DNA from: Lachnospiraceae bacterium
GTDB taxonomy: Bacteria; Bacillota; Clostridia; Lachnospirales; Lachnospiraceae
NCBI GenBank assembly: GCA_017441295.1
Contig: JAFRYA010000006.1
Span: forward strand, 206,049-270,048
DNA: 64,000 nucleotides
Direction of reading: 5' to 3'
The notes below the pieces were generated by a model. The model worked only from the letters and a program-made list of their open reading frames with translations, made no database searches and was not told the DNA's origin. The translations under genes and the position numbers were made by a program. This document shows, one piece after another, positions 1 through 64,000 of the stretch. The first letter of the stretch is position 1; each line of letters opens with the position of its first letter.

Positions 1-455
1 TTTGGAGAGCAGCAGGAAGCCCAACCGCAGATGCTGACGGCAACGCATATGGTGATGCTAGAGATATGTTTAACGACGTAACAAGCTCAACAAAATCAGC
101 AGCAAACAAAGCTATTGCATGGGCTTATAGTGAAGGCATCTCTAAGGGCTATTCAGATGGCGGATTCCATCCGGATGCAACCATTACCAGAAAAGATGTA
201 ATGATCATGATGTACCGTATAGCAGGCAAGCCTGATCCTTCAGATGAAGGCATTGCAGCAGCTAATAAATTTACAGATGTTAAGGGCAAATACAAAACTA
301 CATCTGATACATTTAAGGCTATTGCATGGGCAGCAGGCGAAGGTATTACAAAGGGTTATACCAGCGGCCAGTATAAAGGACAGTTCGGCGCAACTCTTGA
401 CTGTCTGAGAGAGCAGATAGTTACATTCATCTGGAGAGGCGCAGGAAAACCTTGA
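1..455 (+). CDS. SLH-domain surface protein, C-terminal fragment (5' end outside window)
   Basis: The reading frame is already open at base 3 (WRAAGSPTADADG) and ends at 455, so only about the last 150 residues of a longer protein are seen. It shows S-layer-homology motifs: FNDV...KAIAWAYSEGISKGYSDG.FHPDATITRKD, then FTDV...KAIAWAAGEGITKGY, ending in REQIVTFIWRGAGKP. SLH triplets typically bind pyruvylated secondary cell-wall polymer and anchor exported proteins. The arrangement closely matches the C-terminus of the 35535-45020 protein, so the two belong to one paralogous surface family. Nothing can be said about the exported N-terminal part. A strong terminator follows at once. Confidence 0.85.
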   Translation, partial: WRAAGSPTADADGNAYGDARDMFNDVTSSTKSAANKAIAWAYSEGISKGYSDGGFHPDATITRKDVMIMMYRIAGKPDPSDEGIAAANKFTDVKGKYKTTSDTFKAIAWAAGEGITKGYTSGQYKGQFGATLDCLREQIVTFIWRGAGKP

Positions 456-476
456 TAGAATAAAGAGATTTTTTAC

Positions 477-512
477 AAAGAGGCACTTCGCAAAGAAGTG
501 CCTCTTTTTTTA
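477..512 (+). terminator. Rho-independent terminator after the SLH gene
   Basis: An 11-12 bp stem (AGAGGCACTTC / GAAGTGCCTCT) with a short GCAAA-type loop is followed by a run of eight T. It separates the SLH gene from tatD. Confidence 0.9.
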
Positions 513-599
513 ACAATATTAAAAAAGATTAAAACAGATGTAGCATTTATTTGCGAAGAATAATATATTTATAAAAGAAATTTTTCAGGGGAACTAATG

Positions 600-1373
600 A
601 TGAATCTTATTTTTGACAGCCATGCGCATTATGATGACAGCGCCTTTGATGCTGACCGGGACGAACTGCTGGCCGGACTTAAAGAAAAAGGAATAGGCCT
701 TGTCGTAAATGCATGCGCAGCCATATCAGACCTAAAGGATATTATTCCGCTCACTCGCAAATATGATTTTCTGTACGGCGCCAGTGGAGTGCATCCTTCC
801 GAGCTGTCAGAGATGGATGATAAAAAGTTTGCTGACATTGAAATGGCGCTGGATGAGCCTAAGATAGTGGCAGTTGGAGAAATAGGCCTGGACTATCACT
901 ACGACGATACTGATAAGCCGCTTCAGAAGGAATGGTTTGCCAGGCAGATAGATCTTGCAAAGAGAAAGAACTACCCGATCATAGTCCACAGCCGCGATGC
1001 CGCAGCAGATACACTCGATATTATAAAAGCTGAAAATGCCCGCGAGGCGGGAGGTGTGATCCACTGCTTTTCTTATGAAAAAGAAATGGCAAAGATCTAT
1101 ATGGACATGGGCTTTTACATAGGAGTCGGAGGCGTGGTTACGTACAAGAACGGCCGCAAATTAAAAGAAGTTGTGGAGTATATGCCGCTGGAGAAGATGC
1201 TGCTGGAGACGGACTGTCCATACCTGTCGCCTGAGCCATTCAGGGGCAGGCGCAACGATTCATCCATGCTGAATTATGTGGCTGACAAGGTCGCTGAAAT
1301 CAAAGGAACAGACCGCGAGACGGTAATAGAGGTTACACGTGAGAACGCCAAAAGAATGTATCGCATTAATTAA
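600..1373 (+). CDS. tatD: TatD family metal-dependent DNase
   Basis: This TIM-barrel metallohydrolase belongs to the TatD family, whose members are 3'-5' DNA/RNA exonucleases with roles in DNA repair and turnover. Visible motifs are the metal-binding HxH in FDSHAHYDD near the N-terminus, GEIGLDYH, PIIVHSRDA, GVIHCFS and the terminal metal Asp in LLETDCPYLSPEP. The length of 257 residues is normal. Two ATG codons lie in tandem (597 and 600). The AGGGGA at 587-592 is 4 nt from the first and 7 nt from the second, so 600 is preferred. The 3' end overlaps rsmA by 35 bp, so the two are probably cotranscribed and translationally coupled. Confidence 0.93.
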   Translation: MNLIFDSHAHYDDSAFDADRDELLAGLKEKGIGLVVNACAAISDLKDIIPLTRKYDFLYGASGVHPSELSEMDDKKFADIEMALDEPKIVAVGEIGLDYHYDDTDKPLQKEWFARQIDLAKRKNYPIIVHSRDAAADTLDIIKAENAREAGGVIHCFSYEKEMAKIYMDMGFYIGVGGVVTYKNGRKLKEVVEYMPLEKMLLETDCPYLSPEPFRGRRNDSSMLNYVADKVAEIKGTDRETVIEVTRENAKRMYRIN

Positions 1374-2199
1374 AGAATATGACTTCGCTATACAGAAGAA
1401 GTTCGGCCAGAACTTCCTGATAGACTCGAATATTATCGAGGGTATCATTGAGGCAGCAGAGATCACAAAAGATGACTGCGTGCTGGAGATCGGCCCGGGA
1501 ATGGGCGCCATGACAGGCTATCTGCTGGAGTCAGCGCGCAAGGTTATTGCTGTCGAGGTTGACAGGATGCTGATCCCTATCCTTCAGGATACGCTGAACG
1601 GCTATGACAACCTGGTGCTCATCAACGATGACATCCTCAAGGTGGATATAGCATCTCTGATCGAACGCGAGAATGACGGCCGTCCTATCAAGGTCGTCGC
1701 TAACCTCCCCTACTACATTACCACTCCTATCATCATGGAACTGCTGGAGCGCGAAGAGAAGATAACAAGTATCACAGTAATGGTGCAGAAAGAAGTTGCC
1801 CAGAGAATGCAGGAGGGCCCGGGCAGCAAGTCATACGGCGCTCTGTCGCTGGCAGTACAGTATTATGCCAAGGCCGGGATAGTACTGAATGTATCCAAGA
1901 ATTGCTTCCTGCCTAAGCCTGACGTGGATTCTGCTGTCATCAAGCTGGACATTTACGAGCCTTGCGAGAGGCCTGTGAAGACTGAAAATCCGGAGCAGAT
2001 GTTCGCGCTGATCAGAGCAGCATTTAATCAGAGAAGAAAAACGCTCCTCAATTCATTGGGGAACGCGCAGGAACTGAATTATACAAAGGAACAGATTGCA
2101 GAAGCTTTAGCCCGGATGGGCAAAAGCGAGACTATCAGGGGTGAAGCACTCTCTTTGCCTGAGTTCGCCGAACTATCAGATATATTATCACAGCAATGA
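1339..2199 (+). CDS. rsmA: 16S rRNA (adenine1518/1519-N6)-dimethyltransferase
   Basis: RsmA (KsgA) dimethylates two adjacent adenines in the 3' hairpin of 16S rRNA late in 30S assembly, and its loss gives kasugamycin resistance. Motifs are QKKFGQNFLID near residue 20, the SAM-binding VLEIGPGMGAMT, the catalytic VANLPYYITTPI and the C-terminal RRKTLLNSL. The start is GTG at 1339 inside tatD; it gives the usual short N-terminal extension before KFGQNFL, and no ATG fits better. The 3' end overlaps lgt on the other strand by 65 bp. tatD followed by rsmA is a common neighbourhood in Firmicutes. Confidence 0.95.
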   Translation: MRTPKECIALIKEYDFAIQKKFGQNFLIDSNIIEGIIEAAEITKDDCVLEIGPGMGAMTGYLLESARKVIAVEVDRMLIPILQDTLNGYDNLVLINDDILKVDIASLIERENDGRPIKVVANLPYYITTPIIMELLEREEKITSITVMVQKEVAQRMQEGPGSKSYGALSLAVQYYAKAGIVLNVSKNCFLPKPDVDSAVIKLDIYEPCERPVKTENPEQMFALIRAAFNQRRKTLLNSLGNAQELNYTKEQIAEALARMGKSETIRGEALSLPEFAELSDILSQQ

Positions 2200-2935
2200 A
2201 TATTGCGATGCTGATCCACTGGGATGTTGACAGAGGTCCCCAGAAGCCGCGCAGGTCATCGCCGCGCAGGAATTCATCAGCGAAGCGGATTACAGAATAA
2301 ACGAGAAGATAAATGCACGTGATCGAGTATTTATCTTCTTTTTTAATATAGATCAATAAGAGCACCACGAAAATCAGGAGCTCTATCGCAGCCTCGAGGA
2401 GCTGTACAGGGAATCTGGAATAATCGTTTATGCCGTCATTGACGCCCGGATTGAGAAAAGACTCATCGTAGTGGATGGCCGCCGGTCCGTGATATTCGAT
2501 GCCATAGCAGCAGCCGGTCAAAGTACAGCCGATTCTGCCTAAGCAATGGAAGAGCGGGAATGCCACAGCGAAGTTGTTGAGGTTCTCACGCAGAGGCAGC
2601 TGGTAGATGCGGCAGCCAATGAACAGGAACAACAGCCCTCCCAGCAGTCCGCCATAAAAAACCATGCCTGAGGACGCTATCAGGAAAGCGTCCAGAAAAT
2701 CTGCCAATGTATTGCCCTGGTAAGTGGCTATGAAATCAGGCAGTCCTACGATAAAGAACAATAAGTGCGCGCCGAGGAAAACTCCGATGAGGAGAAACAG
2801 CGCAAGAAAAGCGAGCTGCCCTCTCACCAGGTCACGCCTTTTGCTTAAAAGGATAATGACAACCAGTGAAAGGATCAGCCCAATGATTACCATTAAGGTA
2901 TAATATCCTATTGTGTTCCTAATAAAATCTAACAC
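2135..2935 (-). CDS. lgt: Prolipoprotein diacylglyceryl transferase (Lgt family)
   Basis: This polytopic membrane enzyme would transfer diacylglycerol from phosphatidylglycerol to the lipobox cysteine of prolipoproteins. About seven hydrophobic segments are visible. Family landmarks are GMVFYGGLLGG, the core FHCLGRIGCTLTGCCYG, RFPVQLLEA, RFADEFLRGD and LSTSQW. The core reads GRIGC..TGCCYG rather than the classical GRxGNFxN, which is the divergent form often seen in clostridia; such paralogs may act on other substrates. The last 21 codons are antisense to the end of rsmA. It lies 9 bp downstream of the zinc-ribbon gene and is probably cotranscribed with it. Confidence 0.85.
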   Translation of the reverse strand: MLDFIRNTIGYYTLMVIIGLILSLVVIILLSKRRDLVRGQLAFLALFLLIGVFLGAHLLFFIVGLPDFIATYQGNTLADFLDAFLIASSGMVFYGGLLGGLLFLFIGCRIYQLPLRENLNNFAVAFPLFHCLGRIGCTLTGCCYGIEYHGPAAIHYDESFLNPGVNDGINDYSRFPVQLLEAAIELLIFVVLLLIYIKKEDKYSITCIYLLVYSVIRFADEFLRGDDLRGFWGPLSTSQWISIAIFIAVIIYLIVRRTQAKRVLHP

Positions 2936-2944
2936 GGATATGAA

Positions 2945-3436
2945 TTAATACCAGTAGCTACTATAGCGGCTGGCAAGTGAAATAGCAACAATGATGAAGA
3001 TGATCAGGATAACACCGGTAATGATGAGCCCGATAAGACCAAATATACGTCCGAGCTTGCCCATGGTGCTGCCTGCGTTGGTGGTTTTGCACTTGTTGCC
3101 AAGGATAAGACCTACGATAGAGCATCCAAGTGGAATAAATGCGGGCCAGAGCCAGATGGCCAGCCAGCAAAGACCCAGTCCGCATGCACCAAAGATAAGA
3201 GCCATGATAGGCAGCTTATTGCTGGTTGGTGCTACAACATTCGGTGTAGGTGCTGCATATGTCGGAGCGGTATATGTAGGAGCCGGAGCAGGTGTCGGGT
3301 TCGGAGCTACGAATGTAGGTGTAGGTGCCGGAGCCGGAGCTTCTGCAGGGGCTGCTGCTTCAACAGGACTTCCGCATGAGGTGCAGAATTTTGCGTCGTC
3401 TTCAAGCTGTGCGCCGCAGTTTGTACAAAATTTCAT
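2945..3436 (-). CDS. Zinc-ribbon membrane protein with Pro/Ala/Thr-rich linker
   Basis: This 163-residue protein starts with a zinc ribbon (KFCTNCGAQLEDDAKFCTSCG: two CxxC pairs, residues 3-22). A low-complexity Pro/Ala/Thr linker of about 50 residues follows, rich in PAPAPT and TYTAPTY. Two to three hydrophobic helices come next (around residues 80-155), and the protein ends in SRYSSYWY. This architecture is widespread in Firmicutes and Actinobacteria, with no defined function. An excellent SD (AAAGGAGGT) lies 8 nt before the ATG. It is the first gene of a two-gene minus-strand unit with lgt and is divergent from sua5-rpiB. Confidence 0.8.
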   Translation of the reverse strand: MKFCTNCGAQLEDDAKFCTSCGSPVEAAAPAEAPAPAPTPTFVAPNPTPAPAPTYTAPTYAAPTPNVVAPTSNKLPIMALIFGACGLGLCWLAIWLWPAFIPLGCSIVGLILGNKCKTTNAGSTMGKLGRIFGLIGLIITGVILIIFIIVAISLASRYSSYWY

Positions 3437-3479
3437 ATTTCATACCTCCTTTTTTTATTCCACAATATTACCATATATG

Positions 3480-3488
3480 TGTTATAAT
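3480..3488 (+). promoter_or_regulatory. Extended -10 promoter giving a probable leaderless mRNA
   Basis: TGTTATAAT is a perfect extended -10 (TGn + TATAAT). No good -35 is seen 16-18 nt upstream, which is usual for extended -10 promoters. The start codons ATG 3494 and ATG 3497 lie 5 and 8 nt after the box, so transcription should begin at or next to the start codon. No Shine-Dalgarno is present between the box and the ATG. Confidence 0.6.
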
Positions 3489-3493
3489 TTGCA

Positions 3494-4573
3494 ATGATGA
3501 AAACACTAATATACAAAGCAGAAAAAGAAGCTTTCCAGAGGGCCGGAGAAGTCCTGAAACATGGCGGGATCGTAGCCTTTCCTACTGATACCGTATACGG
3601 TCTGGGAGCGGTATATACGGATGACGAAGCCGTGCGGAGCATTTTCCGCGCGAAAGGCCGCGATGAAGGCAAGCCTTTGAGCATTCTGGTGGAAGGTCCG
3701 TGGCAGGCTGAGATGGTAGCCGCAGAGGTGACAGATGAAGCGAAAGCACTGATGGAGAGGTTCTGGCCTGGAGCGCTGACGCTGATCCTTCCTAAGAACA
3801 ATACGGTTTCGGATTACGTTTCAGCGGGCGGATCCACAGTGGGTATCAGGATGCCCGCGGACGAGACAGCGCTCGGAGTGATCAGGGCGGCAGGCAGTCC
3901 GCTGGCGGCGCCCAGCGCGAATACGTCAGGCAAACGTTCGTCAGTCAGCGCCGAGGACGTACGCACCGATCTGGAGGGCAAAATTGACATGATCATTGAC
4001 GGAGGGACCTGCCCTATTGGCATTTCCTCCACCGTACTGGACCTGACCGGAGCGGATATCCGGATTCTCCGCGAAGGCACAGTTACCAGAGAAATGATCG
4101 AGGAGACTATAGGCAGACGCATAAATGATAAACAGGAGGCAGTTATGATAGCAGCAGGCAGTGACCACGCAGGTTTTGAAATGAAGAACGCTCTGATCGA
4201 ACACTTGAAAGAGCGCGGATATGAGGTTAAGGATTTCGGATGCTTTTCAGCAGAATCATGCGATTATCCGGAATATGCCAAGGCAGTTTCAGAAGCAGTA
4301 GTAAGCGGCGAGGCTCAGATGGGCATGCTTATCTGCGGCACCGGTATCGGTATGTCCATTGCGGCCAATAAGGTTAAAGGCATCCGCGCGGCTGTAGTTT
4401 CGGATGAATTCTCCACACAGGCCACCAGGGAACACAATGACGCCAACGTCATCTGCATGGGCGCCAGGGTCATCGACATCCCGAAGGCCATCAAACTGCT
4501 GGATATCTTTCTGGATACAGAGTTTTCGAATGGAGTTAATCATATAAGGAGGATTGGTAAAATTGAGCAATAA
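3494..4573 (+). CDS. Fusion: threonylcarbamoyl-AMP synthase (Sua5/TsaC) + ribose-5-phosphate isomerase B
   Basis: One frame of 359 codons joins two complete enzymes. Residues 1 to about 212 are Sua5/YrdC/TsaC (IVAFPTDTVYGLG, KGRDEGKPLSILV, SPLAAPSANTSGK, GISSTVLDL), which makes threonylcarbamoyl-AMP for the tRNA t6A37 modification. Residues 218-359 are RpiB (AAGSDHAGFEMK, CGTGIGMSIAANK, EHNDANVICMGARV), which interconverts ribose-5-P and ribulose-5-P. The linker is only a few residues (GRRINDKQEAV). A strong internal SD, AGGAGG at 4134-4139, lies 5 nt before the in-frame ATG 4145, so RpiB can also be made alone. Separate sua5 and rpiB genes are usual neighbours in Firmicutes. Start is ATG 3494 or 3497, apparently leaderless. 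It overlaps the dCMP deaminase start. Confidence 0.9.
   Translation: MMKTLIYKAEKEAFQRAGEVLKHGGIVAFPTDTVYGLGAVYTDDEAVRSIFRAKGRDEGKPLSILVEGPWQAEMVAAEVTDEAKALMERFWPGALTLILPKNNTVSDYVSAGGSTVGIRMPADETALGVIRAAGSPLAAPSANTSGKRSSVSAEDVRTDLEGKIDMIIDGGTCPIGISSTVLDLTGADIRILREGTVTREMIEETIGRRINDKQEAVMIAAGSDHAGFEMKNALIEHLKERGYEVKDFGCFSAESCDYPEYAKAVSEAVVSGEAQMGMLICGTGIGMSIAANKVKGIRAAVVSDEFSTQATREHNDANVICMGARVIDIPKAIKLLDIFLDTEFSNGVNHIRRIGKIEQ
4134..4147 (+). promoter_or_regulatory. Internal ribosome binding site and RpiB start inside the fused gene
   Basis: A consensus AGGAGG is followed after CAGTT by ATG 4145, in frame with the upstream Sua5 part and exactly at the first residue of the RpiB domain (MIAAGSDHAG). 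Another frame has TGA and TAA just upstream (within CATAAATGATAA). This is what would remain if sua5 once ended there and a small indel fused the frames. Confidence 0.65.
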
Positions 4574-5051
4574 GAGAGAAGATTATATCAGTTGGGATGA
4601 ATATTTCATGGGCGTAGCTCAGCTGTCCGCCCAGCGTTCAAAGGACCCGTCCACTCAGGTCGGAGCATGCATTGTGAGCCAGGACAATAAGATCCTCTCA
4701 ATGGGATACAATGGCCTGCCATGGGGATGCTCAGACGATGATTTCCCGTGGGAGAAGACTGACAATACTCCGGAGCACAGCAAGTATTTCTATTCCACAC
4801 ACTCAGAGCTCAACGCGATACTGAACTACCGCGGCGGCAGTCTGGAGGGCACTAAGCTTTATGTTACGCTCTTCCCATGCAATGAATGCGCCAAGGCAGT
4901 TATCCAGTGCGGCATCAGGACCATAATATATGACAGTGACAAGTACGATGGTACTGACAGCGTCATCGCTTCCAAGAGAATGCTGGACGCTGCAGGTGTT
5001 GAGTACAGACAGTATCAGCACACCGGCAGGAAGGTCACTTTGGACCTCTAA
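4563..5051 (+). CDS. Deoxycytidylate (dCMP) deaminase family protein
   Basis: This zinc-dependent deaminase would convert dCMP to dUMP for dTTP synthesis, in the ComEB/dCMP-deaminase family. Motifs are SKDPSTQVGACIV, MGYNGLPWGCSDDDFPW, the zinc/catalytic STHSELNAI (HxE) and FPCNECAKAVIQCG (PCxxC). Two in-frame TTG codons are possible starts, 4554 and 4563. The SD AAGGAGG (4546-4552) is 1 nt from the first and 10 nt from the second, so TTG 4563 (MSNKREDYISW) is chosen. The start overlaps the end of the Sua5-RpiB gene, implying coupling. The length of 162 residues is typical. Confidence 0.9.
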   Translation: MSNKREDYISWDEYFMGVAQLSAQRSKDPSTQVGACIVSQDNKILSMGYNGLPWGCSDDDFPWEKTDNTPEHSKYFYSTHSELNAILNYRGGSLEGTKLYVTLFPCNECAKAVIQCGIRTIIYDSDKYDGTDSVIASKRMLDAAGVEYRQYQHTGRKVTLDL

Positions 5052-5090
5052 ATTGTTGCACTAATTTTGTACAAAATAAAAGACAATTTA

Positions 5091-5123
5091 TAAAAGGAAG
5101 TCTTGAAAAGGACTTCCTTTTTA
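5091..5123 (+). terminator. Rho-independent terminator after dCMP deaminase
   Basis: The stem AAAAGGAAGTC / GGACTTCCTTTT is followed by a T-rich tail. It insulates the V-ATPase operon. Confidence 0.85.
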
Positions 5124-5170
5124 TGTTAAAATTTTAACACCTATGATTATTTTTTAAATGGAGGTGCAAA

Positions 5171-5479
5171 ATGGCACAGGATACCATTAAAAACATCCGC
5201 AATGCCGAGAAGCAGGCCCAGAAGCTTGTCAAGGATGCAGAGGCTGAAAAGGCTACTATTCTTGATCAGGCTAAGACCGAGGGCGAAGCATTTTCGACAG
5301 AGCTGATAGATGCTGCAACCAAGGCTGCCAAAGAGGCATTAGCAAAGGTTGAGAGCGGCATGGATTCAGCACTCGAGGCAGCCGGCAAGAAGGCTGAGGA
5401 GACTATCGCTGGATTCCACAACGAGGCTTTGGCCAAGAGAGACGAAGCCATCGCAATTGTAGTATCAGAAATAGCTTAA
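5171..5479 (+). CDS. V-type ATPase peripheral-stalk subunit (H/G type)
   Basis: This small 102-residue coiled-coil protein is rich in Ala, Lys and Glu (KNIRNAEKQAQKLVKDAEAE...). It is the first gene of the V-ATPase operon, in the place of E. hirae ntpF or archaeal ahaH. The subunit pairs with subunit E to form the peripheral stalk that links the catalytic head to subunit I. The SD GGAGGTG lies just ahead of the ATG. Sequence alone is only weakly diagnostic for such coiled coils; gene position and length make the call. Confidence 0.85.
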   Translation: MAQDTIKNIRNAEKQAQKLVKDAEAEKATILDQAKTEGEAFSTELIDAATKAAKEALAKVESGMDSALEAAGKKAEETIAGFHNEALAKRDEAIAIVVSEIA

Positions 5480-5507
5480 AGATTAAAGCAAGGGAGGAAC
5501 TTTCAAA

Positions 5508-8017
<2,510 letters not shown>

Positions 8018-8034
8018 TTTAAGGAGTATTAATA

Positions 8035-8625
8035 ATGAGTGGACTGGATAAAATTCTAGAACATATCAATACTGAAGCCAAAGATGCTGCGGATGAATTA
8101 ATAGCCGGTGCTAAGGCACAGGCTGCACAGCTGCTGGAGAATGCCAAGGCAGAAGCCAAGGCCAGAGAGGCTGCCATTGTTAAGCAGTCTGAACTGGACC
8201 AGATAGCTGCTGAGAAGAGAATCAAATCAGCTGCTGACCTGAAAGAAAAGAGAATGGTTCTTGAAGCTAAGCAGAAGGAGATCGAAGACGTCCTTACTGC
8301 AGCTAAAGACCATCTGACAGGTCTGGATGACGCTGCTTATTTCGAGACCATCGCTAAGATGATCAGGAAATATGCTCAGCCACAGGACGGAGTCATTAAG
8401 TTCTCAGCTAAAGATCTGGGCAGACTTCCGGCAGGATTCGACCAGAAGATCGCCGAAGCTTTAGGCGGCAAGGGTTCTCTTAAGATAGTTCAGGAGAGCG
8501 CAGATATTTGCGGCGGCTTCATATTAGTATATGGAGATATTGAAGAGAATTGTTCCTTTGATGCCCTTATTGAGGCGTCCAAGGAAGATTTGCAGGATAA
8601 GATTGGACAGAAACTGTTCAGCTAA
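8035..8625 (+). CDS. ntpE: V-type ATP synthase subunit E
   Basis: This 196-residue peripheral-stalk subunit has a long N-terminal helix (KILEHINTEAKDAADELIAGAKAQ, continuing with Ala/Lys/Glu heptads to about residue 90). A mixed C-terminal domain (GGFILVYGDIEENCSFDALIEA) contacts the A3B3 head. It pairs with the coiled-coil subunit encoded at 5171. It is 17 bp after ntpK with SD AAGGAG. Confidence 0.93.
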   Translation: MSGLDKILEHINTEAKDAADELIAGAKAQAAQLLENAKAEAKAREAAIVKQSELDQIAAEKRIKSAADLKEKRMVLEAKQKEIEDVLTAAKDHLTGLDDAAYFETIAKMIRKYAQPQDGVIKFSAKDLGRLPAGFDQKIAEALGGKGSLKIVQESADICGGFILVYGDIEENCSFDALIEASKEDLQDKIGQKLFS

Positions 8626-8647
8626 AGTATAAGAAAGGAGCAGATTC

Positions 8648-9667
8648 ATGGACAAAGAGTTTTTGAACGACACGTTGCTGGATGACGAATTGTTGCCGGA
8701 CGAGTTGTTTACCTCTGCGGTCGCACAAATCCGCGCAAAAGAAAATACTTTGCTCAGTGATCAGGCCCTGAACAATCTTATGGCAAGTGAGACATATGAA
8801 GAGTGCATTCAGTTTCTTCTGGACAGGGGCTGGGGCCCTACAGAGCATAATACACCTGAAGAACTGTTGACTATGGAACGTGAGAAGACCTGGGCTTTGA
8901 TGAGAAGTCTCTGCAACGACAAGCAGATGCATTTCTTTGACATTTTCAGGTATGCCACAGATTTCCATAATCTGAAGGTTGCTATTAAAGAAACATATGT
9001 ACAGAAGCAGACCCCGAATGTTTATAAGTACGACGGCACCATTCCTGTTGAGGTTATCAGGAAATGCGCTGTTGATAATGAATATTCACCGCTGCCTATC
9101 TACATGATGAAATGCGCTCAGGAAGCGAGGGACGTGCTGTTCCAGACAGGCGATTCCCAGCTGTGCGATGTTATCATCGACCGCGCGGCGCTTCAGGCAA
9201 TTTACAAACTGGGTAAAGAAACAGGCAACGACCTGATCAAGGGATACGTTGAATTAAAGTGTGCGGCAGCAGACATTAATATCGCTATCAGAGCCTGCAA
9301 GGCTAATAAGGATATTGATTTCCTGCAGCGCGCGTTCGTTGAGTGTGACAGCATCAGCGTACAGAGACTGATCGCGGCCACCAGAAACGGCCTTGATTCA
9401 ATTTACGAGTATCTCGAGAGCACAACATACGCAGATGCCAGCGAGGCTATCAAAGAGAGCCCGGCAGCATTCGACAGATGGTGTGACAACCGTATGATCA
9501 AGTTGATCAAGCCACAGAAATATAACGCATTTACCATTTCTCCTCTGGCAGCATACGTGCTGGCTAAGGAAAATGAGATGAAATCTGTCAGAATCATCCT
9601 CTCAGGCAAGCTGAACAATCTGCCTGAAGAAAAAGTGCGGGAAAGGTTAAGGGAGAGTTATGTCTAA
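8648..9667 (+). CDS. ntpC: V-type ATP synthase subunit C
   Basis: This 339-residue mostly helical subunit sits as a socket between the central shaft (D/F) and the K ring, in the family of yeast V-ATPase subunit d. Its acidic N-terminus (FLNDTLLDDELLPDELF) precedes the V-ATPase C/d fold; LKVAIKETYVQKQ and a C-terminal ENEMKSVRIILSGKLNNL are characteristic. The C-terminus overlaps the subunit F gene by 8 bp. The SD AAAGGAG lies upstream. Confidence 0.92.
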   Translation: MDKEFLNDTLLDDELLPDELFTSAVAQIRAKENTLLSDQALNNLMASETYEECIQFLLDRGWGPTEHNTPEELLTMEREKTWALMRSLCNDKQMHFFDIFRYATDFHNLKVAIKETYVQKQTPNVYKYDGTIPVEVIRKCAVDNEYSPLPIYMMKCAQEARDVLFQTGDSQLCDVIIDRAALQAIYKLGKETGNDLIKGYVELKCAAADINIAIRACKANKDIDFLQRAFVECDSISVQRLIAATRNGLDSIYEYLESTTYADASEAIKESPAAFDRWCDNRMIKLIKPQKYNAFTISPLAAYVLAKENEMKSVRIILSGKLNNLPEEKVRERLRESYV

Positions 9668-9980
9668 GATAGCAGTCCTTGGAGACAGAGACAGCATATA
9701 CGGTTTTGCGACATTGGGCCTTGATACATTTCCTGTAGCAAACGCAGAAGAGGGTGAGAGGACTCTCAAAGAACTCGCAGCGACAGATTATGCTGTTATC
9801 TATATAACAGAGAGCCTTCAGGCTGAGATTTACAATGAAGTCCTGAAGTACAGGGAGATGCGTCTTCCTGCCATCATTCCGATTCCGGGAGTATACGGCA
9901 ATACAGGACAGGGAATGAGGGACGTCAAGAAGCTCGTTGAGCAGGCAGTAGGCTCAGATATTATTTTTAATAACGATTGA
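9660..9980 (+). CDS. ntpG: V-type ATP synthase subunit F
   Basis: This 106-residue Rossmann-like central-shaft subunit binds subunit D; it is called NtpG in Enterococcus hirae and F in most annotations. Features include the N-terminal MSKIAVLGDRDSIYGFATLG, the middle DYAVIYITESL and PAIIPIPGVYGNTGQGM. The start ATG lies inside the last codons of ntpC, indicating tight coupling. A 40-bp gap separates it from ntpA. Confidence 0.92.
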   Translation: MSKIAVLGDRDSIYGFATLGLDTFPVANAEEGERTLKELAATDYAVIYITESLQAEIYNEVLKYREMRLPAIIPIPGVYGNTGQGMRDVKKLVEQAVGSDIIFNND

Positions 9981-10020
9981 GAATAAGATTTTGATACAAG
10001 AAAGGCTTAGGTAACAAACT

Positions 10021-11784
10021 ATGAGCAAAGGTACAATTAAGAAAGTAGCCGGCCCACTGGTTGTAGCTACAGGCATGAGAGACGCGAACATGTTCGACGT
10101 TTGCCGTGTTGCTGACCAGAGGTTGATCGGTGAGATCATTGAGATTCACGGTGATGAGGCTTCTATTCAGGTTTATGAAGAGACCTCAGGCCTGGGACCT
10201 GGCGAACCGGTTGAATCAACAAATGCTCCACTGAGCGTAGACCTGGGACCGGGACTTATTGGAAGTATATTCGACGGTATTCAGAGACCGCTGGTTAAGA
10301 TAATGGAGAAAACAGGTAATAACCTGACCCGCGGTGTTGAGGTACCGGCACTTGATATGGAAAAGAAATGGACCTTCGTTCCAACCGCAAACGTTGGTGA
10401 CAAGGTTGATTCATGCGACATTATCGGTACCGTTCAGGAGACCCCTGTTGTTGTACAGAGGATCATGATCCCGAACGGAGTTAAAGGTACGATCAAATCC
10501 ATCACCGGCGGTGAATTCACACTGACAGATACAGTTGCAGTTGTTGAGACCGCAAACGGAGATGTTGAGATCACTATGTTACAGAAGTGGCCTGTTCGTG
10601 TCGGCCGTCCTTATAAGGAGAAACTGGCACCTACCATGCCGCTTATCACAGGTCAGCGTGTTATTGATACACTCTTCCCTATTGCTAAGGGCGGTACAGC
10701 AGCTATTCCGGGACCTTTTGGTTCAGGTAAGACTGTTACACAGCATCAGCTGGCAAAATGGGCAGAGGCTGACATCGTTGTTTACATCGGCTGCGGTGAG
10801 CGTGGCAACGAGATGACAGACGTTCTGAACGAGTTCCCTGAACTGAAGGATCCAAGAACAGGACATTCACTGATGGAAAGAACCGTTCTGATCGCTAACA
10901 CATCTGATATGCCTGTTGCAGCCCGTGAAGCATCCATTTACGTTGGTATTACCATCGCTGAGTACTTCAGAGATATGGGTTACTCAGTAGCTCTGATGGC
11001 AGACTCCACATCACGTTGGGCAGAGGCGCTCCGTGAAATGTCAGGACGTCTTGAGGAAATGCCTGGTGAAGAAGGTTACCCTGCATACCTGGGTTCCCGT
11101 CTGGCACAGTTCTACGAGAGAGCCGGCCGTGTTATTTCAAACGGTGAGAATCCTCGTGAAGGCGCACTGTCAGTTATCGGTGCTGTTTCTCCTCCGGGCG
11201 GCGATATTTCAGAGCCTGTATCCCAGGCTACACTGCGTATCGTCAAGGTATTCTGGGGACTGGATTCCAACCTGGCTTACAGAAGACACTTCCCGGCCAT
11301 CAACTGGCTGACCAGTTACTCACTGTATGATAAGGAAATGGGACCATGGTTTGACGAAGCAGCAGGCGGCCCATGGATGGCATGCAGAGGACGTCTCATG
11401 AAGATGTTAAGTGATGAGGCAGCTCTGGAAGAAATCGTACAGCTGGTTGGTATGGATGCTCTGTCAGCACCTGACCGTCTTAAGATGGAAGCAGCCCGTT
11501 CAATTCGTGAAGACTTCCTGCATCAGGATTCCTTCCATGAGGTTGACACATATACAGCACTTGATAAGCAGTTCCTCATGATGAAATTGATTCTCGCTTA
11601 CTATGATCTGGCTCTGGAAGCTCTTGAGAAGGGGGCATCTGTTGACGCTCTCGTAGGTCTGGCAGTAAGAGAGAAAATCGGTCGTTATAAATACACAACT
11701 CAGGACAAAATCCAGGAAGAATATGACAATATTCTTGCTGAACTCAAGAATGAGATTGCAAGCATTAATTGTGGGGAGGCTTAA
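10021..11784 (+). CDS. ntpA: V-type ATP synthase catalytic subunit A
   Basis: This 587-residue catalytic nucleotide-binding subunit has its Walker A as [11 protein letters not shown] (residues 231-241), followed by the conserved CGERGNEM and the Walker B region [18 protein letters not shown]. The non-homologous insert typical of A subunits ([20 protein letters not shown] region) is present and full-length. It is separated by 3 bp from ntpB. High third-position regularity and CGT-type Arg codons suggest strong expression. Confidence 0.97.
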
Positions 11785-11787
11785 GAT

Positions 11788-13158
11788 ATGCCAAAAGAGT
11801 ATAGAACAATTCAGGAGATTGCAGGTCCGATGATGCTCGTACAGGGCGTAGAAGGCGTTACCTATAATGAATTAGGCGAGATCGAGCTTGCAAATGGAGA
11901 AAAGAGACGTTGTAAAGTTTTGGAAATCGACGGCAGCAACGCAATGGTTCAGCTGTTTGAAACATCTACCGGTATCAACCCGCAGAACAGCAAGGTCCGC
12001 TTCCTTGGCAGGACCATGGAGTTCGGTGTTTCAGAAGACATGCTCAGCCGTGTGTTTGACGGACTTGGCCGTCCGATAGATGGCGGTCCGGAAATCCTTC
12101 CGGACAAGAGAATGGACGTTAATGGTCTGCCAATGAACCCTGCAGCCAGAAATTATCCTCAGGAGTTCATTCAGACCGGTGTTTCAGCAATCGATGGTCT
12201 GAACACACTGGTTAGAGGCCAGAAGCTGCCTATCTTCTCAATGTCAGGTCTGCCACATGCCGATCTGGCAGCGCAGATTGCCCGTCAGGCTAAGGTTCGT
12301 GGTACAGACGAGCAGTTCGCCGTTGTATTCGCCGCTATGGGTATTACTTTCGAGGAAGCTAACTTCTTCACCAAGTCATTCACCGAGACCGGCGCTATTG
12401 ACAGAACAGTAATGTTCGTAAACCTTGCTAATGACCCTGCTGTTGAGCGTCTGGCAACACCTAAGATGGCTCTGACAGCAGCTGAGTATCTGGCATTTGA
12501 AAAGGGAATGCACGTACTGGTTATCCTTACTGATATCACTAACTACGCTGACTCACTCCGTGAGGTTTCAGCAGCTCAGAAGGAAGTTCCCGGACGTCGT
12601 GGATATCCTGGTTACATGTACACTGACCTTGCTACTATTTATGAAAGAGCAGGACGTCAGGAAGGCAAGACAGGTTCCATCACCATGATTCCTATCCTTA
12701 CAATGCCTGAAGATGACAAGACCCATCCTATCCCTGACCTTACAGGATACATCACAGAGGGCCAGATCATCCTGAGCCGTGAGCTTTACAGACAGGGAAT
12801 TACACCTCCTATCGATGTTCTTCCTTCACTGTCACGTCTGAAAGACAAAGGTATCGGCGAAGGCAAGACCAGAGCTGACCACGCAAATACTATGAACCAG
12901 CTGTTCGCAGCTTACGCCCGTGGTAAGGAAGCCAAGGAACTCATGGTAGTTCTTGGTGAGGCCGCTCTGACCGATATGGATAAGTTATATGCAAAATTCG
13001 CTGACGAATTCGAGCAGAAGTACGTATCCCAGGGATATGAGACCAACAGAGATATCGAAGAAACTCTGGACATTGGCTGGGAGCTCCTTAGAATTCTTCC
13101 TCGTGCCGAGCTGAAGAGAATTAAGGACGAATTCTTGGATCAGTACTATGCAATGTAA
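11788..13158 (+). CDS. ntpB: V-type ATP synthase non-catalytic subunit B
   Basis: This 456-residue subunit alternates with A in the hexameric head. Diagnostic segments are [50 protein letters not shown] (the degenerate P-loop region without GKT) and [20 protein letters not shown]. The length is normal. In most operons of this type subunit D follows directly; here 184 bp of hairpin-rich sequence intervenes. Confidence 0.97.
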
Positions 13159-13162
13159 ACGA

Positions 13163-13316
13163 GTCAAGTGGACAGGCAGATGATCTGTGCTTGCAAGAGA
13201 TCAGATGCATGGACATTTGACGAGCAGACGCACGAACACGAAGCCGTAGAATACGGCGGGAGTGTGAGCGCGGCTGTCCGGCAGGAAAAGCTGCTGAAAG
13301 CAGCGTCTGCCGGGAC
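13163..13316 (+). ncRNA. Three-hairpin structured insert between ntpB and ntpD
   Basis: The 184-bp gap in an otherwise tight operon folds into three consecutive hairpins. Hairpin 1 (13163-13221) has 24-nt arms with about 18 matches, GTCAA..TGATCT against AGATCA..TTGAC. Hairpin 2 (13236-13265) is GCCGTA-GAA-TACGGC closed by ACAC/GTGT. Hairpin 3 (13276-13316) is GTCCGGCAG / CTGCCGGGAC around GCTGCT-GAA-AGCAGC. A 61-codon frame crosses it (GTG 13168) but has no SD and no recognisable protein, so RNA structure is the better reading. It could set A/B versus D stoichiometry, be a processing site, or be an interspersed repeat. Function is inferred only. Confidence 0.5.
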
Positions 13317-13342
13317 GTTACATCAAATAATTAGGAGATATT

Positions 13343-14020
13343 ATGGCAACTAAAAAACAGGTTAATCCTACCCGTATGGAGCTTACCAAGCTGAAGAAAA
13401 AGCTTGCGACAGCTGTCAGGGGACATAAGTTATTAAAGGATAAAAGAGATGAGTTGATGCGACAGTTCCTGGATCTTGTCCGTGAGAACAAGGCTCTCAG
13501 GGAACGCGTTGAGGAAGGCATCGCGAAGGCCAACAAGGACTTCGTACTTGCCAGGGCAGGCATGGAAGATGAAGAGATCAATGCAGCTTTCATGGCTCCT
13601 CGTCAGAGCGTTTCACTGGAGGGCGGCATTAAGAATGTCATGAGTGTTGAGGTTCCTGTTTTTGAATACAAGACCAGGACCGCAGACGAGAACGACATTT
13701 ATTCATATGGCTATGCATTCACGTCCAGTGATCTGGATGGTGCCGTAGCCAGCCTGTCAACAGTTCTTCAGGATATGCTCAGACTTGCCGAAGTTGAGAA
13801 ATCCTGCCAGCTCATGGCTGCCGAGATCGAGAAGACCCGCCGCCGTGTTAATGCGCTGGAGCACGTCATGATCCCTGATACTCAGGAAAGCATCAAATAC
13901 ATTCAGATGAAGCTGGATGAGAACGAACGAAGCACCCAGATCCGTCTGATGAAAGTTAAAGATATGCTTCTTGAAGAGGCACATCACTACAAAGAGAAAA
14001 TGCTCGCACATGAGCAGTAA
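13343..14020 (+). CDS. ntpD: V-type ATP synthase subunit D
   Basis: This 225-residue central rotor shaft has long N- and C-terminal helices: RMELTKLKKKLATAVRGHKLLKDKRDELMR at the start, and a C-terminal coiled coil with RRRVNALEHVMIPDTQ, the family hallmark. It is the last gene of the operon and is followed by a strong terminator. The SD TTAGGAGA lies 7 nt before the ATG. Confidence 0.95.
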   Translation: MATKKQVNPTRMELTKLKKKLATAVRGHKLLKDKRDELMRQFLDLVRENKALRERVEEGIAKANKDFVLARAGMEDEEINAAFMAPRQSVSLEGGIKNVMSVEVPVFEYKTRTADENDIYSYGYAFTSSDLDGAVASLSTVLQDMLRLAEVEKSCQLMAAEIEKTRRRVNALEHVMIPDTQESIKYIQMKLDENERSTQIRLMKVKDMLLEEAHHYKEKMLAHEQ

Positions 14021-14035
14021 TTACCTAAGCCTTTT

Positions 14036-14069
14036 GGAGCCGCCTTTATCGGGGCGGCTCCTTTTATTT
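14036..14069 (+). terminator. Terminator of the V-ATPase operon
   Basis: The perfect 9-bp GC-rich stem GGAGCCGCC / GGCGGCTCC is followed by TTTTATTT. Confidence 0.92.
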
Positions 14070-14084
14070 GAAGATAAATAATTG

Positions 14085-14113
14085 TTGCCAGAACTGAGCT
14101 TTTATGGGAAAAT
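14085..14113 (+). promoter_or_regulatory. Candidate promoter for thioredoxin
   Basis: TTGCCA, 17 nt, GAAAAT: a fair -35 and a weak -10 (4 of 6), placed just upstream of trxA and after the ATPase terminator. An alternative start site cannot be excluded. Confidence 0.4.
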
Positions 14114-14141
14114 CAATTAAAATAATTAAAGGAGAACAATT

Positions 14142-14453
14142 ATGTCAGAAGTTATTATTACACAGGACAATTTTAATACAGAAGTTATCAATTCAGATAT
14201 TCCGGTTCTGGTTGATTTTTGGGCCAGTTGGTGCGGCCCATGCCAGATGCTCGCCCCTGCAGTAGCGCAGCTGGCTGAGAACATGGCAGGCCAGGTTAAG
14301 GTTGGTAAGGTAAATGTAGATGAGCAGCCGGCACTGGCAGGCGGTTTTGGAATTACAAGCATTCCTACATTGCTTCTGTTCAAAGGCGGCCAGGTAGTTA
14401 ACAAGCAGATAGGTCTTTGCTCATATGACGACCTTGTTAGATTTGTAAAATAA
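14142..14453 (+). CDS. trxA: Thioredoxin
   Basis: This 103-residue thioredoxin fold has the active site WASWCGPCQMLAP (CGPC) near residue 31, followed by VDEQPALAGGFGITSIPTLLLF with the cis-Pro. It is a cytosolic disulfide reductant fed by thioredoxin reductase, which is not in this window. The SD AAAGGAG is good. The next gene starts 3 bp after its stop, so the two are probably cotranscribed. Confidence 0.95.
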   Translation: MSEVIITQDNFNTEVINSDIPVLVDFWASWCGPCQMLAPAVAQLAENMAGQVKVGKVNVDEQPALAGGFGITSIPTLLLFKGGQVVNKQIGLCSYDDLVRFVK

Positions 14454-14456
14454 TTT

Positions 14457-15581
14457 ATGGTTGAAGTCAGAGAAGTTAAGACGAAGAAGGAACAGCGGGA
14501 ATTCCTTAATTTCCCGCTGAAACTGTACAAGGACAATCCGAATTTCGTACCTCCGCTGTACAGCGATGAGAAGAAAATTTTCCAGGCAGATTACGTTTAT
14601 TACGAGACTTGCAAAGCGGTTTATTTCAACGCGTACAGGGACGGAGTGATGGTCGGCAGGATTTCCGGCATTATCCAGGGCGCCAGTAATGAGAAGACAG
14701 GCGAGAACAGGGTCAGGTTCACCAGATTTGACGCAATAGACGATCAGGAGGTGGCTGATGCTTTATTTGCTGCGCTTGAAAAATGGGCGGCTGATAACGG
14801 TATGGACAGGATCTGCGGACCTTTAGGATTCTCTGATCTCGAAAGGGAAGGCCTCTTAATAGAGGGCTTCGAGCACTTGGCTACATTTGAGGAACAGTAC
14901 AACTACGATTATTACCAGAAACTGATCGAGAACTGCGGCTACGGCAAAGAGATCGACTGGGTAGAGTACAAACTCAGGCAGCCTAAGGAGGTGGACGAAA
15001 AGCTTCTCAGACTGACCGATATCGTAATGAAGAAGAACAATCTTCATTTCTCGCTGGAGAAGAAGATCGGCAAATTCATAAAGAAATACGCGGATGATTT
15101 CTTCAGGCTGCTGGACGAGGGCTACGAGGATATTTACGGCACCGTGCCTTTCACAGAAAGCATGAAGAAGCTTCTGATCGGCAACTTCAGGCTGCTGCTG
15201 GGCACCAGGTATGTATCGGTGCTTCTGAATGACAAGGACGAAGCAGTCTGCATGGCCATGGTCATACCATCCATCGCCCGAGCGGTACAGAAGTCGGGTG
15301 GCAGGCTCACTCCGCCGTGCATAATCAAGATATTAAAGGCCAAGAGGAAGCCGGAGATACTGGACTTTGCTCTGATCGCGGTTGATAAGAGATATATCAA
15401 TAAAGGTGTCAGCATCTGCTTCATTCCGGAACTGTTCAAGATGCTGAACGCTACAGGCACTGTTAAATGGATGGAAACGAACCTGAACCAGGAGACTAAT
15501 ATGTCCATCCAGAACATGTGGAAACGTTTCGAAGGCGGTCGTCACAAACGGCGCCGGTCATTTATCAAAGTATTGGCATAA
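14457..15581 (+). CDS. GNAT-like (acyl-CoA N-acyltransferase superfamily) protein of unknown substrate
   Basis: This 374-residue protein has an N-terminal region of the kind seen in a conserved bacterial family with a GNAT fold: REFLNFPLKLYKDNPNFVPP, KAVYFNAYRDGVMVGRISG and RICGPLGFSDLEREGLLIEGF. A second half (ISICFIPELFKMLNATG type) resembles a duplicated acyltransferase fold, and the C-terminus is basic (GGRHKRRRSF). Neither substrate nor pathway is evident. It follows trxA by 3 bp without a convincing SD, so translation may rely on readthrough from trxA. A strong terminator follows. Confidence 0.7.
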   Translation: MVEVREVKTKKEQREFLNFPLKLYKDNPNFVPPLYSDEKKIFQADYVYYETCKAVYFNAYRDGVMVGRISGIIQGASNEKTGENRVRFTRFDAIDDQEVADALFAALEKWAADNGMDRICGPLGFSDLEREGLLIEGFEHLATFEEQYNYDYYQKLIENCGYGKEIDWVEYKLRQPKEVDEKLLRLTDIVMKKNNLHFSLEKKIGKFIKKYADDFFRLLDEGYEDIYGTVPFTESMKKLLIGNFRLLLGTRYVSVLLNDKDEAVCMAMVIPSIARAVQKSGGRLTPPCIIKILKAKRKPEILDFALIAVDKRYINKGVSICFIPELFKMLNATGTVKWMETNLNQETNMSIQNMWKRFEGGRHKRRRSFIKVLA

Positions 15582-15589
15582 ATAACAGC

Positions 15590-15621
15590 AATCTCCCCCT
15601 TCCGCAAGGGGGAGATTTTTT
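15590..15621 (+). terminator. Terminator of the trxA unit
   Basis: The 12-bp stem AATCTCCCCCTT / AAGGGGGAGATT with a CCGC loop is followed by TTTT. Confidence 0.93.
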
Positions 15622-15625
15622 GTGT

Positions 15626-15815
15626 GGCGCAGATTACGTATGATGGGATCTAAAATCTGCGCCTTTTTTCTTTATTTAGTAGCCTTTCAGCGCAGATAAT
15701 CTGAGATTCAATTAAAAAACTACGCCTTCGTGCCTGTAATCAAGGCAAAAAGGCGTAGATTTTACTTATTTTGAACCATTTTCTGCGCCAGGCAGGTAAA
15801 TCACCGGTTTAGCGC
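15626..15815 (+). repeat. Family-1 intergenic element, copy 1 (GGCGCAGATT boxes)
   Basis: Boxes in order: forward GGCGCAGATT (15626-15635), reverse AATCTGCGCC plus T-run (15654-15669), a forward-like AGCGCAGAT (about 15689), reverse variant ACTACGCC (about 15719-15726), forward variant GGCGTAGATT (about 15752-15761), reverse TTCTGCGCC (15781-15789). The variants CTACGCC and GGCGTAG changed together and still pair, which supports a real stem. The first hairpin plus T-run looks like a terminator on the plus strand. The tail resembles the GCGCCAGGC...GGCGC tail of copies 3 and 4 and runs into the end of the minus-strand reductase gene. Confidence 0.75.
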
Positions 15816-16975
15816 ACAGGTCTCTTCGCGAATGGATTGTCTGCGGCTCTCTGAGCAAGCATCTCCAGAACATCAGGAATAGCGATATTCTGTGGGCACT
15901 GGCTCTCGCACTGGCGGCACTGGATGCAGTCTGTAGGGCCTTTGCCCTCGCCCAGTCTCTGGATCGCGTTCGGTGTTGAGAACGCGTATTCAGCGATGAC
16001 GTCATCATTATAGATTTCGATCATCTTAGGGATATCCAGCTGCTGCGGGCATGTATCTGTGCAGTATCTGCATGCGGTACATGGGATCATCTTGGCTGCG
16101 AGGATCTTGTCCTTAATGCCGAACAGGAATTTGACTTCATCTTCTGTCAGCACATCGCGCTCCTTAAAGGTCTCAACGTTCTGATGGAGCTGATTCTCAT
16201 TGGACATACCGGAAAGTATCATGGTGACGCCCGGAACGGTGCGCAGGAATTTGAAGCACCAGTCAGTAATCTCGTCGTTCGGACGGAGAGCCTTCAGTTC
16301 GTCAATATAAGGCTGGGTGTAATTGATGAGCTTGCCGCCTCTGACAGGCTCCATTACCCAGATAGGAATGCCTCTCTTGTTCAGTTCATCAACTTTGAAC
16401 TTGGCATCCTGGTACTCCCAGTCAAACCAGTTGAGCTGAATCTGGCAGAACTCCATATATTGTCCGTATGTGTCCAGGAACTTAACAAAGTCTTCAGATG
16501 AAGCATGGGTGGAGAAACCGAAGTGGCGGATGCGTCCTGCCTCTTTCTGCTTCAGCAGGTAATCGATTACCTTGCCGCCCAGCTCAGGGTCCATGAAGTA
16601 GTTAATATTATGTCCGCTGACGTTGTGCAGCAGGTAGAAATCAAAATAATCAACCTTGCATTTGCTCAGCTGTTTCTCAAATACTTCCTCCTGTCTGGTG
16701 AAGTATGATTTATCAAATGTTGGAAACTTAGTTGCCAGGTAAAAGCTGTCTCTCGGGTAGTTGCTCAGGATGTTGCCGACTACGATCTCTGAATTGCCGT
16801 CGTGGTATGGCCACGCGGTATCAAAATAATTGATGCCGTTCTTCAGGCAGTAGTCGAGCATTCTTGCGGTTGTTTCCTCGTCAATGCTGTGCTTTTCATC
16901 ATCCAGTACAGGAAGCCGCATGTTTCCCATTCCAAGAGCTGATAATTTCAGGTCCTGAAAATCGTTATAATACAT
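15809..16975 (-). CDS. Aldo/keto reductase with C-terminal 2[4Fe-4S] ferredoxin domain
   Basis: This 388-residue protein has a TIM-barrel aldo/keto reductase core: FDTAWPYHDGNSE with catalytic Asp and Tyr, ATKFPT with the Lys, and YLLHNV with the His. A clostridial-type ferredoxin region follows with two cysteine clusters, CTACRYCTDTCP and CIQCRQCESQCPQ. This fused class is common in anaerobes; the physiological substrate is not known, and electrons may pass between the clusters and a carbonyl or flavin partner. The start overlaps the end of the methyltransferase gene by 11 bp, and its SD (AAGGAG) lies within that gene. Confidence 0.9.
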   Translation of the reverse strand: MYYNDFQDLKLSALGMGNMRLPVLDDEKHSIDEETTARMLDYCLKNGINYFDTAWPYHDGNSEIVVGNILSNYPRDSFYLATKFPTFDKSYFTRQEEVFEKQLSKCKVDYFDFYLLHNVSGHNINYFMDPELGGKVIDYLLKQKEAGRIRHFGFSTHASSEDFVKFLDTYGQYMEFCQIQLNWFDWEYQDAKFKVDELNKRGIPIWVMEPVRGGKLINYTQPYIDELKALRPNDEITDWCFKFLRTVPGVTMILSGMSNENQLHQNVETFKERDVLTEDEVKFLFGIKDKILAAKMIPCTACRYCTDTCPQQLDIPKMIEIYNDDVIAEYAFSTPNAIQRLGEGKGPTDCIQCRQCESQCPQNIAIPDVLEMLAQRAADNPFAKRPVR

Positions 16976-17852
16976 GCATTTTCTCCTTTCTTAAATAAAG
17001 TTTTCTGATATAGGCCGGTGTTGTGCCGCAGCACCCTCCCACAAGGCTTGCGCCTGCATTTATCAGTTCGGCCATGGAAGACGCAAAGGCGTCCTCGTCA
17101 AGATCGTATTTTACAGCTCCTCCGGGGAGCGTCTGGGGCATCCCGGCATTAGGCTTCGCAATCAGCGGCAGGCGGGTGGCACCGGCCATGGCCTCAATGA
17201 TCGGGAGCATCCTGTCGGGTCCGTATGAACAGTTAGCGCCTACAGCGTCCGCGCCGCAGTCAGTGATGATGCGGGCAGCGTCAGCGGCAGCGGTGCCGTA
17301 AGTTGTGCGTCCGCTCTCATCGAATGTCATGGTGACCATGAGCGGCAGTGAGGACACTTCATTAGCAGCTGTAATGGCGGCCCTGACCTCGTCAATGCTG
17401 ATCATGGTCTCGACAACCAGCAGGTCGCAGCCTGCCTTGTCAAGAATGCTGATCTGTTCTTTGTAAACGTCCACAGCTTCCTCAAAGGTCATGTCGCCGA
17501 AAGGCTCCAGCATTTCGCCGGTCATGGAAATATCTCCCGCAACCAGAGCGCGGCCCTGGGCGGCATTCTGGCTGATACGGACAGCATCCGTATTCAGCTG
17601 CTCTATCCTGCCTTGCAGGCCGAAGGTCTTAAGCCTTGCTGCGTTTGCGCCGAATGTAGGAGCCAGGATGATCTCGCTGCCGGCTTCAATGTATTGGCGC
17701 TGCAGGGTGATGACTGTCTCAGGATGGTCACAGACCCATTCTTCAGTGCAGCTGCCCCGCGGCATTCCCGCGGCCAGCAGGAAAGATCCGGTCGCTCCGT
17801 CCAGAATATGTATGGTGTTTTGGGTGTATGAAACAAACTCTTTTTTATTCAT
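16965..17852 (-). CDS. Homocysteine S-methyltransferase family protein
   Basis: This 295-residue TIM barrel has LDGATGSFLLAAG at the N-terminus, GANCSYGPD with the first zinc cysteine, and the terminal GGCCGTTP with the other two. It would transfer a methyl group to homocysteine to give methionine; S-methylmethionine or a corrinoid/folate partner are possible donors. A longer frame reaches 17981, but the extra N-terminus is not family-like and overlaps the rpsF promoter, so ATG 17852 (MNKKEFVSYTQ) is chosen. No SD is visible; a promoter -10 sits 6 nt before the ATG. It is first in a two-gene unit with the aldo/keto reductase. Confidence 0.88.
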   Translation of the reverse strand: MNKKEFVSYTQNTIHILDGATGSFLLAAGMPRGSCTEEWVCDHPETVITLQRQYIEAGSEIILAPTFGANAARLKTFGLQGRIEQLNTDAVRISQNAAQGRALVAGDISMTGEMLEPFGDMTFEEAVDVYKEQISILDKAGCDLLVVETMISIDEVRAAITAANEVSSLPLMVTMTFDESGRTTYGTAAADAARIITDCGADAVGANCSYGPDRMLPIIEAMAGATRLPLIAKPNAGMPQTLPGGAVKYDLDEDAFASSMAELINAGASLVGGCCGTTPAYIRKLYLRKEKMHVL

Positions 17853-17858
17853 GAAATA

Positions 17859-17887
17859 ATAATAATTAATTTTCTTGCAAATTGCAA
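17859..17887 (-). promoter_or_regulatory. Leaderless-type promoter for the homocysteine methyltransferase
   Basis: On the minus strand: TTGCAA (17882-17887), 17 nt, TATTAT (17859-17864), then 6 nt to ATG 17852. Transcription should start at the start codon. The -35 box lies inside the spacer of the divergent rpsF promoter. Confidence 0.55.
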
Positions 17888-17903
17888 TTATTCGTGTTAG
17901 AAT
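17875..17903 (+). promoter_or_regulatory. rpsF operon promoter
   Basis: TTGCAA (17875-17880), 17 nt, TAGAAT (17898-17903). It is back-to-back and interlocked with the methyltransferase promoter, so the two polymerases should exclude each other. The ~65-nt leader carries a short CTTTCC / GGAAGG hairpin near 17927-17947, where S6:S18 autoregulatory leaders occur in other bacteria; the diagnostic bases were not recognised. Confidence 0.6.
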
Positions 17904-17973
17904 TCCTATTCGTGATAATATTCCTTGCTTTCCACATGGATGGAAGGCCAGAGACCAAAAGGAGGTGCGAGAA

Positions 17974-18270
17974 ATGAGCAAATATGAAATAGCAGTTGTT
18001 TTAAGTGCTAAGCTCGAAGACGAAGAACGCGCTCAGATCATTGAGAAGATCAAAGGACTCGTAGAGAGATATTCCGGCAGCGTTACAGACGTTAAGGAAT
18101 GGGGCAAGAAGAAACTTGCTTACGAGATCCAGAAGATGTCTGAAGCTTTCTATTACTTCGTTGAATTCGAGACTGAGAACACCGATTGCCCTAACGAGAT
18201 GGAGCAGCAGCTCAGAATCATGGACGGCGTTATCAGATATTTAGTTGTTGCGCGTGAAGAAGAAGAGTAA
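17974..18270 (+). CDS. rpsF: 30S ribosomal protein bS6
   Basis: This is a 98-residue S6: MSKYEIAVVLSAKLEDEER, then VKEWGKKKLAYEIQKMSEAFYYFVEF, with an acidic C-terminus (AREEEE). S6 binds S18 on the 30S platform. ATG 17974 is chosen over the longer frame from 17875 because AAAGGAGGTG precedes it and the family begins here. It heads the classical rpsF-ssb-rpsR operon. Confidence 0.97.
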   Translation: MSKYEIAVVLSAKLEDEERAQIIEKIKGLVERYSGSVTDVKEWGKKKLAYEIQKMSEAFYYFVEFETENTDCPNEMEQQLRIMDGVIRYLVVAREEEE

Positions 18271-18311
18271 TTAACTAATGGCACTGAACACTCGTACAAG
18301 AAGGAGTTAGT

Positions 18312-18773
18312 ATGAACAAAGTAATACTTATGGGACGTTTAACGAGAGATCCCGACATCAGATACTCACAGGGAGAGAATTCCGTAGCAGTTGCCAGATT
18401 TACCTTAGCGGTAGACAGACGTTTCAGGAGAGACAATGAGCAGAACGCTGACTTTATCAGCTGTGTAGCATTCGGACGTAACGCAGAGTTCTTTGAGAAA
18501 TATACCAAGCAGGGAACCAAGGTTGTCATCGAAGGCAACATCCGTACCGGTAGCTATACCAACAGAGACGGTCAGAAAGTATACACCACCGACGTAGCAG
18601 TTGACAGCGTAGAGTTTGCAGAGAGCAAGGCCAGCGCATCATCATCAGCTAATCAGGAGGCACCTGCATACACCGCTCCTGCGAAACCTGTTCCGGCACC
18701 GTCAGAGGCAGCCAGCGAAGGTTTCATGAACATTGCAGACGGATTAGAAGACGAGGGTTTGCCATTTAATTAA
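18312..18773 (+). CDS. ssb: Single-stranded DNA-binding protein
   Basis: This 153-residue SSB has an OB fold from MNKVILMGRLTRDPDIRYS to TTDVAVDSVEF. A Ser/Ala/Pro-rich flexible linker follows. The acidic tail ends DGLEDEGLPFN, close to the usual DDDLPF partner-binding tip but with two extra changes (G before LPF and a terminal N). It acts in replication and repair together with the dnaB product encoded in the next unit. The SD AAGGAG lies upstream. Confidence 0.97.
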   Translation: MNKVILMGRLTRDPDIRYSQGENSVAVARFTLAVDRRFRRDNEQNADFISCVAFGRNAEFFEKYTKQGTKVVIEGNIRTGSYTNRDGQKVYTTDVAVDSVEFAESKASASSSANQEAPAYTAPAKPVPAPSEAASEGFMNIADGLEDEGLPFN

Positions 18774-18797
18774 ACCGTTATTAAGGAGGTCATAATT

Positions 18798-19061
18798 ATG
18801 GCATATAACAAAGCTGAAAAAGGCGATGCTCCAAAGAGGAGAACAAATATCCGCAGAAGAAAGAAAGTTTGCGTATTCTGCGGCGAGAATGCTCAGGTTG
18901 TAGATTACAAGGACGTTGCAACTCTTAAGAAGTTCGTTTCTGAGAGAGGCAAGATCTTACCAAGAAGAGTAACCGGTACATGCGCAAAGCATCAGAGAGC
19001 CGTTACCACAGCCATCAAGAGAGCAAGACACATTGCTTTAATGCCTTACACAGTAGACTAA
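18798..19061 (+). CDS. rpsR: 30S ribosomal protein bS18 (zinc-binding form)
   Basis: This 87-residue S18 reads [36 protein letters not shown]. The CVFC pair plus CxxH make the C+ zinc-ribbon version. It pairs with S6 in the 30S platform. A strong AAGGAGG SD and the terminator that follows mark it as the last gene of the operon. Confidence 0.97.
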
Positions 19062-19077
19062 CTAAGCAAGAAATTTT

Positions 19078-19108
19078 AAAGGAACTGCTTGAACGCAGTT
19101 CCTTTTTT
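19078..19108 (+). terminator. Terminator of the rpsF-ssb-rpsR operon
   Basis: The stem AAAGGAACTGC / GCAGTTCCTTT with a 6-nt loop is followed by a T-run. Confidence 0.92.
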
Positions 19109-19135
19109 CATGCGCTTTATTATTATTCGCCGGGT

Positions 19136-19343
19136 TTATAAAATCTGCCTCCAATATATCCAAAAACACAATAAGCCGAAAGCCCTTAGTGAAGAGCGCG
19201 GCCGGATAGGACCCGAGCTCAGGACTGTCTGAGCGAAACGAAGTGGAGCGAGTTCCGCACGAGGGTCCGCGTTTATCCGGGTGTGCTCTGAACTTAGTAG
19301 CTTTCGAGCCGTGTTGTGGATATATTGGAGGCAGACTTTATAA
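19136..19343 (+). repeat. 208-bp nested palindrome (MITE-like or large structured RNA)
   Basis: The outer arms of 26 bp (19136-19161 and 19318-19343) are complementary with one mismatch (TGCCTCCAATATATCC against GGATATATTGGAGGCA). Inside are further paired stretches: CGAAAGC/GCTTTCG, CTTAG/CTAAG, CCGGATA/TATCCGG, GGACCC/GGGTCC. A central CTCAGGACTGTCTGAG hairpin and a GAGCGAAACGAAGTGGAGCG segment complete it. There is no coding capacity. Size and long terminal inverted repeats fit a non-autonomous transposable element; a clear target duplication was not found, so a structured RNA remains possible. It fills most of the 400-bp gap between rpsR and gdpP. Confidence 0.65.
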
Positions 19344-19396
19344 GTCACGAAAATAAAAATGCGCAAGAAAAAGAAAACTGCGATATAAGTATTCCT

Positions 19397-19442
19397 TTTA
19401 CTATTTCTGTATAATGTAGTATAATATCTTGACACAATGTCA
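19397..19442 (+). promoter_or_regulatory. gdpP promoter with a palindrome at the start site
   Basis: TTTACT (19397-19402), 17 nt, TATAAT (19420-19425); a second TATAAT lies at 19410-19415. A perfect palindrome TGACA-CAA-TGTCA (19430-19442) covers the expected transcription start and could be an operator. Confidence 0.5.
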
Positions 19443-19461
19443 CCTGAAGTGAGGTATTGAC

Positions 19462-21510
19462 ATGGAAAAAAAGATTAGACTTAAGATGGGATACATATTG
19501 AGGGGCTACAGGCTGTTTCCGGTATTGTTCGGAATAATCATTCTGGCCCTTACAGTTGTACTCTTTTTTATAGATACCAAGGCGGGACTGTGCGGAGTGG
19601 CCGCGCTGCTGATTTATCTGATCGCGCTGCTGATCTTCCAGCTGATCAATAACAAGCGTCTGCTGAATGGCATGGTCGGATTCATCCAGGGCTTCGAGAA
19701 TGTTGAGAGGGCGCTGGTCGATGACTTCCCTATTCCGTACGCGGTTACTGATTCCAATGGTATCGTTATTTTGTCCAATAAGAAGTTCGGCAGATTCTAT
19801 GACGGCGAATCCGGAGATATGTGCCTGACCGATCTGTTCAGGGAACTGAACGACGACGATCTGGTTTTCGAAGGCAATGAGAAGAATATTTCCATCGTCT
19901 ATGATATGAGGAATTTCAGGCTGAACCTGAAGAAACTGGACATCCCGAGAGAACTGCTGCAGGACAGCATTTTCGTAATGCAGCGCAGAGCTGAGTACCT
20001 GCTCGCGGTTTACATGTTTGACGAGACTGAGATCGTCAACATGATGAAACAGAGCGTTGAGCAGCAGATGGTAGTCGGCTCATTATACGTTGATAATTAT
20101 CAGGAGGTCATCGGTAATGTCCAGGACATCAACAAGTCCCTGGTTATCGCCCATATTGACCGCGTTATAAATGAATACTTCCAGAAGGTGGAAGGCATAG
20201 TCAGAAAGATCGAGAAGGACAGATATTTCATCGTATTTAAGAGAAAATACCTGGCCCAGATGCAGAGAAACAAATTCGACCTTTTGGATGAGATCAAGAA
20301 TCTGACCACGAACGATGAGCTGAAGGCCACCATCAGTATGGGTATCGGCGTCGGCGAGAATTATCTCAAAGACTGCGAATACGCTGAGCTCGCTCTGGAA
20401 CTGGCTCTGGGCAGAGGCGGCGACCAGGTTATTGTTAAGGAAGGCGAGCGCGTATACTTCTACGGCGGCAAGACCAGACAGGTTGAAAAGAACACCAGAG
20501 TTAAAGCCAGGGTTACTGCGCTGGCACTCAGGGACATCATTCTGGGCAAGGACCGCGTAGTCGTCATGGGACACAAACTCAGCGACGTAGACTCATTCGG
20601 AGCTTCACTCGGCATTTACAAGGCGGCTACTGCTCTAGGCAAGCGCGCGTATATCGTGCTGAACGAACTGAACAACTCAGTGCAGCCTGTGCTGGATATG
20701 TTTCTGGATGACGAGCATTATTCAAACAACGTGTTCATCTCCACGGAGGAGGCACACAAATACGTTAACAAGGACACAGCGTTGGTAGTTGTGGACGTCA
20801 ATAAGCCATCCATTTTCGAATGCCCTGAGCTGCTTGATCTGACTCAGACCATCGTGCTCATTGACCATCATCTGCAGAGCGGCGACAGAATCGACAACCT
20901 CGTGCTTTCATACACCGAGCCGAATGCGTCATCTGCTTCCGAAATGGTTACTGAGCTGCTGCAGTATATTACTGACAATGTCAAGCTGACCAAGAGCGAG
21001 GCTGAGGCCATGTACGCCGGCATTTTGATCGACACCAACTTCTTCACCAAGAACACCGGTGTCCGTACATTTGAGGCAGCTGCGTACCTTAGAAGAAGCG
21101 GCATCGACGTATCCAGGGTCAACGGACTCTTCCGCGACAGCCTCGAGGATGTCAAGATCAAGGCTGAAGCGATCAAGGGTGCTGAGATGCTTGCTGACGG
21201 ATTTGCCTTTGCTGCCGTCAAGGCAGACGCGACAATCAATCCGCCTGTTGTGGCTGCGCAGGTTGCCAATGAACTGCTGGCGGCCAAGGGCGTTAAGGGC
21301 AGCTTCACTATGACCGAATACGACGGCCAGATTTATATCAGCGCCCGTTCCATCGGCGAGACTAACGTCCAGCTGGTAATGGAGCGTATGGGCGGCGGCG
21401 GACACATGAATATGGCAGGTGCCCAGCTGAAGGGCAGTACCATTGAGGACGCCAAGAAGAAACTGAAATTAACATTAAAGAAAATGATAGAAGAGGGGGA
21501 CCTGAAATGA
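19462..21510 (+). CDS. gdpP: c-di-AMP phosphodiesterase GdpP (DHH-DHHA1)
   Basis: This 682-residue membrane protein hydrolyses cyclic di-AMP to pApA and so tunes potassium, osmotic and wall homeostasis. Two membrane helices lie within residues 12-60. A PAS-like segment with the sensor-like YAVTDSNGIVILSNKKF follows, then a degenerate GGDEF domain (residues ~170-300). The DHH domain has GHKLSDVDSFGASLG (370-384) and DHH (468-470), and the DHHA1 domain has GGGGHMNMAG (644-653). The first DHH motif reads SDVDS rather than PDxDA, which is normal in this family. The stop overlaps the rplI start by 4 bp. gdpP-rplI-dnaB is the canonical Firmicutes order. Confidence 0.96.
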   Translation: MEKKIRLKMGYILRGYRLFPVLFGIIILALTVVLFFIDTKAGLCGVAALLIYLIALLIFQLINNKRLLNGMVGFIQGFENVERALVDDFPIPYAVTDSNGIVILSNKKFGRFYDGESGDMCLTDLFRELNDDDLVFEGNEKNISIVYDMRNFRLNLKKLDIPRELLQDSIFVMQRRAEYLLAVYMFDETEIVNMMKQSVEQQMVVGSLYVDNYQEVIGNVQDINKSLVIAHIDRVINEYFQKVEGIVRKIEKDRYFIVFKRKYLAQMQRNKFDLLDEIKNLTTNDELKATISMGIGVGENYLKDCEYAELALELALGRGGDQVIVKEGERVYFYGGKTRQVEKNTRVKARVTALALRDIILGKDRVVVMGHKLSDVDSFGASLGIYKAATALGKRAYIVLNELNNSVQPVLDMFLDDEHYSNNVFISTEEAHKYVNKDTALVVVDVNKPSIFECPELLDLTQTIVLIDHHLQSGDRIDNLVLSYTEPNASSASEMVTELLQYITDNVKLTKSEAEAMYAGILIDTNFFTKNTGVRTFEAAAYLRRSGIDVSRVNGLFRDSLEDVKIKAEAIKGAEMLADGFAFAAVKADATINPPVVAAQVANELLAAKGVKGSFTMTEYDGQIYISARSIGETNVQLVMERMGGGGHMNMAGAQLKGSTIEDAKKKLKLTLKKMIEEGDLK

Positions 21511-21953
21511 AAGTAATTTTATTAGAAGACGTTAAGTCTCTGGGAAAGAAAGGACAGATCGTTGACGTCAGCGACGGCTATGCGAGGAACTTCATCATCC
21601 CTAAGAAAAAGGGCGCCCCTGCAACAGCAGACAATCTGAACAACCTTAAACTCCAGAAGGCCAATGAGGCAAAGGTGGCTCAGGAGAACCTCGAAGCAGC
21701 ACAGACACTGGCAGCAGATCTGGCCAAGAACCCTGTAGTTATCAAGGTTAAGACCGGTGAGAACGGCAAGCTTTTCGGAGCCATTGCCACCAAGGAAATC
21801 GCCGCAGCAGTCAAGGATCAGCACGGTCTGGATTTAGACAAGAAAAAGATCGTTCTGGACGAGCCGATCAAGGAACTCGGTGTTAAGGATATCAAGGTTA
21901 AACTCCACAAGGATGTTACATGCACCCTTAAGGTAGAAGTAGTGGAAGGTTAA
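21507..21953 (+). CDS. rplI: 50S ribosomal protein bL9
   Basis: This 148-residue L9 starts MKVILLEDVKSLGKKGQIV, then DGYARNFIIPKKKGAPAT (N-terminal 23S-binding domain). A long connecting helix and the C-terminal domain KVKTGENGKLFGAIATKEIA follow. Its ATG overlaps the gdpP stop codon (ATGA) and it precedes dnaB by 3 bp. Confidence 0.97.
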   Translation: MKVILLEDVKSLGKKGQIVDVSDGYARNFIIPKKKGAPATADNLNNLKLQKANEAKVAQENLEAAQTLAADLAKNPVVIKVKTGENGKLFGAIATKEIAAAVKDQHGLDLDKKKIVLDEPIKELGVKDIKVKLHKDVTCTLKVEVVEG

Positions 21954-21956
21954 TAA

Positions 21957-23318
21957 ATGGAAGACGATGCTCTTGTTAAGAAAATAATGCCGCACAATCT
22001 GGAGGCGGAGCAATCCGTCATCGGCGCTATGCTGATGGATCCGATGGCAATAGATACAGCCGGAGAGATGCTGGTTGGCGAGGACTTCTATTCTAAACAG
22101 AATGGGATTGTTTACGATGCCATCCAGGAACTCAGGTCAGAGAACAAGCCTGCTGACCCGGTTACTCTCAGCGCCAGACTGAAAGAAAAGGGCGTACCTG
22201 AGGAGATGGCAGGTCCTGAATTTGTCAGGGATATCATTGCAGCTGTCCCGACCTCAGCCAACGTCAAGCATTATGCCCAGATAGTATACGAGAAATCCAC
22301 TCTGCGCAGACTCATCAGGGTTTCACAGGATATTTCCGAGGATTGCTATAGCGGCACAGATAAGCTGGACACCATCCTTGAGAACACTGAGAAGAAGGTT
22401 TTCAATCTGGTACAGTCCAGGAATTCACGCGAGTTCGAACCGATCAGCGAAGTCGTTATGAAGGCGCTGCGCAGGATTGAAGAAGCATCCAAGACCCAGG
22501 GCAATGTTACCGGCATTCCGACAGGCTTCATTGACCTGGATAATATGCTGTCAGGCCTGCAGAGATCTGACCTCGTCATCGTTGCCGCGCGTCCTTCCAT
22601 GGGCAAGACCGCTTTCGTCCTGTCCATTGCGGACTACGTGGCATTCAGGAAGGAAATGAGCGTCGCTATCTTCAGCCTCGAAATGGCCAAGGAGCAGCTC
22701 GTTAACCGTCTCTTCTCAATGGAAGCCAAGATTGACGCGCAGAACATCCGCTCAGGAAATCTGTCAGAGAAAGAGTGGGAAGACCTCATGGAGGCTTCCG
22801 AGACCATCAGCGCGTCCAAGATCATCATTGATGACACGCCGGGCATATCCATGACCGAGCTGCGCTCAAGATGCCGCAAATATAAACTTGAAGAGGACAT
22901 TCAGATGGTCCTGATCGACTATATTCAGCTCATGAGCTCAGGCGGCAGGGTCGAGTCCAGGCAGCAGGAGATTTCAGAGATTTCCCGTGGCCTGAAAGCC
23001 CTCGCAAGAGAGCTGAATGTGCCCGTATTGGTGCTTTCACAGCTGAACCGTGCAGTTGATACCCGAAGCGGCAACAGGCCCGTATTATCGGACATCAGGG
23101 AGTCAGGATCGATCGAGCAGGATGCCGATGTCATCATGTTCCTTTACAGGGATGATTATTATAACCCTGATACAGAGAAGAAGAACGTAGCAGAAGTCAT
23201 TGTGGCTAAGCAGAGAAACGGCCCTGTCGGCACCATCGAGCTCACATGGCAGCCTAAATACACCAGGTTCGTCAATACAGCCAAGTCCGGTCCGAAGGAC
23301 GGCGGAGCATTCAAGTAA
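21957..23318 (+). CDS. dnaB: Replicative DNA helicase DnaB
   Basis: This 453-residue hexameric 5'-3' helicase has an N-terminal domain MPHNLEAEQSVIGAMLMD (primase-interacting), Walker A ARPSMGKT (211-218), Walker B ...MVLIDYIQLMSS, and motif SQLNRAVDTRSGNRPVLSDIRESGSIEQDAD. The length is typical and no intein is present. The weak SD GGAAGG lies inside rplI, so it is translationally coupled. A bidirectional terminator follows. Confidence 0.97.
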   Translation: MEDDALVKKIMPHNLEAEQSVIGAMLMDPMAIDTAGEMLVGEDFYSKQNGIVYDAIQELRSENKPADPVTLSARLKEKGVPEEMAGPEFVRDIIAAVPTSANVKHYAQIVYEKSTLRRLIRVSQDISEDCYSGTDKLDTILENTEKKVFNLVQSRNSREFEPISEVVMKALRRIEEASKTQGNVTGIPTGFIDLDNMLSGLQRSDLVIVAARPSMGKTAFVLSIADYVAFRKEMSVAIFSLEMAKEQLVNRLFSMEAKIDAQNIRSGNLSEKEWEDLMEASETISASKIIIDDTPGISMTELRSRCRKYKLEEDIQMVLIDYIQLMSSGGRVESRQQEISEISRGLKALARELNVPVLVLSQLNRAVDTRSGNRPVLSDIRESGSIEQDADVIMFLYRDDYYNPDTEKKNVAEVIVAKQRNGPVGTIELTWQPKYTRFVNTAKSGPKDGGAFK

Positions 23319-23322
23319 AATA

Positions 23323-23351
23323 AAACAGCTGCCTGTTCAGGCAGCTGTTTC
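23323..23351. terminator. Bidirectional terminator between dnaB and ferredoxin
   Basis: The 11-bp stem AAACAGCTGCC / GGCAGCTGTTT has a TGTTCA loop. The T-run is good on the minus strand (TTTTATTTTA) for the ferredoxin and weaker on the plus strand for dnaB. Confidence 0.85.
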
Positions 23352-23380
23352 AATTTGCGCAAATTTAGTTTTTATAATAA

Positions 23381-23551
23381 TTACTCCTGTGAGATAGCAC
23401 TTACAGGGCAGGTGTCTGCGCATGAACCACATTCGATGCACTTTTCTGGGTCGATTTCATACTTGCCATCGCCCTCAGCAATAGCCTCGTTTGGGCAAAC
23501 GCTTTCGCATGAACCACAGCTTAAGCACTCATCAGAAATTACATATGCCAT
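23381..23551 (-). CDS. 2[4Fe-4S] ferredoxin
   Basis: This 56-residue clostridial ferredoxin begins MAYVISDECLSCGSC. Two complete cluster motifs are present: CLSCGSCESVCP and CIECGSCADTCP. It is a soluble low-potential electron carrier and a possible partner of the Fe-S reductase in this window. The strong SD AAGGAGGG lies 8 nt before the ATG. It is divergent from the DUF1858 gene and ends at the shared bidirectional terminator. Confidence 0.95.
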   Translation of the reverse strand: MAYVISDECLSCGSCESVCPNEAIAEGDGKYEIDPEKCIECGSCADTCPVSAISQE

Positions 23552-23667
23552 AATATGTCCCTCCTTCTTAATGATGAAAAAATCATAATACTTTTAAAAA
23601 AAATATACAAGAGAAAAAACGAAACTTGAAATTATTTGTACAATATCACAGTATTAAAGACGCAATA

Positions 23668-23696
23668 TTGAAAAAAACTGTTTAATATACTATAAT
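23668..23696 (+). promoter_or_regulatory. Promoter of the DUF1858 gene
   Basis: TTGAAA (23668-23673), 17 nt, a perfect TATAAT (23691-23696). The SD TAGGAGG follows upstream of ATG 23735. Confidence 0.85.
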
Positions 23697-23734
23697 TACG
23701 CCAGTCCAAAAAAGCGTTATAGGAGGATAAATAA

Positions 23735-23935
23735 ATGTCAGCAATCACTAAAGACATGACAATCGGTGAGATCTTAAGAGTTGATGAGGGCCTTGTCCCA
23801 ATTCTTTTAGAAACAGGTATGCACTGCCTTGGATGCCCGTCAGCACAGGCCGAGAGCCTTGAAGAAGCATGCTGGGTTCACGGCACAGATGTAGACGCAA
23901 TCGTTGAGAAAATGAACGCATTTCTGGCACAGTAA
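23735..23935 (+). CDS. DUF1858 redox-disulfide domain protein
   Basis: This 66-residue single-domain protein matches the DUF1858 / hybrid-cluster-associated redox disulfide family. It shows [42 protein letters not shown] with CLGC as the CxxC pair, then [16 protein letters not shown]. Members occur in anaerobes and are thought to act in redox or nitrosative stress, but the biochemical role is not established. It is divergent from a ferredoxin, which may hint at a redox link. It has its own promoter and terminator. Confidence 0.88.
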
Positions 23936-23949
23936 TAGATATAAATTAG

Positions 23950-23979
23950 AGCTGTCACTTTTGTGACAGCTTTTTTTTG
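23950..23979 (+). terminator. Terminator of the DUF1858 gene
   Basis: The stem AGCTGTCAC / GTGACAGCT with a TTTT loop is followed by a run of eight T. Confidence 0.93.
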
Positions 23980-24135
23980 TGCGCTGAAATTGCTGCGCCA
24001 TGTTTTGCAGATGGTGGACGTTTTGTTAATGGCATGGCCACGTTTTGCAATCCATAGGCGTATTTGGGCTATTTTGAGACATATTTTGCAATTTGTGGGC
24101 GTTTTTTGACTCATAAATTGCATAACGTGGCTGGC
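23980..24135 (+). repeat. Family-2 nested inverted repeat, copy 1 (3' side of the nuclease-like gene)
   Basis: Outer arms GCCACGTTTTGCAAT (24037-24051) and ATTGCATAACGTGGC (24117-24131) pair with one mismatch. Inside, GCAATTTGTG...CATAAATTGC (24088-24121) forms a second hairpin around GGGCGTTTTTTGAC. Related half-sites (TGCGCCATGTTTTGCAG, GGTGGACGTTTT) lie further left. The same core recurs at 25223, 35212 and 45340. No transposase is nearby. Confidence 0.65.
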
Positions 24136-24143
24136 TACAAGAG

Positions 24144-25151
24144 TCAGCTTGACTTGAATAGCATCTTAAAGGTCAGCTCCCTTCTGTCGGCGTATTTAAG
24201 AAGCAGCGAATCGCGATTTTTCCTATTTAAGGCTTTACGAACCAGAACAAAAGCGGCCTCAATGGACTGGAAGCTATGTAAATCTCCAGAGGTGAGGCTA
24301 ATCAGCTTGTATCCGGATTCCTTGAGTGCATTGCCCTTTGCTTTATCATATTTATGCTGACGAGAATCAAGATGGGTCAGGTTGCTGTCATACTCGATTA
24401 CAGCCCGCTCCGCATTCCAGACGAGGTCACCGCGGCAGGTGTTAAGACCCAGCAGATTGGCAGCTTCTTCATTCAATGTGATTTCTTTATTAAGCTGCAG
24501 TCCGGTCAGATTGTAACCTCCTTCTGATAAAGGCAAAATGCAAAATACAGCTATCTTTGTTTCTGCTGGAGAATATGAGCCTTCCAGGACATATCGGACA
24601 GCTCTCATGGCTTGGCGGTGGCCAGTATTTCTTTTTGCTGAAAGTACATAATCAGAAATCATCGAAAGATTTGTGACGGGGCTGCGAAAAACCTGGCCAA
24701 GTTCAGATGCTGAATCAATAGCGTATTCAGCACACAGATTGCAACCTAACTCAACCAGCAGCGGAAGAGGGAGCCGGGAGGCAAATGTCAAAAAGCAATA
24801 TTCGGGGCTGGCCACATATATATTAAAGCCTTGCAGCTCTTTAGACAGCTGGTAATTATTTAATTGGATGAAACTATTCTCTGGCAGATGCCTGGAAATA
24901 ACAGAAAAGCGAATGTCCCTGGAACGATGTTTGGCATTTGAATCTGGCACTAAAACATGAAGAGGCAAGGTGAGGCCTAGTTCAGATGCGATAAGTCTGG
25001 CTGAAGCAGAATGAACATGTGAAATGATATTTACAGGCAGAGAAACCCGCTCACAAATTTTGTAAGAATAAGATCTGGGATTTTTGTGTTTGGAATAATC
25101 CAACCAAAACGAAAGCGCGGAAGCGCCTGAGATAATAATAGAATTTTTCAT
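24144..25151 (-). CDS. AbiEi-like / Vsr-like (DUF559) nuclease-domain protein, function unknown
   Basis: This 335-residue protein begins MKNSIIISGASALSFWLDY, reminiscent of AbiEi-type antitoxin or regulator proteins. The C-terminal third resembles the Vsr/DUF559 PD-(D/E)XK fold: RGDLVWNAERAVIEYDSNLTH with an ExD-type pair, then HKYDKAKGNALKESGYKLISLT. The middle is not recognised. The fold assignment is a pattern-level inference. A modest SD (AAAGGAA) lies 8 nt upstream. Flanked on both sides by family-2 inverted repeats and with no operon partners, it looks like an accessory cargo gene; anti-phage or regulatory roles are possible but unproven. Confidence 0.55.
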   Translation of the reverse strand: MKNSIIISGASALSFWLDYSKHKNPRSYSYKICERVSLPVNIISHVHSASARLIASELGLTLPLHVLVPDSNAKHRSRDIRFSVISRHLPENSFIQLNNYQLSKELQGFNIYVASPEYCFLTFASRLPLPLLVELGCNLCAEYAIDSASELGQVFRSPVTNLSMISDYVLSAKRNTGHRQAMRAVRYVLEGSYSPAETKIAVFCILPLSEGGYNLTGLQLNKEITLNEEAANLLGLNTCRGDLVWNAERAVIEYDSNLTHLDSRQHKYDKAKGNALKESGYKLISLTSGDLHSFQSIEAAFVLVRKALNRKNRDSLLLKYADRRELTFKMLFKSS

Positions 25152-25222
25152 AGTTAAATTCCTTTTTGAATAATTGAATTAGTGTTCCTTAAAGAATAAG
25201 AAACGAAATATTTGGTATTAGA

Positions 25223-25363
25223 GTAGCCACGTTCTGCAAGTTATGGGCGTTTTTTGACCCATAACTTGCGATTCATGTCTCAAAACAGATGAAATGCGCC
25301 CACAAGTTGAAAATTGTGGCCGAACTATACAGAAAACGCCCATAGACTGCAGATTGTGGCTAC
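25223..25363 (+). repeat. Family-2 nested inverted repeat, copy 2 (5' side of the nuclease-like gene)
   Basis: Outer GTAGCCAC (25223-25230) and GTGGCTAC (25356-25363) are exact complements. The homology extends inward for about 33 nt per arm (TCTGCA..TATGGGCGTTTT on each side). Nested are a perfect 12-bp hairpin GCAAGTTATGGG / CCCATAACTTGC (25236-25269) and CCACAA / TTGTGG (25300-25319). It lies between the nuclease-like gene and potD. Confidence 0.7.
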
Positions 25364-25378
25364 ATCAGCCAGCGAGAG

Positions 25379-26581
25379 TTATTTCTCATATCCTCCGCAG
25401 CGCTTGGAGATGCGCCTCTTCTTGCGGATGGCCAGAACGGCCCAAAGGATTATGACGAGCACCAGTGCGGCGCACGTGAAGATGATATAGCGGCCCAGGA
25501 CGTTGTCGGAGGTCTTGACGGAGAGCCAGAGCTCGTTCATGAGCTGGCTGCCTTCGACTGAGAGGGCGTTGAATGCCTGGCCCTTGGAGAGCAGTTCTTC
25601 GGATGGGTAGGCGATTTCATTCTCGTTCATTTCCTCGTCCATGTATTCCTTGGCAGCTGAGAATGGGGTTGAATAGCCCAGGTACTCCAGGTTTGGGCCG
25701 CAGATTTCAGGACTGCAGAGGAAATTGATGAAGAGCTCAGCTGCCTCTTTGTTGCGGGCACCCTTTGGGATGCAGAGCGCGTCAACGAAGAGGTTGAAGC
25801 CTTCTTCAGGAGCGTAGAAGCTCAGGTCTTCGTTCTCCTCGACCATGAGCAGGTAGTCGCCTGCGTAGTATGGAGCGATCCAGGCTTCTTCTCTTTCCAT
25901 CTTATCGAAAATCTGGTCCATGACATATGCCTGTACCAGGTTCTTCTGTTCTTTGAGTTTCTCGGTAACGGCACTGAGTTCTTCTTCATCCTCGGTGTTG
26001 AGGCCGTAGCCGAGCAGGAGCTCGCCTGCCGCGAACGCGTCGCGAGGGTTGTCGAACATTAATATCTTGCCGGCGTAGGTTGGGTTCCAGAGCAGGTCCC
26101 AGCTGCCGGTGTCTTCTTCATTTACGTATTTGGAATTATAAATAATGCCTACATAACCCCATGTATAAGGCACGGAGTATTTGTTCTCCGGGTCGTAGGC
26201 CATGTTCTTGAAACTGTCATCCAGATATTCATAATTCGGGATGTTGTCGAAATTAAGTTCTTCCAGCCTGTCTTCGGAGATCAGCTTCTGAATCATGTAA
26301 TCTGAAGGCACGATGACATCATATGCATACGGGTCTGTCTGCAGCTTGGTGTACATGGTCTCGTTGCTGTCGAAGGTCATGTAGTTGACTTTGATATTCG
26401 GGTATGCGGCCTCAAACTCGGCGATGACATCAATGTATCCATCGGTGCCGTCGGAAATATACTGTCCCCAGTTGTATACGTTGAGGGTGACGGTATCTGC
26501 TGCGTATGTGCTGCCGGAGAATGCGAAGACCGGAATGATCATCATGGCCAGCGCCAGAATGATTGAAAGGAGCTTTTTCAA
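25379..26581 (-). CDS. potD: Spermidine/putrescine-binding protein with C-terminal membrane anchor
   Basis: This 400-residue extracellular solute-binding protein captures polyamines for PotABC. It has a signal peptide (MKKLLSIILALAMMIIPVFAF, likely cleavage after AYA) and no lipobox cysteine. The body has LNVYNWGQYISDGTDGYIDV, VIVPSDYMIQKL and VPYTWGYVGIIYN. Residues ~367-390 form a single membrane helix (FTCAALVLVIILWAVLAI) followed by a basic tail, so it is tethered at the C-terminus instead of by lipid. The start is TTG 26581 immediately after the potC stop, with AAAGGAGG 8 nt upstream. Specificity for spermidine versus putrescine cannot be read. Confidence 0.92.
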   Translation of the reverse strand: MKKLLSIILALAMMIIPVFAFSGSTYAADTVTLNVYNWGQYISDGTDGYIDVIAEFEAAYPNIKVNYMTFDSNETMYTKLQTDPYAYDVIVPSDYMIQKLISEDRLEELNFDNIPNYEYLDDSFKNMAYDPENKYSVPYTWGYVGIIYNSKYVNEEDTGSWDLLWNPTYAGKILMFDNPRDAFAAGELLLGYGLNTEDEEELSAVTEKLKEQKNLVQAYVMDQIFDKMEREEAWIAPYYAGDYLLMVEENEDLSFYAPEEGFNLFVDALCIPKGARNKEAAELFINFLCSPEICGPNLEYLGYSTPFSAAKEYMDEEMNENEIAYPSEELLSKGQAFNALSVEGSQLMNELWLSVKTSDNVLGRYIIFTCAALVLVIILWAVLAIRKKRRISKRCGGYEK

Positions 26582-27403
26582 TTAAGCGGCCTCCTTTCCG
26601 GCGCGCAGGCGTCTCTTGGCCGAACCGCTTCTGGCCTGCAGCACATTCATGGTTACCATCAAAATCAAGATGACAATGAACATGAGTGAGAACAGAGCGT
26701 ACAGCTTTGGATGGATAGGTTTCTTGGTGTAGTTGTATATTTCGACAGGGAGGGTCAGGAAGCCTGAACCTGTAACGAAATATGAAATTACGAAATCGTC
26801 CAGTGACATTGTGAAGCTCATGAGGGCGCCTGAAATAATGCCCGGCATGATCTCATGCAGAGTTACTTTGAAGAATGATTTGATCGGGGTGCAGCCCAGG
26901 TCGAGAGCTGCATTTGTGAGGTTCGGGTCCATCTGGGCGAGCCTTGGCATAACGTTCAGGATAACGTAAGGCAGGTTGAACGTGATATGCGCGATGAGGA
27001 GTGTCCAGAATCCCAGGACAGTCTGAAGCCTCAGAACAGTACCCGTGAACGCGAACATCAGGGCCAGAGAAACACCGGTAACGATGTCCGGGTTGGTCAT
27101 TGGGATATTGGTCAGGCCCATAACCAGCGAGCGGATGCGGCCTTTCATGCTGTAGATCCCCATGGCTGCCATTGTGCCCAGAATCGTGGCAACGGCGGTG
27201 GAAAGCACTGCAATGATAGCAGAGTTTCTGACCAGCAGGAGCAGGTTGGTATCCTTGAAGAGTTCAGCATATCTGCTGAATGTAAATTCCTTGAAAATAG
27301 CCAGGTCAGTGCCCGAGCTGAAGGAAGCTACCATCAGTACGATGATAGGCACATACAGGAACAGGAAGACGATGACGGTAACGACTTTGGATGCTTTTCT
27401 CAT
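26582..27403 (-). CDS. potC: Spermidine/putrescine ABC transporter permease PotC
   Basis: This 273-residue inner permease has six predicted helices. The ATPase-docking EAA loop is DLGCTPIKSFFKVTLHEIMPGI. SLDDFVISYFVTG is characteristic of PotC. The ATG overlaps the potB stop by 4 bp, with GAGGAGG upstream inside potB. Confidence 0.95.
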   Translation of the reverse strand: MRKASKVVTVIVFLFLYVPIIVLMVASFSSGTDLAIFKEFTFSRYAELFKDTNLLLLVRNSAIIAVLSTAVATILGTMAAMGIYSMKGRIRSLVMGLTNIPMTNPDIVTGVSLALMFAFTGTVLRLQTVLGFWTLLIAHITFNLPYVILNVMPRLAQMDPNLTNAALDLGCTPIKSFFKVTLHEIMPGIISGALMSFTMSLDDFVISYFVTGSGFLTLPVEIYNYTKKPIHPKLYALFSLMFIVILILMVTMNVLQARSGSAKRRLRAGKEAA

Positions 27404-28215
27404 GACATCATTACCTCCTCGTCTGTATTCTTGGTGAAGTGGTTCGTAATGCCGATGCAGATGAATATCAGGATCATCAGGATCAGCGACATAGCGGCAC
27501 CGAGGTTCGGATTGTATGCGCCCTTGAACTGGGATTCGATAACATCACCGACCAGGATGGTGCCCGGAGAACCTAACTTCTGTGAAATATAGAATGTTGA
27601 AACCGCCGGTACGAATACCATGGTAATGCCTGATGTGATGCCAGGCAGTGACAGCGGCAGGATGACTTTTCTGAATACATTTACCTTATTGCAGCCCAGA
27701 TCCTCGGCGGCCTCAATAAGCCTCGGGTTCTGCTTGGAAATCGAGGTGTACAGAGGCAGTATCATATATGGCAGGTAGTTGTAGACCATGCCCAGGATAA
27801 CAGCGCCTGAATTACGGATGAGCGGCAGAGGGGTGATGCCCAGGGAGGTAATGATATTGTTGATGATACCTGTGTCCTCGAGCAGGGCAACCCATGCGAG
27901 CGTCCTGAGAAGGAAGCTCATGCACATAGGCAGCATTATCAGCATATGCAGGATCCGCTGTGTCTTAGGCTTGCACTGCGCGATCGTATAAGCTACCGGA
28001 TAGCCAATGATCAGGCAGATGAGCGTAGCGGCTACGCTCAGCCAGATTGACCTCAGAAAAATCGTGGCATAGTCAGTAATGCTGACCAGATTATTAAGAG
28101 TAAACGCGCCGGTAATGGAATCCGTGAACGCGAAATAAATTACGATGAATAAGGGTACTAAAGTAAACAGCAGCATCCAGACAACGTAGGGAGCTGCCAA
28201 AAACTTACGCTTCAA
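27400..28215 (-). CDS. potB: Spermidine/putrescine ABC transporter permease PotB
   Basis: This 271-residue permease has six predicted helices and the EAA loop EAAEDLGCNKVNVFRKVILPLSLPG. PYVVWMLLFTLVPLFIVIYFAF at the start fits PotB. The start codon is TTG 28215, with SD GAGGAGG supplied by the last Glu codons of potA and an 8-nt spacing. It forms a heterodimer with PotC. Confidence 0.95.
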   Translation of the reverse strand: MKRKFLAAPYVVWMLLFTLVPLFIVIYFAFTDSITGAFTLNNLVSITDYATIFLRSIWLSVAATLICLIIGYPVAYTIAQCKPKTQRILHMLIMLPMCMSFLLRTLAWVALLEDTGIINNIITSLGITPLPLIRNSGAVILGMVYNYLPYMILPLYTSISKQNPRLIEAAEDLGCNKVNVFRKVILPLSLPGITSGITMVFVPAVSTFYISQKLGSPGTILVGDVIESQFKGAYNPNLGAAMSLILMILIFICIGITNHFTKNTDEEVMMS

Positions 28216-28218
28216 CAG

Positions 28219-29334
28219 CTATTCCTCCTCTGTCTCTTCTTCTACGAGCTCTTCATATTCCGCTGAGTACGAACTGTAATCGCCGTACAGACCGGAATAT
28301 TCGCTCCTGTGCATAACCTGAATGTCTTCAGGATTGATGCGGATGCCGATATATGAACCTTCCGGACAGAAATCGGTGGTCTGGATCAGCCACTTGAATC
28401 CGCGGAAGTCAACGATTGTGTCATAATGTACGCCCTTGAATGTAACCTGGGTTACAGTGCCGCACAGGAGTCCCTGGTCAGCAGGAACGATGTCGATATC
28501 CTCAGGACGGATAACGATGTCAACAGGCTCATTAGGGGCGAAGCCTTTGTCCACGCACTCGAACTCGCGGCCGAACATCCTGACCTTGTAGTCACAAGGC
28601 ATGGTGCCGTCGAGAATATTGGACTCGCCGATGAAATCAGCTACGAACGCGTTCACAGGCTCATTATAGATATCTTCAGGAGTGCCGACCTGCTGGATGC
28701 GGCCTGCGTCCATGACGACTACCGTATCAGACATAGCCAGGGCTTCTTCCTGATCATGTGTTACATATACGAAGGTGATGCCGACCTCCTGCTGGATCTT
28801 TTTAAGCTCTGTCTGCATGTCCTTTCTGAGACGCAGGTCCAGAGCGCCCAAAGGCTCGTCGAGCAGCAGTACTTTAGGACGGTTGACCAGCGCCCTGGCG
28901 ATAGCGACACGCTGCTGCTGGCCGCCTGAGAGGGAAGTAATCTTCCTGTTCTCGAAACCGCGCAGGGAAACAGAAGCGAGCATTTCAGTAACGCGTCTGT
29001 CTATTTCCGCTTCTGAAAGACGTGAGATCCTAAGGCCGAAGGCAATATTCTCATAAACGTCCAGATGCGGGAAAAGGGCGTAGTTCTGAAATACAGTATT
29101 TATCTGTCTTTTGTAAGCTGGAAGGTCAATGATTGAAGAACCATCGAAGAGCACATCTCCGCTGGTAGGCTTCTGAAAGCCGCCGATAATCCGCAGAGTA
29201 GTGGTCTTGCCACATCCTGAAGGCCCAAGAAGAGTAACGAAGGCCTTGTCTTCGATGTCAAGATTAATGGAGTCAAGTACTCTCTCTCCCCCGAACTCCA
29301 TTACTAAATCCCGGAGAGAGATTATCGGCCGCAC
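28219..29334 (-). CDS. potA: Spermidine/putrescine ABC transporter ATP-binding protein PotA
   Basis: This 371-residue ATPase has Walker [16 protein letters not shown]-loop [11 protein letters not shown], signature [15 protein letters not shown], Walker [13 protein letters not shown] and H-loop [12 protein letters not shown]-terminal TOBE-type regulatory domain ([14 protein letters not shown]) follows, with an unusually acidic tail ([13 protein letters not shown]). The start is GTG sharing its first G with the mecA stop (TAGTG) and no independent SD is seen, so expression should depend on mecA translation. Confidence 0.96.
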
Positions 29335-30023
29335 TATACGTATACAAGGCTTTGAAGCGCTTTATCCCTGATAATGAGCTCGAAATGCTCATCGATGAAT
29401 GCGCTTCTGGCGAAACCATAAGGCTCCTTGCTGCCATACTCGAAAGCTGAATTACACACTAAACCAAACTCCTTCATATCACCTGAATTTTTGAGTATAA
29501 GATAATATCTGCCGTTCTCAGGGGATTTGTACAGGGAACTTTCGCCATGGAAATACCTGCCCGCCTGATGGGCAAATTTGATAACTGTTTCCAGTTTGTC
29601 AAAAGAATACATGCGCTCTAAACGCTGCGGCTCTTTGGCAGCAGCGGATGGAGGCGTAACAACAAATTCATCCTCCGGGATATCAGTAATTAAATCTTCA
29701 GCCTCGGATCCGGCATCAGGAAAAATATCGTTCAGACGTGAGAAACGGCCGAATGACTGCTGGTCAGCGGCATCCGGGTCCTCAACCTTTGTGATCATGA
29801 GAATAATGCAGTCCATGGAAACCGGGATGGCCTCAACAACTACAGAGAGGTCTCCGGTCTCAAAACCGACCTCTGTAGAAGCCTGTTCCATCATATCCTG
29901 GAAGAACTGCTTGGACTTCTCACTGTCATAGACAAGCTCGCTCATCTTAAGCTGATGTGAAGCCAAATCTGAGCGGGTCAAAGTACACTTTATCTGATTG
30001 TCATTTATTTTTTCAATTTTCAT
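29334..30023 (-). CDS. mecA: MecA-type adaptor protein for ClpC
   Basis: This 229-residue MecA family protein has an N-terminal domain [21 protein letters not shown]...[12 protein letters not shown] and an acidic linker (~residues 85-135). Its C-terminal domain contains [16 protein letters not shown]...YYLILKNSG. MecA proteins bind substrates and ClpC, promoting hexamer assembly and degradation. It is the first gene of the potABCD operon, an unusual place for mecA. A promoter -10 lies 6 nt from the ATG and there is no SD, so the mRNA is probably leaderless. Confidence 0.85.
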
Positions 30024-30029
30024 AGGAAG

Positions 30030-30058
30030 ATAATACTTGAAAACCCTTGAAAATTCAA
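30030..30058 (-). promoter_or_regulatory. Leaderless-type promoter of the mecA-potABCD operon
   Basis: On the minus strand: TTGAAT (30053-30058), 17 nt, TATTAT (30030-30035), then CTTCCT and ATG 30023. The predicted start site falls on the start codon, and no SD is present. Confidence 0.6.
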
Positions 30059-30118
30059 TAATAAAATAATATACTTTTAACTACGCAGGAAAAGAGCGGA
30101 CGCAGATTTTCCTGATTT

Positions 30119-30146
30119 CAGACGGACTCCCGGTTCCGGGCGTCTG
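30119..30146 (+). other. Stable hairpin in the leader of the small unknown gene
   Basis: CAGACG...CGTCTG encloses CCCG-GTTC-CGGG with a 4-nt bulge. It sits in the 223-bp divergent region between mecA and the small gene at 30247. Further GCGCAGATCTG-type sequence follows up to the SD. It may be a leader structure; no regulator class was recognised. Otherwise this gap holds only the mecA promoter. Confidence 0.4.
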
Positions 30147-30246
30147 TATCCCCGGTTTGATCAATAGTTTATATGGCTTTTTTCCTGTGCGCAGATCTGT
30201 GAAATGCGGCGCTTTTTGAGGCTGCAGATCTTAAAGGAGGATGGTA

Positions 30247-30468
30247 ATGAAGGATCAGGAGAAGGAGAAATATGTGGAGTATTTGTCGCTGGCGGACGAG
30301 CTCAGGCAGATAGCTTCGGACGGCACGCGGCTCATGCTGGAGGGACGCGGCTCGAACGCAGAAAATATAGCAACAGTATGCGTTTTCAGCGAGGAATGCG
30401 ACTATATGCGGGATTACATTAACGATGGCTCCAAAAGGCTGAATTTCAATATGATCAGAAATAAATAA
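30247..30468 (+). CDS. Small conserved-looking protein of unknown function (73 aa)
   Basis: It is soluble, charged and helical: MKDQEKEKYVEYLSLADELRQIASDG, then ATVCVFSEECDYMRDYIN with two cysteines, and a basic end. ATG 30247 is chosen over ATG 30241 because AAAGGAGG ends at 30240, directly abutting the first ATG and 6 nt from the second. The strong SD argues that it is a real gene. No family was recognised. It lies between the divergent mecA-pot operon and a glycosidase gene that has its own promoter. Confidence 0.65.
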   Translation: MKDQEKEKYVEYLSLADELRQIASDGTRLMLEGRGSNAENIATVCVFSEECDYMRDYINDGSKRLNFNMIRNK

Positions 30469-30496
30469 TCTTTAGGAAGGACCTCTGACTCAAGCC

Positions 30497-30526
30497 TTGA
30501 TAAAGATGGCCTGATAATGGTATAAT
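30497..30526 (+). promoter_or_regulatory. Promoter of the GH18 gene
   Basis: TTGATA (30497-30502), 18 nt, TATAAT (30521-30526). The leader contains a GGGTC...GACCC hairpin (30536-30554) before the SD. Confidence 0.7.
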
Positions 30527-30571
30527 GCTCCCGCTGGGTCTGCTCTATTGACCCGTAGGAAAGGAAGCATT

Positions 30572-32326
30572 ATGGCAAATAATAATAACAGAAGACGATT
30601 AAAACCACTGCCGATCATCATCACGGTCATTATACTGGCCGCGATCATTGTGGCAGCAGTTATCCTTATAAAGAAACTCTCCCCGGCCAGGACTTATACT
30701 GATTTTGAGTATTATTACAATCTGTCAGGCGACAGTGAACTGGGCCGCGAGGCAGCCAGGGAAGACGAGTTGGCCATAGTGCTTCAGCAGCAGAATCCTG
30801 ATAAGCTCGAGGGTCTGATCCTTCAGAGCCGTGCCTTCAGCATGGACGGCCAGGTATACGTTAAATACCGTATTCTGAAGAACAATATTGACGACAGGAT
30901 CTATTTCGATGACGTTGACAACGTCGCGGTTATTACGAATGCTCTCCAGATGGTTACAGCTGAACTGGGCGAGCATGGATACAGTGTGGATGGGAACTTT
31001 GTTTCAACGGATTATGCCGTTGTGACCGAGAGGGACGGCGACATCTATTTCGCCATGGATTTCATTGATGAGTTTTCCAGCGCCAGCTATGAAGTCTTTG
31101 AAAATCCGGCCAGAGTTGTTATCAAACACGCATGCGGCACCATCAAGACCGGTGAGGTCAGCAAGAACACCCAGATCAGGGTTAAGGGCGGCATCAAGTC
31201 CAATATCGTCGGCGACGTTGAGAAGGGCGACGAGCTCCAGATCATTGAGGACCTGGATGACTGGCTGGGCGTTATGAGCAGCGAAGGCTACGTTGGATAT
31301 ATTAAGGCGAATGCCGTTACTAATATCCAGGAAACACAGGCAGCCAACGACTATGATGAGCCTGAATATACCTCACTGACCACCCCTGACCATGTCAGGA
31401 TGGGATGGCTGGCTGTGTATACGCTGGACGCTAATATCGAATTCTACGAACTGGCCGACAACGCGCCTCAGATGAACGTCATTTCTCCGACATGGTACTT
31501 CCTGGCTAATGACGAGGGCGGCGTATGGATGCTTTCTGACGGCAGCATTGTAGATGCGGCGCACGAGCGCGGCATGCTTGTCTGGGCATTGTTTGATGAC
31601 GCAAATACTGATTATGTGGAAGCAGTCCTGTCCAGCACATCCAAGCGTAAGGCAGTCATCGATGCAGTCATGGAAGACATGCGTCTTGAAAACATCGATG
31701 GCATTAACATTGACTTTGAGCGCATCGGCCTGGTTAACGATCTGGGCGATGATTTCATTGAGTTCCTGAGGGAGCTCTCAATAGAATGCCGCAAGGCAGG
31801 CAAATATCTGTCAGTCGACAACTACGCTCCGTATGATTACAACGCATGCTATCATATCGAAGAACAGAGCAGGCTCTGCGACTATGTAGTCGTCATGGCT
31901 TATGATGATTACCTGGGCGGCGCGGACGGCATTGGCCCGAATTCCTCACTTCCGTTTGTTAAAGAAGTGGCTGATCTGACAGTTTCAAAGGTGGAGCCTT
32001 CCAAGACTGTCATTGCCCTGCCGTTCTACAACAGGTTCTGGTATGAGCAGACTGACGGCACATTTATCCAGGCCAGCTATAATACGACCAAGGCGTGGTA
32101 TCTGCTGGAGCTGGCGGGCGAGTCAGCTGCATGGGACGAAGAGCTTGGTCTGCACTACGCTGAATATGATGAAGACGGCGAGCGCGTACATGCATGGCTT
32201 GAGAGCGAGGACTCCTATCAGGCTAAGCTGGGCCTGCTCGAAGGATATGGCATCGCGGGCATCGCAGGCTGGTGCCTGGGCCAGGAAATCCCTGAACTGT
32301 GGGAAGTAATCGCGCAGTATTATTGA
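30572..32326 (+). CDS. Membrane-anchored GH18 family glycosidase with SH3-like domain
   Basis: This 584-residue protein has a basic N-terminus and one signal-anchor helix (residues ~14-36). An N-terminal unknown region of about 160 residues follows, then an SH3-like domain (IRVKGGIKSNIVGDVEKGDELQIIED..GYVGYIKANAV) and a C-terminal GH18 TIM barrel. The catalytic signature is DGINIDFE, with WVLGQ-like AGWCLGQEIPELW at the end. The closest known group is the YaaH/SleL-type GH18 enzymes acting on peptidoglycan or N-acetylglucosamine glycans; no LysM is present. Start ATG 30572 is chosen over in-frame TTG 30548 because AGGAAAGGAAG precedes it. Confidence 0.85.
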   Translation: MANNNNRRRLKPLPIIITVIILAAIIVAAVILIKKLSPARTYTDFEYYYNLSGDSELGREAAREDELAIVLQQQNPDKLEGLILQSRAFSMDGQVYVKYRILKNNIDDRIYFDDVDNVAVITNALQMVTAELGEHGYSVDGNFVSTDYAVVTERDGDIYFAMDFIDEFSSASYEVFENPARVVIKHACGTIKTGEVSKNTQIRVKGGIKSNIVGDVEKGDELQIIEDLDDWLGVMSSEGYVGYIKANAVTNIQETQAANDYDEPEYTSLTTPDHVRMGWLAVYTLDANIEFYELADNAPQMNVISPTWYFLANDEGGVWMLSDGSIVDAAHERGMLVWALFDDANTDYVEAVLSSTSKRKAVIDAVMEDMRLENIDGINIDFERIGLVNDLGDDFIEFLRELSIECRKAGKYLSVDNYAPYDYNACYHIEEQSRLCDYVVVMAYDDYLGGADGIGPNSSLPFVKEVADLTVSKVEPSKTVIALPFYNRFWYEQTDGTFIQASYNTTKAWYLLELAGESAAWDEELGLHYAEYDEDGERVHAWLESEDSYQAKLGLLEGYGIAGIAGWCLGQEIPELWEVIAQYY

Positions 32327-32333
32327 TCTGAAT

Positions 32334-32359
32334 GGGCCGCCGGCTGACGGCGGCCTTTT
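32334..32359 (+). terminator. Terminator-like hairpin after the GH18 gene
   Basis: The 7-bp stem GGCCGCC / GGCGGCC is followed by TTTT. It ends 11 nt before tadA. Confidence 0.7.
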
Positions 32360-32369
32360 AACATAACTT

Positions 32370-32843
32370 ATGACAGAATTGACCAGAGAAGAAAAGTTCA
32401 TGAAGGAGGCCATCAAGGAGGCACGCAAGGCACGCCGCCTCGGCGAGGTGCCGATAGGCTGCGTTATCGTACAGGGCGATGAGATCATCGGCCGCGGCTA
32501 CAACCGACGCATGACGGACAAGACCGTTCTGGCGCATGCCGAGATCAGCGCTATCAAGAAAGCCTGCCGAAAGGTCGGCGACTGGCGTCTGGACGAGACC
32601 GAGATGTATGTGACGCTCGAGCCCTGCCAGATGTGTGCCGGCGCTATTATCCAGGCCCGCATACGCCGGGTCTATGTCGGAGCCATGAATCCCAAGGCCG
32701 GCTGTACAGGCAGCATCATCAACCTTTTTGATGAGCCTAAATTCAACCACCACCCAATCCTCAAGACCGGTATCCTCGCTGACACATGCAGCGATATGCT
32801 GAAGGAATTTTTCGCGCAGCTGCGCAGATCAAAGCAGTCTTGA
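32370..32843 (+). CDS. tadA: tRNA-specific adenosine deaminase TadA
   Basis: This 157-residue zinc deaminase makes inosine at the wobble base of tRNA-Arg(ACG). Motifs are EVPIGCVIV, the catalytic HAEISAI (HAE), PCQMCAGAI (PCxxC) and GGCTG-like AGCTGSIINLFDE. The start MTELTREEKFMKEAIKEAR aligns with Bacillus TadA. No SD and no clear promoter are visible upstream. It is directly followed by the SRP RNA, a conserved neighbour in Firmicutes. Confidence 0.93.
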   Translation: MTELTREEKFMKEAIKEARKARRLGEVPIGCVIVQGDEIIGRGYNRRMTDKTVLAHAEISAIKKACRKVGDWRLDETEMYVTLEPCQMCAGAIIQARIRRVYVGAMNPKAGCTGSIINLFDEPKFNHHPILKTGILADTCSDMLKEFFAQLRRSKQS

Positions 32844-32868
32844 CTTGACAGACGCCTTACATTATAAT
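32840..32868 (+). promoter_or_regulatory. SRP RNA promoter
   Basis: TTGACT (32840-32845), 17 nt, TATAAT (32863-32868). It overlaps the tadA stop codon and predicts a start at about 32875-32880. Confidence 0.85.
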
Positions 32869-32881
32869 TTCACTGCATTTG

Positions 32882-33037
32882 TTCCACAAAGTCAGCTTCC
32901 GACAGTGTCGATCCCCGGGTCCAATGCAACGGGAATCCACGAACCGTGTCAGGTCGGGAACGGAGCAGCACTAAGAGGAACCTCCTGTGTGACGTTGGGG
33001 TTCCTGGGAGTAGCTGCCGGCGGCTGACTTTGTGGAA
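32882..33037 (+). ncRNA. ffs: Signal recognition particle RNA
   Basis: The Ffh-binding domain IV is recognisable at 32947-32975: GTCAGGTCGGGAACGGAGCA followed by GCACTAAG, with the GGAA tetraloop and the asymmetric-loop bases. The ends pair perfectly over 15 bp: TTCCACAAAGTCAGC (32882-32896) against GCTGACTTTGTGGAA (33023-33037). A long rod with GAGGAACC/GGTTCC-type pairing lies between. The RNA is about 156 nt, longer than the 4.5S type and shorter than the Bacillus type. It acts with Ffh in co-translational membrane targeting. Open frames crossing it are spurious. Confidence 0.88.
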
Positions 33038-33047
33038 TAAAGCTACA

Positions 33048-33079
33048 CAGTCAGGCTTGTGCCTGGCTGACTTGCATTT
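33048..33079 (+). terminator. Probable terminator of the SRP RNA
   Basis: The hairpin CAGTCAGGC-TTGT-GCCTGGCTG includes one G-T pair. The T-tract is weak (CTTGCATTT). Confidence 0.45.
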
Positions 33080-33090
33080 ATGAGCATTGC

Positions 33091-33257
33091 AGCGCAGAAA
33101 AACGATTATAACATCGGTTTTTCTGCGCCTTTTTTATGCATTTTATTGTTGCTTGGCAGAGAAAAAAGCCAATCAATGTAATAATCTGCGCTAGCGGGGA
33201 ACTGAAAAAGGCAAAAAGGCGCAGATGATGAAAGAAAAAGATGATTTTTCTGCGCTG
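33091..33257 (+). repeat. Family-1 intergenic element, copy 2
   Basis: Boxes: forward AGCGCAGAAAAAC (33091-33103), reverse GTTTTTCTGCGCC plus TTTTTT, a forward-like GGCAGAGA (33155-33162), reverse AATCTGCGCT (33183-33192), forward AAAAAGGCGCAGAT (33213-33226), reverse TTTTCTGCGCT (33246-33256). The first stem extends to 12 exact pairs (GCGCAGAAAAAC / GTTTTTCTGCGC), with different bases from copy 4 (GCGCAGATTAT). It lacks the GCGCCAGG...TTGGCGC tail. It occupies most of the 318-bp gap before the RyR gene. Confidence 0.75.
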
Positions 33258-33355
33258 GCCGGAAAAAGATGGTATCGTGAAATAAAAAACATTTTATTTC
33301 CAGACAAAAATAGGTATTATTAAACTATCTGAGACAGGGAAAGTCAGGTGTAATC

Positions 33356-34792
33356 ATGAGAAAAGAAAAAGCCCGTAAAATTTATATGTTTGTTCTGAAC
33401 GGACTGCTGGTAGCCGCGCTGCTGTGCGGCGTGATCGGCCTGATGATAGCGCACGAGAAATTTACGGATGCGCTGTTCCATACGCTGATGATGTTCACGA
33501 TGGCGTACTTCTGGGATCCGGTCAACGTACTGGTCGACATTGCCAGATACCTGGCCGCGATCTTCACATTCAGTGCCATCCTGACTATCGTGTTCGGCGC
33601 GTTCCAGATCCTGCTTGACAGGATCCGCGGATCAAAGAAAGGCAGCACATTCGTGTACGGTGACAACGAGATGACCAAGAACTTCCTGGAGAATAACAGG
33701 AAGGCCATCCACGGCATCAACGGGTTCGTCGAAGCAGACAATTACGTGCTGCTGGACAGCGAAGAGAATAACCTGACATTCTGCATGGACCACCGCGATG
33801 AATTGCAGGGCAAGCGCATCTTCCTGCAGACAGAGAACCTCCCGGGAGTGTATTTCAGCGAGGGCAACGTCCGCGCATTCTCACCGGCAGAACTGGCCGG
33901 CAGGAAATTCTGGGAGCGCTATGACCTGATCAACCAGGCCTATGATGAGAACGGCCGCCCGAGGAAACTCGACGTATCACTGATCGGCTGGGGCAAACTG
34001 GGCGAAGAAATACTCTTCTTCGGCCTCATGGCCAACTCATTCGCGGACGTGACCTATCACATTTTCGGCGACTCACACGTATTTGAAAAGCTGCACGAAG
34101 ACCATCTGGACCAGCTCCAGATCAAAGCGTACGAGACAGACTGGTACGACCACATAGATGTTATCAAGAAGTCCGACATGATCATCATTGCTGAGCAGGA
34201 AAACCAGCTCAACCTGATCACGAACCTGTTCCTGGTATCAGCCGAACTGCGCGTAGTCGTCTGCGCATCATTCCGCGGCGACCAGCAGAACAAGAACATC
34301 CTGCTGAGCAACCGCGCCGGCCTGGTCCCGGAAAACAACCTGACCTTCTACAACTGGCAGAAAGCCTCACAGTCACTCGATGCCCTGCTGGGCGAAGAAA
34401 AGCTGCTCAAGAAAGACGTTGAAGAAGGCATTGCCCAGCAGAAGCTGCGCAGGAAGATCCGCGAGGACTGGGCATCTCTGGACACATTCAAACGTTACGC
34501 CTACCTGAATCTGCTGGACCTGCACCAGGTATATGACAAGCTGAAGAAGAAATGGGGCGACATCGTCACCGAGGAAGAACTGCTGCGCATTCTCCACACG
34601 CGCGTGCTCCATTATTACTGGTTCAACAACTGGGATTATTCCCCGCTGCCAGACCCCGAGCATCCTGAAAAGGACGAGAACATCACTAAGCGTCTGCAGC
34701 GTAGACTCAGGCCGCTGGAGGAAATGTCCGATGCAGAAATCGATCTCGAGCGCAGAATCGTCAAAGACGTCCTAGCTTCATTCGAAAAATAA
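33356..34792 (+). CDS. Two-TM, TrkA/RCK-like Rossmann and RyR-domain protein
   Basis: This 478-residue protein has N-terminal helices at ~10-30 and ~62-86, separated by FHTLMMFTMAYFWDP, a pore-loop-like stretch. A Rossmann-like core follows (KLDVSLIGWGKLGEEILFFGL: GxGxxG variant; SDMIIIAEQENQLNLITNLFL). At the C-terminus is a segment like the RyR domain (LHTRVLHYYWFNNWDYSPLP...LRPLEEMSDAEIDLERRIV). RyR domains in prokaryotes occur with TrkA-like and membrane domains and have been linked to nucleotide-sensing channels or conflict systems; here the function is unproven. SD AGGTG precedes ATG 33356. The gene is bracketed by family-1 elements. Confidence 0.65.
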   Translation: MRKEKARKIYMFVLNGLLVAALLCGVIGLMIAHEKFTDALFHTLMMFTMAYFWDPVNVLVDIARYLAAIFTFSAILTIVFGAFQILLDRIRGSKKGSTFVYGDNEMTKNFLENNRKAIHGINGFVEADNYVLLDSEENNLTFCMDHRDELQGKRIFLQTENLPGVYFSEGNVRAFSPAELAGRKFWERYDLINQAYDENGRPRKLDVSLIGWGKLGEEILFFGLMANSFADVTYHIFGDSHVFEKLHEDHLDQLQIKAYETDWYDHIDVIKKSDMIIIAEQENQLNLITNLFLVSAELRVVVCASFRGDQQNKNILLSNRAGLVPENNLTFYNWQKASQSLDALLGEEKLLKKDVEEGIAQQKLRRKIREDWASLDTFKRYAYLNLLDLHQVYDKLKKKWGDIVTEEELLRILHTRVLHYYWFNNWDYSPLPDPEHPEKDENITKRLQRRLRPLEEMSDAEIDLERRIVKDVLASFEK

Positions 34793-34794
34793 AG

Positions 34795-34821
34795 AAAGCC
34801 GCCTGCGGGCGGCTTTTTTGA
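34795..34821 (+). terminator. Terminator of the RyR gene
   Basis: The stem AAAGCCGCC / GGGCGGCTTT with a TGC loop is followed by a T-run. The same GCCTGCGGGC core and TTTTTTGATG tail recur after the Ig giant at 45026. Confidence 0.9.
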
Positions 34822-34902
34822 TGTTGCGGGGTGGCGGAGGTGTTCGTCAGATTTGCATGTTCCGTGTGGTTTTTCGGGGTTTGAGTGCCAGATTTGTGGC
34901 GC

Positions 34903-35085
34903 GGCGCAGAAAATGATGGAAAAAGCTGATTCTCTGCGCCTTTTTGGTCCCATATTGCCGAACATGGCAGAGAAAAACATATAAAAAAGTGATAATCTGC
35001 GCCTCGTAAGCCTTGAATAAGCTAAAAAGGCGCAGATTTTAGTATTATAGACAATCAAATCTGCGCCAGGCAAATAATTGGCGCG
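34903..35085 (+). repeat. Family-1 intergenic element, copy 3
   Basis: Boxes: GGCGCAGA (34903-34910), TCTGCGCC plus TTTTT (34933-34945), GGCAGAGA (34966-34973), AATCTGCGCC (34994-35003), AAAAAGGCGCAGATT (35024-35038), AATCTGCGCC (35058-35067). A tail palindrome GCGCCAGGC...TTGGCGCG ends at 35085. Architecture and tail are nearly identical to copy 4 on the other side of the Ig giant. Confidence 0.8.
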
Positions 35086-35105
35086 AGGAGAGCCGTATTT
35101 TGCAG

Positions 35106-35187
35106 GTTATGCGCACAGTCCAATGGCTGGATGACACAGAATAGATGTTATGCGCACAGTCCAATGGCTGGAAGACACAGAATCGAG
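35106..35187 (+). repeat. Tandem 41-bp direct duplication
   Basis: Two adjacent 41-bp units start GTTATGCGCACAGTCCAATG and differ at only a few positions (GGATGACAC versus GGAAGACAC). The right-flank counterpart near 45285 has a single diverged unit, so this duplication is recent and local. Confidence 0.8.
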
Positions 35188-35211
35188 GCCATGTGCGCAT
35201 TCGGGGGACCC

Positions 35212-35375
35212 TATGACACAAAATTACAGTTGAGGGTGTTTTTTGAGGGTGTTTTGCCACGGATTGACAGTTCTGGGTGTTTTTGAGGTAAAAAAACACC
35301 CAGAAACGTAATTTCGTGTCACGCAACAGCACAAAACACCCAGAAATGTAATTTTGTGGCACAGCCACACCCAAA
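35212..35375 (+). repeat. Family-2 nested inverted repeat, copy 3 (upstream of the Ig giant)
   Basis: A 14-bp perfect hairpin TTCTGGGTGTTTTT / AAAAACACCCAGAA (35271-35305) lies inside a longer inverted repeat. The left arm ACACAAAATTACAG...GGGTGTTTT near 35216 pairs with the right arm AAAACACCCAGAAATGTAAT (35333-35352) continuing to TTGTGGCAC. Together with copy 3 of family 1 it fills the 715-bp gap before the giant gene; the remainder (35376-35534) is AT-rich promoter sequence. Confidence 0.65.
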
Positions 35376-35443
35376 ACGCACACAAGTTCAATATGCAAAG
35401 TGCAAATATATGGCCGGATAAAATTGTCACATTTTCTCATAAA

Positions 35444-35479
35444 ATATATTAGATATTACATAACACAATTGTATATAAT
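35444..35479 (+). promoter_or_regulatory. Probable promoter region of the Ig-like giant
   Basis: A perfect TATAAT (35474-35479) lies in very AT-rich DNA about 55 nt before the start codon. No good -35 is evident at 16-18 nt. A second possibility is TTGTCA (35424-35429) with TATATT 15 nt later. The assignment is tentative. Confidence 0.4.
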
Positions 35480-35534
35480 AGTTATGAATATTCTTAATAT
35501 TTACATACATACTTGGAGAAAGGATTTCAAAGCT

Positions 35535-38500
35535 ATGAGACTATTGAAACGGGGAGCCGCAATTTTGATGTCATTGGTCATGATTGCAGGCTCTTTATTT
35601 TTGCAGCCGGTGACAGCGATGGCAGAGGAAGACTATCATCTGAACATCGATAAAACGGTCATTGGAGTAGGCGAGGAATTCGACCTGCTATTGCTGGATG
35701 AAAACGATATTGTCTGTGATGCGTGGTACCATGCATACAGCCCTGGTATTGTCGAAGTCAGCGATGATGGTCATGTGACTGGCTTAAGTAAAGGCCATGT
35801 AAGTATTGGGGTTACTTCAAAGGACTATTCGTTCGATGCCGTTTGTGATGTTGAGGTAATAGTGAAGAACGGCCTCTGCGATACCAATCTGACCTTGAAG
35901 GTCGATGAAGAATACTACCTTTACTATATGGATGGTGAAGGTAATTATGTAGAAGGCACATTTACCAGCAGCGATCCGGAGACGGTATATGCTGATGACT
36001 GGGGTACATTGAGAGCTCTTAAGACCGGCAGTGCCACTATAACCTATGTGTCATGGGATGGATCCATTACCGCGACCTGCGAGGTTAAGGTAATTCAGGG
36101 CCTGAATTATCATAACTATACTTTTTCGCTTGAGCAGAACATGACGCCGATGCAGCTTTCATTTTGGGGAGAAAATAATGAGTCAGTTGCTGGAAGGTTT
36201 TATAATGGCGATGAGACAATTGCCACAGTAGACGCCAACGGACTTGTTACTCCGAAGGCTGTTGGAACAACCTGGATCAGCTTTGTGTCCAACGATGACA
36301 AGTATCAAGACGAATGTATTATCAATGTGGCTGAAGAGTACTCCCTGACCGCCAGAACATTGGTTGTTATGCCATATACAAGTACTACACTGAGGTTCAA
36401 TGGACCGGAGGGAGAGACCAGCGAAGGCATATGGACCAGTAGTAACGAGAATGTGGCAACGTATGATAATGGATGGGTTTCCGGCGGAATTCCGGGAACA
36501 GCGATTATTTCATACACTTCTTTGGACGGTGAATATGAAGATTCCTGTACTGTTCATGTCATCCGGGGCTTTGAGAACGATGATATCAAGCTGCTCCTGG
36601 AAGAAGGCAAAGATACCGCGCAGCTGGAGTACCGCGGCATAGACGATGCTGTCATTGCGGGTACGTACGAGAGCAGCAGTCCTGAAGTTGCGACAGTAGA
36701 TAATAACGGTCTGGTAACTGCGGTTGGAGAAGGGTACACATACATTGAGTTTTCAGCGGTTGATTCGGAAACTGGATACAACTATAGCGATACCTGCCGT
36801 GTTGAAGTAGTCAGACCATATTCATTAAGCCAGAACAACCTGGTTCTCAGAACGAGGGCTTATCCGTATGTTTATTTCTACGGCGCAGATGGTGAGATAA
36901 TGAGTGAAGACGAATTCACCACCAGCAGCACTGATGAAACTATTGCTTACTATGAGAACGGATGCATCAACACTGTACATCCGGGCACAGCGACGATCAC
37001 ATTTACCTCACTGGACGGACATTCAGCTGAATGTAATGTCAGAGTCTATGGATTCAACTATGGTTCGCTGTATTTGACACCTGATACTCCGGAGCCTGTT
37101 CAGCTGATATTCAGCGGTACAGAGAAACCGATTATCAGTTTTGAGTTCAGCAGCGATAATGAAGAAGTTGCTACAGTTGATCAGAATGGTTTCGTAACTC
37201 CGGTTGGATTAGGAACTGCATATATCAAATACGAGGGCTTTGATGGTGAGAAATCCTGGGATGCTTTCTGCTGTGTCTCTGTCTCGGAAAATAATTATCT
37301 GTCTGAAACAGAAATTGAAATGACTCTAAATGATAACTGGCCAATCAGTTTCTTCGGAATTGACGGAGAGGCCTTGCCGGAGAGTGAGTTCACTGTACAT
37401 AGCGAAAATGAAAACATTGCTTACTATGAAGACGGCATTATACATCCAGTGGGCATTGGCTCGACAACCATTACATTTACTAGGCTGGATGAAAGCAGAA
37501 CCGCGTCCTGCATAGTCAATGTACATCCGGGACTCAACTATAAAGAACTGAATATGGCGGTTGGCGGTGAACCTGTTCAACTTAAATATTTAACGATGGA
37601 TGAAAGTGAAATCAGTGGTTCATTTGAGGTTGATTTTCCGGACATAGTGGATGTCAGCGAGGCTGGAATGGTTACACCGCTTTTGGAAGGAAGTACTTGG
37701 GTATATTTCAGAGCAGAGGTTGATGGAAAGAGCTACCGGGACGAATGCTATGTACAGGTCAGAAATGCACTCTATTCTCTGAGCAAAACTAATCCAACAT
37801 TTTCGCTCGGATATGAGTATACAGATATTTCCTTCTATGGCCCGGACGGAAATCCGCTCAGCGAAGATGAGTTTACCACTTCAAGTGATCATCCTGAAGT
37901 AGCATATTATGAAAATGGATACATTCAGCTGGTATCCGCCGGCGAGGCCAGGATCACCTTCACTCCGCTGGGGGATGAATCACATTCCGTATATTGCGAC
38001 GTTACGGTTGTAAACGGTCTGGAGCGAAAAGATATTCTGTTTACAGGTTTAGAGAATTATGAGCCGGTTAAGATAATCTTCCACGGAGTCAATGACGCTG
38101 TCATTGCGGCTGATAATATTGAAGTTGATAATCCAAGCGTAGTCAGGGTGGATGACGATGGTTATATCCATCCGGTAGGTGTTGGATATGCATATATTTA
38201 TTTCTATGGCCATGATGACTCACATGACTATTATGAAGCATGTTATGTAAAGGTAACAAATGCATATTCCTTAAGCATGGACAGCATGGTTACAACAAGG
38301 CATTCTGGCTATGGAATTGAGTTCTATGGTGCAGACGGCAATATTCTGAGTGAAGATGAATTCACCTGGGAAAGCAGCAATCCTGATGTGGCATATTATC
38401 AGAACGGAGTTGTTTTTGGCGGCGAACAGCCGGGTGAAGCAGATATTACATTCTATACACTCGACAGGCTGCACTATGACACCTGTCATGTAACAGTTGT

Positions 38501-41500
38501 GAGGGGACTGGAACCAAGAGAAATCGATTTCATTTATGGTGAAGAAAATGAACCGGTTCCGGTTGCTTTCTATGGACTTAATGACGAACTCATTGCAGAC
38601 TATTTCTCCATCGACGATGAGAGCGTGGCTACATTTGATGAAAACGGCTGCGTTATCCCTGTTGGCCTGGGAAATACATGGTTGTACTTCTCCAATTATG
38701 AAAACGGAAATAACTATAGCGATTCCATTCCTATCACAGTAAGAAATGCATACTATCTGAGTGATTACGAGATTATTCTCTCGCCGCGTACTGCCAGAAG
38801 CATACATTTCTATGGCCCGGATGGAGAAGACCTGGATAATAGTGAGTATTCAGTAGTAAGTGAGAACCCTGAAGTAGCTCAGTACGATAATGAATCTGAT
38901 GATTACGGTTCAATCAGTTTCGTAGGACTTGGCGAGACGGATATTACGTTCACCACCAACAACGGTTTCTCACAGACCTGCCATGTTTACTGCGTGCGAG
39001 GCTTAGAACCACAAGATATTTCTTTCAATCTTAGTGGAGATTATGATCCTGTTCCGCTGGTATTCTATGGAATCGGCGATGAAATCGTAAATGGCGGCTC
39101 ATATTCCGCAGAGGATACATCTATTGCGGATGTTGATGAGGCAGGAAATGTTTACCCGGTAGGCCCGGGCAAAACCGCTGTTCACTTTGATTATAACGAT
39201 GACCAGCATTACTATTTTGGCTATTGCACAGTAACAGTTACCAAGGCATACACTCTGGACCGCCATGAAATCATATTATCAAAAAATAGCGTTACTGAAG
39301 TTGTATTCTACGGTGCAGACGGAGAGAGAATGAGTGATGACGAGTTTACAGTTGAAAGCTCAGATCCTACCGTAGCTTACTATGAAGACGGATGGGTTTA
39401 TACTGCCGGCGCCGGAACAGCCCAGCTGACATTTACTGTCAATGGTACTGATATTTCAGATGTGTGTGAAGTAACAGTTTATGAGGGTTTGAACTATCAT
39501 TATCTCAGGTTGTTTGTGGGTTCAGATGAAGATCCAGTGCAGCTGATTTTCACCGGACCGGAAGGATATGATTCAAGCGGATACTTTGAAAGTGAAGATA
39601 CACATATAGCAACTGTTGATGAAAATGGTTATGTAACTCCGGTAAGCGCCGGTAATATATACATAGATTATTACAGCTATAATGGAAATTTCTATGACAA
39701 CTGTCGCGTCGAAGTGTTGGATTCTACTGTGTTAAATCATTTAACAGAACATGAGATTACTTTTGATGGAATAGATGAATATGAGTTCCTCGAATTCCTT
39801 GATGAAAATGGTAATAGTACAACAGACGGCACATGGACCAGCAGCGATGAGAATGTTGCAACAGTTGAAGACGGCATAATAATTGCTGTTGGATATGGCA
39901 GTGCAGTCATTACATACACTTCTCCGAAAGGAATTATTGACACATGTACTGTTACTGTTTATGGATTAAACCGCACTGACCTGGAGTTCTGGGTGGGCGG
40001 AAACATGGAGCCTGTAACATTGTTCTATCAGGATATGCAGGGACAGCAGGTGAGTGGTACATGGACAAGTGATAATGAAGAAGTAGCAACTGTTGATGCA
40101 AATGGTGTGGTTACACCTGTTGGAGAAGGTTATGCCGTCATCACATTTACCTATGAATCTGACGGACATTCAATAGAAGGCAAATGCTATGTCAGCGTCC
40201 GAAAAGCAACTTATCAGCTGAATACACATGAGATGTGGGTTCCTGTAGGCAGGACCGGTGAGAGGCTGAGCTTCAGTGGGGAAAACGGCAGTACCAAGGA
40301 AGGTACATGGAGCAGCAGCGACGAGAGCGCTGTAACTGTTGACCAGAACGGAAACGTTACCGGTATTACAGTTGGCGCGTCTGCGACCATCCATTATATT
40401 TCACCTGATGGCCAGCACGAAGATGACTGCTTAGTTACTGTTATTAAGGGTCTGGACCGCAGGAGCATGACGCTCACACTGGGCGGCGAAAGCGGGCAGC
40501 TGACATATACAAATGATTATTGGACACCGACATATGGTTACATGTGGCAGAGTACTAATGAATCTGTAGTTACTGTCAAAGGTGGTTTGGTAACTCCGGT
40601 AGGCGTAGGAACTGCCAAAGTATGGGTTCAGACATTGGACAATCCGTTTGACTATGACTGGTGCGATGTAACCGTTGTTGAGGAAACGCACGACTATGGC
40701 CTTAACTTCAGTGAGCTGCAGATCAGTGTTGACAGAAACCGCTTCATGCTTGCTTTTAAGGGACCTGATGGTGAGACAATTGAAGGCAACTGGACATCCA
40801 GCAATGAGGATGTAGCATATGTTAAGATTGTTGATAATGTTCCTCTTGCTGGAGTCTGTGGTGTCAGCGTTGGCGACGCAACCATTACATACACTTCATA
40901 CGATGAGCAATATACTGCATCATGCCTGGTTCATGTAGTTCCGGGACTGAACTATCATGAGCTGACGCTGCCGTTAAACAGCGAAGGCGTTGAGCTGATT
41001 TATACCGGACGGAATGGAGTTGAAGAAGGACTCTTCCAAAGCCTGAGTACTGATATTGCTGATATCGTTGACGGTGCTGTTGTTCCTTTAAGCGTAGGAA
41101 CAGCCGTTATAGAGTTCTTCAGCGACGAGAATATAGAGCATTATGACTATTGTGTAGTTAACGTTGTTCCTGCTCCTGTTGATCAGCTGAATATGCATCA
41201 TATTGACATTATGCTGAACGATACCTTCACCGGTCTGCGCTATATAGATGAAAACGGCGTAGAGACCACAGAGGGCACATGGGCCACCAGCGATACATCG
41301 GTTGCCGTAGTATACTCTGATGCTTCAATAGTCGGTACGGGTGTAGGTACTGCCGAAATCGACTATATAAATGCTGAAGGTGTGGTAAAAGATACCTGTA
41401 CAGTTACGGTTTACCAGGGTCTGAATACTGACAGATTAGAACTGTGGTACGGCGGCGAGAATAAGCCGGGCCATCTGGAGTTCACTGGACCTGATGGCAT

Positions 41501-44500
41501 CGTGGAAGGCACATTCACAAGCTATAATACAAACATTGCAGCAGTTTCAAGCGATGGAACAGTTACTCCGACCGGCGTTGGCTCAACGGATATTGAGTTC
41601 ATTTCCAACGATGGCAAGTATGTGGCTTACTGCTCAGTTACAGTAAATGGAACGTACTATCTGAACCGTGAAATCGGACATACTGTTGTCGATCAGGGCC
41701 TCTCACTGTTCTTCTATGGAGATAATGGAGAGATTCTGGGCGAAGATGACTATAACTGGAGCAGCAGTAAACCGGACGTAGCTACATATGACAAGGAAGA
41801 ACACCTTGTTAGAGGCTTGAGTGTAGGCCTTTCGGACTTCACTTTCTCATGTTTCGACGATACCGGTTATCATTCCGATGAGTGCCGCATTTATGTACAT
41901 CCTGGCCTGAATTATCAGGATGAGGAGCTGTATGTCGGCGATACGCTGCATCTGTTCTTCAAGATGATGAATGGTACTGTAGCGGAAGGCCACTATCAGG
42001 CAGGTCCATCGAACGTTATTACGGTTGACCAAAACGGCATTGTTACGGCAGTTGGAACTGGTACAGGATATGTAACATTTTTCGCTGACAGTAATGACTT
42101 GGTGGATTCCTGCAGGATAACTGTTACAGAGAAACCTCAGCCATATCTGAACTACACTGAAAAGACCATTCACATCGGCGAGACCTTCGATCTGATCTAT
42201 TATGACGAGAATGGCCAGCCGGTTTCCGAAAACCATTGGACCATCCGTGGTATTAACGTTGCCTATTGGCGTGTTACCGGTCGCACAGTTATCGGTCTCA
42301 GCGTAGGTACGGCGACATTCACATTTGATCCTAATGACGGAGAGCATGAGCCGCTCTCATGCGTAGTACATGTATATCAGGGTCTCAACTACCACAATAT
42401 GGATCTGTGGTATGGCCAGAATAATGCTTCGAAGCAGCTGTTCTTCACGGATCCTGACGGACAGCAGATCAGCGGCACATTCTCAGGCGGAGATCCTGCA
42501 GTTGCCACGGTTGACAGCGCAGGTAATGTAACGCCTGTCGGACTGGGCACATGTACAGTTAACTTTACTTCCGATGACGGACAGTACACAGATCAATGTA
42601 AAGTAACGGTTAAGCAGGAATATTCAATGAATATCGATTACCGCGAGGCCGTAGTACAGAACGGAATAGACCTGTTCTTCTATGATGAGAATGGAAACCA
42701 GATGAGCACCGACCGGTTCACCTGGACTACTACAGATGAAAACGTTGTTGTCTTCGATCCACAGTACGATGTTGTCCGTGCGGTCGGCCCTGGCGAAGCG
42801 GACATCACTTTCACATCCAATGACGGCCTGCACTCAGACACCTGCCACTTCAAGATCCATCCGGGTCTGAATGAGCGTGATATTGAGATGACTGTCGGTG
42901 AAGAAAAGCAGCTGACATTCACGCTGCTGAGCGGAGAGACAGTTCCGTTCGTATTCTTCGGAGTTGAGGATGAAAGAATTATCAGACTGGATGCAGACGG
43001 CACTCTGACAGGCCTTGCTCCGGGATATACAGGATTCAATGTCCAGGTAAGCGTTAACGGCGTAGGCCTGGGAGACAGCGGCAGGGTAACTGTCCGCGAA
43101 AAACCGGTAGAATACAAGCTCAGCTTCGATGAGCTGACACTTAGCCTCGGAATGAACCGTGCGTGCATGTGGATGAATGGCCCGGACGGCATAGAATACG
43201 ATGGCACGTGGGAAAGCAGCAATCCGGATGTTGCAGTTATTGAAGTTCCGACGATGGAAACAGATGGCGCGATCATCAAAGGACTGGGCATCGGTACCAC
43301 GACCATTACCTACACATCACACGATGGCATCCATAAAGCCACCTGTGAAGTAACGGTTGTACAGGGCTTAAACTACAAGTATCTGGAGATAGGAGTAGGC
43401 GATCCAGCTGTACAGTTGACATACACCGGCGCGAACGGCGTTCCGATTACTGAAGGCTTCAGATGGGAAAGCAGCAATCCGGAAGTTGCAACTGTTGTGA
43501 ACGGTCTGGTAACGCCTGTAGCCCCGGGCACCACTACGATAACATATTACGCAGACAGCACACTGGAGACATTCGATGTCTGCACAGTAACTGTCAGCGA
43601 CAAACCGATAGAATACAAACTTAACTTCGACGAACTGACACTCAGCCTGGGCAGAGCCCGTTCAGACCTGTATATGAATGGTCCGGACGGTCCGGAAGAT
43701 GACGGTACATGGGAGAGCAGCAATCCGGAAGTTGCGAAAATCACCTTCACTTCAGCGCAGGATCCGTCAATGTCATATGTTGGGGCAACTATTGAAGCAT
43801 TCAGCCTTGGAACCACAACCATCACCTACACTTCACACGACGGCGAACATACAGCCACCTGCGAAGTAACGGTAGTAAAGGGATTAAATATTAAAGACCT
43901 CACAATGACAGTTGAGGATGCACCGGTTCAGCTGACATACACAGGCGCGGACGGCATCCCAACGACAAACGGCACATGGTATAGTGTAGATGAATCAGTC
44001 GTAACAGTCCTGAACGGCCAGGTAACACCAGTTGCTCCGGGCAGCACAGTAGTTGTATACGAGGATCCGAACGACGAGAATATTTACGATCACTGCATGA
44101 TAGTCGTTACAGAACGCCCGGTAACCTACGAGCTGAACACGACATACCTCGACATCCCGGTTTACAAAGAGGGCATTTCCACAGGCACCGCACAGCTCCA
44201 GCTGATCGGCGACGACGGCTCCATAGCCAGCGCCGTATGGTACAGCAGCAACGAGTCCGTCGCAACAGTCGACCCGGACGGCCTCGTCCACGCCCGCAAG
44301 TACGGCAAGGCCACGATCTGCGCAGTCCTGCCGAGCGGCCAGTCATTCGAATGCGAACTGCAGACAAGGTTCTGGGATGTAGCCGGATCACCAACCAGCA
44401 GCGCACCGAATTACCAGTACTACTACAAGGCAGTTTACTGGGCAGCAGATCATGACCCGCTGATCACCAGGGGCTACGACCTCGAGTACTTCGGCGTTGG

Positions 44501-45020
44501 CATGAACTGCGCACGTAAAGAGTTCATGCTGTTCCTGTACAGGATGGCTGGCAATCCGACCATTACAAGCGCCGAGCTTAAGAGTCTGAGCAAGAAGTTC
44601 AGCGACGTTTCCGGCGAGAGCACAACGTTCAGGAAAGCTATTGCCTGGGGCGTAAAGGTTGGCATTACCAATGGCTACTCAGACGGAACATTCAAACCAA
44701 ATGATTCACTTACACGAAGCGATGCAATGATCATGCTGTGGAGATATTACGGAAAGATGGCTCCGAAGAATAATGATTACAGCAAGATCAAGAAGTTTAC
44801 TGACAAGCCTGCGAACACCAGCTCTGCGGCCTACAAGGCGATTGCCTGGGCGGCAAGCTACAGCATCACTAACGGCTATACAAAACAGTCGGATGTTCCT
44901 GCAGGATATGGATTCGCGGCTCCATGCTTCGGCAACAGTATACCGATCCAGCGTGAGCAGATGATCTACTTCCTGTACAAGGCAGTAAACAACTTCGGCG
45001 AAGCACCGAGAATTAAATAA
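35535..45020 (+). CDS. Giant Ig-like (BIG2-type) repeat surface protein with C-terminal SLH domains
   Basis: The protein has 3161 residues from ATG 35535, chosen over the longer frame from 35400 because a signal peptide follows (MRLLKRGAAILMSLVMIAGS...VTAMA, cleavage near 30) and AGAAAGGA precedes it. About 36 Ig-like units of ~82 residues fill residues 31 to ~2945. Typical phrases are TWTSSDENVATVD, NGxVTPVGxGTAxITY and DTCTVTV. Units alternate between two types, one opening GLNYHxL and one opening YxLN/YSLS, giving about 18 two-domain super-repeats of ~164 residues. The last ~215 residues carry three SLH-like motifs (FWDVAGS..., FSDVSGE...GITNGYSDGTFKPNDSLTR, FTDKPAN...). The likely role is wall-anchored adhesin or S-layer component. 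Flanked by long direct repeats. Confidence 0.88.
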   Translation: MRLLKRGAAILMSLVMIAGSLFLQPVTAMAEEDYHLNIDKTVIGVGEEFDLLLLDENDIVCDAWYHAYSPGIVEVSDDGHVTGLSKGHVSIGVTSKDYSFDAVCDVEVIVKNGLCDTNLTLKVDEEYYLYYMDGEGNYVEGTFTSSDPETVYADDWGTLRALKTGSATITYVSWDGSITATCEVKVIQGLNYHNYTFSLEQNMTPMQLSFWGENNESVAGRFYNGDETIATVDANGLVTPKAVGTTWISFVSNDDKYQDECIINVAEEYSLTARTLVVMPYTSTTLRFNGPEGETSEGIWTSSNENVATYDNGWVSGGIPGTAIISYTSLDGEYEDSCTVHVIRGFENDDIKLLLEEGKDTAQLEYRGIDDAVIAGTYESSSPEVATVDNNGLVTAVGEGYTYIEFSAVDSETGYNYSDTCRVEVVRPYSLSQNNLVLRTRAYPYVYFYGADGEIMSEDEFTTSSTDETIAYYENGCINTVHPGTATITFTSLDGHSAECNVRVYGFNYGSLYLTPDTPEPVQLIFSGTEKPIISFEFSSDNEEVATVDQNGFVTPVGLGTAYIKYEGFDGEKSWDAFCCVSVSENNYLSETEIEMTLNDNWPISFFGIDGEALPESEFTVHSENENIAYYEDGIIHPVGIGSTTITFTRLDESRTASCIVNVHPGLNYKELNMAVGGEPVQLKYLTMDESEISGSFEVDFPDIVDVSEAGMVTPLLEGSTWVYFRAEVDGKSYRDECYVQVRNALYSLSKTNPTFSLGYEYTDISFYGPDGNPLSEDEFTTSSDHPEVAYYENGYIQLVSAGEARITFTPLGDESHSVYCDVTVVNGLERKDILFTGLENYEPVKIIFHGVNDAVIAADNIEVDNPSVVRVDDDGYIHPVGVGYAYIYFYGHDDSHDYYEACYVKVTNAYSLSMDSMVTTRHSGYGIEFYGADGNILSEDEFTWESSNPDVAYYQNGVVFGGEQPGEADITFYTLDRLHYDTCHVTVVRGLEPREIDFIYGEENEPVPVAFYGLNDELIADYFSIDDESVATFDENGCVIPVGLGNTWLYFSNYENGNNYSDSIPITVRNAYYLSDYEIILSPRTARSIHFYGPDGEDLDNSEYSVVSENPEVAQYDNESDDYGSISFVGLGETDITFTTNNGFSQTCHVYCVRGLEPQDISFNLSGDYDPVPLVFYGIGDEIVNGGSYSAEDTSIADVDEAGNVYPVGPGKTAVHFDYNDDQHYYFGYCTVTVTKAYTLDRHEIILSKNSVTEVVFYGADGERMSDDEFTVESSDPTVAYYEDGWVYTAGAGTAQLTFTVNGTDISDVCEVTVYEGLNYHYLRLFVGSDEDPVQLIFTGPEGYDSSGYFESEDTHIATVDENGYVTPVSAGNIYIDYYSYNGNFYDNCRVEVLDSTVLNHLTEHEITFDGIDEYEFLEFLDENGNSTTDGTWTSSDENVATVEDGIIIAVGYGSAVITYTSPKGIIDTCTVTVYGLNRTDLEFWVGGNMEPVTLFYQDMQGQQVSGTWTSDNEEVATVDANGVVTPVGEGYAVITFTYESDGHSIEGKCYVSVRKATYQLNTHEMWVPVGRTGERLSFSGENGSTKEGTWSSSDESAVTVDQNGNVTGITVGASATIHYISPDGQHEDDCLVTVIKGLDRRSMTLTLGGESGQLTYTNDYWTPTYGYMWQSTNESVVTVKGGLVTPVGVGTAKVWVQTLDNPFDYDWCDVTVVEETHDYGLNFSELQISVDRNRFMLAFKGPDGETIEGNWTSSNEDVAYVKIVDNVPLAGVCGVSVGDATITYTSYDEQYTASCLVHVVPGLNYHELTLPLNSEGVELIYTGRNGVEEGLFQSLSTDIADIVDGAVVPLSVGTAVIEFFSDENIEHYDYCVVNVVPAPVDQLNMHHIDIMLNDTFTGLRYIDENGVETTEGTWATSDTSVAVVYSDASIVGTGVGTAEIDYINAEGVVKDTCTVTVYQGLNTDRLELWYGGENKPGHLEFTGPDGIVEGTFTSYNTNIAAVSSDGTVTPTGVGSTDIEFISNDGKYVAYCSVTVNGTYYLNREIGHTVVDQGLSLFFYGDNGEILGEDDYNWSSSKPDVATYDKEEHLVRGLSVGLSDFTFSCFDDTGYHSDECRIYVHPGLNYQDEELYVGDTLHLFFKMMNGTVAEGHYQAGPSNVITVDQNGIVTAVGTGTGYVTFFADSNDLVDSCRITVTEKPQPYLNYTEKTIHIGETFDLIYYDENGQPVSENHWTIRGINVAYWRVTGRTVIGLSVGTATFTFDPNDGEHEPLSCVVHVYQGLNYHNMDLWYGQNNASKQLFFTDPDGQQISGTFSGGDPAVATVDSAGNVTPVGLGTCTVNFTSDDGQYTDQCKVTVKQEYSMNIDYREAVVQNGIDLFFYDENGNQMSTDRFTWTTTDENVVVFDPQYDVVRAVGPGEADITFTSNDGLHSDTCHFKIHPGLNERDIEMTVGEEKQLTFTLLSGETVPFVFFGVEDERIIRLDADGTLTGLAPGYTGFNVQVSVNGVGLGDSGRVTVREKPVEYKLSFDELTLSLGMNRACMWMNGPDGIEYDGTWESSNPDVAVIEVPTMETDGAIIKGLGIGTTTITYTSHDGIHKATCEVTVVQGLNYKYLEIGVGDPAVQLTYTGANGVPITEGFRWESSNPEVATVVNGLVTPVAPGTTTITYYADSTLETFDVCTVTVSDKPIEYKLNFDELTLSLGRARSDLYMNGPDGPEDDGTWESSNPEVAKITFTSAQDPSMSYVGATIEAFSLGTTTITYTSHDGEHTATCEVTVVKGLNIKDLTMTVEDAPVQLTYTGADGIPTTNGTWYSVDESVVTVLNGQVTPVAPGSTVVVYEDPNDENIYDHCMIVVTERPVTYELNTTYLDIPVYKEGISTGTAQLQLIGDDGSIASAVWYSSNESVATVDPDGLVHARKYGKATICAVLPSGQSFECELQTRFWDVAGSPTSSAPNYQYYYKAVYWAADHDPLITRGYDLEYFGVGMNCARKEFMLFLYRMAGNPTITSAELKSLSKKFSDVSGESTTFRKAIAWGVKVGITNGYSDGTFKPNDSLTRSDAMIMLWRYYGKMAPKNNDYSKIKKFTDKPANTSSAAYKAIAWAASYSITNGYTKQSDVPAGYGFAAPCFGNSIPIQREQMIYFLYKAVNNFGEAPRIK

Positions 45021-45023
45021 TTA

Positions 45024-45056
45024 AGAAGAAGGCGGCCTGCGGGCCGCCTTTTTTGA
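45024..45056 (+). terminator. Terminator of the Ig-like giant
   Basis: The stem AAGGCGGCC / GGGCCGCCTT around TGC is followed by TTTTTT and GATG. Confidence 0.92.
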
Positions 45057-45082
45057 TGCAGTGGTGGTGATTGCATGGCCGT

Positions 45083-45265
45083 GGCGCAGATTATGCGGAG
45101 AGAAGCTGATAATCTGCGCCTTTTGGGGGCTATATTGGTTAGTGAGGCAGAGATAATAATTGGATAGAAACAAAATCTGCGCCGCAAAGGCATAGAATGA
45201 GCAAAAAAGGCGCAGATTCAGGAGTAAAGAGAAGAAAATTCTGCGCCAGGTAAATAATTGGCGCG
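45083..45265 (+). repeat. Family-1 intergenic element, copy 4
   Basis: Boxes: GGCGCAGATTAT (45083-45094) pairs perfectly over 12 bp with ATAATCTGCGCC (45109-45120), followed by TTTT. Then come GGCAGAGA (about 45146), AAATCTGCGCC (45173-45183), AAAAAAGGCGCAGATT (45203-45218) and AATTCTGCGCC (45237-45247). The tail GCGCCAGGT...TTGGCGC ends at 45265. It is the direct-repeat partner of copy 3. Confidence 0.8.
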
Positions 45266-45339
45266 GGGAGAGCCACATTTTGCAGGTTGTGCGCATATTC
45301 CATGGGCTGGATGATGCAGAACAGCGGATTTAGGGGGGT

Positions 45340-45535
45340 GTGCATGAAGTAATGGTTGTGGGTGTTTTTTGGGAGGCCTTTGCTACGAATTGCCGGTTCT
45401 GGGTGTTTTTGAGGCAAAAAAGCACCCTGAACCGCAATTCCGTGTCACGCGCCATGCGAAAAACACCCAGAAACGAAATTTCGTGTCACGCCCCAGCAAC
45501 AAAACACCCACAACCTGCAAACCGTGGCACTATCC
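45340..45535 (+). repeat. Family-2 nested inverted repeat, copy 4 (downstream of the Ig giant)
   Basis: The main hairpin is AATTGCCGGTTCTGGGTG (45388-45405) against CACCCTGAACCGCAATT (45423-45439). It is followed by AAAAACACCCAGAAACGAAA and ACAAAACACCCACAACCTGC, ending ACCGTGGCAC. Order and wording match copy 3. With copy 4 of family 1 it accounts for the 555-bp gap 45057-45611; the last ~75 bp before the peptidase hold only its AAAGGAG ribosome site and AT-rich DNA. Confidence 0.65.
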
Positions 45536-45611
45536 CGGACTATATGAAAATCCTATACTTTCCCCCTCAAAAGCCTTATAATTAACCCAAACCAATTAAA
45601 GGAGAAGCGAT

Positions 45612-46649
45612 ATGTTTAACCAGGACAGATGTATAGATTATTTTAAGAGACTGCTGGACGTGGACAGCACGACCGGGCAGTATGATGAGATCCAGAAGGT
45701 GCTGTGCGGAATGCTGGATGAGATGGGCGTTCCGTACAGGACGATCAGGAAGGGCGGCGTGATCGCGGAAATCGCGGGACAGTCTGATGAGGACGGAGCA
45801 ATCTGCGTGACGGCGCATCTGGATGACATTGGACTGATGGTGCGTCATGTGAATGCGGACGGCACGCTGAATGTGTGCGCGGTGGGCGGACTGTATCCGT
45901 TCTATTGTGTGACGGAGAATGTGCGCGTGTATACTAGGGGCGGCCAGGTGTTCACCGGCGCGGTGTGCAGGACGCCGAACTCGATTCATGTGACTGAGGA
46001 GGAGCTCAGGGAAGTGCTGCCTGATTTCAGGAAGAATGTGTGCGTGGTGCTGGACGAGAATGTGAAGTGCGCGGCCGATACGGAGGCGCTGGGCATTACG
46101 ACGGGCGACATGATCGCGCTGGAGCACAGGTATAGGATGGAGAACGGATACCTGAAGTCACGTTTCGTGGATGACAAGGCTTGCGCGGCTGTATTGCTGG
46201 AGCTCATGAGGACCATGAAGGAAGCGGGACGCGCGCCGAAGCGCAAGATGTATGCGTATTTCGCGATGTATGAGGAAATCGGACATGGCACGACGGTGCT
46301 GCCGGAGGATGTAACGGATATGATAGCTGTCGACATTGCGCCGACAGGCCCGGATCAGACGTCAGATGAGAGGAAGGTATCGATCTTTGCGAAGGATTCG
46401 AGGTTCCCGTACCATTGGGGATTGACGAACGAGCTGAGGCAGTGCGCGATTGACGCGGGCGTGGACTATGTGATGGATATTTTCACGCCGCATTACGGCA
46501 CGGACTGTGATCCGAGCGTTGTGGCGGGCTACGACATCAGGCATGCGGCGATAGGGCCGGGCACGGCCAACAGCCATGGCTATGAGCGCACGCACATTGA
46601 CGGGCTGCGCAATACGTATGAGCTGTTGGAGGCTTATCTTTACAGTTAA
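45612..46649 (+). CDS. M42 family metallopeptidase (glutamyl aminopeptidase/endoglucanase type)
   Basis: This 345-residue di-zinc aminopeptidase has ligands visible as VTAHLDDIGLMV (His), KSRFVDDKACAAVLLE (bridging Asp), YEEIGHGTT (catalytic and ligand Glu pair), AVDIAPTGP (Asp) and NSHGYERTH (His). M42 enzymes form large tetrahedral complexes and trim peptides in the cytoplasm. No signal peptide is present, so it is not part of the surface machinery despite lying between two surface genes. SD AAAGGAG precedes the ATG. GTG/GCG-rich codon use differs from the flanking giants. Confidence 0.93.
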   Translation: MFNQDRCIDYFKRLLDVDSTTGQYDEIQKVLCGMLDEMGVPYRTIRKGGVIAEIAGQSDEDGAICVTAHLDDIGLMVRHVNADGTLNVCAVGGLYPFYCVTENVRVYTRGGQVFTGAVCRTPNSIHVTEEELREVLPDFRKNVCVVLDENVKCAADTEALGITTGDMIALEHRYRMENGYLKSRFVDDKACAAVLLELMRTMKEAGRAPKRKMYAYFAMYEEIGHGTTVLPEDVTDMIAVDIAPTGPDQTSDERKVSIFAKDSRFPYHWGLTNELRQCAIDAGVDYVMDIFTPHYGTDCDPSVVAGYDIRHAAIGPGTANSHGYERTHIDGLRNTYELLEAYLYS

Positions 46650-46705
46650 AAACCTGTGCATATTTAGTGGGTTTTCCACAGCTAATGCACTACATGATGT
46701 GGATA

Positions 46706-46738
46706 AAAAAAGGTCCGAAAATAGGGCCTTTTTTATTG
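46706..46738 (+). terminator. Terminator of the M42 peptidase gene
   Basis: AAAAAGGTCC / GGGCCTTTTT (one G-T pair) has a GAAAATA loop followed by TTTATT. Confidence 0.85.
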
Positions 46739-46793
46739 TGCAGTAGTGCTAAAAACAGGCAATAAATCAGTATTTATTTGTGCATTATGATGA

Positions 46794-46832
46794 TGAAAAC
46801 GTTTCCAGTTTTCGTTAAAATTTAACTGGGAA
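46794..46832 (+). promoter_or_regulatory. cre-like palindrome and hairpin upstream of the giant beta-helix protein
   Basis: TGAAAACGTTTCCA (46794-46807) matches 13 of 14 positions of the CcpA catabolite-response consensus. It overlaps an inverted repeat TTTCCAGTT...AACTGGGAAA. The site is about 80 nt before the start codon. Regulation by carbon source is inferred only. Confidence 0.4.
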
Positions 46833-46885
46833 ATTATGCCTAAAATTGGATATTTTCCAAAAATATAGAAAGAAAGGAAACTCGC

Positions 46886-49800
46886 ATGAAAAGGTATTTG
46901 AAAAAGGGTATCGCGTTCTTGATCATGGCGGTATTTCTGCTTCAGACTATCGTTTTTACGCCTGTGATGTCGGTGACGACGTTTGCGGACACGGGCGAGG
47001 CGACGGTCAGCGAGCAGACGCCTGAAGTCGAGAATGGCGAGACGGACGTCGATATCGACGCTCCGAGTGAGGACCCTCCTGGCGAGACATCGCAGGAAGA
47101 AGCTGACGCGGATATAGCTTCTTCCGAAAATGACGCCGGAGAGGTTCCGGAAGCGGCAGATACTCCCGCACCCGAAGATGCGCGGCCTAATGGGGAAGGC
47201 GGCGCAGCTGACAAAGCGGACGCGGAAATAGCTGCCGAGGCAGAACTCGTTAAACCTGCCGGCGACGCCGAGGTACAGGGTGACGATGATGCCGAGCCCG
47301 TAAGAGCTGCGAATGTCGCAAAAATCGGCGAGACAGAGTATGCTACTCTGCAAGAAGCAGTCAATGCAGCGCAAGGCATGACAGGCGATGTAACAATTAC
47401 TGTTTTGTCAGATGTTGCAGAAAAAGTAACTGTTCAGCAACAGAGAAACCTGAATCTTACTATTGATGGCAATAGTAAGACAATCAGTGGACAGTTCTTA
47501 CTGGATGGCGGTGGTTTTTATGGTGATGACACCTTAACAATCACGAACTTTAAGTTTGTTTATAATAGCGAAGTGGCTCAGACCGCTTCTTTTGTAGACG
47601 TTCTTACCAGTAGCACTTTGGGCAGACTTAGTGACACTCACAATGTCACGGTCATTGATAGTAGTTTTGAAGGAGCATATCCTACGGTAAGTACTGTTGC
47701 AGTAAGTGCAGGTTCAGGAACTCAAAACCGTAACTTTGTTCTCTCAAATTTAACTGCAAAAAACATGCATTCACTTGCTCAGTTAAGGGCTGTTAATGGA
47801 ATTACCATTGAGGACTGCGCTCTTACAGATTCTCATAATGGTATTAACATTACAGGAGATTGTGGGACAGTAAGCATTACCGGAACAATAATTGAAGGTG
47901 ATGGCTATGCATTGAGACTGCAGGGTGCTACAAGTGCAACAAGTACGATTGCAACATTAAGTAATAATTCATTCAGTGGAGAATCGGAAGGTCTGATATT
48001 CAAGACTGGTACTGCAATTATACAGAGTGGAGAATATGTTGGTCCTGTTACAAAGGAATCTGCAGCATCAGTTAATATTTCTGGTGGTAAATTTATAGAT
48101 AAAGACGGAAACAAAGTAGATGTTTCTAATTATCTTTCCTCAGATCTTGAGCAGGACGACAGAGGTGTTGTAATAGCTAAGCAATTATACATCGTTTCCG
48201 TAACTCCAGACGAGCTCATTTACAATGGCAAAGACCAGAAGACTTCTATTACAGCAGTAACAGTAACCTACGGAAATGGCGGAGAACCAGTTGATTCTTC
48301 TAACTATGATGTTTCCTGGAAGAATGCTAATGGCGAAGCTGTTACTGAGCTTAAGAATGTTGGTCTTTACACTGTTGTTGTAACAGGTAAGGGCGAATAT
48401 GCCGGCAAGTCTGGTGAATTAAAAGATGCACTGGCAATCGGCAGAGCTTCAATCGCTAATTATGAAGTTGTAATTGCAGATGCTGTGTTCACAGGATTCC
48501 CGATTACCCCGACCGTTACTTTCAAAGACGGATTTGGCAGAGTTGTAGATGGTGTTACTTATGATATCAGCAGTATCACCAACAACACAAATGTCGGACA
48601 GGCATCTGTTAATCTGTCAGGAACCGAAAACTATATCGGTTCTGCAAACGGCAGGTTCAATATTACAGCAGCAGATTTTGCTGATGTAGTAGTTACATTA
48701 GAGTACGACAGCATTGTTGCAAATGGCAGTGCTAAATACGAACCGGAAGTTACCGCAAAACTCGGTGAGTATACTCTTATTGAAGGAACAGATTATACTG
48801 TCGCTTATACAAATAACGAAGCTCCGGGCACAGCAACAGTTACGTTGACACCTGCAGGAGCTAATATCACTGGCTCAGCAAAGACAGCAGAATTTGAAAT
48901 CAAAGCAGCTGTAGCTAAGATCGGTGATAAATATTACGAGACTCTTAATGAAGCAGTTGCAGCATCCGTTACTGGTGACACTCTTGAGATTCTCAAAGCT
49001 GGCGAATATACATTGCCTAATATTCCAAACAATATCACTGTTGAAGGAAAAGTTGATGGTGTTGTGTTCAAGCACACCAGTAGTGGCAGCGTATGTTCAA
49101 TTCCTAATGGCATCACATTCAAGGATGTAACATTCAACTTCGGTAATGTTAATTACAATGGCTTCCAGCATCCAGGAACCATTAATATGGAAAACTGCAC
49201 GATTAACGGAAGACTTACCAGCTATGGTGAAATGAACTTCACCGAATGTACATTCAATGCTCCTGGAACAGATGCATCAGGCATCACTTCCAAGGACTAT
49301 TCAATGTGGGCTTATGCAGGAAACCTGACATATACTAACTGCACATTTAATGGCGCAGGTAAGTTTATCAATGTTTACAACGAAAGCAGCACAACCAGAT
49401 ATAAAATCACAGCAACAGGCTGCGAATTCAATTCAACTGTAAGTAACAAGGCAGCCTTCAATGTAAAAGAAACTTGCTTAGATAATGGAAATGTACTGCA
49501 GTACACAGTTAACCTGAGCAATTGCACCACTAACGAGAACTTCCCTGCAGCATCTGAATCAGGTGCGCTGACAGTTATCAGCGGACTCGTTCAGGTAGAT
49601 GACCGCGTTGCTGGCGGAACAATGGATGGCGGAGAAATCGTTGTTAATGTTGACGGCGAGCAGGTTTACATCACCCCGAAGATTGCTCGTGTAGCAGCCA
49701 TTGGCGACGAGCAGTTCGTTAGCCTTCAGGCAGCGCTTGATGCGGCACATGAGATGACGGGTGATGTAACTGTAACACTTCTTGCTGACATTTCAGGTTA

Positions 49801-52800
49801 TTCTATCGTTCGTCAGAAAGAGGGATTAAACCTGACAATCGATGGCGCAGGTAAGAAAGTTGATGGGCAGATAATTGTTTATGGCGAGGGTCGTTCAGCG
49901 GGAACTGAAACATTAACAATTAAAAGTGTTAATTTCGAGGGAGACAAGACAAACTTCTATGCTGGAACAGATGCATTCATTCTTGTTCCTAAACCAGCTG
50001 ACATAACAGGGTTACCTGGTACATACAATTATGCACACAACATTACAGTTACTTACTGTACATTTAAGAGTACAAGTTCAGAACTTGATGTAGTTGGTTT
50101 TAAGGTTACAAGTAAAGCAGGTGCATATAATGTAGCTTTTGACAATATAGATGTAGCTACTAATTTGCACAGCATTGCACAGCTTACAGGAACCACAGGC
50201 GGTAGGTTTAATTCTGTTTCATCAAATGATAGCGATAGCTTCGTTAACATTGACGGTGGAACAGGTGATTTTACATTTACTAACTGTTCATTTGAATCTT
50301 GCGTAAATGATGGCTATGGCATTCGCATTAAGGGCGGATCATCAGCAGTCGTTTACTTAGATGAAACCAATGGTATAGAAGCCAATGATGCATTAGTTCT
50401 TGGCAAGAATGATGCACCGAGTGGTAAATTTGTTGTTACCGGCGGATTGTATAAAGGAAATCTTGCCGATAAAATGACTACAGAAGGCACAGGAAAGTTT
50501 GAAATTTCTGGTGGCTTCTTCTCAGTCGCACCAACGCTTAAACAGTGTGCCGAGGGATATTATCCAATCGCAAGTGGAGAAGAAGAATTACCATACACCG
50601 TAGGTGCAGCAATAGCTCTGGTTGACGGACTTGGATACCAGAACTTCCCTGAAGCAGTTACAGCTTCAAACAATGGCGAGAAAGTTATTAAACTTCTTGC
50701 AAATATTGACGAAGCATACACTCTTACCAACGGATCAATTCAGGTTGAACTTAACGGCAAGACTCTTACTGTTAATGTATCTGAAGGCTATGTTCTTAAA
50801 ACATCTGAAACAGATGGCATTACTACATATACTGCGGCAATTGCTGTAGCTAAAATCGGCGATGTACTGTATGCAACTCTTGCTGATGCAGTAGCAGCAG
50901 CACAGAGTGGTGACACAATCGTCATGATTACAGACAGCACCGAAACAGAAACCGCGGTTGTTAATACCAACATCACGATTGACCTGAATGGAAAGACGAT
51001 TAATTCAACTGTAGAGCCTAGAGCGATACAGATTAATCATGAGGGTGCTTTAACAATCGAGGATGGAGCAACAGGTGGAAAATTCATTGCTGCAAGACGG
51101 GCTATTACTCTTTGCGGAGGAAAGCTTACTGTAAATAGCGGCGAAATTAGATCACAGGGTTATCTTATTGACGCTAATTATGATATTCCTGGTGATATGA
51201 AAACCGTAGCAAAGTATGATTGCGAAATCGTAATCAATGGCGGAACATTACATTCTGTTAGCTCCACCATTGCAGTTTCAGGAAATGGCAAATTAGTAAA
51301 ACTGACTATTAATGATGGAGAACTCTTAACAGATAATGGATGTGTAATAACATCTAATTTCCATTACCCAGATCAGGAAATCGTTATTAACGGTGGCACG
51401 CTCAAGAACCTGAACAAGAACAACTGCGCAATCTATATGCCGAGCATTGGCAAGGTTACAATCAATGGAGGTTATATCGAGGGCGATCAGGCCATAGATA
51501 TGAGACATGGCTACCTGACAATTACAGGTGGTACATTGGTTGGAAGTGTTAGCAATGCAGTAATGATTTACAGTTATTGCTATGGACGAAACGATCCTTG
51601 GAGCCAAGCAGATAGAGAGTATGGTGTTCAGACTCCGGAAGTCAGCATTACAGGTGGTAATTTCTATTCTACCGATGGTGCCGAAGTAATAACAGTATAC
51701 CAGGGTTCTACTACCACTGGCGGCGTTACATATACAGGCGGAATCGTTGAAGACTTTATCACAGGCGGTTACTTCAATAACAGCCCTGCAGAAAAATACT
51801 GCGGAACAGATGCTGAAGGAAACTATCTGTATCCTATCAACAATACAGATGAAGCTACAATGGCTGAATACCCATATACCGTTGGTGCAGCAGTTGCAGC
51901 AGTTGAGGGCATTGGTTATATGACCTTCACTGATGCGGTCGCAGCAGCAAATAACGGTGAAAAGGTTATTACACTTCTTGCTAATATTACTGATGCTTAC
52001 ACAATGAGCGTTGGTGAGACATTGAAGGTTCAGAAGGATGGAAAGAGCCTTACTGTCAAGGCTCCGGAAGGACCTTATGTACTCAAATCTTCTGTTTCAA
52101 GTGGCGTAACCACCTATACGATTGCAGAAGCTGATATTGAGTTTACAAACGCTAATGGCGTTGTATCTTATAAGGCCTTTTCAAGTTCAGTTATAAGTGC
52201 AACCGGTACTTATAAACTGCTGAAGGATGTTACTGCTACAGCAAGAATTGCTCCGGGCATTTTGGCAAGCAATATTACACTTGATCTTAATGGCCATACT
52301 CTTACATCAACCGCAACAGACTGTGCAATTCTTCTTAGCAGATCAGGTTCTGAAAGCAGCCATAAGACATTCAATATTGTAGATACTAGCGAAAACAAAG
52401 GCGGCAAGGTTGTTGTTAATCCTGCTGCTAATTTGGCAATCCAAGTATCAGGCAAATACAACGACGTAACTATTGGTGAAGGCGTTACTCTTGATGGCGG
52501 TTGCGTAGCACTCCTTGGAGAGAATCAGACATTGACTGTCAATGGAACAATCAATGGCGGAGCCGATTTCGCAATTGCTACTAATGGTTCAACAACAAAG
52601 AACGCAACAATTAACATCAATGAAGGCGCTGTTATTACATCTGATATAACAGCAATTTACCTTCCGGGTACAGGAACAACTACTATTTCCGGTGGTTCGA
52701 TCACTGGTGCTACAGCAGTATTCCAGAAGAGCGGAACACTGAATATTACTGGTGGTACATTCAAGGCTACTGGTGAAGCAGCTGAGTTCGTTCACAATCC

Positions 52801-55800
52801 AAATGGAACAAGCAAGACTGGTGATTGTATCGTAGTAGAAAACTGCGATTATCCGGGTGGTGCTCCTGTTACCAGCATTAGTGGTGGTATTTTCGAATCC
52901 GTAAATGGCAAGACAATTTCAAGCTATGCACAGGATGGATACGAGCCTACAGCACACTTTGTAACTGATGGTAGATTTGTAGGCAACAACATTGACTACA
53001 ATACAATTCCTGAAGGAAAGACATTAGGCTTACTTGAGGATGGCTACTATCACATTGTTGACGCTGTAGCTTCTATCACAAGAAACGGACAGACTACTTT
53101 ATTCGATACTCTCGAAGCAGCAGTCGCAGCAGCTGTTGATGGCGACACCATCGAACTGCTGAAGAATACTTCTGGCAACGGCATCATTGCTCCTCAGGGC
53201 AAGTTCGCTACAGGCCTTACCATTGATTTCAAGGGCTTCACCTATGACTTCAGCGGCAAGGGCGTAGGCTCAACAGGAACCGAGTACAACGGATTCCAGC
53301 TGCTGATGGGCAACACCATTACATTCAAGAATGGTACTATCACGGCTACATCCGAGGATGCAGGATTCCTGATCCAGAACTATTCAAATCTGACCCTTGA
53401 CAACATGACCATTGACGGAACCAATGTCTGGGGCGGATACGTAATGTCAAACAACAACGGAAACGTTGTAATCAAAGACACAACAATTAATGCAAAAGCA
53501 GGCGACTTCGCATTCGACGTTTGCCGCTACTCTTCATACCCATTAGTCAGCGTAACTGTTGAGGGCAGCAGCGTGATCAACGGCAACATCGAGATCTCTG
53601 CTTCTGGCAATGATGCTAAGGACGGCTTCAGCCTGGCTCTGAACGGCGGCACCTATACCGGCGCAATCGTTCTTGATCCATCAGCTGCAACAGCTATGAT
53701 CGCAACACCTGACAAGGTAAGCATCACCAAGGATAAGACCGTTAAAATCGCAGCACCGGCTGACTACAAGTGGGTTGAACTGAACGAGACTACTGACAAG
53801 CTCGCTAAGAAAGACTACGTAGCTCAGATCGGCGAAGTTAAATTCGAGAGCGTTGCAGAAGCTATTGCAGCATCTGCAGCAAATGACACTATTAAGCTTC
53901 TGGTTAACACATCAGAAAACGTTGTCGTAGAAGGCGGTAAGAAGTTTACCCTTGACCTGAACGGCAAGACCCTGACAGGATATATCGACATTTATGATGC
54001 TGACGTTACTATCGCTAACGGCAAAATGGCCGGAACGATCTACGCTAATGGACTGGCGTCAGGTAAGACTGGTTCTGTGACAATTGCAAGCGATGCAACA
54101 GTAGAATCATCTTACGGCATTATCCTTTATCAGGCCGCTGACAACACCGGAAACGGCCAGACCATCAACATCAACGGTACAGTAAACGGTATCGTTTGGG
54201 TAATGGGCAACATTACATCCGGTAATTCCGTAATCAACGTCAATAATGGCGCTAAGATTACTGGTGATGATGTTGGTATCGCTCTGAACGGTGTTGCAAC
54301 TGTTAACGTAAATGATGGCGCAACCGTAAAAGGTATTAGTGCAACCGGTACCGGTATCGAGGTCCGCGCAGGTACACTTAATGTAACCGGCGGTACAATT
54401 ATCGGTGAAGGCACAACTACCGTGGTTAACCCTAACGGAAGCGGCACAACAACTGCCGGCGTAGCTATTGCAGTCGCACAGCACAACACTGCGCTTCCTG
54501 TATCTGTTAACATTTCCGGCGGTACTTTCACTGGCGCAGCAGCGTTCTATGAGAGCAATCCGCAGGGCAACAGTGCAGACGCGATCGGAACTGTAAACAT
54601 TGCAGTAACCGGCGGTACATTTAATGGAAACTTCTATTCAGAAGATAAGGAAGCATTTGTTACTTCCGCATTATTCGATAGGGATGTTGATGACAAGTAC
54701 GCCGTTGCAGGCAGCATCGTAATCCCTGTTGACAACAACATGTATGGCATCGGAGTTCTGGCTATTACAGTTGACTCCGCTGCAAACAAAGCTACCGTAA
54801 CAGCAACAGCTGACACGATTACTGTTAACGCAGCATTCATCCCGGCTGATGCAAATGTCAAGATCACCGCTGTTAAGGATACAGTTCTCCTGGCAATCGC
54901 TGAGAAGCTGATCAAGGGCGGCATGGCATTAGGCAGCGATATTACACTTGGTCTCTCAATCGTTAAGACCAGCGGAACTACTGAGAAAGTTGTTTACGAA
55001 GTTAAGCTCGTAGCTACGAACGGAGCTAATACAGAGGTAATCGCAAATGAAGACCTTACAGAAGGCGCTGAATTTACATTCGATCTGGATGCTTCCGATC
55101 TCGGCCTCAGCGCTGGCAACTACGTAACATTAACTCACGTAGGTTTCGCAGATGAGACCAAGCTGGTTAAACTGACAGATACTCAGAAAGTATCCGTTAC
55201 AACCACACATTTCAGCACATTCGAAATCACACCTTACGATGCTGTAGCCCAGATCGGTGATACCCCATATCCGACACTTGAGGCAGCAGTAGCAGCAGCA
55301 AAGGCTGGCGATACAGTAGAACTGCTGAAGGATGCTTCCGGCGCAGGAATCTTCGTTGGAGCAAATGCAGGAAAGAACATTACCATTGACCTCGGTGGAC
55401 ACAAGTACACAGTATCCGGTCCTGCTGTAGGTTCAACAGGCACAGCTACTCAGGGATTCCACCTTGAGATGGGCAACACCATCACCATCAAGAATGGTAC
55501 TATCAGCTCGACAGCTGACAGCGGCGTGCTCATGCTTGTTCAGAACTACTGCGACCTGACTCTGGACGGTGTAACACTGGACGGCACTAACCTGCCTGGT
55601 TCAAACCGTTATGTTCTTTCAAATAACTGCGGCAACGTAGTTATCAAAGACACAACAATCAATGCTAAATCCGGCGACTTCGCATTCGACGTTTGCCGCT
55701 ACGCTTCATACCCATCAGTTAAAGTAACTGTTGAGGGCAGCAGCGTGATCAACGGCAACATCGAAGTTTCAGCATCAGCAAACGATGCTAAGGACGGCAT

Positions 55801-58800
55801 CGGACTGGCACTGAACGGCGGTACACTTAACGGCACTGTAGTGATCGATCCTTCAGCTGGCGCAGCTCTGGCAGCTACACCGGAAAAGGTAGTCATTACT
55901 AAGGCTAAAGACTTTGAAGCACCAGTTTCAAAGGATTACAAGTGGGTTAAGCTGAACGACACTACAGATATTCTCGTTCCGAAGGAGTATGTTGCTCAAA
56001 TCGGAACTGAGAAGTATGAGACCCTGGCAGAAGCAGCTGCAGCAGCTAAAGATGGTGATACCATCCAGATGATCGCTGATTCTACACAGGAATCATATGT
56101 TGAGTTCCCGGCAGGCATGAACCTGACACTTGACCTGAATGGTACAACCATTACCAGCGCAGGCGGTGGACTGGATGTCTACGGCAACCTGACTATCACT
56201 GATACCTCTGCTGAAAAGGCTGGCAAGATCATTGCTGTACGTCAGGGCGTATATGTAAATAATGGCGCATCTGTAACCATGGAGGCTGGTACAATCCAGG
56301 CCGGATACTACGGATTCAGAACAGAAGCGAACACAACGCTCACAATTAACGGCGGCAATATTGTCGGCGCAGGCAATGGTATCTACAACGAAGGCACAAC
56401 AACCATGAACGGCGGCACGATCGATGTTGTCGGAATGGGTGTAAACAACGTTGGAACATTTACAATTAACAACGGTTCTATTGATGGAGATGAATTAGGA
56501 ATCTATGCTCACGGCAGCAGCACAACAAACGTTGCAGGCGGCACCGTAAATTGCACAGACGGCTTCGCAATCTCTACAAACGGAACCGGCGATACAGCAA
56601 GTGCTGATCATTCATTCAATGCTGTAGTCAATATCTCAGGCGGCACAGTGACATCTGATAATGAGTCTGCGATTTATATTCCGGCAGGCACATTCAATAT
56701 CACTGGCGGCACGATTACAGGCGCAACCGGCATCTTCATGAGAGGCGGCGCACTGAATGTCCCGGCTGACAGCACAGCAGTTATCAACGGAACAGGCGCA
56801 GCAGCTGATCCTGGATATGCAGGCAGCGGCGACGGCGCAAGCTCAACCGGTGAAGCATTAACCATCGTAGCAAGCGGATATCCTGCAGGTCTCAGCAATG
56901 AGAATGTTAATATCGCTGGCGGCACATTTGTTTCTGCTAATGCAGAGGCAGTTGGAAGCTACGCTACAGAGGGTAATACAGCAATCGGTGAGTTCATTTC
57001 CGGTGGCAAATACTCAAGTGAACCTAAGGCTGAGTACATCGTTCCTGGCAAGGCTGCAACCCTGAGCGGCGAATACTGGATCATCGTTGATGAGATGAAG
57101 GTAACCTTCGACGCAAATGGCGGCAACTTCGGCAAGGATGATAACGATGAGCTTATTCTCACCAAGGTAGTTGCTGTTCCTAAGGGAGAAACAATCCCGA
57201 CAGAAGAGATAACCGATTCTGTTAAGGAAGGCTACAACTTCCTCGGCTGGTTCGCACCGAACGCTGAAGAAGCATTCGACTTCACAACACCTATCACAGC
57301 TGACCTTACTCTTACAGCTAAGTGGCAGATCAAGACCTACACCATCACATGGAAGGTTGAGGACAAGACTAAGACTGAGACATATGAGCATGGTCAGACA
57401 CCTGTATACAAGGGCACCACACCTGTTAAGGAATCTGATGCACAGTATACATACACATTCAAGGAGTGGACTCCTGAGATTGTTCCTGCAACAGCAGATG
57501 CAACCTACACAGCAGTATTTACTCCGGCCATCAGATCTTACACCATCAAGTTCGTAAACTATGACGGTGAAGTACTGCAGACCAGCACGGTTGAGTACGG
57601 CCAGATGCCTGCTTACACAGGCGCTACACCGACCAGACCGGCTGACGCTGAGAGCTCATATGAGTTCAAGGGATGGAATCCTGCAATCGCAGAGGTAACC
57701 GGTGACGCAACCTATGTTGCAACTTACAAACCGGTTCTGAACGTTGCTAAGATCGGCGAGACCTACTATACCAGCTTGGCAGCAGCAGTTGCAGCTGCAC
57801 AGAGCGGCGATACAGTGGAACTGCTCGTTGATCATACAGGTACCGGCATCTTCCTCGGCGCTGGTGACAAGAACATCACCATCGATCTGGGCGGACACAC
57901 CTTCACTTGCAGCGAGGCTGTAGGATCATCAGGAACCAAGACTCAGGCATTACACCTCGAGAAGGGCAACACAGTAATTCTTAAGAACGGCACAGTAACA
58001 TGCACCGCTGACAGTGGAGTTAAGATGCTCGTTCAGAACTACGCTGACCTGACTCTTGAGAATGTAACACTTGACGGCTCTAACCTGACCGGCAATGGAA
58101 CATACGTACTTTCAAATAACTGCGGCAACGTAGTAATTGGAAATGGTACAACTATCAATGCTAAGGAAGGCGGATACGCATTTGACGTATGCGTAACCAA
58201 CTACTATCCGGAAGGCACAACCGTAACCGTAAATGAAGGCGCTGTAATCAACGGCGATGTTCAGTACGACGTATGGGGCAGCGTTCCGGCTGAAAACAAA
58301 GCAAGCCTCGTAATTAACGGCGGTACCTTCAACGGAACATTCGATGTTGAGGCAGCTCTTGCAGAAGATGCTAAGACTCATATCGAGATCAACGGCGGCG
58401 CATTTAAGGATGACACCGGCAATGCTTACAAAGTTCCTGAAGGCAAGAAGTTAGTACAGAGTGCTGACGGATACTACAGACTTGAGTCAGTCTTCACCGT
58501 AACCTTCAACGCAGACGGCGGCACACCTGCTCCGGAAGCTCAGGAAGTTGTAAACGGACAGAAGGCAGCTAAGCCTGCAGATCCAGAGAAGACTGGTTAT
58601 ACATTCGGCGGCTGGTATGCTGAAGGCGATGATGATGCATTCAACTTCAACATGCCGATCACAGCTGACATTACACTGACAGCTAAGTGGACAGTTAACC
58701 AGTACACCATCACATTCGATACTGCCGGCGGCTCAGCAATTGATCCTATTACTCAGGATTACAATACAGCTGTAACTGCACCGGCAGATCCGACTAAGGA

Positions 58801-61800
58801 TGGATACATCTTCGCAGGATGGGATAAAGAAATCCCGGCTACAATGCCTGCAGAGAACATCACCATCACAGCTACCTGGACACAGGCAGTTGCTAAGATC
58901 GGCGATACCTTCTACCAGACATTGGCAGCAGCAATTGAGGCAGCACAGTCTGGCGAGACTATTGAACTGCTGAAAGATGTAACAGAAAACGTAACATTCC
59001 CGGCAGGCAAGGAAGTAACCCTCGACCTGGCAGGACACAGCGTAACAAATGCTGAAAACCTGAATACAGTAGAGATTGAAGGCAAACTCACTGTTAAGGA
59101 TTCTGCAGAAGGCGGCAAGATCGTTTCTACCAGCGCTTGCGGCATCTGCGTAGTCGGCGGAGAACTGGTATTTGAATCCGGTGCTGTTGAGGCACAGGAG
59201 ATGGCAGTACTCTTCATTGATGCAGGCAAGGGCACCATCAACGGCGGCACCTTCACTGCTCATGACAACGCAGTTCTCGGTTCCAACGGAACAGCTGGAC
59301 GCGGCGGAAACGCAGTAACAGTAAACGGCGGCGAATTTATCGGAACCATCCAGACTCCGGGATACGTTGCATGCGGCATCTACGCTGCAAACAATGACAC
59401 ATGGACAATCAATGGCGGTAAGTTCGATATTACAGGCGGCGCCGGCATCGTAGCACGTGCAGGCAGCGTTGTAATACCTGAGACCAGCACAGTTGAGATC
59501 ACCACTACCGGCAATGCAACCGGCAAGGTTGGCGATTCCAGAGTTGTTGTTCCTTGCGCAGCACTGGTATTTGACAGCGAAGCAGCTTATCCGGGAATGA
59601 CCGCAGATTCAGCAATCACTGCTGCAGGCGGCACATTCAGATCAGAGAGCAGCTCAGTAGCAACCGTAGGCGATGCTGACAGAATAGTCATCAACGGCGG
59701 TGCTTACTCAGATGACAGCGGCAATAGCGCCAAAGTTCCTGAGGGCAAGTCACTTATGCTCTGCGATGACGGTCTGTACAGACTGGACGGCTTATTCACC
59801 GTAACATTCGATACTGACGGCGGCACACCTGTTCCGGAGGCACAGAAGGTTGCTAACGGACAGAAGGCTACCAAGCCTGCTGAACCTGAGAAGGCTGGCT
59901 ATACATTCGTTGGCTGGTATGCTGAAGGCGATGATGATGCATTCAACTTCAACATTCCGATCACAGCTGATATCAAGCTGACAGCAAGATGGACAGCTAA
60001 CACAGATACTGTTTACACAGTAACCCACTACTTCGAGGAATTCGACGGAACATTTGAAGAGTTAGAGAGCGAGAGACTGCATGGCGTAACCGATACGTAC
60101 GCAACAGCTGAAGCTATTACTATTGAAGGATTCACATTCGATCCTACAGTTGAAGGCACACTGCTGAACGGACAGATCACCGGCGACGGACAGCTCGTAC
60201 TCAAGCTCTACTACACAAGAAACAGCCACAACGTAATTTACGAATATGTAGATGCACCTGCAGACGCAACTCCTGTTCCTGCTGCTAAGTCTTACAAGTT
60301 TGAAGAAGAAGTAACAGTAGCAGACGCGTCAGCATTCACAGCAACAGGCTACACATTCAATGGTTGGGACAAGACAGGTACATTCGATATGCCTGATGAG
60401 GATGTAGTTATCAAGGGTACCTGGACAATTAACACATATACCATCACATTCGAATCTAATGGCGGCACAGACGTTGCTCCTATTACAGTGGAATACAACG
60501 CAGCTGCAACCGCTCCGGCAGATCCGACCAAGGATGGATGCATTTTCGCAGGCTGGTATCTGGGCGATAATGTATACGACTTCGCAACACCTGTAACCGG
60601 AAACATTACTCTTACAGCTCATTGGACACAGGCAGTTGCCAAGATCGGCAACACCCTGTACGCAAGCCTTGCAGAGGCAGTTGCAGCTGCACAGGCAGGC
60701 GAGACAGTCGAACTGCTCGTTGATACCAAGGTTGAGAGCATTACCGTTGACAAGAAGATCACCATTGATCTGGGCGGTCACGAAGTAAGCTCCGACGGTA
60801 TCGAGATCTTCAGCGTCACCTCAACAGGCGACCTGACGATCACAGGCAACGGCAAGATCACCGGACCTGCAAACGGACAGAACTTCGACGGCAAGTCACT
60901 GATCGTTGTTGACGGTGGCAAGCTGACCGTTGAGAACGGTACACTGACAGCTACCGGCTCAGGCTCTGACGGCATGTACGGCGTATATGTACTGGGCGGC
61001 GGCACAGCTATCTTCGGTAATGAAGAAGGCGGCCCGACTATCACATCACACTTCGCAGCCATCGGAACCAACAACACCACCGCACCGGCTACAATCGTAG
61101 TCAACGGCGGTACATACACTGCTAATGCAGTACCTGCCAACAATGAGTGGTGGTCATACTTCTGCGCACCTGTTTATGCAGCAGCAGCAGGATCATTCAC
61201 ACTGAACGGCGGTACATTCAACGGCTACTACGGTATCTCCACCAGATACGCAAACGTTGAGCAGGATGTTGACATTAGTGGAACAGTTACATTCAATGCT
61301 TCTTCCGGAACTGACGTATTTGTTGATGAGCAGACCGGAACAGCGGGTGCAGCTGACAGAGAGATTGTATCTACACTGAATACACGTACAGTTCCTGAGG
61401 GCTACACCTGGGTTGCACGTGAGGACGGCAGATATATCCTCAAGAAACTCTTTAAGGTAACATTCGTTGAGGAAGACGGCGAGACAGTCATTACTTCCGC
61501 AGAATACGCTGAAGGCACAGCATGGAACGATGTTGTACAGCCTGCAGCTCCTGCAAAGGAAGGCTACACATTCGTTGAGTGGGTTGTAGTTCCTGAGACA
61601 ATTACCGAAGACGTAACTGTTAAGGCAACTTACAAGATCAACGAGTACACCGTTACATTCGACGCAGGAGGCGCTGAAGCTTACTCTACAGCTACAGTTG
61701 AGCATGGTCAGACAGTTGCTAAACCTGCTGATCCTACAAAGGACGGATACATCTTTAGCGGATGGTTACTGAATGGTGAAGCTTATGACTTCACAACACC

Positions 61801-64000
61801 TGTAACAGGTAACATCACTCTGACAGCTGCTTGGACACAGGCAGTAGCAAGAATCGACGACGTACTGTACGCAAGCCTGAAAGAGGCTGTTGCAGCAGCA
61901 CACGCTGGCGATACAGTAACATTGCTTGTTGATACAACTGATGATGAGATCGTGGTTGACAAAGAGCTCACCATTGACCTGGACGGCCATACAGTAACAT
62001 CAACCAAGCCGGGACTCCTTGAAGTAACCAAGAATGGCGACCTGACAATCACAGGCAACGGCAGACTTGAAGGCCCTGGATTTGGTGACCAGTTCGACGG
62101 CAACGCAGTCATCTACGTTGATGGCGGTACACTGTTCTTCAACGATGGCGAACTCGTTGCTACCGGCGCAGGTTCAGACGGCATGTACGGCGTATATGTA
62201 CTGAACGGCGGCACAGCAGTCTTTGGCACAGAGGAGAATGGTCCTAAGATCACAGCTCACTTCGCAGCCATCGGCGCAAACAACACAACCGCTCCGGTAT
62301 CAATTCTGGTTAACGGTGGTCAGTACACATCTACTGCATCACCTGACGGTGCATGGTGGTCAATCTACTGCGCAGCAGTATACGCTCCGGGTGCCGGAGA
62401 TTACCAGCTGAAGGGCGGTACATTCAAGGGCTACTATGGCATTGCCAGCATCTATGCAAATGTTGATCAGGATATTGACATCAGCAAGTATGTAGTATTC
62501 AGAAATACTTCAGGAATCGACGTATTCGTTGACGAGAGAACAGGTTCTGCAGGAGCTACTGACAAGAACGTTGTTTCTGACCTCAACTCATACACAATAC
62601 CTGAAGGCTACACATGGGTTGCACGCGAGGACGGCAGATACATTCTGAAGAAACTCTACACCATCACATTTGTTGATGAGGATGGAACAACAGTTCTTCA
62701 GAGCGGACAGGTTCCTGAAGGCGAGACACCTGTCTACACAGGCGAGACACCGACTAAGACCGGTGATGCACAGTTCAGTTACGAATTCCGTGGATGGACA
62801 CCTGACATTGTTCCGGTAACCGGCGACGCAACCTACAAGGCAGAATATACCGAGCTTGTAAACGAGTACACCATCACATTCGTTGATGAAGATGGTACTA
62901 CAGTTCTTCAGAGCGGTAAGGTTCTGTACGGCGAGACACCTGTTTACACAGGCGAGACACCGACCAAGGAAGCTGACGCACAGTACACCTACTCATTCAA
63001 GGGATGGACTCCTGAGATTGCAGAGGTTACAGGCGATGCTACCTACACTGCTGTATACGAGCAGACTGTAAACAAATACACTATCAAGTTCGTAGACGAA
63101 GATGGCTCAACAGTACTCCAGAGCAGCGAAGTTGCTTTCGGCGAGACACCTGTTTATACAGGCGATGAACCGACCAAGGAAGCTACCGCACAGTACAGCT
63201 ACACATTCGCAGGATGGACTCCTGAGATTGCAGAGGTTACAGGCGAAGCTACCTACACAGCAACCTACACTGAGAAAGTACGCGAGTACACCATCAAGTT
63301 CGTAAACTACGACGATTCATTACTCCAGAGCAGCGAAGTTGCTTTCGGCGAGACACCTGTTTACACAGGCGATACACCGGTTAAGGCAGCTACTGCAGAG
63401 TACACTTACACATTCGCAGGATGGACACCTGATATTACAGAAGTTAACGGTGAAGCTACATACAAGGCTGTATTCACTGAATCAGCTAATGTATACTCAC
63501 TCGTATTCTACTTAACAGAGGGCGATCCATACTACGAGACCGAACTGGCTTACGGCGCACCGATCGTTGTTCCTGAGAATCCGACAATGGACGGCAGAAC
63601 CTTCCTTGGATGGACTCCGGAAGTTCCTGCAACAATGCCGGCTCAGAACACATCATTCACCGCAGTTTGGGCATCAACCGTTTGGGAGCTCACACTTCCA
63701 TTCACACCTGGTACACTGACTGAGACAGGCGCTACTTTCCAGAATCTGGAGCTTCAGTTCTTCCCGGCTGACGCTGCGATCGGACGTCCTGTTGACGGTT
63801 ACTGGGTAGGCGCTCAGTTCATCGCACCTGAGGCACTGACCGATGCAAACCTTGCCAATGCTACATTCGCAATGGGCGAGAATGGTACATTCAGCGCATT
63901 CGCACCTGCAGTTGACGGCAAGAACGCAGACGGCAGATTCTACCTGAACGCATGGGTACTTGTAACAGAAGAGAAGGTTGAGGAAGCACTTGCCGCTGGC
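46886..64000 (+). CDS. Giant secreted beta-helix / InlB-repeat protein, 3' end outside window
   Basis: The frame stays open for 5705 codons to the window end. A signal peptide (MKRYLKKGIAFLIMAVFLLQ..., cleavage near residue 34, TFA-DT) is followed by an acidic Glu/Asp/Ala/Pro linker to ~140. About 15 modules then start with VAKIGDxYYxTLxEAVAAA and GDTIxLLxD (first at ~47312, last at ~61845). They continue with parallel beta-helix-like INGGTF / ITGGT repeats. An MBG/YDG-like Ig section lies at ~48190-48905. InlB-type (Listeria-Bacteroides) repeats (ITFDTAGG...AGWxKEI..TATW) appear at 57090, 58490, 59785, 60430, 61455 and four in tandem from 62656. SD GAAAGGAAA precedes ATG 46886. The anchoring domain is not seen; adhesin or S-layer-like function is inferred. 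Confidence 0.88.
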   Translation, partial: MKRYLKKGIAFLIMAVFLLQTIVFTPVMSVTTFADTGEATVSEQTPEVENGETDVDIDAPSEDPPGETSQEEADADIASSENDAGEVPEAADTPAPEDARPNGEGGAADKADAEIAAEAELVKPAGDAEVQGDDDAEPVRAANVAKIGETEYATLQEAVNAAQGMTGDVTITVLSDVAEKVTVQQQRNLNLTIDGNSKTISGQFLLDGGGFYGDDTLTITNFKFVYNSEVAQTASFVDVLTSSTLGRLSDTHNVTVIDSSFEGAYPTVSTVAVSAGSGTQNRNFVLSNLTAKNMHSLAQLRAVNGITIEDCALTDSHNGINITGDCGTVSITGTIIEGDGYALRLQGATSATSTIATLSNNSFSGESEGLIFKTGTAIIQSGEYVGPVTKESAASVNISGGKFIDKDGNKVDVSNYLSSDLEQDDRGVVIAKQLYIVSVTPDELIYNGKDQKTSITAVTVTYGNGGEPVDSSNYDVSWKNANGEAVTELKNVGLYTVVVTGKGEYAGKSGELKDALAIGRASIANYEVVIADAVFTGFPITPTVTFKDGFGRVVDGVTYDISSITNNTNVGQASVNLSGTENYIGSANGRFNITAADFADVVVTLEYDSIVANGSAKYEPEVTAKLGEYTLIEGTDYTVAYTNNEAPGTATVTLTPAGANITGSAKTAEFEIKAAVAKIGDKYYETLNEAVAASVTGDTLEILKAGEYTLPNIPNNITVEGKVDGVVFKHTSSGSVCSIPNGITFKDVTFNFGNVNYNGFQHPGTINMENCTINGRLTSYGEMNFTECTFNAPGTDASGITSKDYSMWAYAGNLTYTNCTFNGAGKFINVYNESSTTRYKITATGCEFNSTVSNKAAFNVKETCLDNGNVLQYTVNLSNCTTNENFPAASESGALTVISGLVQVDDRVAGGTMDGGEIVVNVDGEQVYITPKIARVAAIGDEQFVSLQAALDAAHEMTGDVTVTLLADISGYSIVRQKEGLNLTIDGAGKKVDGQIIVYGEGRSAGTETLTIKSVNFEGDKTNFYAGTDAFILVPKPADITGLPGTYNYAHNITVTYCTFKSTSSELDVVGFKVTSKAGAYNVAFDNIDVATNLHSIAQLTGTTGGRFNSVSSNDSDSFVNIDGGTGDFTFTNCSFESCVNDGYGIRIKGGSSAVVYLDETNGIEANDALVLGKNDAPSGKFVVTGGLYKGNLADKMTTEGTGKFEISGGFFSVAPTLKQCAEGYYPIASGEEELPYTVGAAIALVDGLGYQNFPEAVTASNNGEKVIKLLANIDEAYTLTNGSIQVELNGKTLTVNVSEGYVLKTSETDGITTYTAAIAVAKIGDVLYATLADAVAAAQSGDTIVMITDSTETETAVVNTNITIDLNGKTINSTVEPRAIQINHEGALTIEDGATGGKFIAARRAITLCGGKLTVNSGEIRSQGYLIDANYDIPGDMKTVAKYDCEIVINGGTLHSVSSTIAVSGNGKLVKLTINDGELLTDNGCVITSNFHYPDQEIVINGGTLKNLNKNNCAIYMPSIGKVTINGGYIEGDQAIDMRHGYLTITGGTLVGSVSNAVMIYSYCYGRNDPWSQADREYGVQTPEVSITGGNFYSTDGAEVITVYQGSTTTGGVTYTGGIVEDFITGGYFNNSPAEKYCGTDAEGNYLYPINNTDEATMAEYPYTVGAAVAAVEGIGYMTFTDAVAAANNGEKVITLLANITDAYTMSVGETLKVQKDGKSLTVKAPEGPYVLKSSVSSGVTTYTIAEADIEFTNANGVVSYKAFSSSVISATGTYKLLKDVTATARIAPGILASNITLDLNGHTLTSTATDCAILLSRSGSESSHKTFNIVDTSENKGGKVVVNPAANLAIQVSGKYNDVTIGEGVTLDGGCVALLGENQTLTVNGTINGGADFAIATNGSTTKNATININEGAVITSDITAIYLPGTGTTTISGGSITGATAVFQKSGTLNITGGTFKATGEAAEFVHNPNGTSKTGDCIVVENCDYPGGAPVTSISGGIFESVNGKTISSYAQDGYEPTAHFVTDGRFVGNNIDYNTIPEGKTLGLLEDGYYHIVDAVASITRNGQTTLFDTLEAAVAAAVDGDTIELLKNTSGNGIIAPQGKFATGLTIDFKGFTYDFSGKGVGSTGTEYNGFQLLMGNTITFKNGTITATSEDAGFLIQNYSNLTLDNMTIDGTNVWGGYVMSNNNGNVVIKDTTINAKAGDFAFDVCRYSSYPLVSVTVEGSSVINGNIEISASGNDAKDGFSLALNGGTYTGAIVLDPSAATAMIATPDKVSITKDKTVKIAAPADYKWVELNETTDKLAKKDYVAQIGEVKFESVAEAIAASAANDTIKLLVNTSENVVVEGGKKFTLDLNGKTLTGYIDIYDADVTIANGKMAGTIYANGLASGKTGSVTIASDATVESSYGIILYQAADNTGNGQTININGTVNGIVWVMGNITSGNSVINVNNGAKITGDDVGIALNGVATVNVNDGATVKGISATGTGIEVRAGTLNVTGGTIIGEGTTTVVNPNGSGTTTAGVAIAVAQHNTALPVSVNISGGTFTGAAAFYESNPQGNSADAIGTVNIAVTGGTFNGNFYSEDKEAFVTSALFDRDVDDKYAVAGSIVIPVDNNMYGIGVLAITVDSAANKATVTATADTITVNAAFIPADANVKITAVKDTVLLAIAEKLIKGGMALGSDITLGLSIVKTSGTTEKVVYEVKLVATNGANTEVIANEDLTEGAEFTFDLDASDLGLSAGNYVTLTHVGFADETKLVKLTDTQKVSVTTTHFSTFEITPYDAVAQIGDTPYPTLEAAVAAAKAGDTVELLKDASGAGIFVGANAGKNITIDLGGHKYTVSGPAVGSTGTATQGFHLEMGNTITIKNGTISSTADSGVLMLVQNYCDLTLDGVTLDGTNLPGSNRYVLSNNCGNVVIKDTTINAKSGDFAFDVCRYASYPSVKVTVEGSSVINGNIEVSASANDAKDGIGLALNGGTLNGTVVIDPSAGAALAATPEKVVITKAKDFEAPVSKDYKWVKLNDTTDILVPKEYVAQIGTEKYETLAEAAAAAKDGDTIQMIADSTQESYVEFPAGMNLTLDLNGTTITSAGGGLDVYGNLTITDTSAEKAGKIIAVRQGVYVNNGASVTMEAGTIQAGYYGFRTEANTTLTINGGNIVGAGNGIYNEGTTTMNGGTIDVVGMGVNNVGTFTINNGSIDGDELGIYAHGSSTTNVAGGTVNCTDGFAISTNGTGDTASADHSFNAVVNISGGTVTSDNESAIYIPAGTFNITGGTITGATGIFMRGGALNVPADSTAVINGTGAAADPGYAGSGDGASSTGEALTIVASGYPAGLSNENVNIAGGTFVSANAEAVGSYATEGNTAIGEFISGGKYSSEPKAEYIVPGKAATLSGEYWIIVDEMKVTFDANGGNFGKDDNDELILTKVVAVPKGETIPTEEITDSVKEGYNFLGWFAPNAEEAFDFTTPITADLTLTAKWQIKTYTITWKVEDKTKTETYEHGQTPVYKGTTPVKESDAQYTYTFKEWTPEIVPATADATYTAVFTPAIRSYTIKFVNYDGEVLQTSTVEYGQMPAYTGATPTRPADAESSYEFKGWNPAIAEVTGDATYVATYKPVLNVAKIGETYYTSLAAAVAAAQSGDTVELLVDHTGTGIFLGAGDKNITIDLGGHTFTCSEAVGSSGTKTQALHLEKGNTVILKNGTVTCTADSGVKMLVQNYADLTLENVTLDGSNLTGNGTYVLSNNCGNVVIGNGTTINAKEGGYAFDVCVTNYYPEGTTVTVNEGAVINGDVQYDVWGSVPAENKASLVINGGTFNGTFDVEAALAEDAKTHIEINGGAFKDDTGNAYKVPEGKKLVQSADGYYRLESVFTVTFNADGGTPAPEAQEVVNGQKAAKPADPEKTGYTFGGWYAEGDDDAFNFNMPITADITLTAKWTVNQYTITFDTAGGSAIDPITQDYNTAVTAPADPTKDGYIFAGWDKEIPATMPAENITITATWTQAVAKIGDTFYQTLAAAIEAAQSGETIELLKDVTENVTFPAGKEVTLDLAGHSVTNAENLNTVEIEGKLTVKDSAEGGKIVSTSACGICVVGGELVFESGAVEAQEMAVLFIDAGKGTINGGTFTAHDNAVLGSNGTAGRGGNAVTVNGGEFIGTIQTPGYVACGIYAANNDTWTINGGKFDITGGAGIVARAGSVVIPETSTVEITTTGNATGKVGDSRVVVPCAALVFDSEAAYPGMTADSAITAAGGTFRSESSSVATVGDADRIVINGGAYSDDSGNSAKVPEGKSLMLCDDGLYRLDGLFTVTFDTDGGTPVPEAQKVANGQKATKPAEPEKAGYTFVGWYAEGDDDAFNFNIPITADIKLTARWTANTDTVYTVTHYFEEFDGTFEELESERLHGVTDTYATAEAITIEGFTFDPTVEGTLLNGQITGDGQLVLKLYYTRNSHNVIYEYVDAPADATPVPAAKSYKFEEEVTVADASAFTATGYTFNGWDKTGTFDMPDEDVVIKGTWTINTYTITFESNGGTDVAPITVEYNAAATAPADPTKDGCIFAGWYLGDNVYDFATPVTGNITLTAHWTQAVAKIGNTLYASLAEAVAAAQAGETVELLVDTKVESITVDKKITIDLGGHEVSSDGIEIFSVTSTGDLTITGNGKITGPANGQNFDGKSLIVVDGGKLTVENGTLTATGSGSDGMYGVYVLGGGTAIFGNEEGGPTITSHFAAIGTNNTTAPATIVVNGGTYTANAVPANNEWWSYFCAPVYAAAAGSFTLNGGTFNGYYGISTRYANVEQDVDISGTVTFNASSGTDVFVDEQTGTAGAADREIVSTLNTRTVPEGYTWVAREDGRYILKKLFKVTFVEEDGETVITSAEYAEGTAWNDVVQPAAPAKEGYTFVEWVVVPETITEDVTVKATYKINEYTVTFDAGGAEAYSTATVEHGQTVAKPADPTKDGYIFSGWLLNGEAYDFTTPVTGNITLTAAWTQAVARIDDVLYASLKEAVAAAHAGDTVTLLVDTTDDEIVVDKELTIDLDGHTVTSTKPGLLEVTKNGDLTITGNGRLEGPGFGDQFDGNAVIYVDGGTLFFNDGELVATGAGSDGMYGVYVLNGGTAVFGTEENGPKITAHFAAIGANNTTAPVSILVNGGQYTSTASPDGAWWSIYCAAVYAPGAGDYQLKGGTFKGYYGIASIYANVDQDIDISKYVVFRNTSGIDVFVDERTGSAGATDKNVVSDLNSYTIPEGYTWVAREDGRYILKKLYTITFVDEDGTTVLQSGQVPEGETPVYTGETPTKTGDAQFSYEFRGWTPDIVPVTGDATYKAEYTELVNEYTITFVDEDGTTVLQSGKVLYGETPVYTGETPTKEADAQYTYSFKGWTPEIAEVTGDATYTAVYEQTVNKYTIKFVDEDGSTVLQSSEVAFGETPVYTGDEPTKEATAQYSYTFAGWTPEIAEVTGEATYTATYTEKVREYTIKFVNYDDSLLQSSEVAFGETPVYTGDTPVKAATAEYTYTFAGWTPDITEVNGEATYKAVFTESANVYSLVFYLTEGDPYYETELAYGAPIVVPENPTMDGRTFLGWTPEVPATMPAQNTSFTAVWASTVWELTLPFTPGTLTETGATFQNLELQFFPADAAIGRPVDGYWVGAQFIAPEALTDANLANATFAMGENGTFSAFAPAVDGKNADGRFYLNAWVLVTEEKVEEALAAG
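53065..55990 (+). repeat. Recently duplicated module within the giant gene
   Basis: The modules at ~53065-53820 and ~55240-55990 share long near-identical stretches at a spacing of about 2.17 kb, for example GGCGACTTCGCATTCGACGT at 53501 and 55673, and GTTGAGGGCAGCAGCGTGAT at 53559 and 55730. A third relative at ~57745-58440 shares CTTTCAAATAACTGCGGCAA with the second. Confidence 0.75.
60635..62660 (+). repeat. Second duplicated module pair in the giant gene
   Basis: The modules starting ~60635 and ~61845 are near copies about 1.21 kb apart. They share GACGGCATGTACGGCGTATA and CACTTCGCAGCCATCGG, and the same closing phrase GYTWVAREDGRYILKKL. Confidence 0.75.
62656..63480 (+). repeat. Four tandem InlB-type repeats of ~210 bp
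   Basis: Units begin near 62656, 62868, 63078 and 63288 (YTITFVDEDGTTVLQS and relatives). Each contains GETPVYTGETPTK and a GWTPEI..VTGDATY end. DNA identity is high (GGCGAGACACCTGTTTACAC recurs), pointing to recent expansion. Confidence 0.85.

Follow-up and report, generated by a model that had tools for sequence, protein, structure and literature searches.

Sequence analysis suggests an undescribed, probably mobile gene-plus-array system behind palindromic intergenic repeats of a Lachnospiraceae genome

In REPtrons, as portrayed in excerpts of PMC3733652 and PMC8266576, one enzyme gene is flanked by palindromic repeats and gene-less copies of these repeats are dispersed. The homing endonuclease I-Bth0305I, according to part of PMC3943268, from which the EDxHD family name is taken, sits as a dimer on a site of nearly 60 bp. 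TnsA and the ends of Tn7 also rank among the closest known systems. In the 64,000-nucleotide stretch of a Lachnospiraceae genome analysed here (the window), we find four palindromic elements. On balance, it is somewhat probable that they are solo copies of a six-box array, two further copies of which flank a gene with a predicted nuclease-fold product elsewhere in the genome, and that this protein, as predicted, binds the boxes as double-stranded DNA.

The four arrays lie on the plus strand at 15626-15790 (w1), 33091-33256 (w2, directly 3′ of the SRP RNA and a terminator-like hairpin), 34902-35068 (w3) and 45083-45248 (w4), and score 95.5, 94.8, 103.5 and 104.8 bits, respectively, with the array model described below. 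Direct reading of the sequence finds them where the first-pass annotation had placed them (15626, 33091, 34903 and 45083). Each contains six boxes in the order + - + - + - (in w4 at 45083, 45111, 45146, 45174, 45209 and 45239), with a T-run 3′ of box 2 and an A-run 5′ of box 5. The box reads GGCGCAGATT in plus and AATCTGCGCC in minus orientation, giving three inverted pairs and a total of about 165 bp per array; box 3 is GGCAGAGA in w2 to w4, and boxes 4 and 5 of w1 are the variants CTACGCC and GGCGTAG. An inverted pair measures about 38-40 bp and the repeat of such window-type arrays about 63 bp. In each of the six exact matches, boxes 2 and 5 delimit precisely 104 bp, although the intervening DNA differs.

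Copies w3 and w4 have about 460 bp in common including flanks, at 68% identity (34800-35360 versus 44980-45490). As this likeness reaches beyond the array, the two may, judging from the sequence, derive from a single local duplication around a large surface-protein-like gene. A reading frame of 3206 aa with Big_2, Big-like and SLH domains occupies 35400-45020. A further frame of at least 5705 aa (46886-64000), with List-Bact repeats in the first 5000 aa that were scanned, runs off the contig end, and a Clostridiales-1 RNA at 13154-13322 scores 48.5 bits against an Rfam cut-off of 48 in an E-value search and is unlisted in the gathering search.

The box GGCGCAGATT occurs 28 times in the genome and its reversed control 0 times, a difference not due to chance; six of the printed occurrences look coding by eye and lie outside arrays. 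A sequence-only model built from eight copies (alignment A2; the copy on contig C29 left out) was searched against the 1.99-Mb assembly and identified nine arrays (18 matches on both strands, best E = 4e-30), extending the family beyond the four copies first noticed. The additional arrays are located at C15:12524 and C40:22210 (C40a), both between divergent genes, at C40:23208 (C40b), between convergent genes, at C27:18290, and at C29:77548, in a tandem context and with a higher score on the other contig strand. By ORF, tRNA and SRP calls, two of the nine copies are in convergent, four in tandem and two in divergent contexts, with one beside a contig end; w1 is between convergent genes by the ORF calls. 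The elements had been described as following a plus-strand transcription unit in one orientation, which holds for the four window copies; genome-wide, it gives way to mixed contexts, with the C29 copy scoring higher on the other strand. A single inverted GGCGCAGATT pair on contig C30 of the same genome (G000:C30, L011, about 1468-1510) is possibly a decayed array. Searches for the box in other species gave 0 of 60 relatives by pattern and 0 occurrences in GTDB contigs by one exact pattern; among 13 congeners, one matched (E = 0.009), in coding-like sequence. In 200 genomes of the family, nine others matched (E = 1.6e-4 to 9.5e-4).

Arrays C40a and C40b flank one gene on their contig, with the seven further arrays located elsewhere. 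This array-gene-array unit of about 1.2 kb looks like a complete element, and the solo arrays look like its dispersed gene-less derivatives. The gene product (266 aa) matched no Pfam or NCBIfam family. One half is predicted to adopt a PD-(D/E)XK/EDxHD nuclease fold, with EDxHD homing endonucleases (I-Bth0305I) and Vsr as the top solved-fold match, and the N-terminal half is long and helical; structural neighbors of the latter (rod, Mediator, prefoldin) were set aside, as they look like common long-helix matches. The catalytic residues of EDxHD enzymes follow the order E, D, H, D; among 57 family sequences, E164, D194 and H210 are invariant and D215 is conserved in at least 90%. The nuclease half also resembles a domain of the candidate defence proteins PADLOC PDC-S68 (57/57 members). 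A third family gene of the genome, at C34:43494, has six-box arrays on both sides, and its box was not found elsewhere in the genome by exact pattern (4 pairs; reversed control, 2). A fourth (G000:C34:32294-33025) has no detected array. A second box of this genome, GGCGTATA, again combines an array at the gene with solo arrays elsewhere, its 8 exact pairs being spread over three places (reversed control, 1).

Relatives of the protein are present in all 14 genomes searched of the genus, our own among them, mostly in several copies (between 1 and 8 matches in each, E 0.001), and in 52 of 150 family genomes, each from another genus (E 1e-10), of which at least two (G072 and G125) matched only within a reading frame longer than 1,100 aa. 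Relatives are encoded at 574 or more GTDB loci; the sample analysed, the best 80 of these, belongs by titles to Lachnospiraceae, Oscillospiraceae, Erysipelotrichaceae, Treponema and Fibrobacter, and the three phyla need 4 changes on the tree, with weak deep support. In a phage collection, 3 records matched, of which MT839528 covers 88% of the query; the family member there (MT839528.1, 380-1072; 36% identity) is on an unverified, unannotated faecal 'bacteriophage' scaffold. In IMG/VR, 2 stretches matched a peptide pattern, none encoding a relative, and in a plasmid collection 8 records matched, 0 covering 80% of the query and six annotated as AAA family ATPase.

To detect arrays at these loci, 700-bp flanks were searched for chains of at least five 8-mer boxes, with one mismatch, alternating orientation and gaps of 14 to 60. 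Among the best 80 of at least 574 GTDB loci, 67 have 600 bp or more of upstream sequence, and 40 of these carry such a chain there; downstream, the count is 5 of 77, compared with 1/55 far upstream, 2/71 far downstream and 1/144 in shuffled flanks; the longest have 19 and 20 boxes (L097). The detector is conservative: at six boxes, it reports none of the window's own arrays (0/182 windows). Both Fibrobacter loci (L148 and L168) remain below five boxes, so that arrays are shown for Bacillota and Spirochaetota only. In the genus set, which includes our genome, 17 of 30 loci have an array on either side. A second set, comprising 29 loci, has arrays upstream in 15/22 and downstream in 1/28; L236 in this set repeats L120, and the upstream count without it is 15/21.

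The strongest single result of the analysis is that array periods are phased in whole helical turns. The median periods of the 53 loci with at least six boxes form clumps with means of 52.9, 63.2, 74.3, 84.1 and 93.3 bp, plus one at 41, and they lock to phase zero most strongly for a repeat of 10.54 bp (V = 0.774). When each 50%-identity protein cluster contributes a single locus (n = 29), the optimum is 10.50 bp (V = 0.774), and none of 2000 uniform random sets attains this V at any period between 8 and 14. For the second set, with the helical repeat preset at 10.5, V is 0.840 over 20 arrays, or 0.865 over 19 without L236 (0/100000 uniform sets in each case). Shifting whole clumps at random reaches the observed V in 67/100000 trials for the second set and 0/100000 for the first. 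The 63 bp of the window-type arrays correspond to six turns, and of 33 within-array jumps of at least 5 bp, 17 are at 9-12 or 19-22 bp and 16 elsewhere, which we take as support only. Protein binding to one DNA face explains such spacing, and RNA hairpins or single-stranded recognition do not; the boxes are therefore most likely read as double-stranded DNA.

Over the 53 loci, more similar proteins have more similar boxes, mainly above 50% identity (Mantel r = 0.26, 0/2000 permutations). The N-terminal (r = 0.21) and C-terminal (r = 0.26) halves both correlate, so box reading is not attributable to one domain; the correlation would also be expected if gene and array had descended together as one unit. 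Four other genomes examined (G001, G008, G006 and Treponema bryantii NK4A124) combine a gene-borne array with solo arrays elsewhere. The G001 box, TTACATGA, occurs in 18 exact pairs spread over ten places, of which one adjoins the family gene, and T. bryantii NK4A124 has 8 exact pairs at three places. Two G001 arrays share 95.5% identity across 313 bp, although their flanks are unrelated, and another three, located elsewhere, have 83-87% identity with the first. Such near-identity between unrelated surroundings indicates that arrays get copied. Two G008 arrays in inverted orientation (82% over 295 bp) have four reading frames between them and adjoin a family gene (L195:730-5986), a composite-transposon-like arrangement. 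At two G001 loci (L197, L198), GTCATG/GCATGAC-like boxes border the TTACATGA arrays; they resemble the box of another family gene of that genome (L075), as if nested. The solo arrays inspected are essentially intergenic, some touching the ends of long frames (L204, L208) and one overlapping a 134-aa frame (L196). No target-site duplication was evident by eye at the array ends inspected, and the arrays are near-palindromic.

Mismatches between copies are rarer in boxes than elsewhere in the arrays: 2.7% versus 17% for the five G001 copies, 0/128 versus 21% for the G008 pair, 0/80 versus 44% for w3 and w4, and 12.7% versus 55% for the nine copies of our genome. In this measure, boxes called in a row were excluded from the comparison, and for pairs, boxes were called in one member and read in the other. 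Exact-match box calling favors conserved places somewhat, an effect judged too small to explain the differences. A looser box definition leaves the direction unchanged and the contrast mostly weaker (5.7% versus 18.6% for the G001 five, 2.2% versus 25.5% for the G008 pair, 18.4% versus 45.7% for w3 and w4). By these alignments, solo arrays are also retained, their boxes conserved while the linkers diverge.

The observations on which we build are the linkage of gene and array, gene-specific boxes, phasing, dispersal, duplicated arrays in unrelated flanks and conserved solo boxes; binding, dimer formation, cleavage, copying and autoregulation are what we infer. The predicted protein would bind each inverted box pair as a dimer, and, because the pairs are spaced by whole helical turns, the dimers would line up on one DNA face, where they could assemble cooperatively. 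Protein bound at the upstream array would set the expression of its own gene. Arrays would reach new places, with or without the gene, when an array is nicked or cut and then copied during repair. That the protein binds the boxes is likely; that its nuclease drives the spread of arrays is close to an even call, leaning slightly against. As old solo arrays are conserved, spread alone would be insufficient, and a host function or an addiction effect has to be considered. The most far-reaching reading, somewhat less likely than not, is of a new kind of mobile element with a homing-endonuclease-fold protein and phased palindromic arrays that serve as both ends and landing places, in which each lineage has its own box and gene-less arrays spread and are kept by the host for a function. 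The first-pass annotation had offered a mobile REP/MITE family as one option, and the dispersed copies, the array-flanked gene and the near-identical arrays in unrelated flanks of a related genome show that this pointed in the right direction.

Its other options, portable double terminators or 3′ RNA processing elements, place the function in RNA. In their favor, the T-run after box 2 is present, and w4, the sole copy folded, outperforms its shuffles on each strand (z = -4.6 and -5.3), as inverted-repeat DNA is expected to. Each window copy is, however, already 3′ of another terminator-like hairpin by reading of the sequence. A hairpin scan of 32000-46900, in which loops of 3-8 only make box pairs with longer loops invisible and which leaves w1 outside, places the one preceding w2, whose T-run is weak (few T), on the plus strand and the ones preceding w3 and w4 on the minus strand. 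Stem bases had been said to vary and still pair; single examples exist, yet pairing over the eight copies of A2 is 81.6% versus 80.9% in shuffles (157/500 as high), and the GGCGTAG/CTACGCC pair of w1 joins box 5 with box 4, members of different hairpins in the proposed scheme. Covariation, scored for the three-hairpin structure on A2 (eight copies, without C29), is 0.089 versus 0.077 in shuffles, and 123 of the 500 shuffles reach the observed value. Rfam gave no match at the elements at the gathering threshold or at E up to 1. The RNA reading is not supported by Rfam and covariation, nor the terminator reading by genomic context, the divergent copies included; with whole-turn spacing also against them, RNA elements of either kind are highly improbable here.

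Regulation by a system that does not move would equate the protein with a DNA-binding regulator on a nuclease scaffold, the gene-side array with its operator, and solo arrays with a regulon or chromosome-organising sites. Such a regulator would suit the position of the best array, which precedes the gene in 46 of 53 loci, as well as the conserved boxes and essentially intergenic placement of solo arrays and a phasing compatible with cooperative binding. We nevertheless hold it unlikely, given near-identical arrays in unrelated flanks, two genes of our genome flanked on both sides, some solo arrays between convergent genes, and conserved active-site-like acids that would be superfluous. Box conservation in solo arrays would also follow from nuclease addiction or defence, in which arrays hold the nuclease harmless and array loss frees it, and the likeness to the PDC-S68 domain agrees with this; but the C7 family gene carries a stop and its arrays nevertheless persist, which leaves this account improbable. 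If an unrelated transposase had moved an ordinary MITE or REP family that lies near the nuclease-fold gene by accident, its copies would be palindromic and dispersed as observed. This account is very improbable, as genes in Bacillota and Spirochaetota are likewise linked to arrays, with different boxes (not at the two Fibrobacter loci), the six non-array GGCGCAGATT places printed are coding-like by eye, and a Y1 transposase (PF01797) has 0 matches in the genome (assembly 90% complete), which also speaks against such an enzyme acting in trans.

The analysis thus points to a gene-plus-array system, undescribed and probably mobile, in preference to RNA terminators. A word search of open-licence PMC papers, with subscription papers and bioRxiv outside its scope, found no paper linking the protein family with palindromic arrays. 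If true, a further enzyme class would join the few proteins that shape interspersed repeats in bacteria. The family would provide dozens of candidate pairs of protein and site, with short boxes and a geometry open to half-turn insertion tests, and may account for unannotated hairpin-like repeats in Lachnospiraceae, Treponema and relatives.

Among known systems, the BOX and RUP elements of pneumococcus are similar as short interspersed repeats and are not known to have a linked nuclease gene. EDxHD homing endonucleases include the best solved-fold match to the nuclease half, whose conserved E164, D194, H210 and D215 are candidate counterparts of their catalytic residues, whereas in the array system the gene adjoins its putative sites, the sites are many, phased and dispersed, and the protein has a helical N-terminal half of its own. 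REPtrons (REP/REPIN with TnpA-REP/RAYT) have in common with the array system a repeat-flanked enzyme gene, gene-less copies and enzyme-specific repeats, and the C40 gene, between two arrays with seven more elsewhere, shows the same pattern of flanking and dispersal. The REPtron enzyme is of the HUH/tyrosine type (Y1_Tnp), in contrast to the PD-(D/E)XK/EDxHD-like enzyme predicted here, and the GTAG of REPtrons recurs, as GTAG or CTAC, in only 4 of 53 box 8-mers and not in GGCGCAGATT. Multi-site arrays in whole helical turns suggest double-stranded recognition, unlike the hairpin recognition of REPtrons. The logic of the system resembles that of REPtrons, but without their Y1 transposase and GTAG, and the enzyme class and the repeat design differ.
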